Below are positions 1 to 64,000 of a DNA stretch of 64,000 nucleotides, piece after piece. The notes under the pieces were generated by a model. That model did not search any database and was not told the DNA's origin. It saw only the letters and a program-made list of their open reading frames with translations. Within the stretch, counting starts at the first letter, position 1, and every line of letters begins with the position of its first letter. The stretch is from Congeria kusceri (taxonomy: Eukaryota > Mollusca > Bivalvia > Myida > Dreissenidae), in NCBI GenBank assembly GCA_027627225.1, contig JAPFQT010000038.1, forward strand, positions 1,426,001 through 1,490,000, in the 5' to 3' direction. Position numbers and translations under genes: made by a program.

Positions 1-1
1 T

Positions 2-3000
2 GTGGGGGGTCTGTCTTCGGTTAAACATACCGAAGTTAAACATCTTTTAGATAGCAATACATCTATTCAAATTTTAGCCCTTCAAGAAACAAAACTTAAG
101 GGCAATAATCAAAAAGGTATCCCCGGTTTCCATACAGAGTTTAAAAACTACTGTAACTGTAACCATAACTCTGCCGGCGGTTTAGCCTTCTACGTTAAAA
201 ATAATTTAAACTATGAGGTATTGGGTGTGAATGACATTTTAAAAGATGATGGTAGTGCTTTAATCGAAGTGCTGGCAATTAAGGCTATAATAAATAAGAA
301 CCGACCCCTTATCCTGGTCAACATATACTCAAGAGGATGTGATCTTGAGTCGTTAAATAAAATAAGTTCACAACTACGGACCATTAAAGGACCCCATGAT
401 ATCATTTACACGGGGGACTTTAATGCACATCACCCCGCTTGGGGTTCCCCGAAATCTGATGCGGGAGGCAAAGCAGTCATGACCTGGTTGGAAGAGCAAG
501 ATCTCGTTCTGCTCAATGACGGTTCGCCAACCAGGCTTGACTACACAGGAACCATGACTCATATTGACCTCACCGTAGCCAGCCCTGAGATTTCTTGCAC
601 TTCTGCCTGGGAACCGTTACCTGATAGCTTAGGATCTGATCACTTCCCTCAAATAGTCACCCTGTGTAATTATATTACACAGGGAACTGATGCCCAGGAT
701 TCAGGGGAACCCAGATTTGTATTTAATAAGGCAAATTGGGATCAGTTTAGGGACCTCTGTGCAGATCTTACCCTGGCAGACATTCACACTCAAGATCCTT
801 TTGTTTTCTGTAAAGATCTCACCAATAAATTACTGTTCATTGCTGAATGCAGTATTCCGGCCTCTTCCGGCCAAAACAGGCGGGGAAAGTCAGTCCCGTG
901 GTGGAGCGATGAATGCGCCAAAGCTGTACAGGACAGAAAAAAGGCACTAAAAATCTTTAAAAAGAACCCCGCTGAGCATAATCTTAAAAATTATAGGTCT
1001 CTTGAAAACATAGCGAAGCGGGTCATTTTGGAAGCAAAACAGAAAAATTGGAAGGAATTCTGTGAATCCATTGATATTAAACACTCAACATCACAAAAAT
1101 TTTGGCAAAAAATTCACAGAATCAAAGGAATTTCTAACTGTCCTGTTCCTCTTCTTAAATTTAACGGCGAAATTGCCTGTACCCCAAGAGACAAGGCTCA
1201 ATTTTTGGTTCAACATTTTAAATCCGTATCTAGTGATTCAAACCTCCACATTGAAACTTTGGATTATCAAAAACAGTTTGAATCACACAATAAAAACATT
1301 TTAACTGAGCCTGGGGATAATAATTGTCCTTTAAATAAACCTTTTTTAATTTCGGAACTAAAAGCAGCTATTGGTGGCAGGAAGGACTCTGCCGTGGGAC
1401 CTGACCGGCTCTCATATATGATGTTCAAGAACATGCCAGACCCCATTTTGAATATCTGGCTAGAGTTGTACAACAGGGTGTACATGACGGGTCTTATACC
1501 GCCCGAGTGGAAGCAGGCTACAGTGATACCGGTGCCAAAACCTGGAAAAGATAAATCTGACCCAAAATCATATAGGCCAATAAGTCTCACTTCTCATGCT
1601 GGAAAATTATTAGAAATTATGGTTAAAAATAGACTCGAGCACTTATTGGAAACAAAAAACATTTTGAACCCCTTCCAGTCTGGCTTTAGGAAAGGGCGTT
1701 CTACACTAGACCAGCTAGCTAGATTACAACATGACATCATTTACGCTAAAAACCGAAGGCAGTCAGTACTAGCAATATTTTTGGACCTTCAGGCTGCCTT
1801 CGACTTAACCTGGACATTCGGCATTTTGACTAAGCTAGCTGACTACGGTGTCACCGGAAACTGCTTCCACTATATTAGAGCTTTCCTTGAGGGTCGAAAG
1901 ATCAAGGTCAGAGTCGATGGTGTGAGTTCAGATGAAGCCATAACCGAAAGAGGCACCCCCCAGGGGTCTGTCATCTCTCCCCTACTGTTCTCCATCATTG
2001 TCAATGACCTGCCTGAAACTGTAAAGACATCAGGCCTGGTTATCTCCCAATATGCCGATGATTCCGGCACCTGGTTAATGGGGTCCAAACCGTCAACCCT
2101 GCAAAAAAAGGCCCAAGCAGGGCTGGACTCTATATGGCAATGGGCCATCAAATGGGGATTTAAAATCTCTCCCACAAAAACTGTAGGAATACTGTTTGGC
2201 AACCAAATTCAGCACTCTTTGGACCTAACTTTAGGCGGCACCAAAATTATTTTTGAAAAAGTGGTGAAATTCCTAGGTATGTACCTAGACAAACAGTTAA
2301 CCTTTATTCACCACTTCAAACATTTGGCAGAAAGGTGCGAAAGGGACCTAAATTTAATGAGGATGCTGAGAGGCACAGGTTTCGGTTCAGATAAAAATAG
2401 TCTTCTCCTCCTCTACAAGTCCCTTATACGTCCAAAGATAGATTATGGGGCCCAAATCTATTCATGTGCTACGCCAAACGCCCTAAAAATGGTAGATACC
2501 ATTCAAAATAAGGCCCTCAGGATTGCTCTACGCGCACTGCCGTGTACGCCCGGCTGTACAATGGAGGGGGAGGCGGGGGTGCTGCCCCTCACCCTGCGTC
2601 GCAAACAACAAACACTTCAATATTGGGCCAGGGCTCAGTCCAGACTCTCAAACCCTGTCAACAGGTTATTTGGTACCGGCACTTTCATCAGGGGCCGGGA
2701 GCTTAGGAAGAAGCATGTTGCTTACCCATTTGGGGCCAGCACCCGGACCCTGGTGGAAGAGGCCGGTCTCAAAGATGTCATTGTGGCAGACATGAGTCCC
2801 TCTGAAACTCCCCCCTGGTTGCTACATCCCCCGGAGGTCGACACTTATCTATCCACAATTATAACGAAATCTGACTCACCGCACCTCGTGAAGTCAGAAA
2901 CTCTAAATTACATTAATACAAAGTATGCTGAGTATCTAAAAATTTATACCGACGGCTCCAAATGCCCTGACTCTGGCTTGGTTGCCAATTCCTTTGTAAT

Positions 3001-3802
3001 TCCTTCAAAAAACATTCAAAGAACATCCAGACTCAGCAACAACCTCTCTATTTATTCGGCAGAACTTTTGGCCATTAGTTTTGCAATGTGCTGGATATAT
3101 GTTAACAAGCCAACTAAGACTGCTATATCCTCGGACTCTCTGTCATCTCTTGAGTCCATAAAAAACAGAAATAGCAGGTCTAGGCCTGACATTTTAAATG
3201 AAATCTTGGAACTTAATCAACAGTGCCTAGACAAATCTTTACAGGTCACTTTAGTTTGGTGCCCAGCACACGTCGACATTCCGGGCAATGATATGGCAGA
3301 CAGGGAGGCTAAGGAGGGCCTCAAAAGGGTGTCGGTTGATATAGGTGTCCCACTAGGCCCTACTGAAATATATTCCCGGGCTAAAACATTTGTTATGCGG
3401 GAATGGAATAATGCTCCGCCCGCTGACACAGCATATAATGCCCCCTTTGTAGCTCAGAAAACCCTCAGTCGGCCATATCGATATTCATCTAATATCATTT
3501 TGGACAAATGTATAACCCGACTGAGGATGGGGACCAGTTTGCTACCTGCCAGTGCAGGAAAGCACATTCTAAAACTGGACCCCCTGTGCTCTCAATGTGG
3601 GACCCCCTATACGGCCGACCACCTGCTGTCACAGTGCATCCAGTTTAACACACAGAGAGATAAATTAAAATCTACCTTCTCTCAACTAAATCTTAACTTT
3701 AGCATTAAAAACATCCTAGACCCTACGGGCAATAATAAACTGCCAGTATATAAATCTTTGGCAACTTACTTAGTTGATTGCCAAATTACTGATAAAATCT
3801 AA
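2..3802 (+). CDS. Non-LTR retrotransposon ORF2 (endonuclease-RT-RNase H), 5' end cut by window
   Basis: This is the polyprotein of a LINE-type element that nicks target DNA and reverse-transcribes its RNA in place. The frame is open for 1,266 codons. The APE-like endonuclease motifs are visible: LALQETKL near residue 25, GDFNAHHPAW near 138, HIDLT near 187 and GSDHFP near 211. The reverse transcriptase follows, with RPISLTS, QSGFRKGRST, FLDLQAAFD (near 593), GTPQGSVISPLLF and YADD (bases 2051-2062). An RNase H domain has YTDGSK near 981, SAEL near 1020 and WCPAHVDIPGNDMAD near 1085. A C-terminal Cys-Cys-His-Cys motif (CSQCG...DHLLSQC) lies near 1197. An RNase H plus this knuckle fits the I/Nimb-like group rather than CR1 or RTE; this is inference. 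The first in-frame codon is not ATG, so the true start lies upstream of the window. All catalytic motifs look intact, so the copy may be young. Confidence 0.95.
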   Translation: MGGLSSVKHTEVKHLLDSNTSIQILALQETKLKGNNQKGIPGFHTEFKNYCNCNHNSAGGLAFYVKNNLNYEVLGVNDILKDDGSALIEVLAIKAIINKNRPLILVNIYSRGCDLESLNKISSQLRTIKGPHDIIYTGDFNAHHPAWGSPKSDAGGKAVMTWLEEQDLVLLNDGSPTRLDYTGTMTHIDLTVASPEISCTSAWEPLPDSLGSDHFPQIVTLCNYITQGTDAQDSGEPRFVFNKANWDQFRDLCADLTLADIHTQDPFVFCKDLTNKLLFIAECSIPASSGQNRRGKSVPWWSDECAKAVQDRKKALKIFKKNPAEHNLKNYRSLENIAKRVILEAKQKNWKEFCESIDIKHSTSQKFWQKIHRIKGISNCPVPLLKFNGEIACTPRDKAQFLVQHFKSVSSDSNLHIETLDYQKQFESHNKNILTEPGDNNCPLNKPFLISELKAAIGGRKDSAVGPDRLSYMMFKNMPDPILNIWLELYNRVYMTGLIPPEWKQATVIPVPKPGKDKSDPKSYRPISLTSHAGKLLEIMVKNRLEHLLETKNILNPFQSGFRKGRSTLDQLARLQHDIIYAKNRRQSVLAIFLDLQAAFDLTWTFGILTKLADYGVTGNCFHYIRAFLEGRKIKVRVDGVSSDEAITERGTPQGSVISPLLFSIIVNDLPETVKTSGLVISQYADDSGTWLMGSKPSTLQKKAQAGLDSIWQWAIKWGFKISPTKTVGILFGNQIQHSLDLTLGGTKIIFEKVVKFLGMYLDKQLTFIHHFKHLAERCERDLNLMRMLRGTGFGSDKNSLLLLYKSLIRPKIDYGAQIYSCATPNALKMVDTIQNKALRIALRALPCTPGCTMEGEAGVLPLTLRRKQQTLQYWARAQSRLSNPVNRLFGTGTFIRGRELRKKHVAYPFGASTRTLVEEAGLKDVIVADMSPSETPPWLLHPPEVDTYLSTIITKSDSPHLVKSETLNYINTKYAEYLKIYTDGSKCPDSGLVANSFVIPSKNIQRTSRLSNNLSIYSAELLAISFAMCWIYVNKPTKTAISSDSLSSLESIKNRNSRSRPDILNEILELNQQCLDKSLQVTLVWCPAHVDIPGNDMADREAKEGLKRVSVDIGVPLGPTEIYSRAKTFVMREWNNAPPADTAYNAPFVAQKTLSRPYRYSSNIILDKCITRLRMGTSLLPASAGKHILKLDPLCSQCGTPYTADHLLSQCIQFNTQRDKLKSTFSQLNLNFSIKNILDPTGNNKLPVYKSLATYLVDCQITDKI

Positions 3803-5900
3803 TTTAACTCCGAATGGGGGCCCTGCGGCTGTATTTAGACATCTTTTACCACCCCGATGTACATGATATTATATATTACCCTTGTTTCCCTATATTTTAA
3901 TGAAATTATGTGTGAATAACACATTTTCTAATAATCTAGATTGGAATTGGTATGATTCCCTATATATAACTGCTTCTTGGTATGTATACTACACTTCTTA
4001 TAACAACTTACTCGTAAAAGGGTTACAAGAGTATTCTCACTCTTATTTTCCCATAGTTGGTTGAAATATAGTGTGTATATCACATTTTTTTTCATAATTT
4101 AATATGGATTCGATGTGTAGTTCCTTATATCTTATAGTCTTCTGTGTGTACTTCACACTTTTTTAATAGTTTAACATGGAAAAGGGTCAGAGAGTACCTT
4201 TTCCCTTCTATTGTCCCTATAAATTACTGATATTTAGTGTATTTATTACACCCATTTAGTAGCCTGAGAGGGAATCTATGTGTATCCCACTTTTTTTTTT
4301 TTTTTTTTAAATAAACATACACTTAAAATAAAATAAAATAACAATACAATTATAGCCGCAGGAATGCCCCTATTCTTTTTTTCCCATCCCAACCTCTCTG
4401 TGTGATTACATGAGTTGAGCTGGACTGGGCGCACAGGAAGATGGTGACATAGGTATTAATTTCAATCAGTTTTCATTACATTCATTTGTATACACATGTA
4501 TATACATGTATACATGTATTTGTTGATAGCCGGGCCCTCCCCCAACCTTGACCAATCTGATTGACCAAGGATTCTTTATTTTAAAAACATTCCTTAGTTA
4601 AGCAATTTGCTCTATCTACAAACATCACATATTAATAAACCCTATTTTATTGCAGTTTTTATACTAACTGGGGAAGACCCAGGTTTTTTCAATCTTTTAA
4701 TGTGTAAATTACAATGAGGTAACCCATTTGGGTAGTATTTTTTAAACTATTTGTCAAATATCTTGAACATATTACTAATACTGTTCTATTCCACTATAAT
4801 TATATTAATTTGACAAATACTTGGATCATCTTGATGATGGTGATCATTTTACATTAATTCTTACTATTAAGTTCTTAATATATCAAACTACCCCTTTTAA
4901 GTGTCACCATTTGTGTAAATCACGTGATCCTGTGCGCCCCCCTGGTCCCAATACCTCAATATTCCTATTCAGCACTGCCGGCCTTGCTCACCTACCCCAC
5001 CGGACCCATCTCTTAAAACCCATGTACGTGACAGAGTTTGAATTTCACAGGCCCCCCAGGGTGACTCTCTATTTTACTTGTATATAAGTGTACAGCACTG
5101 CTAGTTATTCTTAAATGTTTGCAATTTATTTTATCCTTGATATTTTTAAAGGCCCTAGAAAGTAAGCCGTTTGATAGCTAGCTATGAATGGAAGTGTATA
5201 TAAGATCTTATACTATTTTATTGTACAATAGTGTATTATAATTTTACATTCCATTTTACTTTTTAAGTCATCACCCTGGGGCAGGTCATTTTTTGCATAT
5301 AGCCCAACAATATTGAGTTAATCCTAATGGACAGGGTCTTAGGTTGGAGCACCATGTTATATTCCCTGTCCACAAGTGTTCAGCATTGTTAAAAGCATGT
5401 CTATGGTTGTAACATCCAATCCTAAGTTAAAACAGTATTTACAATGTACAAATATTTAAATATAATGTAATAATACAACAATACTTATCTGAAGACAATC
5501 TTTACCCTAGAAATCCAATACTACATAGATAGCAATAATTTAAATAGCTATTGTTTTTTGTTTTTGTTTTTTAATAGAAAAAAAAGTACTATGTAGATAT
5601 GCTAGACATTTCCTTGTCCCCATTTTATACCTTCCTGTTAACTAATGACATGCACCCCATACTTAATTTGTAAAACAATGCTGAACCACTTAGAGATCTG
5701 GACTTGTTTAATAATTATCCTAGACTATTTGTAAATAACATACCATCTGTATATATACATTGCCTTTTAAATTATATAATATATATAAAATATGGTGATT
5801 AACATCAACACCATTCCAGATCTCTAAGTTTTAAGACTCCAACAATCCCGTTACATCTTTTGATGCTAATGGGTCTGAAAAAAGAAAAAAAAGAAATTGA
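3803..5900 (+). mobile_element. Probable 3' UTR of the LINE element
   Basis: The stretch after the ORF2 stop has no coding signal. It is AT-rich and ends near 5850-5900 with GATGCTAATGGGTCTG followed by an A-rich tract (AAAAAAGAAAAAAAAG), which looks like a LINE 3' terminus. An alternative end is the short AAATAAAATAAAATAA tract near 4325-4341. I cannot decide between them without other copies. No target-site duplication can be tested because the 5' end is outside the window. Confidence 0.45.
3905..4295 (+). repeat. Diverged tandem units with small hairpins in the LINE 3' UTR
   Basis: Short inverted repeats of the form GTGT-N5-ACAC recur at about 3907-3923 (ATGTGT gaata ACACAT), 3981-3995, 4071-4085, 4143-4157 (GTGTG tactt CACAC), 4237-4251 (GTGTA tttat TACAC) and 4278-4290. 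Similar T-rich and TAATTTAATATGGA-like flanks follow several copies, with spacing of roughly 70-95 bases for most of them. They look like degraded copies of one unit. Confidence 0.55.
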
Positions 5901-7379
5901 GAAAAATATAGAAATAATGTGTTTTTACTCAGTTTATTCTTATACAGTTGGGCTATTCACCACTTTTTCCCTCGTTATATGTTATTTTTGACTGAATTTA
6001 GAAAACATTCAATTGATCTTAGCCTGTAATAAGGTACAGTCTTTTCCTAAATTTCCATTTTAAAAACAGTAAAATAGTCATTTTTAAGTCCAAGATGCAA
6101 ATTTTTTTCTTTCCCTTCTATATAACAGTAATTTTATGGTACAAGGGAGCTAACTCTCACAAAACTACAATCTCAAGAATAACAACATCCACGATTTGTC
6201 TCCCTTTAATAAATAATTTTAATTAGAAAGGAACAGTGTGTATTTTGTGCATAATAGCTAAGTTATAATACCAATATAAGATGAAATTATATGCATTTTA
6301 GAATTTGTTCTCTATAAGTAATACATTTTCTCTATAGTGATGTGTAATTACCTCACAGCTATCAGCATTTGTACATTTATTATATACAGTTCCATATAGA
6401 CTCAACGAATTTAACCTTAATGTATCAATGTATCTGTCTATTAAATATATTTTATACAAAAAGTTTTTTTATGTTAAGCACCGCATCCGCACTGCAAAGA
6501 ATTCTATGTGTAGTACCCTTTAGAAGGGATGTACAGATATTAAATAAAAAGCAAAGCTATATGTTAAGCAGTGTGCTCGGGCAATGGTTTTTAACCGAAG
6601 TCCCGAGGGTAAACAAATCCACTCGTTCACACCACACTACCTTGTCACCAACGATTATGCCAATTAGGTGCGTCCCTCTTGATAAGAGATGGTTCTGTAC
6701 CAGTTAACAATGCCAAATAAAATATAATATACAGTAACATTGATCCATTCTTGTTTTTTTGTGTTTATGTGCATTTGATTAGCACATTGCGTTTTTAACT
6801 AAAACATCTCAATTTACGGGTTTACCATACACCTGTCAGCCTTCTTAACACCTACTTATCTTTACACAAATCAAATGTTTAATTGGGGTACTTTAATTGA
6901 AGGGCATAACAACATTGCAAGCTACACAAAACAAACAAAACGCACAATTTGCGAACAGAAATCGACGTAGTTAGTTATATGTACTTTTTTCAATCATGAA
7001 ATAGTATTGTGTTTTCAAAATAGTAGTATCTTCTAGATGTGAACTTAATTTTGCAACAATGCCGATCTATACGGTTATCCGGATAGTATCCGGATATTAC
7101 ATACGAATAACCGGATACCAATTTTGGTAGCCGTTTACATCCCTAATGTAAATACAACAAAGAAGCTTTTGAAATCAGAACTTCAATGATCAATAATATT
7201 GTTTAAAGATAAATAAAATGTTTTCCTTAGCGCCTAAGTTTTGTTATCATAGCTTGTGTGTATTTATTTGACCATTTTATGTTGTAAAATTAATTACTGT
7301 TACACCTAGATACGTGACAGGAAAGAATGTGTATACTCATGTGTGAAGACGATGCACTGATGTATAAGTCTGGGTAAAG
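5901..7379. other. No gene recognised
   Basis: The sequence is AT-rich with stops in all frames. The only local structure I see is at 7072-7119, where TATCCGGATA-like words occur three times and one is inverted (GGTTATCCGG versus AATAACCGGATA). This could be the end of an old transposon. Nothing else is supportable. Confidence 0.5.
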
Positions 7380-7487
7380 TGTCTGTCTGTCTGTCTGTCT
7401 GTCTGCCTGCCTGCTTGCCTGCCTGCCTGCCTGCCTTTCTGTCGGCCCGCCCGTCCGTCCGTCCGTCCGCCCGTCTGTCTGTCTGTT
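7380..7487 (+). repeat. Tetranucleotide microsatellite (TGTC/TGCC/CGTC)n
   Basis: About 108 bases of GTCT, GCCT and GTCC tetramers with single-base drift between blocks. An open frame on the minus strand here is only the repeat read as Arg/Gln/Asp/Thr. Confidence 0.9.
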
Positions 7488-7675
7488 ATACAAAATGTCT
7501 TATAATCTTATAACTGCGTCATTTACATCATTTTGTAACAATTTAGAGTGAACCTATAATTGATAATCCTTCATTTAATCACGTCTACGGTGTATTTTTA
7601 TTTACATATTCTTAGACGAGTGCAGTAAGCTAAGTACGTCGAAAGGAAATGAGCTGAGTACATGTATAAAACACA

Positions 7676-8000
7676 TTATGCACCTTTCAATATTTCCCCC
7701 CCCCCCCATGGGGGGTGGGGAGCGGCCGACAAACCCAGGGGTATTGGACTAATTGTGTGGGGGGTTTTTTTTGTGGGGGTGGGGGTCTAATTCCCCACCC
7801 TAGAGCCAAGCAGGTTGTCTAAATCCGCTCAATGGGAGGTGCGTCATTGGTGTATCAAATTGCCGCGTGTGCCCTGAACAAGGTCTATATCCCGGCACCG
7901 GAATCATTTGGGGTGTCGGTCGGGAATTGCTTTCAGTCTAAAGTCCATATATGCCCGCCGCTCGCCTCACCCTGCGGGAAAAACATTGATAGGTGCATTA
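7676..8000. mobile_element. MITE with TTA target duplications, copy 1
   Basis: The element body (7679-7997, about 319 bp) starts TGCACCTTTCAATATT and ends AATGTTTTTCCC-like in inverse (ACATTGATAGGTGCA). TTA flanks it on both sides (7676-7678 and 7998-8000). Inverted subterminal matches extend through the C/G-rich block and the GACTTTAGACTGAAAGC region. A second copy of almost the same length lies at 20779-21099. The 3-bp TTA duplication is typical of the PIF/Harbinger superfamily; the assignment is inference. Confidence 0.8.
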
Positions 8001-8285
8001 TTTTCGATAAAAAACAACACACAATATAGTGTATACATGCCTGAATATTTAACACGGCAAAATGTACATATTACGTGTTTTTTAATGATATTGATAATAA
8101 CGCAGAAGAGCAAGGGGGCTCAATCGTAAACAGAGAGCAATCATTAAAGGGGACATATGAATCATAACAGGACTGAGGTGAGATCAAGTACAACAGCGGA
8201 GATCATTCATTACATGGGATACGCGTATCGACCATATTTCAACCATTCATGTCATTGTTCATTATAGCAGAGACCGATCAGAACA

Positions 8286-8526
8286 GGTTGAGGTCAATCA
8301 TGTCAGTGAGATCAATCATAGCAGGGGAGATCAATCATTGCAGGGGAGATCAATAATAGCAGAAGAGATCATTCATAGCAGGGGAGATCAATAATAGATG
8401 GGGAGGTCAATCATAACAGGGGAGATCAATCATAACAGGGGAGATCATTCATAGCAGGGCAGATCAATTATAGCAGAAGAGATCATTCATAGCAGGGGAG
8501 TTTAATCATAACAGAGGAGATCAATA
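8286..8526. repeat. 19-bp minisatellite
   Basis: The unit GATCAATCATAGCAGGGGA is repeated about 11-12 times in register, with variants at a few positions (AATAATAGCAGAAGA, ATTCATAGCAGGGGA). Weaker relatives of the unit extend upstream to about 8130. Confidence 0.9.
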
Positions 8527-11116
8527 TATATTTGTTGTTCCTTGCATATATGAATTTGTAATAGTTTTAATCTAGATATAAATTCTTCTTGTTTTGTATG
8601 TTTCAAAACTACGTTTAGAATTCAACAAGAAGCAATCGGATTTTGTTATAGCTAATATTTGTTCGAGTAATTTCTAGGGATGCCAGACTAGCTGCGCGCG
8701 CATACGGATGTTTTGGCGGGATTTACATTAACGGTTCAAGGAAGGTGGTACGGACACATGGACCCATTAATTTGCATTTAAAGTCGTCTAATAACAAGAA
8801 TGTGTCTGATTCACGTAAGCATTATACTTCTGCAACGTCGGACGTGGTGTACATTCTTCTAAGTACGAGTTATGATTACTCGATAGGAAAGAAGACGTCC
8901 TGCAACGCTCCAATCAACACAAGGGAAGTAACTCATCTGACACTTACATGTATAGTAACAACTGACTGGATTGTCTCCCTTTGTGTAGTGAGATTCGTGC
9001 ATTGTCAACATTGTACATTTTACAAAGAGTGAATAAACTTGACCAGGTTGCTTATGATCACATGTATGAGATCACGGTTTGTTGCAACACACAACCCCGA
9101 ACTTGCCAAAATAGTAAGTTTTATTTCCACTTGTAGTATTTGACATTAAAGTTTTTTAGGAAAGGATTTCATTAAAACAAAATGCAATCCATCAAACAGA
9201 ACATTCATTCACAAGTTCAAAACAGTTTATTTTTTCAGAATAGGTCAAAAGTTGTAATTTTCATGATATTTTCTTTTAAATGACCCCGAAGAAGACAAAA
9301 TGGGCATTGAACAAAAATGTCCAAAAACTTGTTCCAAGTGTTCAACTAACAATACTTGCAAGAACCGGTGGTCTTTAATGAATTTTGTAAGTTTCTTCAA
9401 TACAGTCTTCGACGTTAAGCGGTGGACCTTGGACCGAGTCCACATAATTTTCGCTCTGTCCAACAAAAGTTTCAAGTAAACTGAACCAGCGGTCAAGCTA
9501 AGAAATTTCCATTGATAATTTTGATACCAGAAATCCCTAAAAATGTTCAGCCAATAATTTTTGGTAAAGCTAAAATCAACTTATTTGGATGCATACTTTT
9601 ATGTAAAGACGCCATAAAAGTCAGTGTCAAATTCGCAACAATTTGCGCTTGCGTATCCTTGTTTTTCTAAAACAAAGAACGCCTACTCTGCAATAAACAC
9701 ACTCCTTCTGCATCAGCGTGTCAATTTTCTATAAAATCTGTAAGCAGGAGGAGCTAGATTTACTACAGTCACCCAGTCAGCCAATGAGAATGCATTACAT
9801 TTCCAATATGTAGATGAGTGTAGTTGATAGAATGTTAATCACCCCGTCATTGTTGGTAAAGGTTTAGAAATTTGTAACACATTTTCGTGCATGTTGTTAC
9901 CTGCGTGTTTGTAACACCCACATAATAAATAAAATACTACATACTAACATTTTTCAGTATATTATTGTTTGCAAAATGTTTACTAAAAACACGAAATGGG
10001 ATGTTGACAAATTGTGTTTGCCAAATGTCAAAGGTACGTCTTCATTTGTTTTAAAAGAAAATATTGCTATGACTACGTGTGTTTTCTAATGAACGAGCTA
10101 TACAAAAGTATAACTATACACTGATTACACCCTAAAACTTATGCTGCCACATTTTCACGAAAGTTAGAGGAAGTTAAGTCAGTGAAAGTAAAAATGTTTT
10201 GTTACTCAACAATGGATTTTAAAAAAAATAATTGGACTCAAAGCATTTATAGTTAAAGGAGTGGGTTCGGGAGGGGGGGGGGGGGCTTTGGTAACAATTA
10301 CTGGGACCCCAACTCTTTAGGAGTAGGGAGTCCATGTTCTGCAATACTAGCGAGTGGAGCAGTTTCCATTTGATCTGCGCATTCGAGTAAATTTCATCCC
10401 AGGTACCAGCTCGGCCATTTGGGCCACTACTTAACTCAAATAGGCCTGGTATACACCTGGTATTTGATTTAACTGGCGATCTTGTATTAATATTTTGCCA
10501 TATTTTTATTGAGAGTGAATGTAATAAATACATGATTCATGTTACTGTTAGAATAAAAGTCTGAAAACCATAATTGCTTTCATTTTATTTTTTTTATAAA
10601 ATCATTGATGCTGTATATATACGTAAGAGGGAATGAAAATCTACAATCAAATTGTGGTCCACTAAATTGTTGTACGGTCCAGTTGATTTAGCTGGTTTGG
10701 TGAACCGACGGTCTACTGCTTTTAAAACTTATTTGTGCAGACTGGCAATATAACAAATTATTTAAGTATCAAAAACATATTTTTACACAGAAACAACAAC
10801 ATTAATAGCTGTTAATTTGTACTAGAACATGGCATATATTGGTCAGTTTCCCTGTTTATATTCTATACAGGAGCGATAACCACCTATTTTTTTCTTCATA
10901 TGATAGGTAGATGAAATTTTGCGCATATATATTGGGACATTTAAAGTATAAAACAAAGAACCTTGAAACTAAATTGTACTGTCATGAGTTTTTTTTCAGA
11001 AAACCATGAAAAAAGGTGTCAAAAAAATGGTTAAATAATGATGTTAAAATACATATTAACATTTGAAGCTGAACTTTGAGCTATTTTAATTTAAACAGCA
11101 CCACAAATAATATTAA
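8527..11116. other. No gene recognised
   Basis: AT-rich sequence. Short open frames such as 8745-9032 (+) and 9245-9496 (-) have no recognisable domain, no splice context and no repeat support. A G-run at 10271-10285 sits near a block at 10310-10360 (AGTCCATGTTCTGCAATACTAGCGAG). That block is similar to bases near 29226-29252, so it is probably an old dispersed repeat. Confidence 0.5.
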
Positions 11117-11385
11117 TTGAGGCATGTCGTGGGATAACCGGGCTTAATGATTGTGCGTTAAGTGTTGTCCCGGATTAGACTGTGAAGTCTGCACAGGCTT
11201 ATCCTGGACGACACCTTCCACTTATATGGTGTTTTCTGATTCAATGATGAAGTCTCTCCTTAACATAAATCCACTGTAGGCGTAAAGTGTTGTCTGGGAT
11301 TAGCCTGTGCAGACTGCACTGGCTAATCCAGGACGACACTTAAGGCACATGTATTAAGCCTGGTTTTCCCACGGCACGCCTCAAT
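11117..11385. mobile_element. MITE with about 30-bp terminal inverted repeats
   Basis: The left end AATTGAGGCATGTCGTGGG...ACCGGGCTTAAT is matched in inverse by the right end ATTAAGCCTGG...CCACGGCACGCCTCAATT. Inner inverted matches are built around CCTGTGCAGACTGCAC and GGACGACACTT. The length is about 269 bp. A shorter relative lies at 27272-27389. There is no coding capacity. The flanking AATT is shared with the terminal repeat, so the true target duplication is ambiguous. Confidence 0.8.
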
Positions 11386-13059
11386 TATATTATAAATAAA
11401 AAACAACTCAATTAATTGAAATATTTATCTATTTGAATGTGATGATTTGGATGGCGTTTATTGTAGATTTGTCGGCAACCTTACTTTTAAGTTAGTTTTC
11501 TTTAGTTGAGTTTTCTTTTTTTGTCCTTTGTTAAGATCTTTGTATAGATGTTGTAACTCTGCACATCTTAAATTTAACATTTAAGTAAAATAAAGTCAGT
11601 ATTTAATACTACATAGTTGCTATATATAAAAAATATTGTCAATGCCATATTCTAGAACCTTTAAGTTATTTAAATATCTATATACAAAATAAGTATAATC
11701 CTCTAGATGTGTTTGTTTTTATGCCGGTAATAAAAGAAAAACCTTATAAATTACACGTTTAAAAAAATTCATAAATTGTTCAATATTCTTAACTTTATGT
11801 AACAATAAATATATCATAAATTTGATGATCAACTTCACTGCGAGTCAGTATGTTATTGAAACATTTATAGTCATTTTCATCAAGCAGGCACATATTGTTA
11901 AGAAAGAAATAATATTTTTACCACCTGTATTATTTATTATTTGTTATAAACTATTTATAAATAATGATATAAAAGTAATATGGAAAGCCATTAATTTGTA
12001 AGCTTAATTTACGCATGTACATGCATTATATTGTCTTCTTATTGAAATCTAAGAAGGTGTTTTATATTATACACATATTATATTGAGTAATTATTGTATG
12101 TTTAAAAATGCATTCTTGGGTATTAATTCTATTAATACTATTTTCATAGTTGTGCATGTAGATTTTGCATTTTAGTCCGCCCATGACAATAAGCAACAAT
12201 TTTAGATGCTTTTTTATCAACATGGAACATGTTGTTTTCATTTAATCTCCAATACACATTATCAACTTGTCAAGCAGTCCATCAATTAAACAAATGTCTT
12301 ATGTTTGTCTCCGGGAATACACATAACTAATAAGTTATTACAGTAAGGAACAATACCAACATGGGTGCCGCCATCTTGGATAAACATGTAAAATTATTAC
12401 CTCATTTCATTATCTATGAATTATTGATAGATTACAGCTTTTTATTTTTTGAAACGAATTGCATCATCGAGACAAGTAGTTGGCCATTCAAATAATAATA
12501 CCTAATTTGGAATGGTGCACAACATTTTGATGAAAAACAAGTGAAATTAATATTTCTTCTGAAAATTTATAGGTTTTGCATTCAAATTTTGTGGAAAAAA
12601 CCCTGGTGCACCACAGCTTTAATGTATTAACTTTTATTATTGATTAGCAAGAATTACTGTATAAAACACCAGAAAAAAAAACTGTGACAACTTTTCTGCC
12701 AAGCAGTAAATAGCGTCATACGAAGTTACCTCACTTGTGGTTATACCTAATTCAAGTTATCAATTTACCACTAAAATAGTACATGAATATTCATCATTTG
12801 AATAAGCATGAATATCCTGGTGATACCATGTGAGATTTGACTGTATTTTGCATCTCTTCACTGTAATACACAGCCCATTACTCGTTATTTTGGCTGTGAG
12901 TGAATACTAGTCCATTTGTCATAGGAACACCTCTGCAGACCTTAACGTCGTGCGTTGTCTATATGATCCAGTCTTCATATTGCCGAATCAACTGGATTTT
13001 GTTGCAATGTGATGAATACCAGTGTCTTAAATTAGGCAATTGTCATCATTTGATTGTTT
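11386..13059. other. No gene recognised
   Basis: AT-rich non-coding sequence. I see no open frame, splice-site chain or repeat array worth naming here. Confidence 0.5.
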
Positions 13060-14745
13060 TTAGCTCGACTATTCACTGAATTATGTGAGGTCACTGACCA
13101 AGGCCTGTAACTCTGACCTACAATTTAGCAGAAATATGCCCCTTTTTGTACTTAGAAAACAGCACTCTTGATAAGGATTGAGGAAATGAGTAACGTTACT
13201 CTTCAAACCTTGACAAAAAAGAAAAACTCAGAAATATAAAGGAGTATTAGTACTATTTGTGCATTAACAATTATTGGGTAAACATATTGCATTTTACTTT
13301 TTCAAGCTCAGCAAGTTAAAACTAATTTATGATGTATTCGTAAAGAATGAAGCCAACATCTACTTTTGGACTAAATTTAAGTTCATTATTTGCAATGTAT
13401 TTCATCTGAATCTGGAATTGCTTGTGCTATAACCTACTTTATATGTGTAGTTATATTAAACTTAAAAGTTTTTTATACATTTAGATTAGATTGCAGGAAC
13501 TGAAGGGCCCCGCCACTTTTCCCCTAAAGGTGAAAAAACACTCCTTATGCACATTTAAGTGCACATCAATGTTTTTGCTTAAGTAATTAAATAGATTGCA
13601 GTTTTGAGGCAAAATTGTTTGGGCTGGCCATCCCACACGAGAAGCAGAAGCCATTTTCCCATTTTTCGTTTACAAAAAATTGATAGATCAGCCTGTATCC
13701 AGACACGGAGCAGTTGTCTCCCCTGCTGTGTGGCTAATATCAACTGTCTTATTGGAACTTCAGTACGCTGATAAAATGGAACTTTTTGCATAATGCACAT
13801 TATTTCTGCGTAATCAATACACACAAAAATTGAAATTAATACGTATTTGTATGATTTTATGTGCGTATTTACAACAATATGCCCCTTATCAAGAGCGCTA
13901 GAAAATCAGATTAAAGTTTGCGTGCAATAACTCCATATCTCTATATCTACTACAGATATTCAATTGAAACTTCAAAAATGCCTTCAGGGTCATTATATAA
14001 GGTCACTTTAGCAGAATTATGCCCCTTTTTGTACTTAAAAAAGTCTGTTTAAGGTTTGCGTGCAAGAGAAAATTCAGGTTAAGGTTTGCGTGCAATAAGT
14101 TTATATCTCTGTAACTACTACAGATATTTAAGTGAAACTTCACTCATGTATTCGGGGTAATTATGTTAGGTCACTGACCAAGGCCCATAACTTTGACCTA
14201 CAATTTAGCAGAATTATGCCCTTTTTTGAACTTCAGGTTAAAGCTTGCATGCAACAACTTTATACCTCTATAACTACTACAGATATTCAATTGAAACATC
14301 ACACATGTCTTCAGGGTCATTATATATGATCACTGACCAAGGCCGATTTATGCCCCTTTTTGTACTTAGAAATTCAGATTAAAGTTTGTGTGCAACTACT
14401 TTATATCTCTATAATTACTACAGATATTCAATTGAAACTTCACACATCTTCAGGGTCATTGTATAAGTTCACTGACCAAGGCCCATTACTCTGTCCTGCA
14501 ATTTAGCAGAATTGTGTCCCTTTTGTACTTTGAAAATTCAGGTTAAGGTTTGCGTGCAACAAGGACATATCTCTATAACTACTACAGATATTCAGTTGAG
14601 ACTTCACACATGTCCCGGGGTCATTATGTAACATCACTGACCAAGGCACATAACTGTGACCAGCATTTAAGCAGAATTATGCCCCCTTTTTTGTAGTGAT
14701 AAAGGCCCTTAACTCTGACTAAGCGGTTGAATAGTCGAGTGCTCT
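13060..14745. mobile_element. Tandem-unit repeat element with short inverted ends
   Basis: The element opens with TTTTTAGCTCGACTATTCA near 13070 and closes with TGAATAGTCGAGTGCTC near 14726-14744, so CTCGACTATTCA is an inverted end. Inside are about six diverged units of roughly 130-170 bp. They contain GGTCACTGACCAAGGCC, GCAGAATTATGCCCC, TTTGCGTGCAA and ACTACTACAGATATTCA. The organisation (short inverted ends around tandem units) resembles the bivalve pearl-type elements; this is inference. A transposon interrupts the first unit at 13161-13899. A fragment of the same family lies at about 51020-51170. Confidence 0.75.
13161..13899. mobile_element. 739-bp transposon inserted in the tandem-unit element
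   Basis: The ends AGCACTCTTGATAAGG (13161) and CCTTATCAAGAGCGCT (ending 13899) are inverted repeats with one mismatch. AGAAAA plus one base flanks both sides (13154-13160 and 13900-13906). Removing the insert rejoins ...ACTTAGAAAATCAGATTAAAG, which is the normal sequence of the surrounding repeat unit (compare 14366-14383). The host repeat therefore supplies an internal empty site. I recognise no transposase. An 81-codon minus-strand frame at 13579-13824 has no known motif. Confidence 0.8.
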
Positions 14746-15900
14746 GTCCTGAGACAGCTCTTGTTCATTTGGGTTGGTTGTTTGCATTTTCAGTTGGATA
14801 CTATAGTAAACTACTACTCTACAGTTGCCAATCTAGCTTAGAATTTCTGGGAACTTTTGCTTCACACAGCAGTCTGCACAAAAGTTTTATTTCATTTCTT
14901 GCCATTATGTCTGCAAGTTCCTTGTATCTATTATTTTGCAGTCGTAAACAAGATTGTGATGCACACACACAAGTCAGTGTGCATGTCGTATTTAAATCTG
15001 CCAATTTTAGCTGAATGCACCAAATAGCTGGCCAATGAAAAGCATTTAAAAACAAACATTTATATTTATACACATGTATTAAAAGACATTCATGCTACAT
15101 GTTAGTATAACACCATACAATTAAAAAAAAACATTGTGGTTTCTTTACAACTCCTTAACATGACCACAATGTTCTACCAGCCATGTGGGCCAGTACCGGT
15201 ATTCAGGTTAGTTTTCCTGAAACTTATAGATTTCTACTGGTTACTCAAAGGTCTAGCAGATAATTGCAAATACAGCACACATTCCAGTCTTTTCATTCAT
15301 CCCAAGGCACCGCCTTAAGCCACATCAAGTTGCCTGTGATAAAGTGGTCTATTCATCCTCTTCTTCCTGTATATTAAAGGGTTCTGTACATGGTCTGACA
15401 GACTTGTGAACACTGAGCAAAAATTTATGATAAAGTGGTCTATTCTGATTTCTTGTTACTCACAGAATATGGTCTTTTTTGGCGTAGCTGTCTAAGATCA
15501 CTTTTGACCTGGATTTCTTGCGATAATTATGCAGCGGGAAAATTGAATGCCAATAGAATTTGGCAAATTTTCTATTTTTTAGGGAATGCAAACTTACAAT
15601 AATGGTTTAATGTATACCAACAACTGTCGCAAACGTTTGGGGATTAAAATGTACATGATAGTTTACATAAGCAGTTAAAATAAAGTTATAATGATATCTT
15701 CGACATATACTGTAGATGATACACTGAACCGTGAACTTTTCTAATTAACCACTCAATAAACTCAGAAAAAAGCAACAACATAAAAGCATAACCAGAAACG
15801 CGTAAAATACTGTACTATCAAAGTATAATTCATAACCAACTGTTCAAAGTAATTTGGATAGACAAATATCAAAAGGCACACTAGTTCCACTGCTGTATTT
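14746..15900. other. No gene recognised
   Basis: Short open frames on both strands overlap one another and show no domain. The phrase ATAAAGTGGTCTATTC occurs twice (about 15340 and 15431), suggesting a small old duplication. Confidence 0.45.
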
Positions 15901-15939
15901 TGACCGACCCATGAATTCTAAAGTCACACATATTATAAG

Positions 15940-16850
15940 TACCGTGTATGACCACGTAAGCTGCAATTACAGCCTAGCATCGAGCAGCTTTCATATAAAC
16001 GATGTACCGTTGGATCGAGCGTTGGGTGATGTAGTCCCACTCCTGTGTAGCAAGACGCTCCAGATCCGCGAGGTTGTTGGGTTGTTGAAGACGCCGTATA
16101 CGACATTTCAACAAATCCCAAACGTGCTCAATCGGGCCACGATCAAACATGGATGTTATTGGTTTGAAGCATTTGCATGGTAGCTCTAACTGCATGACAG
16201 TGTCCATTGTCCGGTACAAGTGATATGCCCCTATTCGCTCTCACGTGCGGTATTAAGACTGGGGCAACACTTTCCTCTTCTTGGTATCTCCTGGCGGAAG
16301 GTTGCCTCGCACAAGTACAGCTGCTGCTTTGGAATGCATAGAAATAGAAATGGCAATCCACATAATTATCGATCCGCCACCATACCTGTCAGCTTCAAGA
16401 ACACATTCGTTCATGTAACGTTCATCTCGACGGCAGTAAACTCGAACCCCCCGGCGTCTGCTGCTTGTAGTTTGGTGCAAGTTTCGTCAACACAAATCAC
16501 GTTGATCCATTCAGCAAGGGTGAGCCTCAGATGCTGACGGGCCTATCTCAGTCTAGCTTGTTTTTGTCTTGCGGTAAGAATTACCGCCTTTCTAGGTCGT
16601 CGGCAGAGTAATCTTACCCCACGAAGACGCATTCGGACCGTTTATGGGGCAATCACACGTCCATGTCGACCAATTGTTTGCAATGATGTTGTCGTTGCGT
16701 GAGTGAATATAGTTGTCTTGCTGATTTGCAGTGACGCATCTCCTCGGTCGCCGGTGCCTGTCATCAACGCTTGAACTTTTCCCACCGTTTCTGTATCGTA
16801 TATCACCGGTGGTTGAATAGTTGTTTGATCTACAAAACATTTCTGTTTGA
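15940..16850 (-). pseudogene. Decayed Tc1/mariner-type transposase
   Basis: The minus strand encodes successive pieces of a Tc1-like transposase in shifting frames. Near 16780-16680 there is an N-terminal piece with HRRPRRCVTANQQD. Near 16670-16560, GRHGRVIAP is followed by a stop and then TVRMRLRGVRLLCRRPRKA. Near 16510-16460, EWINVICVDETC matches the region of the first catalytic Asp. Near 16420-16310, RRDERYMNECVLEADRYGGGS is followed by IIMWIAIS. Near 16140-16050, PIEHVWDLLKCRIRR matches the family C-terminal motif around the last catalytic acidic residue. The order is collinear with Tc1 transposases. At least one in-frame stop and several frameshifts mean it cannot encode an active enzyme. 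I could not define terminal inverted repeats. Confidence 0.85.
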
Positions 16851-16924
16851 ATTCTTGGTACAAAAACAAGTGTTTAATGTGTAGAAATACTGATAACATG
16901 ATTTTTAATGTGTAAAAAAATTAT

Positions 16925-17735
16925 ATCATGATGCTCGCTGATTTTTCTATTGACAAATAAAAGAAATATCATTGTAAACTACCCAATAAACAACTCGAAA
17001 AGTAGTTCCGATTTTTAGCAGAGTATATAAAATGTAGTTCTCATAAGAAATACAAAAATATTTGTCAGGTCATGCTAGAATCGAAATAACGCCCCCGTGG
17101 TTTAATTCCTACGCATCAGAACGACAAAGTGGTTTATTGGCCGATAAACAAGGATAATGCAAACATTTTTTTCTTAATTTATTGTAAAAGAGGATACATT
17201 TTAATTTGCTGACATATCCGTCTTAAAGACGTTCTGGCGTGAATCGTTCTAACGGCCTGTCCACGCTCTGCGAGGTCCATTCTTGCCATTTTGAATTTTT
17301 TTTTTGTGTAGGGCGGATATTTGAAATACAAAATGAGCACATGTAAAGTCTTACAATGATGTGCACGAGCAACTAGAACCGGAAAATGCGTCTAGTGCTT
17401 CTAGTATTAAACTATTATTCTAACATGCTACTCGCTTATTTTTCTATAGACAAAGAACAAAATTATCGTTGTTTAACTACCCCATAAACAACGCAGAAAG
17501 AAGTCCCGATTCTGAGCGGAGCTTAGTAAAAAGTAGTTCCAATTACAATTGCAAAAATATATGTCAAATCATGTTGTAATCGAAATAATTTTCGCATTCT
17601 CGTTGTTGATCGGCCAATAAACAACTCTTTGTCGTTCTGATGCGTGGCTATTAAACAACTCGGGTTAACGCCTTCGTGGTTTAATTGCTGCGCATCAGAA
17701 TTCTAAATCGTTGTTTACTGGCCGATAAACAACGA
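16925..17735. repeat. Two diverged direct copies of a palindrome-bearing repeat
   Basis: Copy one (about 16925-17155) and copy two (about 17426-17735) share GCTCGCTGATTTTTCTAT-like openings, CCAATAAACAAC, AGTAGTTCC, TCGAAATAA, CGTGGTTTAATT, CGCATCAGAA and GGCCGATAAACAA. A relative lies at about 25503-25620. They are probably parts of a non-autonomous transposon family. No coding capacity is seen. Confidence 0.65.
17605..17733. repeat. Long imperfect palindrome (foldback)
   Basis: The left arm is 17605-17656 (GTTGATCGGCCAATAAACAA...CTGATGCGTGGCTATTAAAC). The right arm is 17679-17733 (GTTTAATTGCTGCGCATCAG...TTTACTGGCCGATAAACAAC). The arms pair over about 50 bases with a few mismatches, around a loop of about 22 bases. 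The right arm itself ends in a smaller hairpin with arms GTTGTTTA and TAAACAAC. Confidence 0.75.
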
Positions 17736-17739
17736 CACA

Positions 17740-20018
17740 TCGAAAAGTATTTCTTTAATAGTTAAGAAATGTATACATGAATCGATAGTTAAGTACAACA
17801 AATACATTTGCCCAAATATTCATGTAATTTCGTTGATTCAGTTTCGAGAAAATATAAAATGAAAAGTGACCAATTAGAAAATTTGTTGAGTGTACTTCTG
17901 GTGCTGTTTTCAACTTTTAATAAGACATCTTTAAAATACGTGTAGCTGCACTTCATATACGACTGTTTGTAAATCGTTTCTTTGCTTTCTTATGAAAGAT
18001 TTCGAATTGCGATGTATGTTTTATTTCCTTTTATTTTTTTAAATTGTTTGAACGTGAACTATTTTGTTTTTATTTCCTGTTATATCTTACATATATGACA
18101 ACCTGACACAACAATAACGACACAGCGCCTTTAAAATTGTCAAGAAGGGTTTATACTGCATTGTTAATTTCAAAACGATGCACGAGGTTTTACAGGAAAT
18201 CAATTATAAAAGGAACGGTACAATATTTTCGTGTAAGCCGTGTGTTTTCTTGTATACGTAGACATCTATGGTATGTTTTTGTTGCGTTTTGACAAGTGTG
18301 TAACAGAGTTTGTGCATAATTCCGTGCTTGTAATTTAGCGCATATTTTGGACTAATGACGATTTGGAAAAATGTTTTTATAATGAACTTTAAATTGTAAT
18401 ATGTGTGCACGTGAAACAAAACCACAAACAAGAACCTGGACAGTGCAACGCGGCGGCGCTGTTGAAGTCAGCAAAGATAAGTTGTGTTTATTTTGATATA
18501 AAAGATCTAGCACGAGATGCACGTTTACTTACCAAACGAGCGTGAAGGTGTGTATCATATTATTTTGATCTGTGTTATGTCACTGATTGGTTTTATCAAT
18601 ATAATGGGTAATTCTGTATTGTACATTTAAAACATTGCACGGGAACGATGTGTAGAGCTATTGGGAAGATTTCTGATGTTGCATCTGACTATGTGATATT
18701 GACATGGAATTCTATTTCATCAACGTATATGTCTATATTATGGGAAATTAACCAAAATGACTAGTAAACTAAAACTAAATATTCGGAAAAAGAATCATTT
18801 AGACGACATGTATTTTAAGTTATTGTTAAATACTGTTTTTTATCAAAAATGCAAAAAAAAATCTGATAAATGTTGGCACGTCGTATTTTGCATAGAGTAT
18901 CCAAATTACAAGCTAGAGTGTAGCCAGTCGGATTCTGGTTCTACGTATGCAATCAGTTAAACACTGCTTTCATCATCTGATTGTAAAACTATCCAAACAA
19001 TGAAATGTATTTTTGCACGTTGTTTTAGCGGTGTGGATAAAAAGTATCAAATGCTGACAATTGAGAATCGAAATGCATATTTTAATTAGCTAGTACAGAG
19101 TGGTAAATGTGTGATTATCATTATATTGGATGGATGTGTGATTTGATTGAAATGGACGTATACGACGTGACATGCAAGTAGTGTTACCACATATATATCT
19201 TCAGATCTCTGGTCATTAAGGCACTATTCGCCCTGCTCAGCAGTAGTAGTATACAGTTTCCAAATTTCGATAACAAAAAAGCTTCAGTTGCTTAAGAATT
19301 CCGGCCAACGACGTTGACATTTGTTTTAACACAATGAGTTAAAATGTTAGTGAAATCATCTAATAAAGAGTAAATTTAATTTGCAGTGAATGCTATTTCG
19401 TCAGTTTCCAAAAATTATTCGAAATTCCCAAACGTTAAAATAACGATAAACTTCCCCGCCTCAGAGATTCTATCATAAAGTAACAAGGATTGTGTCCCTT
19501 TAAATTGTCATATGTAGGACAACGTGCAACATTCCTAAAAAATGCAACTATAACCTTTTAGGTTAGAAACCAGTAAAATATCCAATTCCCATAGGGTCCC
19601 GATGTAAGATGGCAAATTCTCCTGACATCGTTTTCGCCACTTTCATTATTTCAGATGTTGCGAGTCCGGCCCATTTGATGCTTCTCTCTGCTTTAAAATA
19701 AAATAAACAAGAATATGTTATGCTGCTCACTTGATTTCGACAAAAGCACATGCTGTCAAAATGCACAGGAGGCACGGCGTTTTCAAGAAATAACCATTTA
19801 CACCAGTGCCCGCTATGTGAAATATGTCTTTGAACAGGAGAAACAACGATTTTTTTTTAGTGTCCACCGGGGATTTCCTGTGGTTTCTAGCCTATACATT
19901 ATGTTATCTCCTATATTTACGCTGTACAAAATCTGCTCACAGTCTATTTTTGGTTGTTGATGTAATGGATTATGATTATCATGACATATTATGTCTTAAA
20001 ATTAAAATAATAATAATC
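17740..20018. other. No gene recognised
   Basis: AT-rich non-coding sequence. There is a G+C-richer patch at about 18440-18470 (GCAACGCGGCGGCGCTG), but no open frame or promoter context that I can support. Confidence 0.45.
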
Positions 20019-20019
20019 A

Positions 20020-20027
20020 TAGTAGTG

Positions 20028-20079
<52 letters not shown>

Positions 20080-20101
20080 CAGTAGCAGTAGCAGCAGCAG
20101 C
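20020..20101 (+). repeat. Trinucleotide microsatellite (AGT/AGC)n
   Basis: About 80 bases of AGT repeats grade into AGC at the 3' end. A 103-codon open frame across it is poly-Val/Ala from the repeat and is not a gene. Confidence 0.92.
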
Positions 20102-20775
20102 AAATATAGCCAATTTCCGTAAAAATAACCAGTAAAACCAGCTGTGGTGAAAAATTATTATCGTTATCTATGATCCTATATTATAAATGTATTATAAGCG
20201 CTATAAAGTTATATAAATCCGTATTGTAGATTATTCGTTATTGTGTTTCATCTCGTGTATCGTTTTCGTAAAGCATTTCCATACCGAAAATTGCAAGTTT
20301 GTGATTCACTTACAAGTTATATTTAATATACTCAAATGCACACCTACTCGTTGTTATTGACAGTTGACTTTAAAAGAAGATGAGATGTAGCGTATCATTC
20401 ATTACGATACGACTTTAATCAGATTGTAGATGTAGGTAGCGGTTCTTATTTCATTGGTACAAGTTGCACATTCGCAATCTCAATAACATGTGTCTAATCA
20501 CAACTTGATTTGTTTAGCACATGAATTTATTTTGATTCTCGAAATACCGCTGTGTGAGGTGTTCCGTGCCTGCAGACGGTAAGCTTCCGGTTTCTGCAAA
20601 CAGTTCTGTTGTCGCGTTGATCTAACACGCCTCGATCCATGCCCATCCCAAACCTGCCTGACTATGGCGTTATTACATTTGAACAATCTTGATAGTTTGC
20701 CGTTCGAGTTATTGACAGAGTTTATAAGTGGTGTAAAGATTTATTGTTATATTACGGTGACCTTGATCATGAGAA

Positions 20776-21102
20776 TTATGCACCTATCAATGTTCCCCCC
20801 AGGGGAGGAGCGGCGGGCATATACGGGACATTAGACTGAAAGCGATTCCCGACAGGCGGGAATTTGACATTCCGAATGATTCAGGGTCGTCCCGGGGTAG
20901 TATACTTTTAGTCGGATTTTAGATCCCGATAACATAGGCCGCCGGGCCATTTGATTGACATATACCATCTCCCCCTGAGGGGATTTAGACAAATATGCTT
21001 GGGTATAGGCTGGAGAATTAGACCCCTAAAAATAAAATTTGTCAAATTCCCCTGGGTCACCCCACTGCTCTCCCTCTGAGAAAAATGTTGATGGGTGCAT
21101 TA
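20776..21102. mobile_element. MITE with TTA target duplications, copy 2
   Basis: The body 20779-21099 (about 321 bp) starts TGCACCTATCAATGTTCCCC. It ends, read in inverse, TGCACCCATCAACATTTTTC. TTA flanks both sides (20776-20778 and 21100-21102). Subterminal blocks (AGGGGAGGAGCGGC; GGGACATTAGACTG) match the copy at 7679-7997, directly at the left end and inverted at the right. Confidence 0.8.
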
Positions 21103-22105
21103 CGCAAGGCTGCGCTTCGTAACACAGACGCACGGTTCCCGAATTAATAAATTTGATTGATTTTTTTTGTCTATTTCTCAGATTTATATGGGTGCTAATA
21201 TTAATTATTATAATACATTGTACTATATGTGTCTTATTTATACAGTAGAAAATTTTGATTTCGTATAATGCTGTATTATTTCGTGTAGTTGGTGTAGTTA
21301 TTGGTGTAGTTATTGCACGTGAACGAGTTGCGACACGTGCTCAGATACGTGGTCAAGTATAGGTCTCTCCAAAGGAGAGGTGCTTGTTGCCCTGGTGGTT
21401 TGCTGTGTTAAATTATTCTTAGACATTGATAAGTGTTTCAAAAGATGTTCTCCATAATCAAGAGTCTTCATTTTGTAGCATTTGAATATACTAAGTCTGT
21501 GTTATTCTGGTTCTACACGTGCAATAAAATTCTGTCCGCATGTGAATTCTTACAAACATAAAGACATTTTATACTATGTTACTTGAAAGTCGTGTAGCAT
21601 TTGCACATTTCGTAAATATAATAATAAAGCACTTTTGTTATAACAAAGATAAATATACTTTGAAGTTGACGATTGAGAATTGAGTTGCCATGTAGTCGCA
21701 TGTTCTATTCACCAAGGTAGATATCAGATGAATTGCTATATTGAATTAAAACGAAATAGATAAGTTTGACAACGATTCAGGGGGGAGGCTATATTGATAA
21801 ATCTCATTATGGTCATTATATCGTATTAGCCAGTTAATTGACACTGTAGAGTCCATTCCGTGGGTAGAACCAGTATTTAATGTATTGAGAAAGATAATTC
21901 GAGCGCTTCCCGAGTACTGCATTTATTTTATTTGTATAAATTGACAAATTTTCAAAGTCAGAATTTGTATTATATCTTACAGCTCTTTTCTCGTTTTTCG
22001 CTTGGAGTTTATGTAAATTCTGGATGTGTGATGATTTTCGTTGCTTGCAGACAGTCGGCTTCCGATTCTTGCAAGGGAGGGAACTCCATCGTTGGAAAGA
22101 TTCCC
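21103..22105. other. No gene recognised
   Basis: AT-rich spacer between the MITE and the 22-bp array. A small direct repeat TAGTTATTGGTGTAGTTATTG lies near 21295-21315. Nothing else is supportable. Confidence 0.45.
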
Positions 22106-22111
22106 TGGCGA

Positions 22112-24402
22112 GGTTCGTGTGCCTGTTCGCCTATGAACGTGTGCGTGTTCGCCTATAAACGTGTGCGTGTTCGCCTATGAAAGTCTGCGTGTTCGCTAAT
22201 GATGGTGTGCGTGTTCGCGTGTGCGTTTCCGCCTCATAACGTGTGCATGTTCGCCTGCGTGTTCGCCTGTCAACGCGTGCGTGTTCGCTTATTAACGTGT
22301 GCTTGTTCGCCTATGAATGTGTGCGTGTCCGCCTATTAACGTGTGCGTGTTCGCCTATGAACGTGTGCTTGTCCGTCTATTAACGTGTGCATATTCGCCT
22401 GTGAACGTGTGCGTGTTCGCCTATTAACGTGTGCGTGTTTGCCTATGAACGTGTGCGTGTCCGCCTAATAACGTGTGCGTGTTCGCCTATAAACGTATGC
22501 ATGTTTGCCTGTAAACGTGTGCGTATCCGCCTATTAACGTGTGCGTGTTCGCCTATGAACGTGTGCTTGTCCGTCTATTAACGTGTGCATATTCGCCTGT
22601 GAACGTGTGCGTGTTCGCCTATTAACGTGTGCGTGTTTGCCTATGAACGTGTGCGTGTCCGCCTATTAACGTGTGCGTGTTCGCCTATAAACGTATGCAT
22701 GTTTGCCTGTAAACGTGTGCGTGTCCGCCTATTAACGTGTGCGTGTTCGCCTATGAACGCGTGCTTGTTCGCCTATTAACGCGTGCGTGTTTGCCTATGA
22801 ACGTTCGCATGTGCACGTGTGCATGTTCGCCTATTAACGTGTGCGTGTTTGCCTATGAACGTGTCCGTGTCCGCCTATGAACGTGTTCGTGTTCGCCTAT
22901 AAACGTATGCATGTTTGCCTGTTAACGTATGCACGTTCGCCGTGTGCGTGTTCGCTTATGAACGTGTGCTTGTTCGCCTCTGAACGTGTGCGTGTCCGCC
23001 TATTAACGTGTGCGTGTTCTCCTACGAACGTGTGCTTGTCCGCCTATTAACGTGTGCATATTCTCCTGTGAACGTGTGTGTGTTCGCCTATTAACGTGTG
23101 CGTGTCCGCCTATTAACGTGTGCGTGTTCGCCTATGAACGCGTGCTTGTCCTCCTAATAACGTGTGCGAGTTCGCCTGTGAACGTGTGCATGTTCGCCTA
23201 TTAACGTGTGCGTGTTTGCCTATGAACGTGTGCGTGTCCGCTATGAACGTGTTCGTATTCGCATATAAACGTATGCATGTTTGCCTGTTAACGTATGCAC
23301 GTACGCCGCGTGCGTGTTCGCTTATGAACGTGTGCTTGTTCGCCTATGAATGTGTGCGTGTCCGCCTATTAGCGTGTGCGTGTTCGCCTATGAACGTGTG
23401 CTTGTCCGCCTATTAACGTGTATTTGCCTTTATCGTGTGCGAATTCGCATATGAACGTGTGCGTGTTCGCCTTTAACGTGTGCGTGTTCGCCTATGAACG
23501 TGTGCGTATTCGCCTATGAACTTACGCGTGTTCGCCTTAAACATGTGCGAGTTCGCATATGGACTTGTGCGTGTTCGCCTTTAACCTGTGCGAGTTCGCA
23601 TATGAACATGTGCGTGTTCGCTTTTAACGTGTGCGTGTCCGTTTATTAATGTTTGCATGTTCGCCAATGAACGTGTGCGTGTCCGCCTATGAACGTGTGC
23701 GTGTTCGCCTATAAACGTATGAGCGTTCGCCTATAAACGTGTGCGTGTTCGCGTATGAACGTGTGCGTGTTCGCCTATGAACATGTGCGTATTCGCCTAT
23801 AAACGTGCGCGTGTTTGCCTTTAACGTGTGCGAGTTCGCCTATGAACAAGTGCGTGTTGGCCTTTAACGTGTGCGTGTTCGGCTATAAACGCGTGCCTAT
23901 TCGCATATGAACATGTGCGTCTTCGCCTTTAACGTGTGCGTGTTCGCCTATCAACGTGTGCGTATTCGCCTATGAACGTGCGCGTGTTCTCCTTGAACAT
24001 GTACGGGTTCGCCTATGAACATTTGCGTGTTCGCCTTCAACGTGTGCATGCTCCCCTATGAACTTGTACGTGTCCGCCTGTAAACGTGTGCGTTTTCGCC
24101 TATGAACGTGCGCGTGTTCGCCTTCGAATGTGTGCGTGTTCGCCTTTAAACGTATGCATGTTTGCCTTTAAACGTGTGAGTTTTCGCGTATGAAGCTGTG
24201 CGTGTTCGCGTGTGCGTTTCCGCCTATTAACGTGTGCATGTTCGCCTGTGAACATGTGCGTGTTCGCCTGTGAAAGTGTGCGTGTTCGCCCATAAACGTG
24301 TGCGTGTTTGCCTGTGAAGGTGTGCGTGTTCACGTGTGCGTGTCCGCCTATTAAAGTGTGCATATTCGCCAGTGAACATGTGCGTGTTCGCCTGTGAACG
24401 AG
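22112..24402 (+). repeat. 2.3-kb minisatellite of a 22-bp unit with higher-order structure
   Basis: The unit is GTGTGCGTGTTCGCCTATGA plus AC, about 100 copies. Positions vary (TTCGCC/TCCGCC/TTTGCC; CTATGAAC/CTATTAAC/CTGTGAAC). The variant order repeats: the run beginning ACGTGTGCTTGTCCGTCTAT at 22361 recurs at 22559, a period of 198 bases or nine units. A second long-period duplication, about 366 bases, links the GCCGTGTGCGTGTTCGCTTA regions at 22940 and 23306. Since 22 is not a multiple of 3, open frames through the array (for example 23010-23204 and 23162-23416) are by-products. Confidence 0.95.
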
Positions 24403-24404
24403 AA

Positions 24405-27271
24405 ACACCTTAAAGTAAACATAATTGTCTAGGAAACGTAACATCCAATAATGAATGATCCCTAACTAAGCGAAGTTCTAAAAGTAACGTAACAGAAAGA
24501 TTCGATCCAATAACTTGTCCTCTCACTTTCTAACACAATACAACACCAGCAATTAATGTGTCGCTGTTTGATCTACAACTTTGTGTGTGGCTTTTCCTTG
24601 CATTTCCGTGCGATTTCTCCTTCCTGTAAACCGGAATGATCCCTTTATTCCCTCTAGGGCGGTGTTCACAAGCCATCTGAAGTTAAGACGTTACGCTCAA
24701 AACTCTTAATAACGTTGGTTGAGCAAACGTCATTTATATGTTAGTTGGGTGGAAGTTATTGAGGAAGCCGGACAAAATCTTTGGGTAAACTATTAAATGT
24801 TACAAATTAATAATTCTCTCCATGTTCAATCAGTCAATAGATCGCCAAACTACGAAATACTCGACTTCCTTGCAAATTGCAAGTCATGAGATTAATCCCA
24901 GTTGGGATGGAGATTTCTCCGTGATTATTTTATTATGTCGTCTTGTCACCACGCCGAATTCTGTGCAAGAGCTATCTTTCAGTTGTGAATAAATTTTTTA
25001 ATTCCTGTACTTTTTGTAATTATTCCCCCACAAACCAAGTGTAAGAGGGGGGGGGGGGGGTTATATAGGAGTGAGCTTGTCGGTCTGCTCGTGTTCATGG
25101 TTTCCGAATAATTACTCAAGAAAGGCTTGACATATGCAAATAATTGTTGGTACACATGTGTAACATCATAGAAAACAGGTCAAATTCAACTTTGGTTACA
25201 AACCACGGTTTCCAGCACAATAACATTGTAAAATATTTAAATTATTTTCGGTACATAGGTAAAACACAATAAAATACAGGTCAGGTTCAACATTGTGGTT
25301 ACAAACCACTAAATGTTGACAGAGTTTTGGCTCTTATTGAAATTAAATTTTTCCAAATGTGTACTGTTAAACATTCACAAATTAAAGCATTCTCATTTTG
25401 TCCATTTCTTTCGAATGGATGCCATAGTTTTTGTGACAAGGCCATATTATGGGGGTATATCCGTCACTCATGTGACAATTGTTGTTTATAAAGATTCAGA
25501 TTTTTTATTGAGTGTTGTTTATCGGCTAATAAACAACGATTTGGAGTTCCGATGCATGGACATTAAACTACGAGGGCGTTATTTTTCGGGTTGTTTATTG
25601 GTAATTTAACAACGGTAAATTGTGTTATTGGGCTATAGAAATTGACGCATAGTTAAAGACATCAGTTCGCTAAAAAGCATTTCTAAGCTTTATCAGTGGC
25701 AAAAAATTGTCCACTACATAATTTCTTAAATATAACACACTGTAGACACTACTGATACACAATATACTTTACACCATTCTCGGACGAGTTTCGTAGAAAA
25801 TATAGAAACATTTGTATCACTATCTAATACGAATTTAAATCAACAATAAATAACTTGCAGCGTAGTAACAAATAGTATGTTATTACGAATTGGTGTACTA
25901 AAATGTAATATCTATGCTATAACGAGTCAACGATCATTTTAAAAGTGTGTACACATGAATCAAATGAACGCGATAACATTTTTTAAGATATGAACAAGAA
26001 AGACGTTATGATGTGTAATATAACGTCGCCTGGACATTTCGCTAGACAAAAAGCGATACATTTCGAGGGTAATTATAATAAGTCATAATAATTACTTGCC
26101 ACGATTAACATTTTCTACAGCAATGGAAAGCAATTCATATTGGTTATTCGATTTCCGTTCATGCGATGTTATTTTTCTAACTTACTTGTGTAATATTGAT
26201 CAATTTATTTTATGCGTTTTCATTTGAGTGAATAGTAGTTGCTTCGATATGTTTAACTTATAAAATATAATACGGAACGAGGTAGGGAATGAATTAACTT
26301 TCAGAAGTCTGAACATTTCTATGCTCACCACACTGTTATCCACACCTCTGGTGTTCAAGAAGTAAATGATAATAAGGCAATATAGGCACGTGCCTTTCCT
26401 TGAAACATTATATATTATATATTTAAACATTATATATTTAACAAGAAAACTAAAGTACAATTAACAAATGTTTATGATGATTCCAAACCATTTTGGGAAA
26501 TAAAAGACATTTAAGGCATTCTGGGCATGCTAGCTCGTCGAAGTCTGATTACCGACTGCATTCGGCATTTTCCCGTTGTTGAGAAGTTATTGTTGACTGC
26601 TCACGGAGTAAACAATAATCTAATAACAATAATACACTTATTGACAAGTTTGTAGTCGCCTACCTGTTCTTGATAAATTATTATAGTACATGTACTTTTC
26701 AGATTTGTTTAAGTTTATTACGTTAACATTCCGTTCAATTTTGTTGTTGTTGTTGTTGTATTCGACATCGACAGATGTGGTAGTTTTTCGTACGTGAGTA
26801 CACTCGCACCTACATTTGTTGCTGTTGTTGTTACATGCCACATATAGTGTTGCATCTTGATATCCTTATGTTTGATATATGTATATTCTGAAAATAAACA
26901 TTAATTTATGTATGAGTATTTCCCAGTGAAGTAAACGTGTTGCATGTTCATGATTTTTTTCCCATTTTAAGCGTATTCGAATAAAACAACCTTTTAAGTA
27001 ATGATATAAAATGTCATTTAGTAATGGACACCGAACTACTGTCTAAAATTACGGAACAGTTTCATAGTTTGCGGTTGGAAAACATTTAAATAGGAATTAA
27101 GAAGAATTTGTTGATTACACTGAAACATTTTGTCTTTTATGCTGTTTTGGTTGCAAAACATACTTATTTTGAAATTTATTCTGCCTTTTTGTGCAACAAG
27201 CTACTAGGGTGCCGTATGTCTACAAGGTAGCAAACAATGTGCATTTCAAACCTTGAAATATGAACAACAAA
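24405..27271. other. No gene recognised; repeat fragments only
   Basis: At 25023-25100, CCCCCACAAACCAAGTGTAAG, a G-run and TATATAGGAGT look like the end of a dispersed element also seen near 28999-29070 and 45789-45860. At 25503-25620 there is a GTTGTTTA...TAAACAAC palindrome relative of 17605-17733. A short TTG microsatellite lies at 26738-26759. No exon chain was found. Confidence 0.5.
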
Positions 27272-27389
27272 TGAGGCGTGTAATGGGAAAACCGGGCTTA
27301 ATGCAAGTGTCGTCCCGTATCAGCCTGTGCAATCCAGGACGACACTTCACGCACATGCATTAAGCCCGGTTGTCCCACAACAGGCGTCA
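27272..27389. mobile_element. Short MITE related to 11117-11385
   Basis: The left end TGAGGCGTGTAATGGG...ACCGGGCTTAATGC is matched in inverse by GCATTAAGCCCGG...CCCACAACAGGCGTCA. The body is only about 118 bp and keeps the GGACGACACTT core, so it looks like an internally deleted copy of the 269-bp element. Confidence 0.8.
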
Positions 27390-27463
27390 AATGTACCATG
27401 AATCCGGTCACGGGAGGCAACTCTGTTATACTTCTTTATAATTCCTGACAGGAGTTGTTTCGC

Positions 27464-27483
27464 TTGTGTGTGTGTGTGTGTGT

Positions 27484-27574
<91 letters not shown>

Positions 27575-27588
27575 CGTGCGTGCGTGTG
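27464..27588 (+). repeat. Dinucleotide microsatellite (TG)n
   Basis: About 125 bases of TG repeats with one TATG interruption and a CGTG tail. It opens long Cys-Val or His-Thr frames on either strand; these are not genes. Confidence 0.97.
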
Positions 27589-27846
27589 GTTGCACGTACG
27601 GGACACTGAGGCCGTCAATGGGTATGCACAGCAACGAGTGGGGTCTCAGTGGCAGAGTGAGGACGTCCTCACTTGTCAAAAGTATAAATACCCTTTATTC
27701 TTCATAATTTTGCATGAAACACAAAATAAAATTGAAAAAATAGGGTATCCCCATTCGTCGTTAACCTCGGGTTATTTTTTTCACCAGTGTGTCGTTTTCT
27801 TTTTTTGTCGCTTTTTTTCCTATGAAGCGACACACTTAAAATCCAA

Positions 27847-27883
27847 TGCGCATGCGCGAACATTTTTCCGCTCAGTGACGTCA
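27847..27883 (+). promoter_or_regulatory. Candidate promoter: NRF1-like and CRE sites
   Basis: TGCGCATGCGCG at 27847-27858 is a near-perfect NRF1-type palindrome. TGACGTCA at 27876-27883 is a full CRE/ATF site. They sit 20-57 bases upstream of an ATG (27904) that opens a short exon with a good splice donor. There is no TATA box. Both motifs are typical of TATA-less housekeeping promoters in animals. I infer that this is the promoter of the SET/BRCT gene. Confidence 0.55.
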
Positions 27884-27903
27884 TTGTCTGTTTTGTGAAC
27901 AAA

Positions 27904-27931
27904 ATGGAAGTGGAGTTATTTCTTATCGATG
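27904..27931 (+). CDS. Candidate first coding exon (MEVELFLID)
   Basis: ATG at 27904 opens nine codons plus one base and stops at the donor G|GTAAGT (27932). The phase is 1. Joining to the exon at 33020 in this phase reads AEDKPKDFIET, acidic and natural for a linker before a KMT5A-type SET domain. The upstream NRF1 and CRE sites support a transcription start here. Confidence 0.5.
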
Positions 27932-30900
27932 GTAAGTTACGATGGTCGACCTTCGGCCTGGCAACATAACTGTGTGGGGATTGGTTATGAAATCCTTTCT
28001 ACGGCCATTTCCCCCTACTTCTGATTCAAGTAGGGCAGTTGTCAGTTACTGGCATAAGCATGTGCACATAGTAATTTTTCAAGATGGCGGCATGGTATAC
28101 ATCGACAAACAGAATAATTTAATGAAGAATACTAATAAACATAATTTCTAGTCGTAATGTTCGTAAAAAGGTTCAATGGTTAGCATACTTTTGAAAGAAA
28201 TATTTTATTTGTACCTTATGGCTCCAAATATATACTTAAGGTTAAGTACCGCGAGAATACAGATGAACACGTACTGGTAAACCAGCTAACCCAGGAAAAC
28301 TGTTAGTTGGTTAACTGACGGCGGTGATATAACTGAAATACTGTGGAAAACAGTGAAAAATCCAATTAAACAAACAAAACTAAACCTGTTCACTGAAGCC
28401 AACAATGTATCAAATGTGAAACACAGTGGTTAGGTTAATTTTGAAATTTATGAATTAATTCAGTGCACATATTTCATCATATTGACATACAGGTACATCG
28501 AATTGAAATTGTCAAATACATCAAATAATACCAATAATTATAAAAGTCTATAATAGGAATACAATTTAGGCCGCCATTCAGTGTTTTCATCAAGGAAAAA
28601 ATGTGAATACAAGTGAATGCAATATTGATCTGTGGGGACAAAATAGAATATTTGAGTTGTCTAGTAGAAGTCCATACATGTAATTCCTATTTTCAGATTG
28701 ACATAGAATAAATGGCAGACCGCTTATGTGGAATGACGGACCTCACACGCGGAAAACAAGCAGTAAGTACTTATTTAATTTTTTTCCCAATAGCAATGGA
28801 CTTGATTTTTTTATGTTTTGTAAAAAATTAGGTGGGCAGTAGATATAAATGTATTAAAATAAATGTTTTTATTTTCTGCACACTAAAATTATTAAATTGA
28901 CAAAAAAACTAGCCTATAATTAAAAAAACAACAACAAACAAACAACTGAAGACAAGTCAAGGCTTAAACAAGGTATTTAAATTAAGACAAGCTAGTTATA
29001 CCCCCGCAAACTAAGTTTGTAAGGGGATATATAGGAGTCACGCTGTCGGATGGTTTGTCGGTCTGTCTGCATACAATGTGATAAGTTTGTGGAGCGAAAT
29101 TCGTCAACATTTCTTAAGCAATTGATTTAAAACTTGAAATATGTCGTCACCAGGCCCTGGTAGCATTCGGTTTTGACGCAAGATATATACTGGGACGAGT
29201 AATTTTCCTAAGGAAGGAGTCCTGGACTCCATGTTCTGAAATTCTAGCGAGAACTCAGATGAAAGACGTCTATTTATTTATTTTCTTGTCTTATTTAATA
29301 AATTATTGGTGTTATGATTTAAGTTACATGTTTCATTTCAGCTGTATTTAAAATCTTGAAAAAAGTAAATAGTTTTGAGTTATTGTGATTACTATACTGA
29401 CTAATGACTAAAGTTAAGGTGAAATAAAAAATCGAGATCGGGACGTATGGCATGTATGATAAAAGTGTTTTCAATATTATATTTACTAAGGTTCAACTCA
29501 TAGAGCTGGATAGGGAGATGAACTGAAAGTTGAAATATATATATAAAAAAAATATTTTATTTTTTTTTTGCTTTGAAAGCTTCAATTGGGAATTTTAGGC
29601 TGTCATTTGGGAAAAATATATACTTTTTGAGATTGGGAATGGGGCCGAATTTCGGCCCCAAATTTGACGCTGTTGGGATACAACGTTTTTCCTCACCACT
29701 TTGGGAATGGTAACGGTACTGGTCAAATTGGGTAAATTAGCGTCGTTTTCAGCTCAATTGGGAATTTTATCTTATTCTTTAAAAGCTATCAAGAGGATGT
29801 CAAACCAATAAGTTAAATTCTGACAGGGCTTTTTTTATCCTACAGCTGTAACCTTATACAGGCTACATCCCTCAAAAATTTGCTTTAAATTCATGCAGTT
29901 TTCCCCCAAAATGAAACTTGTACCTGGAAATTTCATTCCCCTATGAGTAACATCGCGCGAAAATTATCCCCAAATTTGGTTTTCACGCGCTATTTTTCCC
30001 CCATATTTGAAGGCTAGGGCCCCTTCCCCCGAGCCTTACAAAAAAACCTGTCTGAAAACAACTTGTTCAACTTATTCTTGTACTTGAATTAAGCTCAGAA
30101 AAGCATCTTTTTACAGGAAATTGCTCGTGTTACTTGAGACTTGAATGTGTCTAAGTTTCAGTTTCGTTCCACAAGTTGCATCAGAGACACAGGTTTGCAT
30201 GTTAATTTATTTTAGAATATACATCAATATTGACAATCTCCTTGTCAGGGTTTTTTTCCAACTTAGGGTGAAAAGGGCCGTTCTTTTTTATGGGGAAAAA
30301 ATAGTGAGAAAAACCGGATTTAGGGCAAAATATAAGCGCGTTATTGGCAGTTTGGGGGAAATATAAAAACCTATAACCGTACACACTTAAGTGTTATTGT
30401 TATGTTATTGGAGTATTTAACTGAGTTTGAATTAATATATTTAATATGTTTACCTTTCAATATCCTCCATTTTAACTATCGTTACTATTGTTGCACTCTT
30501 ACGATATTTACAAACGTAGTTGTTTTTAATTGTTTAATATATAGGCAATTTTGGGGGAAAATGGATCGTTTGGGGAAAATTCCAGGGTTCCCTCTGGGCT
30601 TTAAAAAGTTGTCGCCACTTACTTTCGCCAAAATCAAAAAGTTGTTGCCACTTTCGCCAAATTCAAAAAGTTGTCGCCACTTACTTTCGCCAAAATCAAA
30701 AAGTTGTCGCCACTTACTTTCGCCAAAATCAAAAAGTTGTCGCCACTTACTTTCGCCAAAATCAAAAAGTTGTCGCCAAATTTGCATTGTAGAAAATGAA
30801 GACATTAAAAATTCTGCTAATAACAATAATAGCATATAAACAATATAAATACGCGTTATATTATATGAACTACTACATAGTGCCTTGTACAGAACACAGT

Positions 30901-33900
30901 TAAATAAGTTAAGTATTTGTGTACTTCACTCTACAGTAAATCTCACCTTTGGTTTTCATATGCTTAACAATGTTCTCCTTTTTCAATACAGTGCATCCTG
31001 TAGTGAATGAATTGCTCAGTTTTGAGGATATACAGAGTTCACACAGCATAGATTTTGTGTTGGAATCATATTTGAGGAACGGGAAATCTGATTTCCAACT
31101 GTCTTTGAAATTTCTGTTAGCTGGTGAATTTAGAGTTTTATACATTTTTGAAGGAGTCTCAACATCATCTGAATCTAACGTTCGCTTTTTAACAGGCGTT
31201 ATACACTCTGAACTTGCCATTTTGACGAGTGAAACAGAGAATATTATCTCATGTTTATATAGCACTAATCAAGGCAAAATGTTTAATTATTGCCTTTAAA
31301 CACACCGATTATGCTAAAAACAATCCATATTTACCTTTTTGATTGTCATTGTTGTCAACCTAACAGGCTTTAATCTGCTTCCTATACTGTGACAAACACT
31401 TCACACTTCAGCGCAAAGTCGGTACATTTCACAGTTGTCTTATCTCTGAAGCAATAAAACTGACGACCAATTAAGATAACTTGTAACAACACCACCAATA
31501 ATCCCAATTATCACCATAATCTGCCACTTTCCGGCAATCAGCACGCTCCATTGATTTCAGCAGTGTCGCTTACATCACGGAAATCCATTGCACAGCGACT
31601 ACCGTAAAGCGGCTGGTAAACAGAGCCTCTTATGTCATTTTAAGTAAATATTACGCAGAAAAAATGTGGAATTTTGAAAAATCGCCATTTTTGAAAAGTT
31701 GTCGCCACTTACTTTCGCCAAATTCAAAAAGTTGTCGCCAAATTTTTTATTTTGTCGCCATTGGAGACAATGGCGATCGACAGCGGGAACCCTGAATTCA
31801 ATGACATAGGGGAAAAATACGTCAAGGAGAAAGGGCCGATATTCGGTGGGTCTCAAAGAAGGAAAGAAAAACCTGCTTGTTGATCATTAATGAAGCCTTT
31901 AAACTATATAAAATATTGCATCCTGAAGGGTTTTCCGTATTATTAGTTTTATGATTTATTGCCACTCGCAAAAACGCAGTGCAATTCAGTTGGTTCCCAT
32001 TCTCAGATGCCATGTATGTAAGAAACAATGAATTGTAATTGAAACGATTCGATAACAGCGCCACCAAACGCAGTTACTTACCCTAGCGGTGCACAGTAGC
32101 TGATTTGAATTTTGGTAGACGCATGGATAAAACAAAATTTTTAAAAAGCACATCGTCAATCATTAATGGTCCTTTATGAATATGTTTTCTCTGATTTGGG
32201 AAAGTTTTACCTTCAATTTGAGGAAAATAGCCAGAAAATAGGTTTGGGAATGGTATAGAGGAAAAACGCTGGGATGCATAACAATATAAATCCAGGGGTC
32301 CACTCCAGTCAATATTGTTATAGCAGTGTTAACCATACTTGAGGCTTTTACTAAATATTTGATTGATTGGTTACATGTATGTCATGACAGTCTTGACGAG
32401 TGCAAACAGCCTGCGTTTTACGCCACCATGATACTCTTTACTCTTAGACTATAATTATGATTAAAAAAAATATTTTTCAGCAATGTTTTAATTAGTTTTG
32501 TTCAAATACTGTTGGTTATCAGGGCTTTTTTTGGCTGATTTTATAGCCATTATTCGGTCATATTCCCAGTGGCAAAAAGTATCTTTTTCCCCAAATCCAT
32601 GCCGAAAATTCCCAATTGAACGTTTGACTTTCAGATGTTTGGAAATAGAGCTGTCAAGTGTAGAAATAAAGCGTTTTGAAGTTGTAATATCCATTTTACC
32701 GATATGTTTATATTAAATTTTTTCTTTTTTATGTAAGTTTTATCAATAATTATTCAAATGTAATAAATCAAACAATAGTACATTTTCCCAATTTAAAATA
32801 AATTGATGCTAAAATTCCCAATTAGACGGGTATAGGTCATATTCCCAAAATGGTGAGAAAAAGCCCTGGTTATGGAATCAATACAATTCATATTGTATCA
32901 AAAGATCAGTTGACAAGAAGCACAAACTGCAGGGCTGCCTTTGTGACATTTATTAAATAAGGTGAACCTATGGTCACACGACAAATGAGTTCAATGTCAG
33001 GCTTGTTGTTTTTTTTCAGCTGAAGACAAGCCTAAAGATTTCATTGAAACAAGTGAGTTGTCATCTGTACCTTTTTTAGCTCACCTCAAGGACTGAGCCT
33101 TTGTGACCATCCCTGCCAAAACTGCATAATGTATGATTACATCCAAAAATCTAACCTACAAATTGTATCTTCATTTTCGCGGGTAACGTCTGGTGTGAAT
33201 GGGGTCTTTTTGGTGTTTTTTGCACTTCTTAATTGACAGCTTTCGTTGAGCAATTTATGCCATGACCTGTTGAGTAATTTGAGACGCTTATTGGCATTTG
33301 AGACAGGCGATCGACGGATTGCGCAATAGTAAAATGGCGGCCATTTTCGGTCCGATTTGCTAGTTTCTAGTCTTGAAATCTTTTTTTCTCCTTTTTGGGG
33401 TAAAAAAATCGGTGCGCGTTATACACGGGTGCGTGTTATACTCGGTAGAATACGGTAACTTACATATATTTGCATTTGAAACTGTTTAGTTAAAGAAACA
33501 TAGTGTAAGATTGATACAAATCATTCAAATAAAAGAAAGGGAACTGAGAAAAAAATTTGAAATGTAAGTTAGAAAACTTCAGCAATGACTGAACTGCCAA
33601 AACTGCATTATAGGTGGTGCTATTCTTTGTGCAGAATCAATACGCAATTCTTTCCTGAGAAGTAGTTGTTTAGAAATGCCATAATGAGCGAAATCATGTA
33701 TATGAGCAATTGACATAGTGTGTTTGGTTTATTTGTTGGAATAATACTAAATATTTTGTACAAGTATGAAATTTTCACTAAACAGACACTTGTCTATTGA
33801 ATTGTTTGTGCCACAATCTGAATCATTTAACACATATCAATCGGTGAATTAATCAATTTTAAACATGAATAGTTTGTTATGCCCCCACAGAGTGGGAGGC

Positions 33901-36900
33901 ATTAAGCATTGCACTTGTCCGTCCATTCGTACGTACGTCAGGAAGCTTGTGTTTTGAACTCCTCTTTAACTACTGGGTGGATCGCGCTCAAACTTTCAAA
34001 GTTGAATGACCTTAATGTGTAGTTGATCGTATAGAAAGGAATTCGGGCTGTACAGATTTTTGGCAGAATTATGGCCCTTTATATAGTTGCCTGAAGCTTG
34101 TGTTTTCAACTCCTCTTTAACTAATGGGTGGATCTTGCTCAAACTGTAGATGATGGTGAATAAAGGAATTGTGGCTGCGACAATTTTTGGCAGAATTATG
34201 GCTGTTTGTCTGTTTTTCCACTGTAGCCCCAAAATTTTGTGTTTTCAACTCCTCTTAAAATATTGGGTGGATCTCGCTCAAACTTTCACAGTTGAATGAC
34301 CTTAATGAGTAGATGATCATAAAGAAACTGTTTTGGCTGAGACGAGTTTTGTCAGAATTATGGCCCTTTGCCTGTTTTTCCACTATAGAATATATAGTGC
34401 CAATTATTTTTTTTTAACTGCTCTTTGCATCTCGCTGAATCTTTAACAGTTGAATGACCTAAAAGCGTAGATGATCGTAAAGAATGGAAAAGTGACTGCG
34501 ACCAGTTTTGGCTGAATTTCGGCCCTTTGTCTTATTGTCTACTATTGAATATACATGTATAGTGGATTTGTCTGTGTCCAAACATGTGTTGTGGGGCATT
34601 AGTGTTTGTGACACATTTCTAGTTTGTATAACTTTTTAAAACAAGTACCTGATATTCAAAGCACTTGTTTGTATTTAGCGGAGACAATCTCCATCATCAT
34701 GCGCCAAGTTTTGGTGCAAGGCTGGGGTGGACCAAGAGGGCCTTCAAAAAAAAATAGTTTCCAAACATATTGGTATGTATGGTTTTCTTTTGAATTATAA
34801 GTAAAAATAAATAATTTTAAACTGCCACTCAAATACTTAACAGTTACGGTTACTCCAGTACCTTATGCCCCCACTTCAGAGATTTGCCCTCCCATCTGTT
34901 TTTGTGACATGTTTGGTATCTCTTATTTGACTGTGTCATGCTTTTAAAGATGCTTGGATGTAATTTGGTGTACTTGTAAAAGGCAATTTGACAATTATGC
35001 ATGACATTTTGTTTTTCACTGAAGGTCAAAGGTCATGTCTCTCAAAGAAAATGAAACAAATCTTAATATTGTAATAACTAAAAAAGTACACAAGGCTTTA
35101 TCGTGAAATTTGGTATACACATTGGGCTATATGTTTACTATATGTTCGTCTGTTCATCTATCTTTTGGTTGGTCTGCAACAAATGAAAAAACTTGTGATA
35201 ATGATCATGAAACTTGGTATCACGCATGAACCTAAACTTTTCCAGAGGTCAATTGTCAGATGACTTTTACTTAAAATAGAATTACGCTAACTACTGCAAT
35301 AACTGTAAAAGTACATATAAAGATATAATTGTGAAAACATTGTATGAACATGGAGAGTAACGATATTGTGAGAATGTTTAAAAAATCTTGATACTGCAGG
35401 TTTTTTTCTAAGGCTCGGGGGAAGGGGCCCTAGCCTTCAAATATGGGGGGAAAAAGCGCGTGAAAACCAAATTTGGGGATAATTTTCGTGCGCTGTTACT
35501 CATAGGGGAATGAAATTTCCAGGTATAAGTTTCATTTTTGGGGAAAACTGCATGAATTTAAAGCAAATTTCTGAGGGAATGTAGCCTGTATAAGGCTACA
35601 GCTATAGAATAAAAAAAAGCCCTGTACTGATGATTTGTCAAACAAGAACAGTGCCCGATGCGCGCACATCGCGTTAGATGATTTATGCATGTTCAATGGG
35701 AATACCCCTGTCTCGATTGGACGTCAAATAGAGGCATACCCCACAATTCACTTTATGACGTCACGCACATGGTGCACCTGTATGTTTACTTCCTGAAAAT
35801 GGAGAAGTTTGTGTTCATCAGCATGAAATTCTTAAACACATTAATCGTCAGTATTGGCCAGAAATTTAGAGTTTTTGTTAGTACATGTACTGTACTGATC
35901 ACTGACTAAAGTAAAGGTGAAATGAAAGTTCATTTGGAATGTCCCGACAATTTTAATGGATTTGGACTTGAAAAATTATGGCATGTATGCTCCTTGCAAT
36001 ACTGTCAAAGTCTTGTATTTATGTGGTTTTCATTTCTCTTAGGTTACGGAGTTTTTACAAAAAAAACATTTGCAAAAGGAGAGTTCCTCCTTGAATACAC
36101 TGGGGATCGAATTGACAAGGATGAAGCAAACCGCCTTGAAGAAAACGGAAACAATTTTTTGTTTGGCTTCATGTTTCATGGGAAAATGCTATGGTAAGTG
36201 CAAATGAAAGGGGAGTTTAAATGTTCATTATAATGAGGGCTGTTCCAGGAAAAAATATGATGGCAGGAAGGAACGCCTGTTCAAAAATGGATTACCACCA
36301 ACACAATTATAATTTCCGATACTGATTCCAAAGGTCAACATTACCAACATTACCAATCGGCCAATCAGAAAGTGTACGCAAATGAGCGAGTTGATCATGC
36401 TCTTTCATTGTCTAATTGCATATTCAGATCATGTCGAGCGGATCTGTGGTCTAGTGGAAACACTGGTACCAGAACTCGGGTGGCAGGTTTGATCCTCCGC
36501 TCAACCCTAACCTACTTAAGACGTTAAACCGAGGTGCAGTGTACTAGGTGCTTCACACCGGGCGCTAAAAGACTCAGGGTCATCTCTGGAATGGGGCGTC
36601 TTCTGTATCCACAGTATTCCCCTTACCCAACTAACAAGTCTTCTGGGGGCGATGGCCATATGGGAAATTCCCAGTGCACTTGATAAAAATCTAATACACA
36701 CACAGATCGTGTCAAAAATTACACTTTATTGATGTTAAAATATATAACTACTAATGTGTATCAATAGAGGAGGTATGCAATATGATAACTAGTTGTTACA
36801 TGATTTTTTATTTTATTTGGCTGAGGTAACATTTTAATGAAAGTTTGTGGTAGAAAAGTCCTTTTCGAAAGTGAAACTCTTAAAGTTTTTTTTTTAAATC

Positions 36901-39900
36901 AGCGTTCTTTTCCCTGTATTCATATTAAAAATAAGGATTTTGTTGTCAAAAACACATTTAGTTTGACTTGCTTTATGGCTTGCATACAATACTGAATAGA
37001 TCTACTAGTTTTGACCAAAATATGAAAGAAATTAATTTCTTTTCTCAAGCAAAAGTTGTTAAAAGAATATGAAATAGAAAAAAAAAGTAGAATAATAAAA
37101 TCTCCAATGTTATTTTTGTGAATGTATCAGGAATATGTGTCAGTAAAGTTGTCACTAAAGAACAATATGTATAAATATTTCTTTTGAACAGTAAAACACA
37201 ATTATGTTTAGCACATACAAAATTGAGGCCGGTGAAATTTACAACTGGCTTGTAAATTTTTCCTCTTCGTAGGACAGTCTGGCCTGTAAATTGTGGCAGT
37301 CTTTCGCCATGTCTGTCATTTGTGTTGGCAGATTCAAATCAAGGTTTAGGTGTCTTGAGAGATTTGCAAATTAGAAAAAAAAAAAATAACTAAATTACTT
37401 GATAACAGTAGTAACTTACATTATTTGGCTCCTACCATACAATAATACATACAGTTTGTTTTATAAAAAAAAAAGCCAGAAACTCTGACAAGAACAAGAA
37501 AAGTCAAGCTCACTGTTCTGTGACAGCTGTTGTTATATTAAAGTTATTTAAAATATAAGTAATATAAAAGCAACGTAATGTCTTACTGTTTAAGGGTTGA
37601 TGCTTCTAGAACAACTAGAAACCACCTGGGTGGGTTGGTCAACGATGCAGCAGAAGGAACATTTAAATGCAATAGTAAAATGAAATTAATGATCTTCAAT
37701 AACTATCCACGTCTTTGTTTGTTCGCTGCCCGAAACATTGCTTCTGGAGAAGAGCTACGTTACGACTATGGGGATGATACAAACAATTTACCTTGGAGGA
37801 ATAAAGTAAGGACTATTTTGTATTTTGAAATATAAATGTTTCATTACAGACAATCTTTTGCTATTTTCAGATGTGTTTTATGGGTTTAATTTGTATTAAT
37901 GTTATGATTTCCACACAAAAATCCAATCAAACTCTAAAATCAATACAGAAAGCAATTAAAATGTTAAACACAAAAACAAGAAGAAAACACTCATGAATTC
38001 ATATAATTTTACACTGACACCAACAAATGTCCGCTATATAAAACAAATATCTTCTCTCTGTAACGGATTGTTATTGTCTGGGCCCACATATTTTTAAGCA
38101 CAGTTCATCCACTCGAGGGCTGTTTTGTATGTGTATTTACTATAAATATTTCAGCATAATCAGGAAAACGAAATAGGTAATGTTTTAGCAGTTTCATGTG
38201 TAACTGTTACATTGTGTAAATGATTAACGTTGTGTTAATAGTTAAGAAATAGAAAACCCCACTGAGGGCCCTATGGCATTATAGTGACCAGCCAGGCAGC
38301 CCAAAATTGTATCTTTTCATCCTGAAAGTGTGTATTAATGAGTTTAACAGCACAACAACTTGACAAAAACGATTAAACTCTTTAAAGTACTCATCCAGAA
38401 CATCTTCAAATGTTGAAGTCTTGTGTTTTTATAAAAGTGTTAATATTTCAAATTTTAAATTGTTTTAAAAATAACGGTTTAAAAGTGCCTGCAACAGTGA
38501 AATACAATAAATGCTACTGCACAGTGCAACTAAGCTCTGACTAACCCAGGCGGTGACGTCATTCATGAATATTTAGCATGTGCAGTCCATATAAAAAATA
38601 GTGACAGGTCCATATACTCTTGTTGCTTCTATCGCATTTTACCGAAACCAGTTATAGAGGATAAAGAAGGACAACTTTATAATCTTTGAGAAATAGTAAA
38701 ATCTACTGAGGACGCTATGGTAAAGAGCTACCGGCTAGGCAGCTTTGGTCCATGTACACTTTGTGACTGCCTGGCACTTCAATTCCATTGGAGCTGAAAT
38801 GTTTTTTTTTTTCCATATATTATAATGAACATTTTAACCAGGTGGATCATCATGTGTATAATAGTACAAATGGTTCAAGCAAGTTTCAGAATTTTTTTTG
38901 TCAAAAAACAAAATCCCGATTTGAAAATATTTAGGTACCAAAGTTCCTTGGTTGATACTGTAGCAAGTTTGTTCAAATTAGTTTGATCTGTAAAAAAAAT
39001 GACATGAGATTTTTTGTTTGATATAAATGATGCTTACCTCATTGGTCCATGTACTAAAAATATTGGCCGGTTCATATAATTCTCTTCAATGCTATATGAT
39101 TTTTACATACCGGTCATAAAGATAAAGAAGGTCAATGTATAACATTGTTACGTACGAGCATTAAATGTATGTTTTCGGTTCATTATCCATGTAGTGTTGA
39201 CAAGAAAAAAAGTTGTATAAATCAATTCAAATGCCTTTCTATTTGTTCCTAATAGATTAAAATTTGTGATTAGGTGGACCATGTTGGGTTAAGCTAAACT
39301 AAACAGAAAATCATTTTATTAAAAAAAGACCCTGTTTATTCTAGATGTAAAATTGTTATGCTATAATAGCGACCCTTTTGCTGTTGTTAGGGAAAACACT
39401 AGGGCTCAACACATTATTAAGACCTCTGTGAAAAAAACAAAGCGAAACAACAAATGTCTTTAAAAAATTAAAATTAATATGGAGATGTTATGCTCTAAAG
39501 TAAAGTACATGAGGACCAAAATAATTGTTTGTGTGACTTCCCAGACCCCATAATACACTTTACATGCTCTTAGCGTTACAAATAAAGTTTGCATGCTATG
39601 CCAATGAAGTAAGGTAACATGAACACCATTTCAGTCGTGCAAGACGTCTTTTACTTAATATTTCAATTGCAGGATGATGTTAAGACATTATAAAAATAGA
39701 ATTTACTGGAGAAAAGGATAATTAATCAAAAATAAATGCAAAAAATGTCACCACAAACCTTCTAGTTTTTATTTATGCTTAATATGTTTTATGTGACAAT
39801 GTGTTTATCCTTCTCAGATGATGATGATGACGATGATGACCCTTTCGATGTCGAGAAAGAAAGGGCTACTTCCATGTTCACAAACAAGACAATAGGTACC

Positions 39901-42900
39901 ATTAAACTATTTTAATGTGTGTGTTATCATTAATGATGGCTGTAGACTGTATTAACAAATTAGTGTTTAATTATGGTTATGTTATTTTATTCAAAAATGT
40001 GTATTTCCTTTTCAGACGATGACGAGGATGACGGGGACAATGATGATGACGGGGACGATGATGATGACCCCCCTTTGGATTTCGAGAAAGATGGGGCAAC
40101 CTCCATCGTACCAAATATGACAGCAGGTATTATTTAACTGTTATTGGTTGTTTGTTTTTAAACATTTTGCACTACACTGTATTCACAAATTCCTGTTTAT
40201 TTATGCCTGAATAATTTTATTCAAAATTGTGTATTTCCTTTTCAGACGAGGATGACGATGACGGGGACAGTGATGGTGACGGGGACAATGATGATGACCC
40301 CCCTTTGGATTTCGAGAAAGATGGGGCTACCTCCATCGTACCAAACAAGACAGCAGGTATTATTTAACTGTTATCAGTTGTTTGTTTTTAAACATTTGGC
40401 ACTACACTGTATTCACAAATTCCTTTCTATTTATGGTTATATAATTTTGTGCTAAATTGTGTATTTCCTTTTCAGGCGACGATGATGATGGTGACCATGA
40501 TGCTGATGATGGCGATGACGGGGGCATTGATTATGATGATTACGGGGACGATGATGATGATATTGACAATGATGATGGCCCCCCTTTGGATGTTGAGAAA
40601 TATGGGGCTACCTCCATCATACCAAACAAGACAGCAGGTATTATTTAACTGTTATAGGTTGTTTGTTTTTAAACATTTGGCACTACACTGTATTCACAAA
40701 TTCCTTTCTATTTATGGTTATATAATTTTATACAAAATTGTGTATTTCCTTTTCAGGCGACGATGATGATGGTGACCATGATGCTGATGATGGCGATGAC
40801 GGGGACATTGTTTATGATGATGACGATGATGGGGACGATGATGATGATATTGACAATGATGATGGCCCCCCTTTGGATGTTGAGAAATATGGGGCTACCT
40901 CCATCGTACCAAACAAGACAGCAGGTATTATTTAACTGTTATAGGTTGTTTGTTTTTAAACATTTGGCACTAGACTGTATTCACAAATGAGCTTAAAAAA
41001 ACAAAAGGTCTCTGTCGGAAGGTCCCAATCATTTTGAATCCTTTGCAGGAGGTTTGTATAATTTGGTGCACATTTCTAAAAATAATATGATGTGAAGAGC
41101 ACACAAAGATGTGTTATTGTCTTAAACACAACAAACCTTTTTGTGTTCAGTTATGCATATAAATTTATGCAAAAATTTGTTTTTTATAGATGATGATGAT
41201 GATGATGATGCTTCGAATGTCGAAAAAGAGAGGGCTACCTCCATGTTAGCAAACAAGACAGCAGGTATTATTGGAAATTTTTTTCTGGATTTAAATAAGG
41301 CTATTATGTTTTAGGCATCATTCATCATTTCATCGTTAAAATTTATTTTTCACTTGTGTGTTTTGTGATAATTCTGGGCTAAGTGTGAGTTTAGGCTATC
41401 CATAAAACCGGTTTAAACCCCAAATACTTTGCATTGACTGTTCCAAGACGGTGACCCCAGCTTTAATAAATGTTCATGTTTAATGTTTTGTTGTATGTAT
41501 TTTCTTGTATCGTCGAGGCAATTGGTCACTAGCTTTAAATGAAAGACTACCAGAAGTTCCCCCCAAAAAATAATATTTTTGGAGTTTCATTTTTCCTCAT
41601 AGTTAGCTATGCGGATTTTTTCTAAGGCTCAAAAAGTTTCAGAGTGCTGTTGAATATAGTTGTAGAAAATAGAAGGGTTATTTACCCTACTCCCAGTTTT
41701 AATCAAACCCCTTTTATCCATGATGTAGATATTGAATGAGAATTCATCGCTCATCGTGTTTGTCTCATTTTTGGTCAAGAAACTACTTATTAATCCACCG
41801 TCGCAAAGCGGGAGGGGTATTTTAAGAATGCCCGTTGTCCGTCCATCCGTCAGTCTGTCCCTAACACTTTTGTGTCCGCTCCATATCTCCTATACCCTTT
41901 GACAGATTTCCATGAAACTTGCCGTAAGGGCATTAAGACAATGTGCAGAAGGCATTAGTCAGTTATGCCTGCTCATGGTCAAGGTCGTACTTCAAGGTAA
42001 AAGGTTTGAGCCTCCATTTTCGTGTCCGCTACATACCGTTTGAAGGATTTTTATGAAACTTACTACAAATGTTAAGGGCATAGAACCAATGTGCATAAGG
42101 CATGATTCAGTCATGTTGGCTCAAGGTGAAGGTCATACTTCAAGGTCAAAGGTTTGAACCTCAATTGTCGTGTCGGCTCTGTTTGTCTTATTACCTTTAA
42201 AGGATTTTCATGAAACTTGGCTGAAATGTTAATTTCGTTGAGACAATGTGCAGACGGCATGAGTCAGACAGCTGGCCCAATTTCAAGGTCAAGAGTTACA
42301 GCCTTTATTTTTGTGTCTTCTCCATGTTTCTATACCAATTAAAGGATTTTAATGACACTTGGCTAAAATGTGTAGGAAATTCAGACAATGTGCAGAAGGC
42401 ACAAGTCAGTTATGCCAACTCAAGGTCAAGGTCATACTTTACGGTCAAAAGTTTGAATCTCCATTGTCGTGTCCGCTCAATATCTCTTATACCCTTTGAA
42501 GGGTTTTCATGAAATTTTGTTACAATGTTAAGGTCATTGAGATGATGTGCAGAAGGCATAAGTCAGTTACGCCGGCTCAAGGTCAATGTCACAGTTGAAG
42601 AACACTAATTTACCCTTCATTGCTTTCGTATATGATTCATATCTCCTATACCCATTGAAGGATTGTCATGAAAAGTTTGTCATTTATAAGATGTTCTGAA
42701 GTCATAAGTCACCACTTTAGTGTAAAAGAATGTCAGCCGGGGATGTAGTTGCCTCTTCGACTGCCTTGTTACCATGAAAGAAGTGAGTGGCCTGTACAAA
42801 ATAGCTAGTTGTTTGATTAGATATTTACTCACAGCAATAATAAATGGTATCATTTTTCAGGTTATGCAGGAAAATGTGTCATCAACATACTGTTTTCAGG

Positions 42901-45900
42901 AATGTCAGTTAATTTGGTGAGTCTTCAGAATTTTCATTTTACTTTTACCAGTTTTTAGTCCCCTAACGGTTTCACCATTGCAGGCATTTCCACAGGACTT
43001 TTAAGCACAGTGGCACCCCTGTGCCTGAATTTCCAAATCAGGGGTACCCCTGTGTCTGAATTTCCAAAGAAGGGTACCCCAGTGCCTGAATTTTTAATTC
43101 AGGAACACCCCTGTACCTAAATTTCCAATTATTATCTGTGTATGTGCTTTTTAGCTCACCTGAGCACAACGTGCTCATTGTGAGCTTTTAGGATCACCTT
43201 TTGTCCGTCGTGAATCGTGCGTCGTGCGTCGTCAACATTTACCTTGTTAACACTCTAGAGGCCACATTTATTGTCCGATCTTCATGAAACTTGGTCAGAA
43301 CATTTGTCCCAATGATGTCTCGGCCGAGTTCGAAACTGGGTCACGTGAGGTCAAAAACTAGGTCACTAGGTCAAATTAAAGAAAAAGCTTGTTAACACTC
43401 TAGAAGTCACATTTTTAGTCCATTCTTCATGAAACTTGGTTAGAACATTTGTTCTCATGATGTCTCAGCTGATTTCGAAAATGGTTCCGGTCTGTTGAAA
43501 AACATGGCCGCCAGGGGGCGGGGCAGTTTTCCTTATATGGCTATAGTGAAACCTCGTTAACACTCTATAGGCCACATTTATTGTCCAATCCTCATGAAAC
43601 TTGGTCAGAACATTTGTCCCACTGAAATCTCGGCCAAGTTCGAAAATGGTTCCGGTCTGTTGAAAAACATTGCCCCCAGGGGGCGGGGCAGTTTTCCTTA
43701 TATGGCTATAGTGAAACCTCGTTAACACTCTATAGGCCACATTTATTGTCTAATCTTCATGAAACTTTGTCAGAACATTTGTCCAAATGAATCTCAGCCA
43801 AATTCGAAAATGGTTCCGGTCTGTTGAAAAACATGGCCGCCAGGGGGCGGGGCAGTTTTCCTTATATGGCTATTGTGAAACCTTGTTAACACTCTATAGG
43901 CCACATTTATTGTCCAATTTTCATGAAACATGGTCAGAACATTTGTTCTAATGATATCTCGGCCAAGTCCGAAAATGGTTCCGGTCTGTTGAAAAACACG
44001 GCCGCCAGGGGGCGGGGCAGTTTTCCTTATATGGCTGTAGTGAAACCTTGTTAACACTCTATAGGCCACATTTGTTGTCCAATCTTCATGGAACTTTTTC
44101 AGAACATTTGTTCCAATGAAATCTCGGTTGAGTTCGAAACTGGGTCACGCGAGGCAAAAACTAGGTCATTAGGTGAAATAAAAAAAAATTGAAGACCCCT
44201 TTGATATATTTTAATGAAGCTTAATATGTAGATACATGTACCTAATATCAAGACCTTGCATTATGTTTGTGTTGGGTGGGGTCAAGGTCACAGTTACTAA
44301 AAGTTTTCGCTCAATAACTTGAAAACCTTTCTAGATATTTTAATGAAACTTCATACATAGATATCAGGTGAGCGACCTAGGGCCATCATGGCCCTCTTGT
44401 TTAGCTCTGGAGTAATGTAGAAATTAATATGGGACACATTCAATTAAGAAAAAAGTAGAACCCATTGCCAACTGTGGGTCTATGCCCCTGTGCCTTAACA
44501 AAATCCTGGGGAAAGGCCTGCATTGGTGACAGCAAGAATGAATAAACTCTAGATTTATATTCACCAGCTTTTTAACTAATGCACATGGGTATTTTAGTGA
44601 AGTTGTGGTTGGTGACATCAGTAACCAGGCTGGCTAGCTCAGTTGGTAGAGGGCTGGACTACAAATCTGAAGATTGCAGGTTTGATCCCTGGCCTGGCCA
44701 CATAACTTGTGTGGTGATTGGTCATGAAGTTCTTTCTACGGCCATTCTCCCCCTACCTCTGATTCAAGGAGGGCAGTTGTCAGTTACTTGCATAAGTATG
44801 TGCGCTTAGTACAGTTAAACCAGCTACCCCTGGAAAAGTGTGAGTTGGTTAGCTGACCACCATGATGTGACTGAAATACTGTTGAAACGGCAAAAAATTC
44901 AACAAAACAAACAAACAAACAGACAACATAAGAGTTTTGTGATAATCTGTATAATATGGAGACATCTATGTCGTATAGGCACACATCAGTTTTCACTATG
45001 AAATAATTTAAATGAAAATAAATGTTTGCAAAAATAAGTGTATATTAATATATGTGTGTGTGAAATCCTAAGCATATTATTATCAAATTGTCCTTACATG
45101 AGTATGTTCTGTCAGTGTGCTTCTTATGCTTTATACAAGTATTGAGCAATTTCTTGTATCTATTTTTAAGGGATTTTTCAAGATTTTTCGAACCTGCAAG
45201 CTTGTAACGAGCGCAGAAGAGGCTGATATTCTCGTTCTTCCAGCATGTAAGGCAAATCACAAATACATCATATGTATAAGAAATATAATGGCTATACAGT
45301 TATCAATATATTTATAAATGTTTAATTATAACCAGTGTCATATCCAGTAGGAGTATTATCATGCCTGTTGCTCAATGACATGTAATATAGCAAACTTTCA
45401 TTGCCGGTATTTAACAATTAAAGGGTATCACATTCAACATTTAAACATAATCATGTAGTGTTTTGTCGAAAAATGTTCACAAAAATCGGAAACGTTTAAG
45501 CAGAATTTTAAAGTCACTATCAATGGAATACATTTAAATATGTGATGTTCATTAAATTATTTAACAGTTGAAAAAATTAATTCATTTGAACGTTGTGAGT
45601 CGTTTTCATGATTACATGTATTACTTGCAACATTTTCATCAACAATTTTACTACCAGTTAACCCATTAAGTCTTAAATATAATCTGCAGAAATATATCAT
45701 CTCTACAGTAAATCTGAAACATTCCACATGTGTAGGCATAAGTGTGCAAGAGGAAATTTACAGTTTGTTTTTTTTAATTAATTATTATTACCTCGTAATT
45801 GAAGAGAGAGGGGTATACTGGAGTCACTCTGTCAGTCGGTTTGTTGGTCGATAGGTCAGTCCACATTAAATGTTATAACTTTATGGAGTGAACTTACTCC

Positions 45901-48900
45901 ACATTTATGCGTCATAACCATGAAGTTTGCAAGAAACAACTCATACCCAGTGATCTACATATTACTTTGTTATTTGCCCTTAAGCAAAGACATGGGCAGT
46001 GATCTGTCCGCATACAATGTCACAAGTTGAATAAGCGTTGCAAGGTTACTAGTGACAAATCTATAGATTCCATTAACAAAATTTGACAGGATTAAAATAA
46101 GCTGAAATGCTTATATTTGTACCTTTTATGCATTTGCAATCATACAATCAGTGTTACCCTGGAAATGTTTCATTTAATCCTTTACAAACAAATGTTGACA
46201 TTAGACAGTTTGCCTGTCACATGATGTCAACTTAGCCATTGCTGTGATCTTTGGCAGCACAACAAGATCAGTTCCTTTATTTTTGGTTTTCAGCAGGAAA
46301 TGGACACACTAAACATTCAACAATGAAACTATTCCAGTGCCTTGTTGGCAGAGAGAAATCTATTGTCAGTGCAAAGTGGGTGACAGACTCTATTGCAACA
46401 GGTTGCTTGCAAGAGCTGGTAAGAGTACAATAAAAATAAACTTAATTTTACTGCCCCCCCCCCCCCCACTCGCCACATTATTAAGTGATTGATGAGCTAT
46501 TATAGAGGTACTGTCCTGTGTATTCCATCATATATAATCATGTTATAGCTTGTGTGGAAAATAACTTACGATTTTTTGTGCAAACATGAAACAAAAGTTT
46601 TCAAGCAAGGTTATGGTTGGTTGTAAACCCGCATTTAATTAATTCATGCCCCATAACCAGTGGAAGAATGCAGATGTGATCAGACTAGAAACACAGGACT
46701 GTTTTAATTTATTCAGTCAATATTCAGGCCGGTCAAATGGTTATTATGGTTTTCTTGTTTCTTTATTATTGCACAGGATGAAAGATATGCTGTGAAGAGT
46801 GCAGTAACATATGGCGAGTGGTCTGCGTATGAGAATTATGATCCTTTCGAATTCAAATTCCTTGGAAGTGATTGGATTGAAACTAAAGAAGGTAACTAAT
46901 GGAATTTCAGTTAAAGAATGTCAATTAGCTCATCATTTATACCCCACTTGTTCACACACTGTTCCCACTTGTTCACATACTGTCCTCACTTGTTCACACA
47001 CTGAACCCACTTGTTCGAGCACTGTCCCCACTTGTTCACACACTGAATTCACTTGTTCACACACTGTCCCCACTTGTTCACACACTGTCCCCACTTGTTC
47101 AAAGACTGAACCAACTTGTTCAAACACTGAACCCACTTGTTCACACACTGTCCCCACTTGTTCACATACTGTCCCCACCTGTTAACACACTGAACCCACT
47201 TGTTCAAACACTGTCCCCACTTGTTCACACACTGAACTCAATTGTTAACACACTGAACCCACTTGTTCAAACACTGTCCCCACTTGTTCACACACTGAAC
47301 TCACTTTTTCACACACTGAACCCACTTGCTCACACACTGTCTCCACTTGTTCACATACTGTCTCCACTTGTTCACACACTGAACTCACTTTTTCACACAC
47401 TGAACCCACTTGCTCACACACTGTCTCCACTTGCTCACATACTGTCCTTGCCTGTTCAATTTGTTATTATTATATAACTTATAATATCCTCTAATCAGCT
47501 GTTAGTGTAATGTGATATGCGTTGTGGGGGCATCAGTGTCTGTGACGACACATTAAAAAAGATACCCTGTATATTTAGGAAGGGACACGTTACAACAGAA
47601 TGATTATTGAAATTGAGGGCATCCCTGTTATATATAGTTTTATGTTATTTCAGAGAAATGAATGATAAAATATGAACAGGTATTGAAGTGGAACAACTTT
47701 ATTTTATTATCTTCAGACGATCTCCGATGTCTTTTAACTAGAATTGGTGGTCATGAGGTGTTGACAGCGTCTGTAGACACTATCTTCATTTGCGCTGATG
47801 GAGAACTTCATACATCATGTATATATTTTTCTTACTGTTCAATAGTTCCAATGTAAGAGTTTTTTTTGTCAAAATTTAATTTGAATTTTATCACTTTATC
47901 AGAAAAATATCCATGATTAACGGTCCAATATTCTATACACATGGAAATAGCAATGTGTCCGAAATCATTTTTCTCAAGATATGTATTGAGTGAATTATCC
48001 CTTTGGTCGTTAAAGATTAAGAACACTTGAAACTATATTGCTTACAGTTACCTGGTATTAATCATTCTTTGAACAACTGCTTGCTAACGTAACTATAAAA
48101 AAATAATAATGTGTACTGTGTAAAAATTTATAAATGATCGTTACAATCCACCTTTTATCTCTATAAAAAATTACTGCAATACTCCTGAAACAGTTTGTGC
48201 TGGCAAGCTCTTGTACTATTAGAAACATGGGAAGCTCTTGTACTATCACGAAACATAACAGAAGTGTTCGTTTTGTCCTTTGCATTTGTTCTTACTGGAG
48301 TCAGATGTCTGTTGACAGCTGATGTAAAACAAAACTGTGCACTGATATTACGTTGTGTATGTTTCAGCTCAATGTGTTGATAAAGAGTGGATCTTCCACA
48401 CCATAATCAGTGGAAAGGTCATCAGCCCTCTATCCAAAATATCCGATGACATAGTGAATTGCAGTGATAATGACTCGGACATTGTCGGGTGTGAAGCATT
48501 TTCACCAAGTAAAAAAATATTTGTCCAGACTTCAGGATCTCTGTCTGAAAAAAGAAAGCAAAAGCTCCAAAGTTGTGTCTACTGTCAGGTATTGAATACA
48601 AAAATGTCAAGACATCTTGCGAGTAAACATTCAAATGAATTGGAAGTTGCCAAAATATTAGCATTGCCGAAAGGATCCCAGAAACGAAGGCGAGCTTGGA
48701 TTGAACTTGCAGCAAAAGGGAATTGGGTCCACAACAAAGAAGTTCGTGAAACTGGAAAGGGGTTTATTATTCCAAAATACAGGCCATCCATCAACAATGT
48801 TGAGCGAAAGTATCTTCCTTGTGAGTTCTGTAAATCCGAAATTGTTGCAAGTGATATGTGGAAGCATCACAAGACATGTGTTGTAAGGCCAGCAGGCATT

Positions 48901-51900
48901 CATAGCGACTCACCGATTGCAAATTCTAAATTACTATTGCCTGTTGATTGTTCTCAGGAACTAAACAGAAAAGTTCTTAGCAAAATGCGGGATGACCTCA
49001 TTTCGGTTGTTGTCAGGTCTGATCCACTTATCCTCGAGTTTGGATCAAGAAAATATGAAAAAGTAGGAGATCAAGACCATATGCACCAGCACATCGGTCA
49101 AAGGATGCGTGAATTGGCAAGGATAGTGATATCTATGAAGGATACAAGTAAGAGAATGTTGACTTTGAAAGACTGCTTAATTCCAACACGATGGAAACTT
49201 CTTTTAAATGCTGTAAGATCAGAAGCTGGTTTCGATAGCGAGACCATGCAGTGGTCAAGACCTTCATTTGCTATTAAAGTAGGACATGGCATCAAAAAGT
49301 GTGCTAAAATTGTTAGAAATCAAGCTAACATAATGGAGGATGAAGAATTAAGAGAACGCGCCAACTCTATTATTGAGTTGTATGAAGATGAGTGGGAGGA
49401 GCGCATAGTGTCTCCAGCAAGAGCCTCATTAGCCTCAGTGAAGTATAACACACCGAAACTGTTGCCTCTGGTGGAAGATGTTGTCACCCTTTCTACATAT
49501 CTGAAATTGAGGCAGCCAGGACGTCTCCCAAAAAACCTGAAATGTACACCAAGCTATGCAAAGCAGTGTTGGCACAGGTCATCCTGTTTAACAGAAAAAG
49601 GGCAGGAGAAGCCCAACGACTTAAAGTTGAGGACTTTTTGAGGGCCTCTTTAAACCCAAAAGTGGACGCTGAAGTAAAAAAGTCGCTTACCAATTTCGAA
49701 CAAACATTGTGCGAGACCCACATTCGTGTAGAAACCAGAGGAAAACGTGGACGCAAGGTTGCGGTAATTTTTACTGCGGAAATGAAGAGCCACATTGAAA
49801 TTTTGTTGAAATTAAGAAAGAACTTGGCCATCGAGTCTAAGTATGTGTTTGCCCCTCCCAACACACATATGCCTTACAGGGGATTAAAAACCTTACGGGA
49901 AGTATCATTGGAAGCAGGATTGAAGTATCCAGAAAGAATAACGTCAACTAACCTAAGAAAACAGTTGGGGACGATGTGTCAGCTGTTGGGCTTAACAGAA
50001 AATGAACAAGATGTTTTAGCCAAGTTCATGGGACATGACATTCGAGTACACCGTGAATTTTACAGACTTCCCCAGAGCACGATAGAAATAGCAAAAGTGA
50101 CAAAAGTGCTACACTTGCTTAATGCAGGAAAAATATCCGACCTGGAGGGGAAAGACCTCAACCATATTGATCTTGATGTTGGTAAGTCACTCTTTACTAA
50201 CCTTTGATGGTAAGATATTGTTAAGAGGTTTAACAAAATGGTTTAAACATTGTTATCAACAAGAATTTAAGTTACAATCCTTTTAAAATATTAAACCACA
50301 TTGTTGCCAATTATGAAAATTAAATGGAAGATGGCAGAGTATATTGGTTTGCTTATTTTGGTGTTTTGTTTCTGCTTTTTTTTTGCAATTTAAACCCTTT
50401 GATGCAGGTCATACTGACATTGTTTGGCTGCAAAGCAATACGAGAGTGTGCATGAACATGCTATAAATTTGATTGGATTAATGCATAAAATATATGGCTA
50501 TTATGTTTATGGAAAGCTAGTATAAGTATGTCCTTGTGCAACTCATTCATGCCAATTATCTGTTTACAGAACTAGAAGACAGTTCTGGTGATGAATCTTT
50601 AGACGAGGAAATAAGTGTGCATCTGGAGGGTAATTAAAATCCATACCTTTATTGATAAAAATAATACAGCTGAACCGAAGGTTTTTTCCTAGTAAAGTTA
50701 ATATGTTGTTGCACTTCATTAGTTTTATGTATGTGTATGGCCTGGTACATCACAATAATGTTTGAATTAACAAATTTTAGATCTGACGAATACCTCTGTC
50801 GACAAAGGCGAATCTTCAAAAGATTTCATTACGTCAAGGAAACAAAGTATGTAAACCCCTTTATTATTTTTCTAGAGAATTGTGACAACAAACAGAAACC
50901 CTACTAAAAAAAATTCTGTCTGTAACCACTATAGCTATTGAAACTTGACACAATGTATTCAGTTTCACAATAGAATAGAACGATTGATACAATTTGGGTA
51001 ACAGTACATGAACACATTATTTAATTAGCATTTAATTGATTACTGACCTATCAACATATTCAACTGAAACTCCACACATATCTTTGGGGTCATTATGTTA
51101 CCTTATAGAGTTCATATGTATTGTGTAATGCTGGCAAACCCACTGTCCTGCGACAGCTCTTGATACAATTCTACCACCATTAACCAATTTTGTATTTCCC
51201 TATGGTTGCTTAATAAATACTTGTTTTCAATACAGAATGGGTCTCCATGCAAAATGAAGAAAATGAGGATGGTGATAGTGGTAGCGATAGCGATGCAGAA
51301 TGGTGTCCACCCCGTAAGAAACTATGTAAGGAATATTTATCCTGATTTGATTTTCTATTTGTCCTCATTACAGTTTTCCATTGTTTTGTTTGGAAATTCT
51401 TCATAAACATATCTGTAAAGTTATATTGTATTTGAATTAACCTTTTATGCCGCCCTTTGCAGTTGCACTTTCCTAGGAAAAGTGTTAGTAGGTTAACTGA
51501 CCTCTGTTATGTGACTGAAATACTGTTGAATATGGCATAAAATCCAGGGAGAATAAATTTGTTCAGCTGATATTATTGTTTAATTATGTAATTTGTCTTT
51601 TCTATTCCACTCGACCAAGTATTGGCGTCCAATCAGGTTAAAGGGTGTTTCTCAGGAATGACTCGAGTGATTGCATTCAAACCTAAAACTTTTAGTCTTA
51701 ATTTTAAAATTAACCTAAAGGTTTGGTTACTTCAATTTGAAATGTGTCTTTATGACCTTTGACACTTGAAAATTTCAAATTTCATAAACTTGAGTGACAG
51801 AGTCAATTTTTATTTCCATTATCTAACTCGACAATGAGTATTCATACATAGTTACCCTAAACCAATTTAATATGTATTGCATAGTATGAGGTTATTGTTC

Positions 51901-52575
51901 AAAGATCAAGGTAACAAGTACTGAAACAAACAAGTTTAGCTCAATAACTTAAAAACGAAATTATTGAAGGATACAGTAAAGTTAGATAGCAAAGGGATAG
52001 AGATTGTGTGATGGGTCAACATCACTGTTAATCACTGGTAATTAAAAAAAAACAACTTTCCACTCAATAACTGGATATTTAAAAAAAAAGGCAATCTTAC
52101 AAGCACAAGCAAATTCAAATGTGCTGTTTGACAGCTGTTGATTGGGTAATTAAAAAGGTATGAAAAAGTCAGCTGTTGCCACTGAAAGTACATTTAAAAT
52201 ACTAAGAACGCCTTGTCTATATATTTATTTCCCATTCAGTTCGATTGAATGGTGATGCATGTTTTAAACGATGTTTCGTTAGTATAATTTAAATATATAT
52301 TGATGTTAATTTTATTGATGTTAATTTTAGGCAAAAACTTCCCAAAGAAAGGGCTAAGAACCCCGTGGAGAGAGGAGGAGAAAAATTGTGTGAAAAATGA
52401 ATTACGTAAATGTTTAAATTTGGGAACATTGCCCTCCAAGTCTGAATGTGAACAAGTAATAAAGAAGAATCAATGTTTAAAGAACAGAACGTGGACAATG
52501 GTAAAAGGATTTGTTAGAACAACATTGAATAGAAGGAAAGGAATGTCTGTCCATACCTCCTGTCCGATTTTTTAG
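27904..52575 (+). CDS. SET-BRCT-tyrosine recombinase-Myb fusion gene (spliced, about 22 exons)
   Basis: This entry is the whole predicted gene. Coding exons I support are 36043-36193, 37595-37805, 38155-38176, 39818-39895, 40016-40126, 40246-40356, 40476-40637, 40757-40924, 41190-41264, 42861-42916, 45171-45246, 46294-46418, 46777-46891, 47717-47818, 48368-50181, 50570-50629, 50781-50846, 51236-51325 and 52331-52575. Likely upstream exons are 27904-27931, 33020-33052 and one at 34679. All have AG before and GT after, and reading phases agree at every junction from 36043 to the stop. The only break is one frameshift in the large exon at 49530-49536. The product is about 1,300 residues: SET, acidic repeats, two BRCTs, Cys/His motifs, recombinase-like, acidic linker, Myb-like. 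Chromatin and DNA binding in the nucleus is inferred. Whether it is a host gene, a domesticated transposase or a transposon gene is open. Confidence 0.8.
27955..28385 (+). mobile_element. SINE copy, interrupted
   Basis: Bases 27955-28080 (GGCCTGGCAACATAACTGTG, TTTCTACGGCCATTTCCCCC, GGGCAGTTGTCAGTTACT) and 28265-28385 (TGGTAAACCAGCTAACCCAGG, GTTGGTTAACTGAC, CTGAAATACTGT) match the two halves of the SINE at 44626-44930. About 190 bases of unrelated sequence lie between the halves. The tRNA-like head is missing, as is usual for 5'-truncated copies. Confidence 0.75.
28697..28762 (+). CDS. Alternative or non-coding upstream exon
   Basis: TTTTCAG at 28690-28696 is a plausible acceptor and CA|GTAAGT (28763) a strong donor. 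An ATG at 28712 gives 17 codons (MADRLCGMTDLTRGKQA) in phase 0. In that phase the next exon would read LKTSLKISLKQ. The exon cannot follow 27904-27931 in frame because a TGA is created at the junction, so it would be an alternative first exon or 5' UTR. The strong splice sites are the only support. Confidence 0.3.
28763..29823. other. Intron with repeat fragments
   Basis: Fragments include the CCCCCGCAAACTAAGTTTGT element end at 28999-29070 and ACTCCATGTTCTGAAATTCT near 29226. At 29560-29780, TTGGGAATTTTAG, GGGGCCGAATTTCGGCCCC and GTTTTTCCTCACCACTTTGGG resemble the interior and end of the element at 32520-32868. No exon is recognised. Confidence 0.5.
29824..30050 (+). mobile_element. CAGGG-type MITE with 5-bp TSD TCTGA (orientation A)
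   Basis: The element begins CAGGGCTTTTTTTATCC and ends ACAAAAAAACCTG, 227 bp. TCTGA flanks it at 29819-29823 and 30051-30055. The interior, including GGCTAGGGCCCCTTCCCCCG, is repeated in inverse orientation at 35397-35624. It is non-coding. Confidence 0.88.
30583..31794 (-). mobile_element. 1.2-kb nested hAT-like element with 5-bp TSD AATTC
   Basis: The ends are CAGGGTTCCCTCTGGG and, in inverse, CAGGGTTCCCGCTGTC. AATTC flanks the element at 30578-30582 and 31795-31799. Near the left end, a 32-bp unit (AAAAGTTGTCGCCACTTACT plus 12 bases) is repeated about five times at 30603-30778. One and a half copies lie near the right end at 31696-31742. The minus strand carries a zinc-finger exon. CAGGG ends suggest a hAT-type element; the 5-bp duplication is shorter than the usual 8 bp of that superfamily. 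Confidence 0.85.
30945..31220 (-). CDS. Zinc-finger exon of a hAT-type transposase-like gene (N-terminal fragment)
   Basis: From the ATG at 31220 the minus strand reads MASSECITPVKKRTLDSDD, then FKDSWKSDFPFLKYDS, then MLCELC, and then NSFTTGCTVLKKENIVKHMK. The W-x(n)-FPFL...C-x2-C...NSFTTG...H pattern matches the N-terminal zinc finger seen in ZNF862/KIAA1586-like proteins of hAT descent. The exon stops at AAAG|GTGAG (near 30945), a good splice donor. The rest of a transposase is not found between this donor and the left terminus at 30583, so this is either a captured 5' exon or the remnant of an internally deleted element. The frame also stays open beyond the donor to 30909. Confidence 0.6.
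32520..32868 (+). mobile_element. CAGGG-type MITE with 5-bp TSD GTTAT
   Basis: The left end is CAGGGCTTTTTTTGGC and the right end GAGAAAAAGCCCTG, 349 bp. GTTAT flanks it at 32515-32519 and 32869-32873. The interior contains paired TTCCCAATT words. Relatives of the interior lie at about 29560-29780 and 32195-32275. Confidence 0.85.
33020..33052 (+). CDS. Short exon upstream of the SET domain
   Basis: A polypyrimidine tract and CAG (33011-33019) precede 33 bases ending at AA|GTGAGT. In phase 1 it reads (A/T)EDKPKDFIET; in phase 0 it reads LKTSLKISLKQ. The phase-1 reading is acidic and joins exon 27904-27931, so I prefer it. Confidence 0.5.
33075..33470. other. Intron; fragment of a TTTTTAGCTCACCT element
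   Basis: TTTTTTAGCTCACCTCAAGG at about 33074-33092 is the left end of the repeat class seen complete at 43148 and 52568, but the body is not preserved. Nothing else is recognised up to 33870. Confidence 0.4.
33875..34625. mobile_element. Tandem-unit element with ATGCCCCCACA ends
   Basis: The left end TTATGCCCCCACAGAGTGGG is mirrored by TGTTGTGGGGCATTAGTG near 34588. Inside are about four units of roughly 140 bp with AACTCCTCTTTAACTA, GGGTGGATC, GCTCAAACTTTC, GTTGAATGACC and GGCAGAATTATGGCCC. The 3' end of the same family alone is at about 47513-47560. It is non-coding. Confidence 0.7.
34679..34772 (+). CDS. Uncertain exon before the SET domain
   Basis: TTTGTATTTAG precedes an open stretch, and TTG|GTATGT (34773) is a strong donor. 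In phase 0 it reads RRQSPSSCAKFWCKAG...SKHI and ends in phase 1, which fits the SET exon (GYGVF). In the other upstream chain (phase 1) the fitting donor would be G|GTGGAC at 34727, giving ...VLVQGWGYGVF. A KMT5A-like protein would be expected to have something like a (K)GYGVF junction here, so the exact exon remains open. Confidence 0.35.
35397..35624 (-). mobile_element. CAGGG-type MITE with 5-bp TSD TACTG (inverse of 29824-30050)
   Basis: This is the reverse complement of the 29824-30050 element, 228 bp, from CAGGTTTTTTTCTAAGGC to AAAAAAAAGCCCTG. TACTG flanks it at 35392-35396 and 35625-35629. Confidence 0.88.
36043..36193 (+). CDS. SET domain, first half (exon)
   Basis: After CTCTTAG, 151 bases in phase 1 encode GYGVFTKKTFAKGEFLLEYT, then GDRIDKDEANRLEENGNNFL, then FGFMFHGKMLW. 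The pattern G-x-GVF, GEF-x-LEY-x-G and EA, followed by a strand ending FHGKML, is the N-terminal half of a SET domain of the KMT5A/SETD8 kind. That family methylates lysine on histone H4 and other proteins using S-adenosylmethionine. The exon ends TG|GTAAG in phase 2. Confidence 0.88.
36436..36702 (+). mobile_element. tRNA-derived SINE with 11-bp target duplication
   Basis: A tRNA-like head occupies 36436-36502. It has a perfect 7-bp acceptor stem (GAGCGGA and TCCGCTC), an A-box (TGGTCTAGTGG) and a B-box (GGTTTGATCCT). A body with GACGTTAAACCGAGGTGCAG follows, ending in an ACACACA tail. CAGATCATGTC (36425-36435) and CAGATCGTGTC (36703-36713) are the target duplication with one mismatch. The element lies in the intron between the two SET exons. 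Confidence 0.9.
37595..37805 (+). CDS. SET domain, second half (exon)
   Basis: 211 bases, phase 2 in and 0 out. With the previous exon it reads ...KMLWVDASRTTRNHLGGLVN, then DAAEGTFKCNSKMKLMIFNN, then YPRLCLFAARNIASGEELRY, then DYGDDTNNLPWRNK. LFAARNIASGEELRYDYGD is the canonical SET C-terminal motif, including the YDYG tyrosine. The usual NHS catalytic/cofactor motif (RLINHS in KMT5A) is replaced here by VNDAAEG. Methyltransferase activity is therefore doubtful; this is inference from motif loss. Confidence 0.88.
38155..38176 (+). CDS. 22-nt microexon (HNQENEI)
   Basis: TATTTCAG precedes 22 bases and G|GTAATG follows. It enters in phase 0 and leaves in phase 1. This is exactly the change needed to link the SET exon (phase 0 out) to the acidic exons (all phase 1). 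The fit of both splice sites and phase is the evidence; the peptide itself is uninformative. Confidence 0.65.
39818..39895 (+). CDS. Acidic repeat exon 1
   Basis: 78 bases, phase 1-1: a run of Asp, then DPFDVEKERATSMFTNKTI. It is the most diverged 5' member of six related exons, and its flanking introns are unlike those of copies 2-5. Confidence 0.8.
   Translation: MMMMTMMTLSMSRKKGLLPCSQTRQ
40016..40126 (+). CDS. Acidic repeat exon 2
   Basis: 111 bases, phase 1-1: Asp/Gly-rich followed by PPLDFEKDGATSIVPNMTA. The preceding intron ends in GTGTATTTCCTTTTCAG, shared by copies 3-5. Confidence 0.85.
40246..40356 (+). CDS. Acidic repeat exon 3
   Basis: 111 bases, phase 1-1: Asp-rich then PPLDFEKDGATSIVPNKTA. 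Exon and both introns are nearly identical to those of copies 2 and 4, so the duplication is recent. Confidence 0.85.
40476..40637 (+). CDS. Acidic repeat exon 4
   Basis: 162 bases, phase 1-1: an extended Asp tract with His, Ala and Tyr, then PPLDVEKYGATSIIPNKTA. It is nearly identical to copy 5, including the intron that follows. Confidence 0.85.
40757..40924 (+). CDS. Acidic repeat exon 5
   Basis: 168 bases, phase 1-1: a long Asp tract then PPLDVEKYGATSIVPNKTA. Two extra codons compared with copy 4 lie inside the GAT repeat. Confidence 0.85.
41190..41264 (+). CDS. Acidic repeat exon 6
   Basis: 75 bases, phase 1-1: seven Asp then ASNVEKERATSMLANKTA. It resembles copy 1 (VEKERATSM) more than copies 2-5, as expected if copies 2-5 arose by later internal duplication. 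Confidence 0.82.
41802..42790. mobile_element. Tandem-unit repeat element in intron
   Basis: About six units of roughly 135-155 bp contain CGTGTCCGCTCCATATCTCC, GGATTTTCATGAAACTTGGC, GACAATGTGCAGAAGGCA and GGCTCAAGGTCAAGGTCAT. The left end CGTCGCAAAGCGGGAGGGGT is followed by a TTGTCCGTCCATCCGTC lead-in typical of these bivalve elements. I could not define the right end with certainty. Confidence 0.65.
42861..42916 (+). CDS. First BRCT domain, exon a
   Basis: 56 bases, phase 1 in, 0 out: YAGKCVINILFSGMSVNL. The LFSGM core followed by a helix in the next exon starts a BRCT fold. Acceptor TTTTTCAG and donor TTG|GTGAGT are both good. Confidence 0.75.
43014..43130. repeat. About 31-bp minisatellite, four units
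   Basis: The unit resembles ACCCCTGTGCCTGAATTTCC plus about 11 bases (AAATCAGGGGT). It directly precedes the TTTTTAGCTCACC element in the intron. Confidence 0.8.
43148..44402. mobile_element. TTTTTAGCTCACC-type element with about 175-bp tandem units
   Basis: The left end is TTTTTAGCTCACCTGAGCAC and the right end CAGGTGAGCGACCTAGGGCC followed by ATCATGGCCCTCTTGT. Inside, units of about 175 bp carry GTTAACACTCTATAGGCCAC, CATGAAACTTGGTCAGAACA, TTCGAAAATGGTTCCGGTCT and CCAGGGGGCGGGGCAGTTTT. The 91-codon minus-strand frames at 43465-43740 and 43794-44069 are two units read through and are not genes. Confidence 0.85.
44626..44930 (+). mobile_element. tRNA-derived SINE, full-length copy
   Basis: The tRNA-like head has an A-box (TAGCTCAGTTGG) and B-box (GGTTTGATCCC) at 44634-44690. 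The body contains CATAACTTGTGTGGTGATTG, TTTCTACGGCCATTCTCCCC and GAGTTGGTTAGCTGACC, followed by an A/C-rich tail of AAAC repeats. Partial copies lie at 27955-28385 and 51462-51548. It is not a working tRNA gene: the acceptor stem is poorly paired and the body is SINE-like. Confidence 0.85.
45171..45246 (+). CDS. First BRCT domain, exon b
   Basis: 76 bases, phase 0-1: GFFKIFRTCKLVTSAEEADI followed by LVLPA. The KLVTSAEEADILVLPA segment matches the second strand region of a BRCT domain. The acceptor TATTTTTAAG is acceptable; the donor is T|GTAAGG. Confidence 0.78.
46294..46418 (+). CDS. First BRCT domain, exon c
   Basis: 125 bases, phase 1-0: GNGHTKHSTMKLFQCLVGRE then KSIVSAKWVTDSIATGCLQE and L. 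IVSAKWVTDSIATGCL is the conserved BRCT segment with the invariant Trp. A second CAG three bases downstream gives a possible one-codon acceptor variant. Confidence 0.85.
46777..46891 (+). CDS. Inter-BRCT linker and start of second BRCT
   Basis: 115 bases, phase 0-1: DERYAVKSAVTYGEWSAYEN then YDPFEFKFLGSDWIETKE. The first half resembles the inter-BRCT linker that follows the Trp helix. FKFLGSDW starts the second domain. Confidence 0.8.
46943..47455. repeat. 21-bp intronic minisatellite
   Basis: The unit CACTTGTTCACACACTGTCC plus C is repeated about 24 times, with ACTGAAC and ACTGTCC variants. It begins about 50 bases after exon 46777-46891. Because 21 is divisible by 3 it gives spurious TCSHTVP-type and CEQVGTV-type frames on the two strands. 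A degraded relative lies at about 56970-57130. Confidence 0.95.
47717..47818 (+). CDS. Second BRCT domain, middle exon
   Basis: 102 bases, phase 1-1: DDLRCLLTRIGGHEVLTASV then DTIFICADGELHTS. The next exon completes it with QCVDKEWIFHTIISGKVI, which has the BRCT Trp motif. The donor AT|GTATAT is weak, but it is the only one that keeps the frame; GTAAGA at 47853 does not. Confidence 0.78.
48368..50181 (+). CDS. Large exon: BRCT end, zinc fingers, tyrosine-recombinase-like domain (frame break)
   Basis: The exon starts after GTTTCAG with QCVDKEWIFHTIISGKVI, the end of the second BRCT. A C2H2-like finger follows (CVYCQ...HLASKH), then CEFCKSEIVASDMWKHHKTC, a C2HC-like motif. The second half resembles a tyrosine recombinase: KAVLAQVILFNRKRAGE holds the first Arg (box I), STNLRKQLG the second Arg in place of HxxR, and FMGHDIRVHREFYR the GH motif and candidate Tyr nucleophile. 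A -1 shift is needed between codon 49528 and ATG 49542. It falls on AAAAAAC at 49530-49536, so either a base is missing in the A-run or ribosomes shift there. The exon ends G|GTAAGT in phase 1. Recombinase activity is inferred from motifs alone. Confidence 0.82.
50570..50629 (+). CDS. Acidic linker exon a
   Basis: 60 bases, phase 1-1: ELEDSSGDESLDEEISVHLE. It links the recombinase-like domain to the C-terminus. Acceptor TGTTTACAG, donor G|GTAATT. Confidence 0.75.
50781..50846 (+). CDS. Linker exon b
   Basis: 66 bases, phase 1-1: DLTNTSVDKGESSKDFITSR plus KQ. Acceptor AAATTTTAG, donor A|GTATGT. It is low complexity and polar, with no domain. Confidence 0.72.
51020..51170. repeat. Fragment of the 13-kb tandem-unit family
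   Basis: TATTCAACTGAAACTCCACAC, TTTGGGGTCATTATGTTACC and CTGTCCTGCGACAGCTCTTG match parts of the units and the right flank of the element at 13060-14745. Confidence 0.65.
51236..51325 (+). CDS. Acidic linker exon c
   Basis: 90 bases, phase 1-1: KWVSMQNEENEDGDSGSDSD then AEWCPPRKKL. It ends in a basic patch (PRKKL) that could act as a nuclear localisation signal; this is inference. Confidence 0.78.
51462..51548 (+). mobile_element. 3' fragment of the 44626-type SINE
   Basis: GGAAAAGTGTTAGTAGGTTAACTGACC and ACTGAAATACTGTTGAA match the end of the SINE at 44834-44890. The head and body are absent. Confidence 0.65.
51549..52330. other. Intron; no feature recognised
   Basis: AT-rich intron sequence with diverged repeat phrases (CTTTATGACCTTTGACACTTG, CTCAATAACTTAAAAACG) that resemble other bivalve tandem-unit elements. 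No boundary can be defined. Confidence 0.4.
52331..52575 (+). CDS. Last exon: Myb/SANT-like C-terminal domain, stop in a repeat
   Basis: Acceptor TTAATTTTAG; phase 1 in, forming TGC (Cys) at the junction. It reads CKNFPKKGLRTPWREEEKNC, then VKNELRKCLNLGTLPSKSEC, then EQVIKKNQCLKNRTWTMVKG, then FVRTTLNRRKGM. TPWREEE...L..C.......LKNRTWTMVKGFVRTTL resembles a Myb/SANT-type helix-turn-helix with spaced aromatic residues. The coding sequence ends SVHTSCPIF followed by TAG at 52573-52575, which belongs to the opening TTTTTAGCTCACC of the next repeat. Confidence 0.85.
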
Positions 52576-54190
52576 CTCACCTGAGCACATAGTGCTCATG
52601 GGGAGCTTTTAGGATACCGTTTTGTCCGCCGTACATCAGTGCGTCCGTGCGTTAGCTTTTTCTTCAAACGACTTCTCCTCCTTAACCCGTTGACAGATTT
52701 TAATGAATGAACTTCACAGGAATATTCCTTGGGTGACCCTCTTTCCACTTTGTTCAAATCGCTATAGTCCATTGCATATGTAGGTCACCAGAGCTTAAAA
52801 AGATTTAAAAAATGAAAACTTAAAAAAATCTTCTTTGAAACCAAAACGGTCAGGAGTTTAATATTTGGTGTGTAACATTGTCTAGTGGTCCTCTACTAAG
52901 TTTGTTCAAATCATGCACCTGGGGTCACTGGCCATGTCCCAGGGGTCACATGATTTATATAGACTTCTATAGTAAATGACTTTAAAAATCTTCTTCTATG
53001 AAACCGCAAGGGCCAGGGGTTTATTATTTGGTGTGTAATATCATATAGTGGTCCTCTACAAAGTGTTTTCAAATAATGCTCCTGGGGTCAAAATTGGCCC
53101 CGCCCTGGGGGTGACCTGATTTCTTTATATGTATATAGTGAAAACTTTAAAAAATCTTCTCTGAAACCGCAAGGCCAAGAGGTTTGGTTTTTGGCATGTA
53201 ACATTGTATTGTGGTTCTCTACCAAGTTTGTTCAAATCATGCCTCTGGGGTCAAAACTGGCCTCGCCTAGGGGTCACAAGATTTATATAGACTTATATAG
53301 TAAACAACTTTAAAAATCTCTGAAACCACAAGGGTCAGTTTTTAATACTTGGTGTCAAACATGGTTGGTGGTCCTCTACCAAGTTTGTTCAAATCATAAA
53401 ATTTGCCCCGCCCTGGGGCTATCTTATTTCACATATATGTATATAGTCAAAACTTCACAAATCTTCTTCTCTAAAAGGACAAAGCCTAGAGGTGTAATAT
53501 TTGGCATGTAACATCATATGGTGGTCCTCTACCAAGTTTGTTCAAATCATACCCCTGGAGTTAAAATTTGCCCCGCCCTGGGGCTATCTTATTTCTGTTA
53601 TACGTGTATAGTGAAAACTTCAAAAATCTTCTCTGAAACCGCAAGGCCCAGAGGATTGGTATTTGGCATGTAACAGCATATTGTGGGTCTCTTTCAAGTT
53701 TGTTCAAATCATGCCACTGGGGTCAAAACTGGCCCCGCCCTGGGGGTTACTTGTTTCCCTTATATGTATATACTAAAACTTGAAAAATCTCTGAAACGCA
53801 CAACCCATACATTTGAAATTTGGCATGTAACATCGTATGGTGGTCCTCTACCAAGTTTGTTCAAATCATTCCTCTGGGGTCAAACTGGCCCCACCCTGGG
53901 GGTAACTTGTTTTAATAATATCTATTCCGAGTATGAAAATGGTTGCGGTCAGTTGAAAACATGTCCACCAGGGGGTGCAAGTTTCCTTATATGGCTAAAG
54001 TGAAACATTGTGAACACTCTCGAATTAACATTTTTGTCCAATCTTCATGAAACTTGCTCAGAACATTTGTTCTAATGATATCTCAGCCAAGATCGAAATT
54101 GGTTTCTGAAACATCACAAAAGTTGCTCAGAACAGTTCAGTTCCCCGAAGTCTCAGGTGAGCAACCTAGGGTCTATGGCCCTCTTATGTT
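52568..54190. mobile_element. TTTTTAGCTCACC-type element, second copy with different units
   Basis: The left end TTTTTAGCTCACCTGAGCAC and the right end CTCAGGTGAGCAACCTAGGG...ATGGCCCTCTTATG match the ends of 43148-44402. The internal units (about 150-175 bp, nine or so) mostly differ. They carry GGTCCTCTACCAAGTTTGTT, CAAATCATGCCTCTGGGGTC and AACTGGCCCCGCCCTGGGGG. Only the last unit (near 54000-54080) resembles the first element's units. The element probably supplies the 3' UTR of the fusion gene. Confidence 0.85.
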
Positions 54191-56960
54191 AATTTAGAGT
54201 TTAGTCAGCATCCAACAGGTGAAGCTCTTCGTACAATTAGTTAGAATTTGTATAACCTAATTATTACAACTTTCTACGTATTTCGACATGCGGCATCGGG
54301 TTGTATTAGTCACTACTGTCACAAGATCTATAAATGTTTCTGCATAAAAATTTGGTCTGGAATGAAAATTGAACAGTGGTAGTCATTGTTATAAAAAAAA
54401 CAACAAGTATAATACATTTACTATTAATTTTGTGATGAAAATTTGACTTTTTAAAAACAAAACTGTTAGAAGTATTAATACATGCAAGTTATTATGAAAA
54501 TATTAGTACTTCACACATTTTGAAAGATGTTGTATTTGGCAAGTCTGAAAAAATTTCTATTACAATCTCAGATAATTATTAGACATCGTAATGAATCACA
54601 GAAAAGGAAAAAAGAACATTTGGAGTTTGTATAAACAGGCTCTTTAAATAGAATTGTATATTTTTTTTCACTGTTTTCATGCAATTGTTGTTTGCACTGT
54701 CATTTGTTAACCCTTCTCAGATTGCACCATGTTTCTATACTTACACACGCCAATGTTGTACATCTATTCAGGCTATAAGTATGCAATGGGCTATTAATGC
54801 CGAATAAAGACTGTTATGTAATATTATGTTTTCACTTGTATTAAAGTTGGAATATCAATAAAATCTGACATGCAATTTTGTAATTACATCACTGTTGTAA
54901 AGTAGCATCCTTCGTTTGAAGATGTTCATATGTCTAGTAACTACACTGATGCAAACGGATATAATAATGCATTTAAGAAATAAAATAAGCCCCCAGTAAA
55001 TTAATTTCTACGTAAACCGTGTTAAGCGCATGCGCAGAAAAACTGATGTTGGTGTGTGCTATCCATCAAAATGTTTTGACAAAGTTTAGAATTGGTAGAC
55101 AGAGTACATAAGAACAGTTTATTTTAAAATTGCACATTCCCAGTTCCTTATTTTGTTGCCACTATATTATAGTTTGGTTATTGATATTCCAACTTTAACG
55201 GGATGCTGCATTTCTTGCAATACTGTCAAAGCATTGTTTTTGTCATATCATGAAATAGTGCTATTCATTTATTTTGTTATAACTATAGTAGTTTTGGCTG
55301 GTAAGGATTTTTTGCATTGGTTGCCATGTTGTCAAAACAATGTTGTGACATAATTTATGTTGTAAAAACTTGTTCATTTGTGTGTTTGTTTAGGTACAAT
55401 TCTTTTCTGATTTGTCATTTTACAGTTCCTCTTGTAACATGGCTATGAACTGTCATTCAGCAATTGTAAAATATATTAACAGCATGTCACATGATGCATA
55501 AACCAGATCTAAAGTTTCAGTCACTAATAAAATTGCTGGTTTGTATGCTGATAAGGCCGTAGTATTAGTAATATTGTGCATTTATTAATGATGGTATTTT
55601 GTAAATAATTGTGTGTACCATGTATAAATGACAGTATTTTTAACCAGGTTTTCAACGAATCCTGGTTATTAGATTGAGGTATGGCGGGTGGGCAGGCGTT
55701 GTCAAACAAGTGGTTTCCGGTGAATAACATAAGTTAACATACGGGTAAAATATGGCAGGATTGCCCTTATGAAATTAAACAAGCAATGTTTATCTACACA
55801 TGTAGAATTTGGCCCCGTTGTGAAATAACCAACTTGATAGTTATAAAAGTTTTGAGAAACACAAAACGATATTTTACCTGGTTTTAAAGAAAATTGCAAA
55901 TCCTGGCTCTTAGATTAGTGATGGTTGGTAGGTGGGGGGGGGGGGGTGGGGGATCCGGTCATTAACTTAGGTTTGTATGGACAAATCTTGATGAAACTGC
56001 AAGACTTCATGGCGACTTAGCTTGGGAAATTTGGGGCAAGTCAGTTGAAGGTCCAGGTCACTAAATGAAAACAGAAAAACTGTTCCCACTCAATATCTTG
56101 AGGTAGGATAGAGGCATTGTGTTGGAATTATTTGTGTATTTATTACTCAACTTGAGATTGCATTTGAGGCCAGTTGTGTCATCGTCAATGTTCCTTACTA
56201 ACATTAGTAAAAAAGTTTCCACACAATAATGTGTTGTTGAATATTGAAACTGCACTTAAATTGTGTGTGTAGTTAGCTTACATGTTAACCTAGCTTATAA
56301 TTTTGGCCATTTGGGTCAAGGTAACTTTTACTCAAATAGAACTAAATATGCATGTATCATATGTTAATTCTTGTTTCAGAAATTATGCTGGCGAAAGAGA
56401 TCTGTGTTTGAATTCAAAAATAGTTCCATATAAGTCCAAAAGCAAATGTTTGTAAAATCGAATAAAACTACAGAAAATTTAGTATTGGTTTTCATGCTAA
56501 AATTGTATGATGAAGAGAATGTATTGTTTCTTTCGTTTCATGCAGTGTATGTATATATGCATGGACTATAAACAATTAAATCTGAATTAAATACAATTGT
56601 TTTGCTTTTAATTTTATTTTATGATCAGCTGATTGACATGTACAATTTATAGCGTCGCTGTCAGTGTACACCTTAAAGTTCTTCAAATGTGATGACAAAA
56701 ATTATGTATTATGATTATGTCGCATTAATTATACATCATTATATATATTTTATAACACTAAATGAAATAAATAGTGTGGCTGATTCATACGCGGTATTAT
56801 TATCGACGACTGGTTTAAATTTTATCAAACTATTATCAACCAACGTTCACAATAGTCTTCTGACTAAAACCAAAGCACACAAAGAAGAAATAACATTTTC
56901 AATGTCTTTCTCAAGTTATGTACCTAACCGGAACTATTGAACAGCAACGAACATGAATAA
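54191..56960. other. No gene recognised; possible 3' UTR and poly(A) signals
   Basis: AATAAA occurs at 54803-54808 and again near 54856 and 54981. If transcripts run through the repeat element, these are candidate poly(A) signals. A G-run lies at 55936-55952. Open frames here (for example 55153-55353) show no domain. Confidence 0.4.
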
Positions 56961-56969
56961 TCGACTGTC

Positions 56970-57135
56970 TTACATTGCGCACTCTGTTCCCTTTGTTCAC
57001 ACTTTCCCTTCGGGTTTTCACTCTGTGCCTTAATCACATACTTTCCTCACTTGTTCACACACTATCCTAACTTGTTCACACAACGTCCTTCCCTTATTCG
57101 CACACTTCTCCCATGTTCTCACATAGTTCCTGCTT
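56970..57135. repeat. Degraded array related to the 21-bp minisatellite
   Basis: Diverged units such as CACTTGTTCACACACTATCC, AACTTGTTCACACAACGTCC and TTATTCGCACACTTCTCCC resemble the intronic array at 46943-47455, but with many changes. Confidence 0.6.
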
Positions 57136-60100
57136 ATTCGCCTTCTTCAACGCGTCAGTGTTTGGTAATAGCATGTTAAAATGCGAATCGTATTTAAGGG
57201 ATTATAGTACAACACATTTGAAGAATTGTCAATGAACGTTATCAATTGAATAAATAAAGTCATTGGAAAAACAAAAATGTGTTGAGACAGCATTAGGGGA
57301 AAAACTAAATCATTTTGACACTTGTAAACTATAGACAAAAAAAATATTAGCGGTCCCCCTTCCCCCTTCATGAAAGATGTTTTGAAAACTAGGTAAGTCG
57401 GTCTTCAACTATTAGCCGACAAACAATTCACAAATTTATTGTCGACATCTTGCATATTGTATGCGACCAGTCGGTTATTGATCGCCGTCTGAACACAGAC
57501 CAGCTAAAACGTTCTCCGAACAGTTTAGGTGAGCGCAAGATATTTGCATAGGACGGTCGCAGCAAATGATTGTAAATGACTGCAACTTAAGTGTATTGAT
57601 CAATGGATCTGGTGATTGGAAAGTTGGTAACCCGCCGCCGTCCGACAATAAGAAGACCGCCCGACATATTGGCATTTGTTCTTTTGTACTAATGCATACT
57701 ACGTAGATAGTTTAGATTATTTTTTTATGCTAACAAATGTGTACGAAAGGTTTATAAAGTGGTTTGCACGAATGAAAGAAAGGTCTATAAACAAAGATTT
57801 TACGTGACCTGGATGGCGGATGTGGGGTGGGGCTGGAGTTGACAGTCACAGCGAAGGTCACAACCCGAATTCATAAATCGTCGCGCATGTTTACTTTTTT
57901 GTTACAGCCAAGAAAAATTAGGCAAGAAATGAAACTGCTGTAAGCATTATTCTTGGGTTTGTTCTTACACAATTACCACATGTTCACAGATAGATCCGAG
58001 TACACATCATAGTAGACACAATTGCAGGGAAATCCATTAATTACATTTGTAATGGAAAACAGGTAAGGGCATTCGAAATTCGCTTACACATACTTATCAC
58101 GTTGTTTATTTGTTACCACAGCAACCTATACAACGCTTAAAGTTACTATTCATTGAACGTGTAACCTCCACGTGCACACGCGTGAGTCTGTATGACTGTC
58201 AACCTATGACGTTGCCGGAAGCAATAACAATTGACTGCTATATAGGTCGCTTATCGAAGTTCATGTGCGCACCGGAATGGCTTAATCGAATGCATTAAAA
58301 ATGCATCACAAAATTCAAAGACGTTGTTTCTTGCTCAAATAAATAGTGTTGCGGTGAAAATGAATATAATAATCTTTGGGGCATTTGTTTCAAGGAAATT
58401 ACACGTTTTAATGTCTATAAATAATGAATTCACCTAATGCATTTGGCCCTTTAAAAATGTTTGCAGCACTGTCGTAACATCCACGTTCACAGCTGTATTA
58501 TAAGAAACAACGGAGGGTTGCTGCCCGTCAAATAAGTGTGATAAAATTGACCAGTCGGCAATTAGTATGGTCGTTTACTTTTCACACGTATTTCCGTACA
58601 ATTGCGATTCATATAAATCGCATCTTTTAACGTTGAATTCAGAAGACAAAACGATCGGAATCACATCGACCGAGCACCGTAGACGAAAGGCATTGTCTTG
58701 GATTGGTAATTAATAATTCAAGTTTAAAACATTCACTATTTCAACAGCGATCGACACCAATACCATGTAGACGGCATGCGTCCGGAAAAGCGCCGACCTA
58801 GTAATACAGTAATCGCCTGCTTATCGGGCATTGTCTGTACAAGAACCAGTACTGTAAACTACTGATAAATTACAATAACCAATATTTCTGGTACATGTGA
58901 ACCAATGGAACGCTTGAGCATTGAACCATGTGTTCGAAACATACAAGTTCGAAGATACAAGAATCTTTATTTCATGACGATATAAAAAGTATCTAATATG
59001 CATTTCTAATTTATATAATTATATAATAATCAACTGAACTAATTACATATTATTTCATTCAGCAAAACAATTTAGTAATATTTCTTAACTCGATGAGCTA
59101 ATGCTGTTTGTTATTAAATTTATATTATATACACATATTTCAGACTAAAACATAATACCATTACCAGAGAAATTAAAATAAATTGCATGTTAAAGCATAT
59201 GTTATTAATGACTCTCTTAATGCATAAAGTATGCATTATGAAATGCAAAAACGTTGTTTCTAGCTGAGGTATGCCAGGATTTAACGGGGGCACAGAGGGA
59301 GGACATATTTTCGTGCGGGGATATGTCCAACATTCCAATTTGGACGGACAAAGTCCGCGTTGTTAAATTAGCGGCATATGTCCGGGTGGGCATACGCACT
59401 GGAGGGGATATGTCCGTCTGACTAAAATTTGACGAGATGGCATATATCCGACATTCCATTGCGGGCACTTGCTGACCCCGAAGCTTATATATTATATAAT
59501 AATATATAATAATTTGTAACCAAAAAGTCTTTTATTTCTGATTTAAATCTTTGACAAAACAAACATATATCCATATCGCATGATGAGCTTGCTTACTTAA
59601 AGCCGAATGCATTTCGTGTCATTACGGCATTCGTGCATTTTTATTAGTCATAAACTGCCATCTTTGTGTCAGTACATTGCATAAGCCTTCTACCTGTTTC
59701 GTCTACGCTTCAGTAAACGCATGCACTATTCCATGCCTTTATCCTCGGTGACACGTTTTTAGGTATTCGAGCGTTATTAGCACTTGGAATTTTATAGTTT
59801 CATTTTATTTTTTTTTATCAGTTTTAAATGCTGTTTCAAGAAGTAGAATATTAAAAATGGGAACACTGTACTGTAATGTCATTCACCTTCTTTCTTTTAA
59901 AACACACAATAATTGTGTTGGTCATACCCATATAAGTATCTTTTAATCAAAATAGTTAATATATAATTGGGTATTTCATCGTGTGCGTCTGAGAGAGGAA
60001 AAAATGCACGCTGCTCGTTTTGTTTACCCATACGGTTTTAACGTATGAGGCAGATGTAGGAATGGAAAAGCACACTATTTATCGGATACGGAAACACACG

Positions 60101-62590
60101 ATGCGGACAGAGAGGTTTGACTCGTCGGTCGGAAAGCAGGCAACTACGGTAGTTTATTGGGCGGCAGTGCGTCAGCCCCTCATCGTGCGTCAACATTCTG
60201 ACGTCCAACGTTTGTAGCGTCGTAGTAACATGGCGGAAGCACGCACGGTGTTTCGTATGTCACGTGTCATATTGTCATGCTGCGCACAAAAAGTATCGGT
60301 GCAAAAGACTTTAAATGACACAGTTTGCGAAACACTTGCGTCGATTATGTCATTATATGTGTAATTGGTGTTTTGTTGTTTCAACACAAGTAAATCAATA
60401 TACGTTAGATGGACATCAATCGCATTATTTCATAAGTTTCTCCAGACGTGCGGCAGACCAGCGGCGGTCGCAGGGTTCCCGAACTATAGCCTCGTGTTGC
60501 CCATGCAAACTCCATAAGATTTTTAAACAACGGCATGCTTTTGTTTTGAGGCTTGGTAAGTAATATTAGACGAGAATCTCGTTAGTGTGCTTGCCTAATA
60601 CAAAGTGAAACTTGCCAGTAAATCTCACAACTCACAATTTATTACATTTTTTTTCACAAGGGGGGGGGGGGGTGTAGTAGTGGTGGGGGGATAGGGGGAT
60701 AGTGACTTGGCCCCGCGCCCAATTCCTGTGGTCATACCTCTATCAATAGAAGGCCCTTATGTTTATGAATTTCATAAAATTAGATCTATTCTAAAAAAAT
60801 ATTTATATATTTATTAATTAAATTATTCTTAAATATTTGGATTAGATGCACACAAGAAAGGAAATATAATCGACGAGTTAGCGGAGCGTTTGCTCTGTCA
60901 ACTCATCGAGACCATCTTCACAATGAAAAGAAAGGATTCAGCTAAAAACTAAGGAGCGCGGGTTTTAAACTGAAAGTGAAAGTTTGACTCAGGGATTGAT
61001 ACGTTTCATTGTTATTTATTTTATTTGACATATTGTTGTCGTTTTCCACTTTCAGAAAATGTATTGACCATAGGCTAGAGCTTGCATGGAATTTTGAAAC
61101 TGAAAGCTGACGAACAAAAGTTAATATAAATCGAAATAATTGTTTTTGATGCTGTTTAAACTGAAATATGATGAATACTATTATAAAGTCAAATAATAAA
61201 ATTCTCATTAATATGTTGAATTCATATTTGACTTGTTGTTGGACTTTAGACATCCTACGACTTCAGACTAATGCAGCAGTCTTCAGCCCAATAACAAGGC
61301 CAATATCATGAATATAAATTAACAAGATTTCTAATTAATAACATAAATATAATATGATTTTAATGTTTATACTATTATGTATGAATTTATTTATTCCGGA
61401 CTTCTACTCGATCTAGAAGTTAACAGTCTGCTTATAGCACAAAATTCATTCAAATGTTTTAAAAATCAATGCTAATGGAGCAACAGAGATTTAAATGGTG
61501 CGACTAAGTGTACAAGACACGAATGTTACGTAAGTTTTATACACAAACCGATTCCGATCCGACATAATCATGTTATAGACATTTACTCGCATGTGCAGTT
61601 ACACAAAGTACTAACGACGAAAAGTATATTAATGAGTAAGCTAAAGCTATTTTTTTTTCAAACCTTACTTCCGTACTTCACTTTCTTTTGCTGTCGGACA
61701 GTTTAATCGGGCATCAGACATTAGAAAGCTGCTAACTGTTCGTGGATTTGCGAATTATAGACGCTTTTTTAGAGAAAATAGAAAATAGCTCAACGTTGTG
61801 TCTGTAAATGGAAAATCATCACATAATGACGAACCTCTATTTCTAAGTTTAACCAAATCTCATTGTTCATTTTTTTATGTGTAGACTCATATTTGATAAA
61901 GGGACTTCAACTCGGATATAATTGAATTCCAAGAAACGGATAATGTAGACTTTGTAACTAAACTGTTGACGTATATCATTTTGTCATTATTTGCAATTGC
62001 TATACTATTATCCGGAGTATATTTATATATTTAATAGTTTTCTATGTAGAGCCTTCTGTCTTTACACTTACACCGCTCTTGACCTCAACTAATAAAACAG
62101 ATGCCTTTAATCTTCGGAGCCTTATCAGCTTTAAAAGTTAAAAATGTACCAAATTGCGTTAATTATTAAAACGATGTTCATCCTTTAATTACTTTTTTTT
62201 CGAGCATGTATACGATTGGAAAGTATGTATATTTCTCCAGCACTACGCTATGTTATGTTTGTTGTATTATATTATGTGATGAAGACGGTGTGCACGCACT
62301 TGAAAATATAATAAGCTGTTCTGTTCCATTCTATTCTTAGCAGACCAAAGATCAAATACCGTTATTTACGTATGCGTTTCAAGCGTCTATTATTAGCCAT
62401 GCCACGTTCCGCGTCTTGTAAAAGATATTAATTCGCTTAATTGTTTTTTGTTTTTTGTTTTTTTTAAATCTATATATTAAAACAAACCTATAAATATGTA
62501 TTAAAAAACACATTGGTCTCTGTCGCAATATAAATTCCACAAAGAATGATATAATCAGTGAATCGCATGGTAGTCCAACAATTTGCTATC
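57136..62590. other. No gene recognised
   Basis: Mostly AT-rich sequence. At 59280-59465, GATATGTCC and GGACATAT words recur in both orientations, perhaps an old MITE. A poly-G tract lies at 60660-60673. At 60230 an ATG in a good context (GTAACATGGCGGAAG) opens 44 codons, but no splice partner or domain was found. Confidence 0.4.
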
Positions 62591-62593
62591 GCC

Positions 62594-63062
62594 ATCTCGA
62601 GCCCACCTGCCTGATATCGGCCACAAAAGAGCGCTCGATACCACCTGTCTGAAATATGCCGCGCCGCTCGATTCCACCTGCCTGAAATCGACAGCAACGC
62701 TCGATCCCACCTTTTTGAAATGGGCCGCAAAGTTCGATTCCACTTATCTGAAATCGGCCACAACGCTTATCCCACTTCCATGAAATAGGCCGCAACGCTC
62801 GATCCCACCTGCCTGAAAACTGCCGAAACGCTCGATCTTACATGTCTGAAATCAGTTGCAACGCTCGATCCCACCTGAATGAAATCGACAACAACACTGG
62901 ATTCCAGCTGCCTGAAATCTTCCGCAACGTTCGATCCCACCTGTCTGAAATCTGCCGTAAAGCTCGATCTCACTTGTTTGAAATCGGCCTCAATGTTCGG
63001 CCCACCTGCCTGAAATCGACCATAGCATGCACCACACCTGCCTTAAATAGACCGCATCATTG
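62594..63062. repeat. 33-bp minisatellite
   Basis: The unit CGCTCGATCCCACCTGCCTG plus AAATCGGCCGCAA is repeated about 14 times with substitutions. One stray partial unit lies at about 63258-63285. Since 33 is a multiple of 3, repetitive open frames appear on both strands; they are not genes. Confidence 0.93.
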
Positions 63063-63690
63063 ACCACAACATTCAACGTTTTAACGGGAAGTTAACTTAA
63101 GGTATTATGTACTTTTTTTCAGGTCGGTACTTTTGTAAAGAGCGGCGCAGAACATAAAAATAAAATATAAAATCCCTTTTTATTTTTATTTCACTTTTCG
63201 GCAAATTTGATTCGGCGCTTCCGTTAAACAACTTATTAAAAGCTCTGGCCTAACTCTCAGAAATCAGCCGCAACGCTCGACACCGCATCAACATAACGTC
63301 TGAAAGCTACGGTTAACTACGGCAAAGAGAGGACGAAGACGCTGGGTGTGCATGGATTGTCCCGAGTGCTTTGAATAAAATAAAATTACCCAACAACAAT
63401 GTATATTCGGGACGAAAACAAAATAAGGTGATCAAACCTTATCAATTATACATGTTATTTTTATAATCTTCGTTTTTTTCAGTTTCAATACGCTTCTGTT
63501 TAAAAACGTGCAGGTAGAATATGTCGCACATGGTTACCATCATAGCTTTTTAAGCATGTACATAAATGGAGCATTCTAATACATTATACGTAATCTAAAA
63601 ATTTCAGATTCTATATTTTAAAATGAATATCATAAAATGTAATATATTCTTAATTAAAGGTGCGTATTGTTCTAAACTGTCATTGGGTGG
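63063..63690. other. No gene recognised
   Basis: AT-rich spacer between two minisatellites, containing the stray 33-bp unit noted near 63258. Confidence 0.5.
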
Positions 63691-63692
63691 GG

Positions 63693-63945
63693 GTCCTCAA
63701 TGTGCGTGTGTGTGGCGTCCCCACTGTCCTTAGTCCTCAGTGTGAGTCGGTGTGTCCAAGTGGGTGGAGTCCTCAATGTGCGTGTGTGTGGCGTCCCCAC
63801 TGTCCTTAGTCCTCAGTGCGAGTCAGTGTGTCCAAGTGGGTGGAGTCCTCAATGTGCGTGTGTGTGGCGTCCCCACTGTCCTTAGTCCTCAGTCTGCTTG
63901 GGTCCTCAGTGCGAGTCGGTGTGTCCAAAGTCCTCAATGTCATAT
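63693..63945. repeat. 76-bp tandem repeat, about 3.3 units
   Basis: GTCCTCAATGTGCGTGTGTG starts at 63693, 63769 and 63845, a period of 76 bases. Each unit contains GGCGTCCCCACTGTCCTTAG and GTCGGTGTGTCCAAGTGGG. The last unit is shortened. Confidence 0.93.
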
Positions 63946-64000
63946 CAAATGTCCAACTCTTTAATAAACAAAAAAATTAAAAAATAAGTATCAATTCATA

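What the first reader, a model, noticed from the sequence alone, without database searches (positions are those of the whole stretch)
27904..52575. One gene joins SET, two BRCTs, a tyrosine-recombinase-like domain and a Myb-like domain
Nineteen consecutive exons from 36043 to the stop have matching splice sites and phases (apart from one frame break inside the large exon) and read through five kinds of domain. A protein that could modify chromatin (SET), bind repair or phospho-partners (BRCT), bind DNA (zinc-finger-like motifs, Myb) and perhaps cut and rejoin DNA (Tyr recombinase) suggests a domesticated recombinase or a transposon that has taken up chromatin modules. The SET and BRCT parts come from standard eukaryotic families; the functional link is inference.
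Basis: partly seen in the sequence, partly recalled or inferred. Interest (0 to 1): 0.92.

Follow-up and report, generated by a model that had tools for sequence, protein, structure and literature searches.

The report
Giant mollusc transposon with methylase-fused recombinase
The unusual gene belongs to a 36.5-kb jumping element that is present in dozens of nearly identical copies in this mollusc-like genome, sits in TG-repeat tracts, and joins a DNA cut-and-rejoin enzyme to a histone-methylase-like domain, a fusion that is also annotated without a name in oyster and many fishes.

Summary
The fusion is real, and its setting is the larger find: window 27588 to 64120 (120 bases past the window end) is one copy of a 36.5-kb mobile element. 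Of 73 same-family recombinase loci scored in this 1.55-Gb genome, 72 have the SET exon and 69 have SET, BRCT-like and recombinase exons in the same order and strand; 11 neighbouring pairs lie in tandem, 36-41 kb apart. In 10 sampled copies the left end was found in 6 snippets and the right end in 9; all 15 abut TG-type tracts, with mutually unrelated flanks. The recombinase models as a Xer/Cre-type tyrosine recombinase; SET is closest to KMT5A/SETD8; BRCT stays below Pfam cut-off. A diverged family here keeps SET plus recombinase, another BRCT plus recombinase. Oyster and many fish proteins join SET, zinc fingers and recombinase. So this is a transposon gene, recently mobile, not a domesticated one; the window copy itself is broken. 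Movement as a circle that recombines inside TG repeats is inferred; what SET and BRCT do is open.

The parts
27465..27588 (.). TG tract at the left insertion boundary of this copy
   Evidence: tandem-repeat scan; left end motif at 27588
27588..64000 (+). the mobile element, this copy; it runs on to 64120, outside the window, 36,533 bases in all, where a further copy begins
   Evidence: alignment to tandem units on C17 and C2, junctions, length
27904..27931 (+). candidate first coding exon (ATG, GT donor), with GCGCATGCGC at 27848 and TGACGTCA at 27876 upstream (promoter motifs named from recall)
   Evidence: expression not tested
36043..36193 (+). SET domain, first exon
   Evidence: Pfam and PDB matches of the joined exons
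37595..37805 (+). SET domain, second exon
   Evidence: present at 75 family loci, 59 of them 100% identical in protein
39818..41264 (+). six acidic, mutually similar phase-1 exons (39818-39895, 40016-40126, 40246-40356, 40476-40637, 40757-40924, 41190-41264)
   Evidence: the number of repeat units differs between copies
45171..46891 (+). BRCT-like domain 1 on exons 45171-45246, 46294-46418, 46777-46891 (its start not found; the last exon also opens BRCT-like domain 2)
   Evidence: Pfam BRCT_2 17.5 bits, below the cut-off of 27.3; exon found upstream of the recombinase in 69 of 73 loci
47717..47818 (+). BRCT-like domain 2, middle exon
   Evidence: aligned by Tegillarca P0011
48368..50181 (+). 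large exon: end of BRCT-like domain 2, two zinc-finger-like motifs (about 48574-48630 and 48820-48879), core-binding and catalytic domains of the tyrosine recombinase (from about 49018), Tyr at 50061-50063
49498..49499 (+). site of the 7-base deletion that breaks the frame in this copy
   Evidence: comparison with two other copies
50570..51325 (+). three short acidic or Ser-rich exons, 50570-50629, 50781-50846, 51236-51325
   Evidence: phases
   Evidence: aligned by 63 of 151 relatives; no Pfam match
52576..64000 (.). right part of the element with no recognised protein domain, rich in short tandem repeats
   Evidence: six-frame Pfam scans; repeats

Best explanation
The region is one copy, now broken, of a recently mobile 36.5-kb tyrosine-recombinase DNA transposon. 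Its only recognised gene encodes a multidomain recombinase: a KMT5A-like SET domain, an acidic linker, probably two BRCT domains, zinc fingers, the recombinase and a C-terminal module. Shown: copies, ends, tandem units, target tracts, order of the domains, recombinase fold by model. Inferred: zinc fingers and C-terminal module recognise the element ends; the recombinase excises the element as a circle by crossing over between the flanking TG repeats; the circle enters another TG tract, or the tract beside a resident copy, which makes the tandem arrays. Guesses: BRCT docks the complex on host repair or replication proteins, and SET modifies chromatin at donor, circle or target.
Against: No RNA, no empty site, no circle and no insertion polymorphism was seen. 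The His of the HxxR motif is Thr in 35, Ser in 2 and Ala in 1 of 46 rows, 8 gapped. Variation among 18 recent copies shows no constraint at the protein level: 14 replacement and 3 silent variable sites. In 4 left and 1 right snippets the end motif was not found; I take these as misplaced snippets, untested. One right flank (L061) is only a short, interrupted TG stretch. The arm match is weak. The SET motif reads ND where KMT5A has NH.
Confidence: 0.85

Rival explanations
1. A real mobile element, but SET, BRCT-like and recombinase exons belong to separate transcripts within it, so that no single five-domain protein exists.
For: No RNA; linking exons at 37805-39818 and 41264-45171 not found; in the compact family the link from SET to the recombinase exon was also not read.
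Against: Single annotated polypeptides run from SET to the C-terminal module in pipefish and, with part of SET, in oyster (59 of 151 relatives); the end of the second BRCT-like domain lies in the recombinase exon; order and strand are kept in 69 of 73 loci.
Confidence: 0.1
2. A domesticated host gene that carries an old recombinase domain.
For: Rich exon structure and chromatin domains; other animal genes were domesticated from Crypton recombinases (PMC3212892, abstract).
Against: 73 near-identical loci in tandem and scattered, shared ends, independent flanks.
Confidence: 0.02
3. An endogenous large DNA virus or its remnant that integrates into microsatellites, as nimaviruses do in crustaceans.
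For: Recombinase-bearing endogenous nimaviruses enter telomere-repeat microsatellites (PMC10871703, abstract and passages); large size; tandem units.
Against: No viral gene found in Pfam scans of six frames of 27588-36042 and 52576-64000 and of the minus strand of 36043-44300; same unit length with one gene in the copies compared. The minus strand of 44301-52575 was not scanned and no viral collection was scanned.
Confidence: 0.04
4. Ordinary segmental duplication of a host gene cluster rather than transposition.
For: Tandem units 36-41 kb apart.
Against: Most loci are scattered over many contigs, every sampled end is at the same base pair next to TG repeats, and flanks are unrelated.
Confidence: 0.02

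Closest known systems
Crypton transposons (CryptonA/I of animals; PMC3212892: outline and abstract, section 8 and passages read)
   Same: DNA transposon with a tyrosine recombinase, no terminal inverted repeats of the usual long kind, circle proposed as intermediate
   Different: 36.5 kb, many exons, SET and BRCT-like domains and a C-terminal module (animal Cryptons are said to have no C-terminal domain), TG-tract target, Thr for His in HxxR; place in the recombinase tree not tested
Uncharacterized SET-recombinase proteins of fishes, a frog (P0119) and Crassostrea virginica (P0033)
   Same: SET, zinc fingers, recombinase and, in 59 of 151 relatives held, the C-terminal module, in this order
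   Different: No BRCT-like match; several carry other extra Pfam domains; whether they are mobile was not examined
Endogenous nimaviruses with tyrosine recombinases (PMC10871703, abstract and passages)
   Same: Recombinase-driven insertion into microsatellites, some multi-exon recombinase genes, zinc-binding domain
   Different: Target (TAACC)n or 28S rDNA; viral genes present there, none found here; recombinase relationship not tested
Starship giant transposons of fungi (seen in search listings only)
   Same: Giant element mobilised by a tyrosine recombinase
   Different: No cargo genes found here; no fungal-type captain match in Pfam at E 0.1
KMT5A/SETD8 methyltransferases
   Same: Closest solved relatives of the SET domain (E 4e-16), YxYG motif
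   Different: ND in place of NH; fused to a recombinase

Membership tests
Crypton | Encodes a tyrosine recombinase | tested here: met
   fold and motifs; Pfam Phage_integrase only below cut-off, 16.9 against 27.1 bits
Crypton | Catalytic tetrad R-H-R-Y (as given in PMC3212892) | tested here: not met
   the H position is T in 35, S in 2, A in 1 of 46 rows, 8 gapped; R, R and Y kept
Crypton | No reverse transcriptase or other transposase | tested here: inconclusive
   none in the frames scanned; minus strand of 44301-52575 not scanned
Crypton | Recombinase falls in a Crypton clade | not tested
   no Crypton sequences were fetched and no tree was built
SET methyltransferase, KMT5A-like | SET domain over the Pfam cut-off | tested here: met
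   52.6 bits against 22.4
SET methyltransferase, KMT5A-like | NH and YxYG active-site motifs | tested here: not met
   YDYG kept, but ND for NH in the window and in 75 of 75 relatives whose two motifs my pattern found (relatives that the pattern missed were not scored)
BRCT domain | Match over the Pfam cut-off | tested here: not met
   17.5 bits against 27.3; Tegillarca relative 17.9 bits; second domain of the window no match; PDB profile search without BRCT
BRCT domain | BRCT fold | tested here: inconclusive
   the relevant part of the P0011 model has pLDDT 21-43
Myb/SANT domain | Profile match | tested here: inconclusive
   no Pfam match at E 0.1; not folded
Starship | Fungal captain recombinase and cargo genes | tested here: inconclusive
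   no captain family match at E 0.1 in Pfam; no other gene recognised in the frames scanned
Endogenous large DNA virus | Viral core genes | tested here: inconclusive
   none in the frames scanned; no viral collection scanned
Domesticated recombinase gene | Low-copy gene at a fixed place | tested here: not met
   73 loci, independent flanks

The most novel reading that the evidence does not exclude
An undescribed superfamily of animal tyrosine-recombinase transposons, present in molluscs and vertebrates, whose mobility protein carries its own histone-methyltransferase domain and, in some bivalve lineages, BRCT readers as working parts of transposition: SET would mark histones on the element, its circle or its target, for example to license replication or to keep it quiet between moves, and the BRCT pair would couple strand exchange to host repair, so that 36-kb units pile up in tandem at TG tracts.
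Probability: 0.4. Interest if true: 0.92.

Novelty: new variant of a known kind. Interest (0 to 1): 0.8.

Why it matters
In the paper read here animal Cryptons are elements without a C-terminal domain or terminal repeats, and nothing like a chromatin writer is mentioned in the parts I saw. A giant, intron-rich, recently mobile one that sits in dinucleotide repeats and fuses a SET domain to the recombinase would show a transposon that brings its own chromatin and perhaps repair tools. It would explain many uncharacterized KMT5A-like and recombinase-like proteins in fish and mollusc annotation, and it makes recombinase entry into TG tracts directly testable.

Tried and rejected
Rejected: domestication and plain segmental duplication (copy number, ends, flanks). 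Rejected: the frame break as an assembly slip in the A run; against an intact copy it is a 7-base deletion, and the C5 copy, which I first took to share it, has an independent 1-base deletion. Uninformative: selection test on 18 recent copies (17 variable sites in 1816 coding bases, 14 replacement and 3 silent; 39 in 1894 noncoding). Between families silent sites could not be estimated; dN is 0.25 for the second SET exon over 69 codons. Failed or weak: BRCT fold, PDB profile search for BRCT, splice scan for linking exons, inverted arms (51 of 5000 shuffles). Never answered: a count of left ends in the genome, so deletion derivatives were not counted. Open: whether the 61-63% family has SET; none of its places is among the 150 best SET matches scored, and its upstream DNA could not be fetched. 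In a further family SET and recombinase lie about 24 kb apart on one strand at two places of C14, too far to call one gene. The relatives are biased: the 119 were found with a SET-bearing query and are the best 120 of 195 listed, and the 30, limited to shorter proteins, have no SET (0 of 30). Rows left out: second pieces of two split loci, and 4 BRCT matches without a family recombinase (C8 twice, C2, C11). Literature: no paper describing SET or BRCT fused to a tyrosine recombinase showed in nine searches of the open PMC library, judged from titles, abstract starts and term counts except for the three papers opened; subscription journals, preprints and Repbase were not searched.

Full report
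What was checked. I re-read the exons. The ATG is at 27904 with a GT donor after 27931. SET lies on 36043-36193 and 37595-37805; the joined 120 residues hit Pfam SET at 52.6 bits, over the cut-off of 22.4, and the best 14 solved sequences are all KMT5A/SETD8. Six acidic phase-1 exons follow (39818-41264), then nine exons from 45171 to the stop at 52575 with matching phases (one donor that I had set a base short was corrected by hand). The links 37805-39818 and 41264-45171, and the exons between the first exon and SET, were not found. The chain is thus confirmed in blocks: 17 exons in three blocks from 36043 on, plus the first exon.

It is a mobile element. The recombinase search of the whole genome scored 150 of 782 candidates, so counts are lower bounds. 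Fetched stretches show that window 27550-64000 aligns along its length, with indels in repeat stretches, to units repeated in tandem on contigs C17 and C2. The ends are sharp: left at 27588, right at 64120, both against TG repeats, and a further copy begins just past the window's right end. Of 10 more copies sampled by 601-base snippets, the left motif was found in 6 of 10 and the right motif in 9 of 10; all 15 abut TG-type tracts, one of them (L061) short and interrupted. The five misses I take as misplaced snippets, which I did not test. Fifteen flanks show no mutual similarity at E 1e-5. Pairing the places: of 73 same-family recombinase loci (88% or more, plus one decayed locus) 72 have the SET exon upstream on the same strand (median 12.4 kb), 69 also the BRCT exon; 3 lack a BRCT match and one sits at a contig edge; no SET lies within 16 kb on the other strand; 11 neighbouring pairs are 36.3-41.3 kb apart. 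Two tandem units on C17 are identical over 6950 bases, and the window differs from other copies by 0.35-0.51% substitutions in the right-hand stretches compared. The 622-aa frame is open in 38 of the 73 loci (hand count); of the SET exon, 59 of 75 family loci are 100% identical in protein.

What else the element holds. Pfam scans of six frames of 52576-64000 and of 27588-36042, and of the minus strand of 36043-44300, gave one below-cut-off zinc-finger fragment. No polymerase, capsid or other transposase appeared at E 0.01; the minus strand of 44301-52575 was not scanned.

Relatives. A compact family (about 43% in the recombinase, 64-71% in the second SET exon) has SET upstream of the recombinase on the same strand at 9 of its 9 listed SET places, by inspection. 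In the one read in full (L062) the SET intron falls at the same codon and phase, and no BRCT match is seen. A family at 61-63% has the BRCT exon 3.3-3.95 kb upstream in 5 of 5 copies; its SET is untested. Outside this genome, pipefish P0032 is a single annotated protein with SET, zinc fingers, recombinase and C-terminal module, and Crassostrea virginica P0033 the same with the last part of SET. A search with P0032 returned 195 proteins, 120 listed, chiefly teleost by the names given, with one frog. Of 151 relatives held, 59 show SET-ZF-YR-C-terminal module, 46 SET-ZF-YR, 31 ZF-YR, 3 BRCT2-ZF-YR, 1 BRCT2-ZF and 11 other arrangements. These numbers are not a census: the SET-bearing ones come from SET-bearing queries, and 0 of the 30 shorter proteins have SET. 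BRCT outside this genome rests on Tegillarca P0011 and on the last 20-24 residues of the domain in P0004, P0005 and P0006.

State of this copy. The window lacks 7 bases near 49499 against an intact copy, and the C5 copy has its own 1-base break. Of the 18 copies L003-L020, which are the top-ranked and not a random sample, 11 have the 622-aa frame, 5 carry stops and 2 a 2-base deletion. So this copy is probably dead while others look intact.

How it most likely works (inferred). Recombinases of this kind act on two inverted arms round a short crossover, and Cryptons are thought to move as circles (PMC3212892, passages). Joining the element's ends would put imperfect inverted arms round TG repeats; the arm match is only suggestive (51 of 5000 shuffles). 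A circle could then recombine with any TG tract, including the tract next to a resident copy, which accounts for tandem arrays. The SET motif keeps YxYG but reads ND for NH in 75 of 75 relatives that my pattern scored, so methylation is uncertain. BRCT domains commonly bind phosphoproteins of the damage response (general knowledge), which suggests docking to repair.

Comparison with the known. Cryptons are the nearest kind (PMC3212892: outline, abstract, section 8, passages). The element differs in size, exons, fused domains, target and one catalytic residue; clade membership was not tested, so I do not file it as a Crypton. Recombinase-linked entry into microsatellites is known for endogenous nimaviruses (PMC10871703, abstract and passages). 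Starships were seen in listings only; of PMC5753468 I saw passages. No paper on a SET or BRCT fusion with a tyrosine recombinase showed in nine searches of the open library; other literature was not searched.

Noticed in passing
44628-44700 (+): tRNA-like sequence (Rfam tRNA, 31.2 bits, cut-off 29) in an intron of the gene, perhaps a tRNA-derived short repeat.
   Followed up: no
30948-31073 (-): Fragment matching zf-C17orf113 at 27.7 bits, just below the Pfam cut-off of 29.5, on the strand opposite to the gene.
   Followed up: no
39946-40988: Tandemly repeated acidic exons with their introns; the number and spacing of units differ between copies of the element.
   Followed up: partly
L059 (right flank of the C3 copy): Past the right end, in the same TG tract, lies a sequence resembling the element's left end but diverged: apparently a relative from another family inserted side by side.
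   Followed up: partly
G000 contigs C104, C246, C327, C484 and others: Many near-identical copies of other KMT5A-like SET exons (about 49% identical, 147-aa frames) that look like further repeat families; no recombinase beside them was sought.
   Followed up: no
G000:C8:44229823, C8:44738722, C2:39186788, C11:33716700: Matches to the BRCT-like exon (53-56%) without a family recombinase; possibly host genes from which the domain was taken.
   Followed up: no
29830-30050 and 35397-35617: A pair of inverted repeats, 90-97% complementary, about 5.4 kb apart inside the element, perhaps a nested repeat.
   Followed up: no
22001-24000: Stretch with 50% GC and strong AT skew (-0.358), left of the element.
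   Followed up: no
G000:C38:1497026: The SET exon of the neighbouring tandem copy lies 33.4 kb, not 36.5 kb, after that of the window copy, so the neighbour seems shorter at its left; its recombinase lies beyond the contig end (not read).
   Followed up: no
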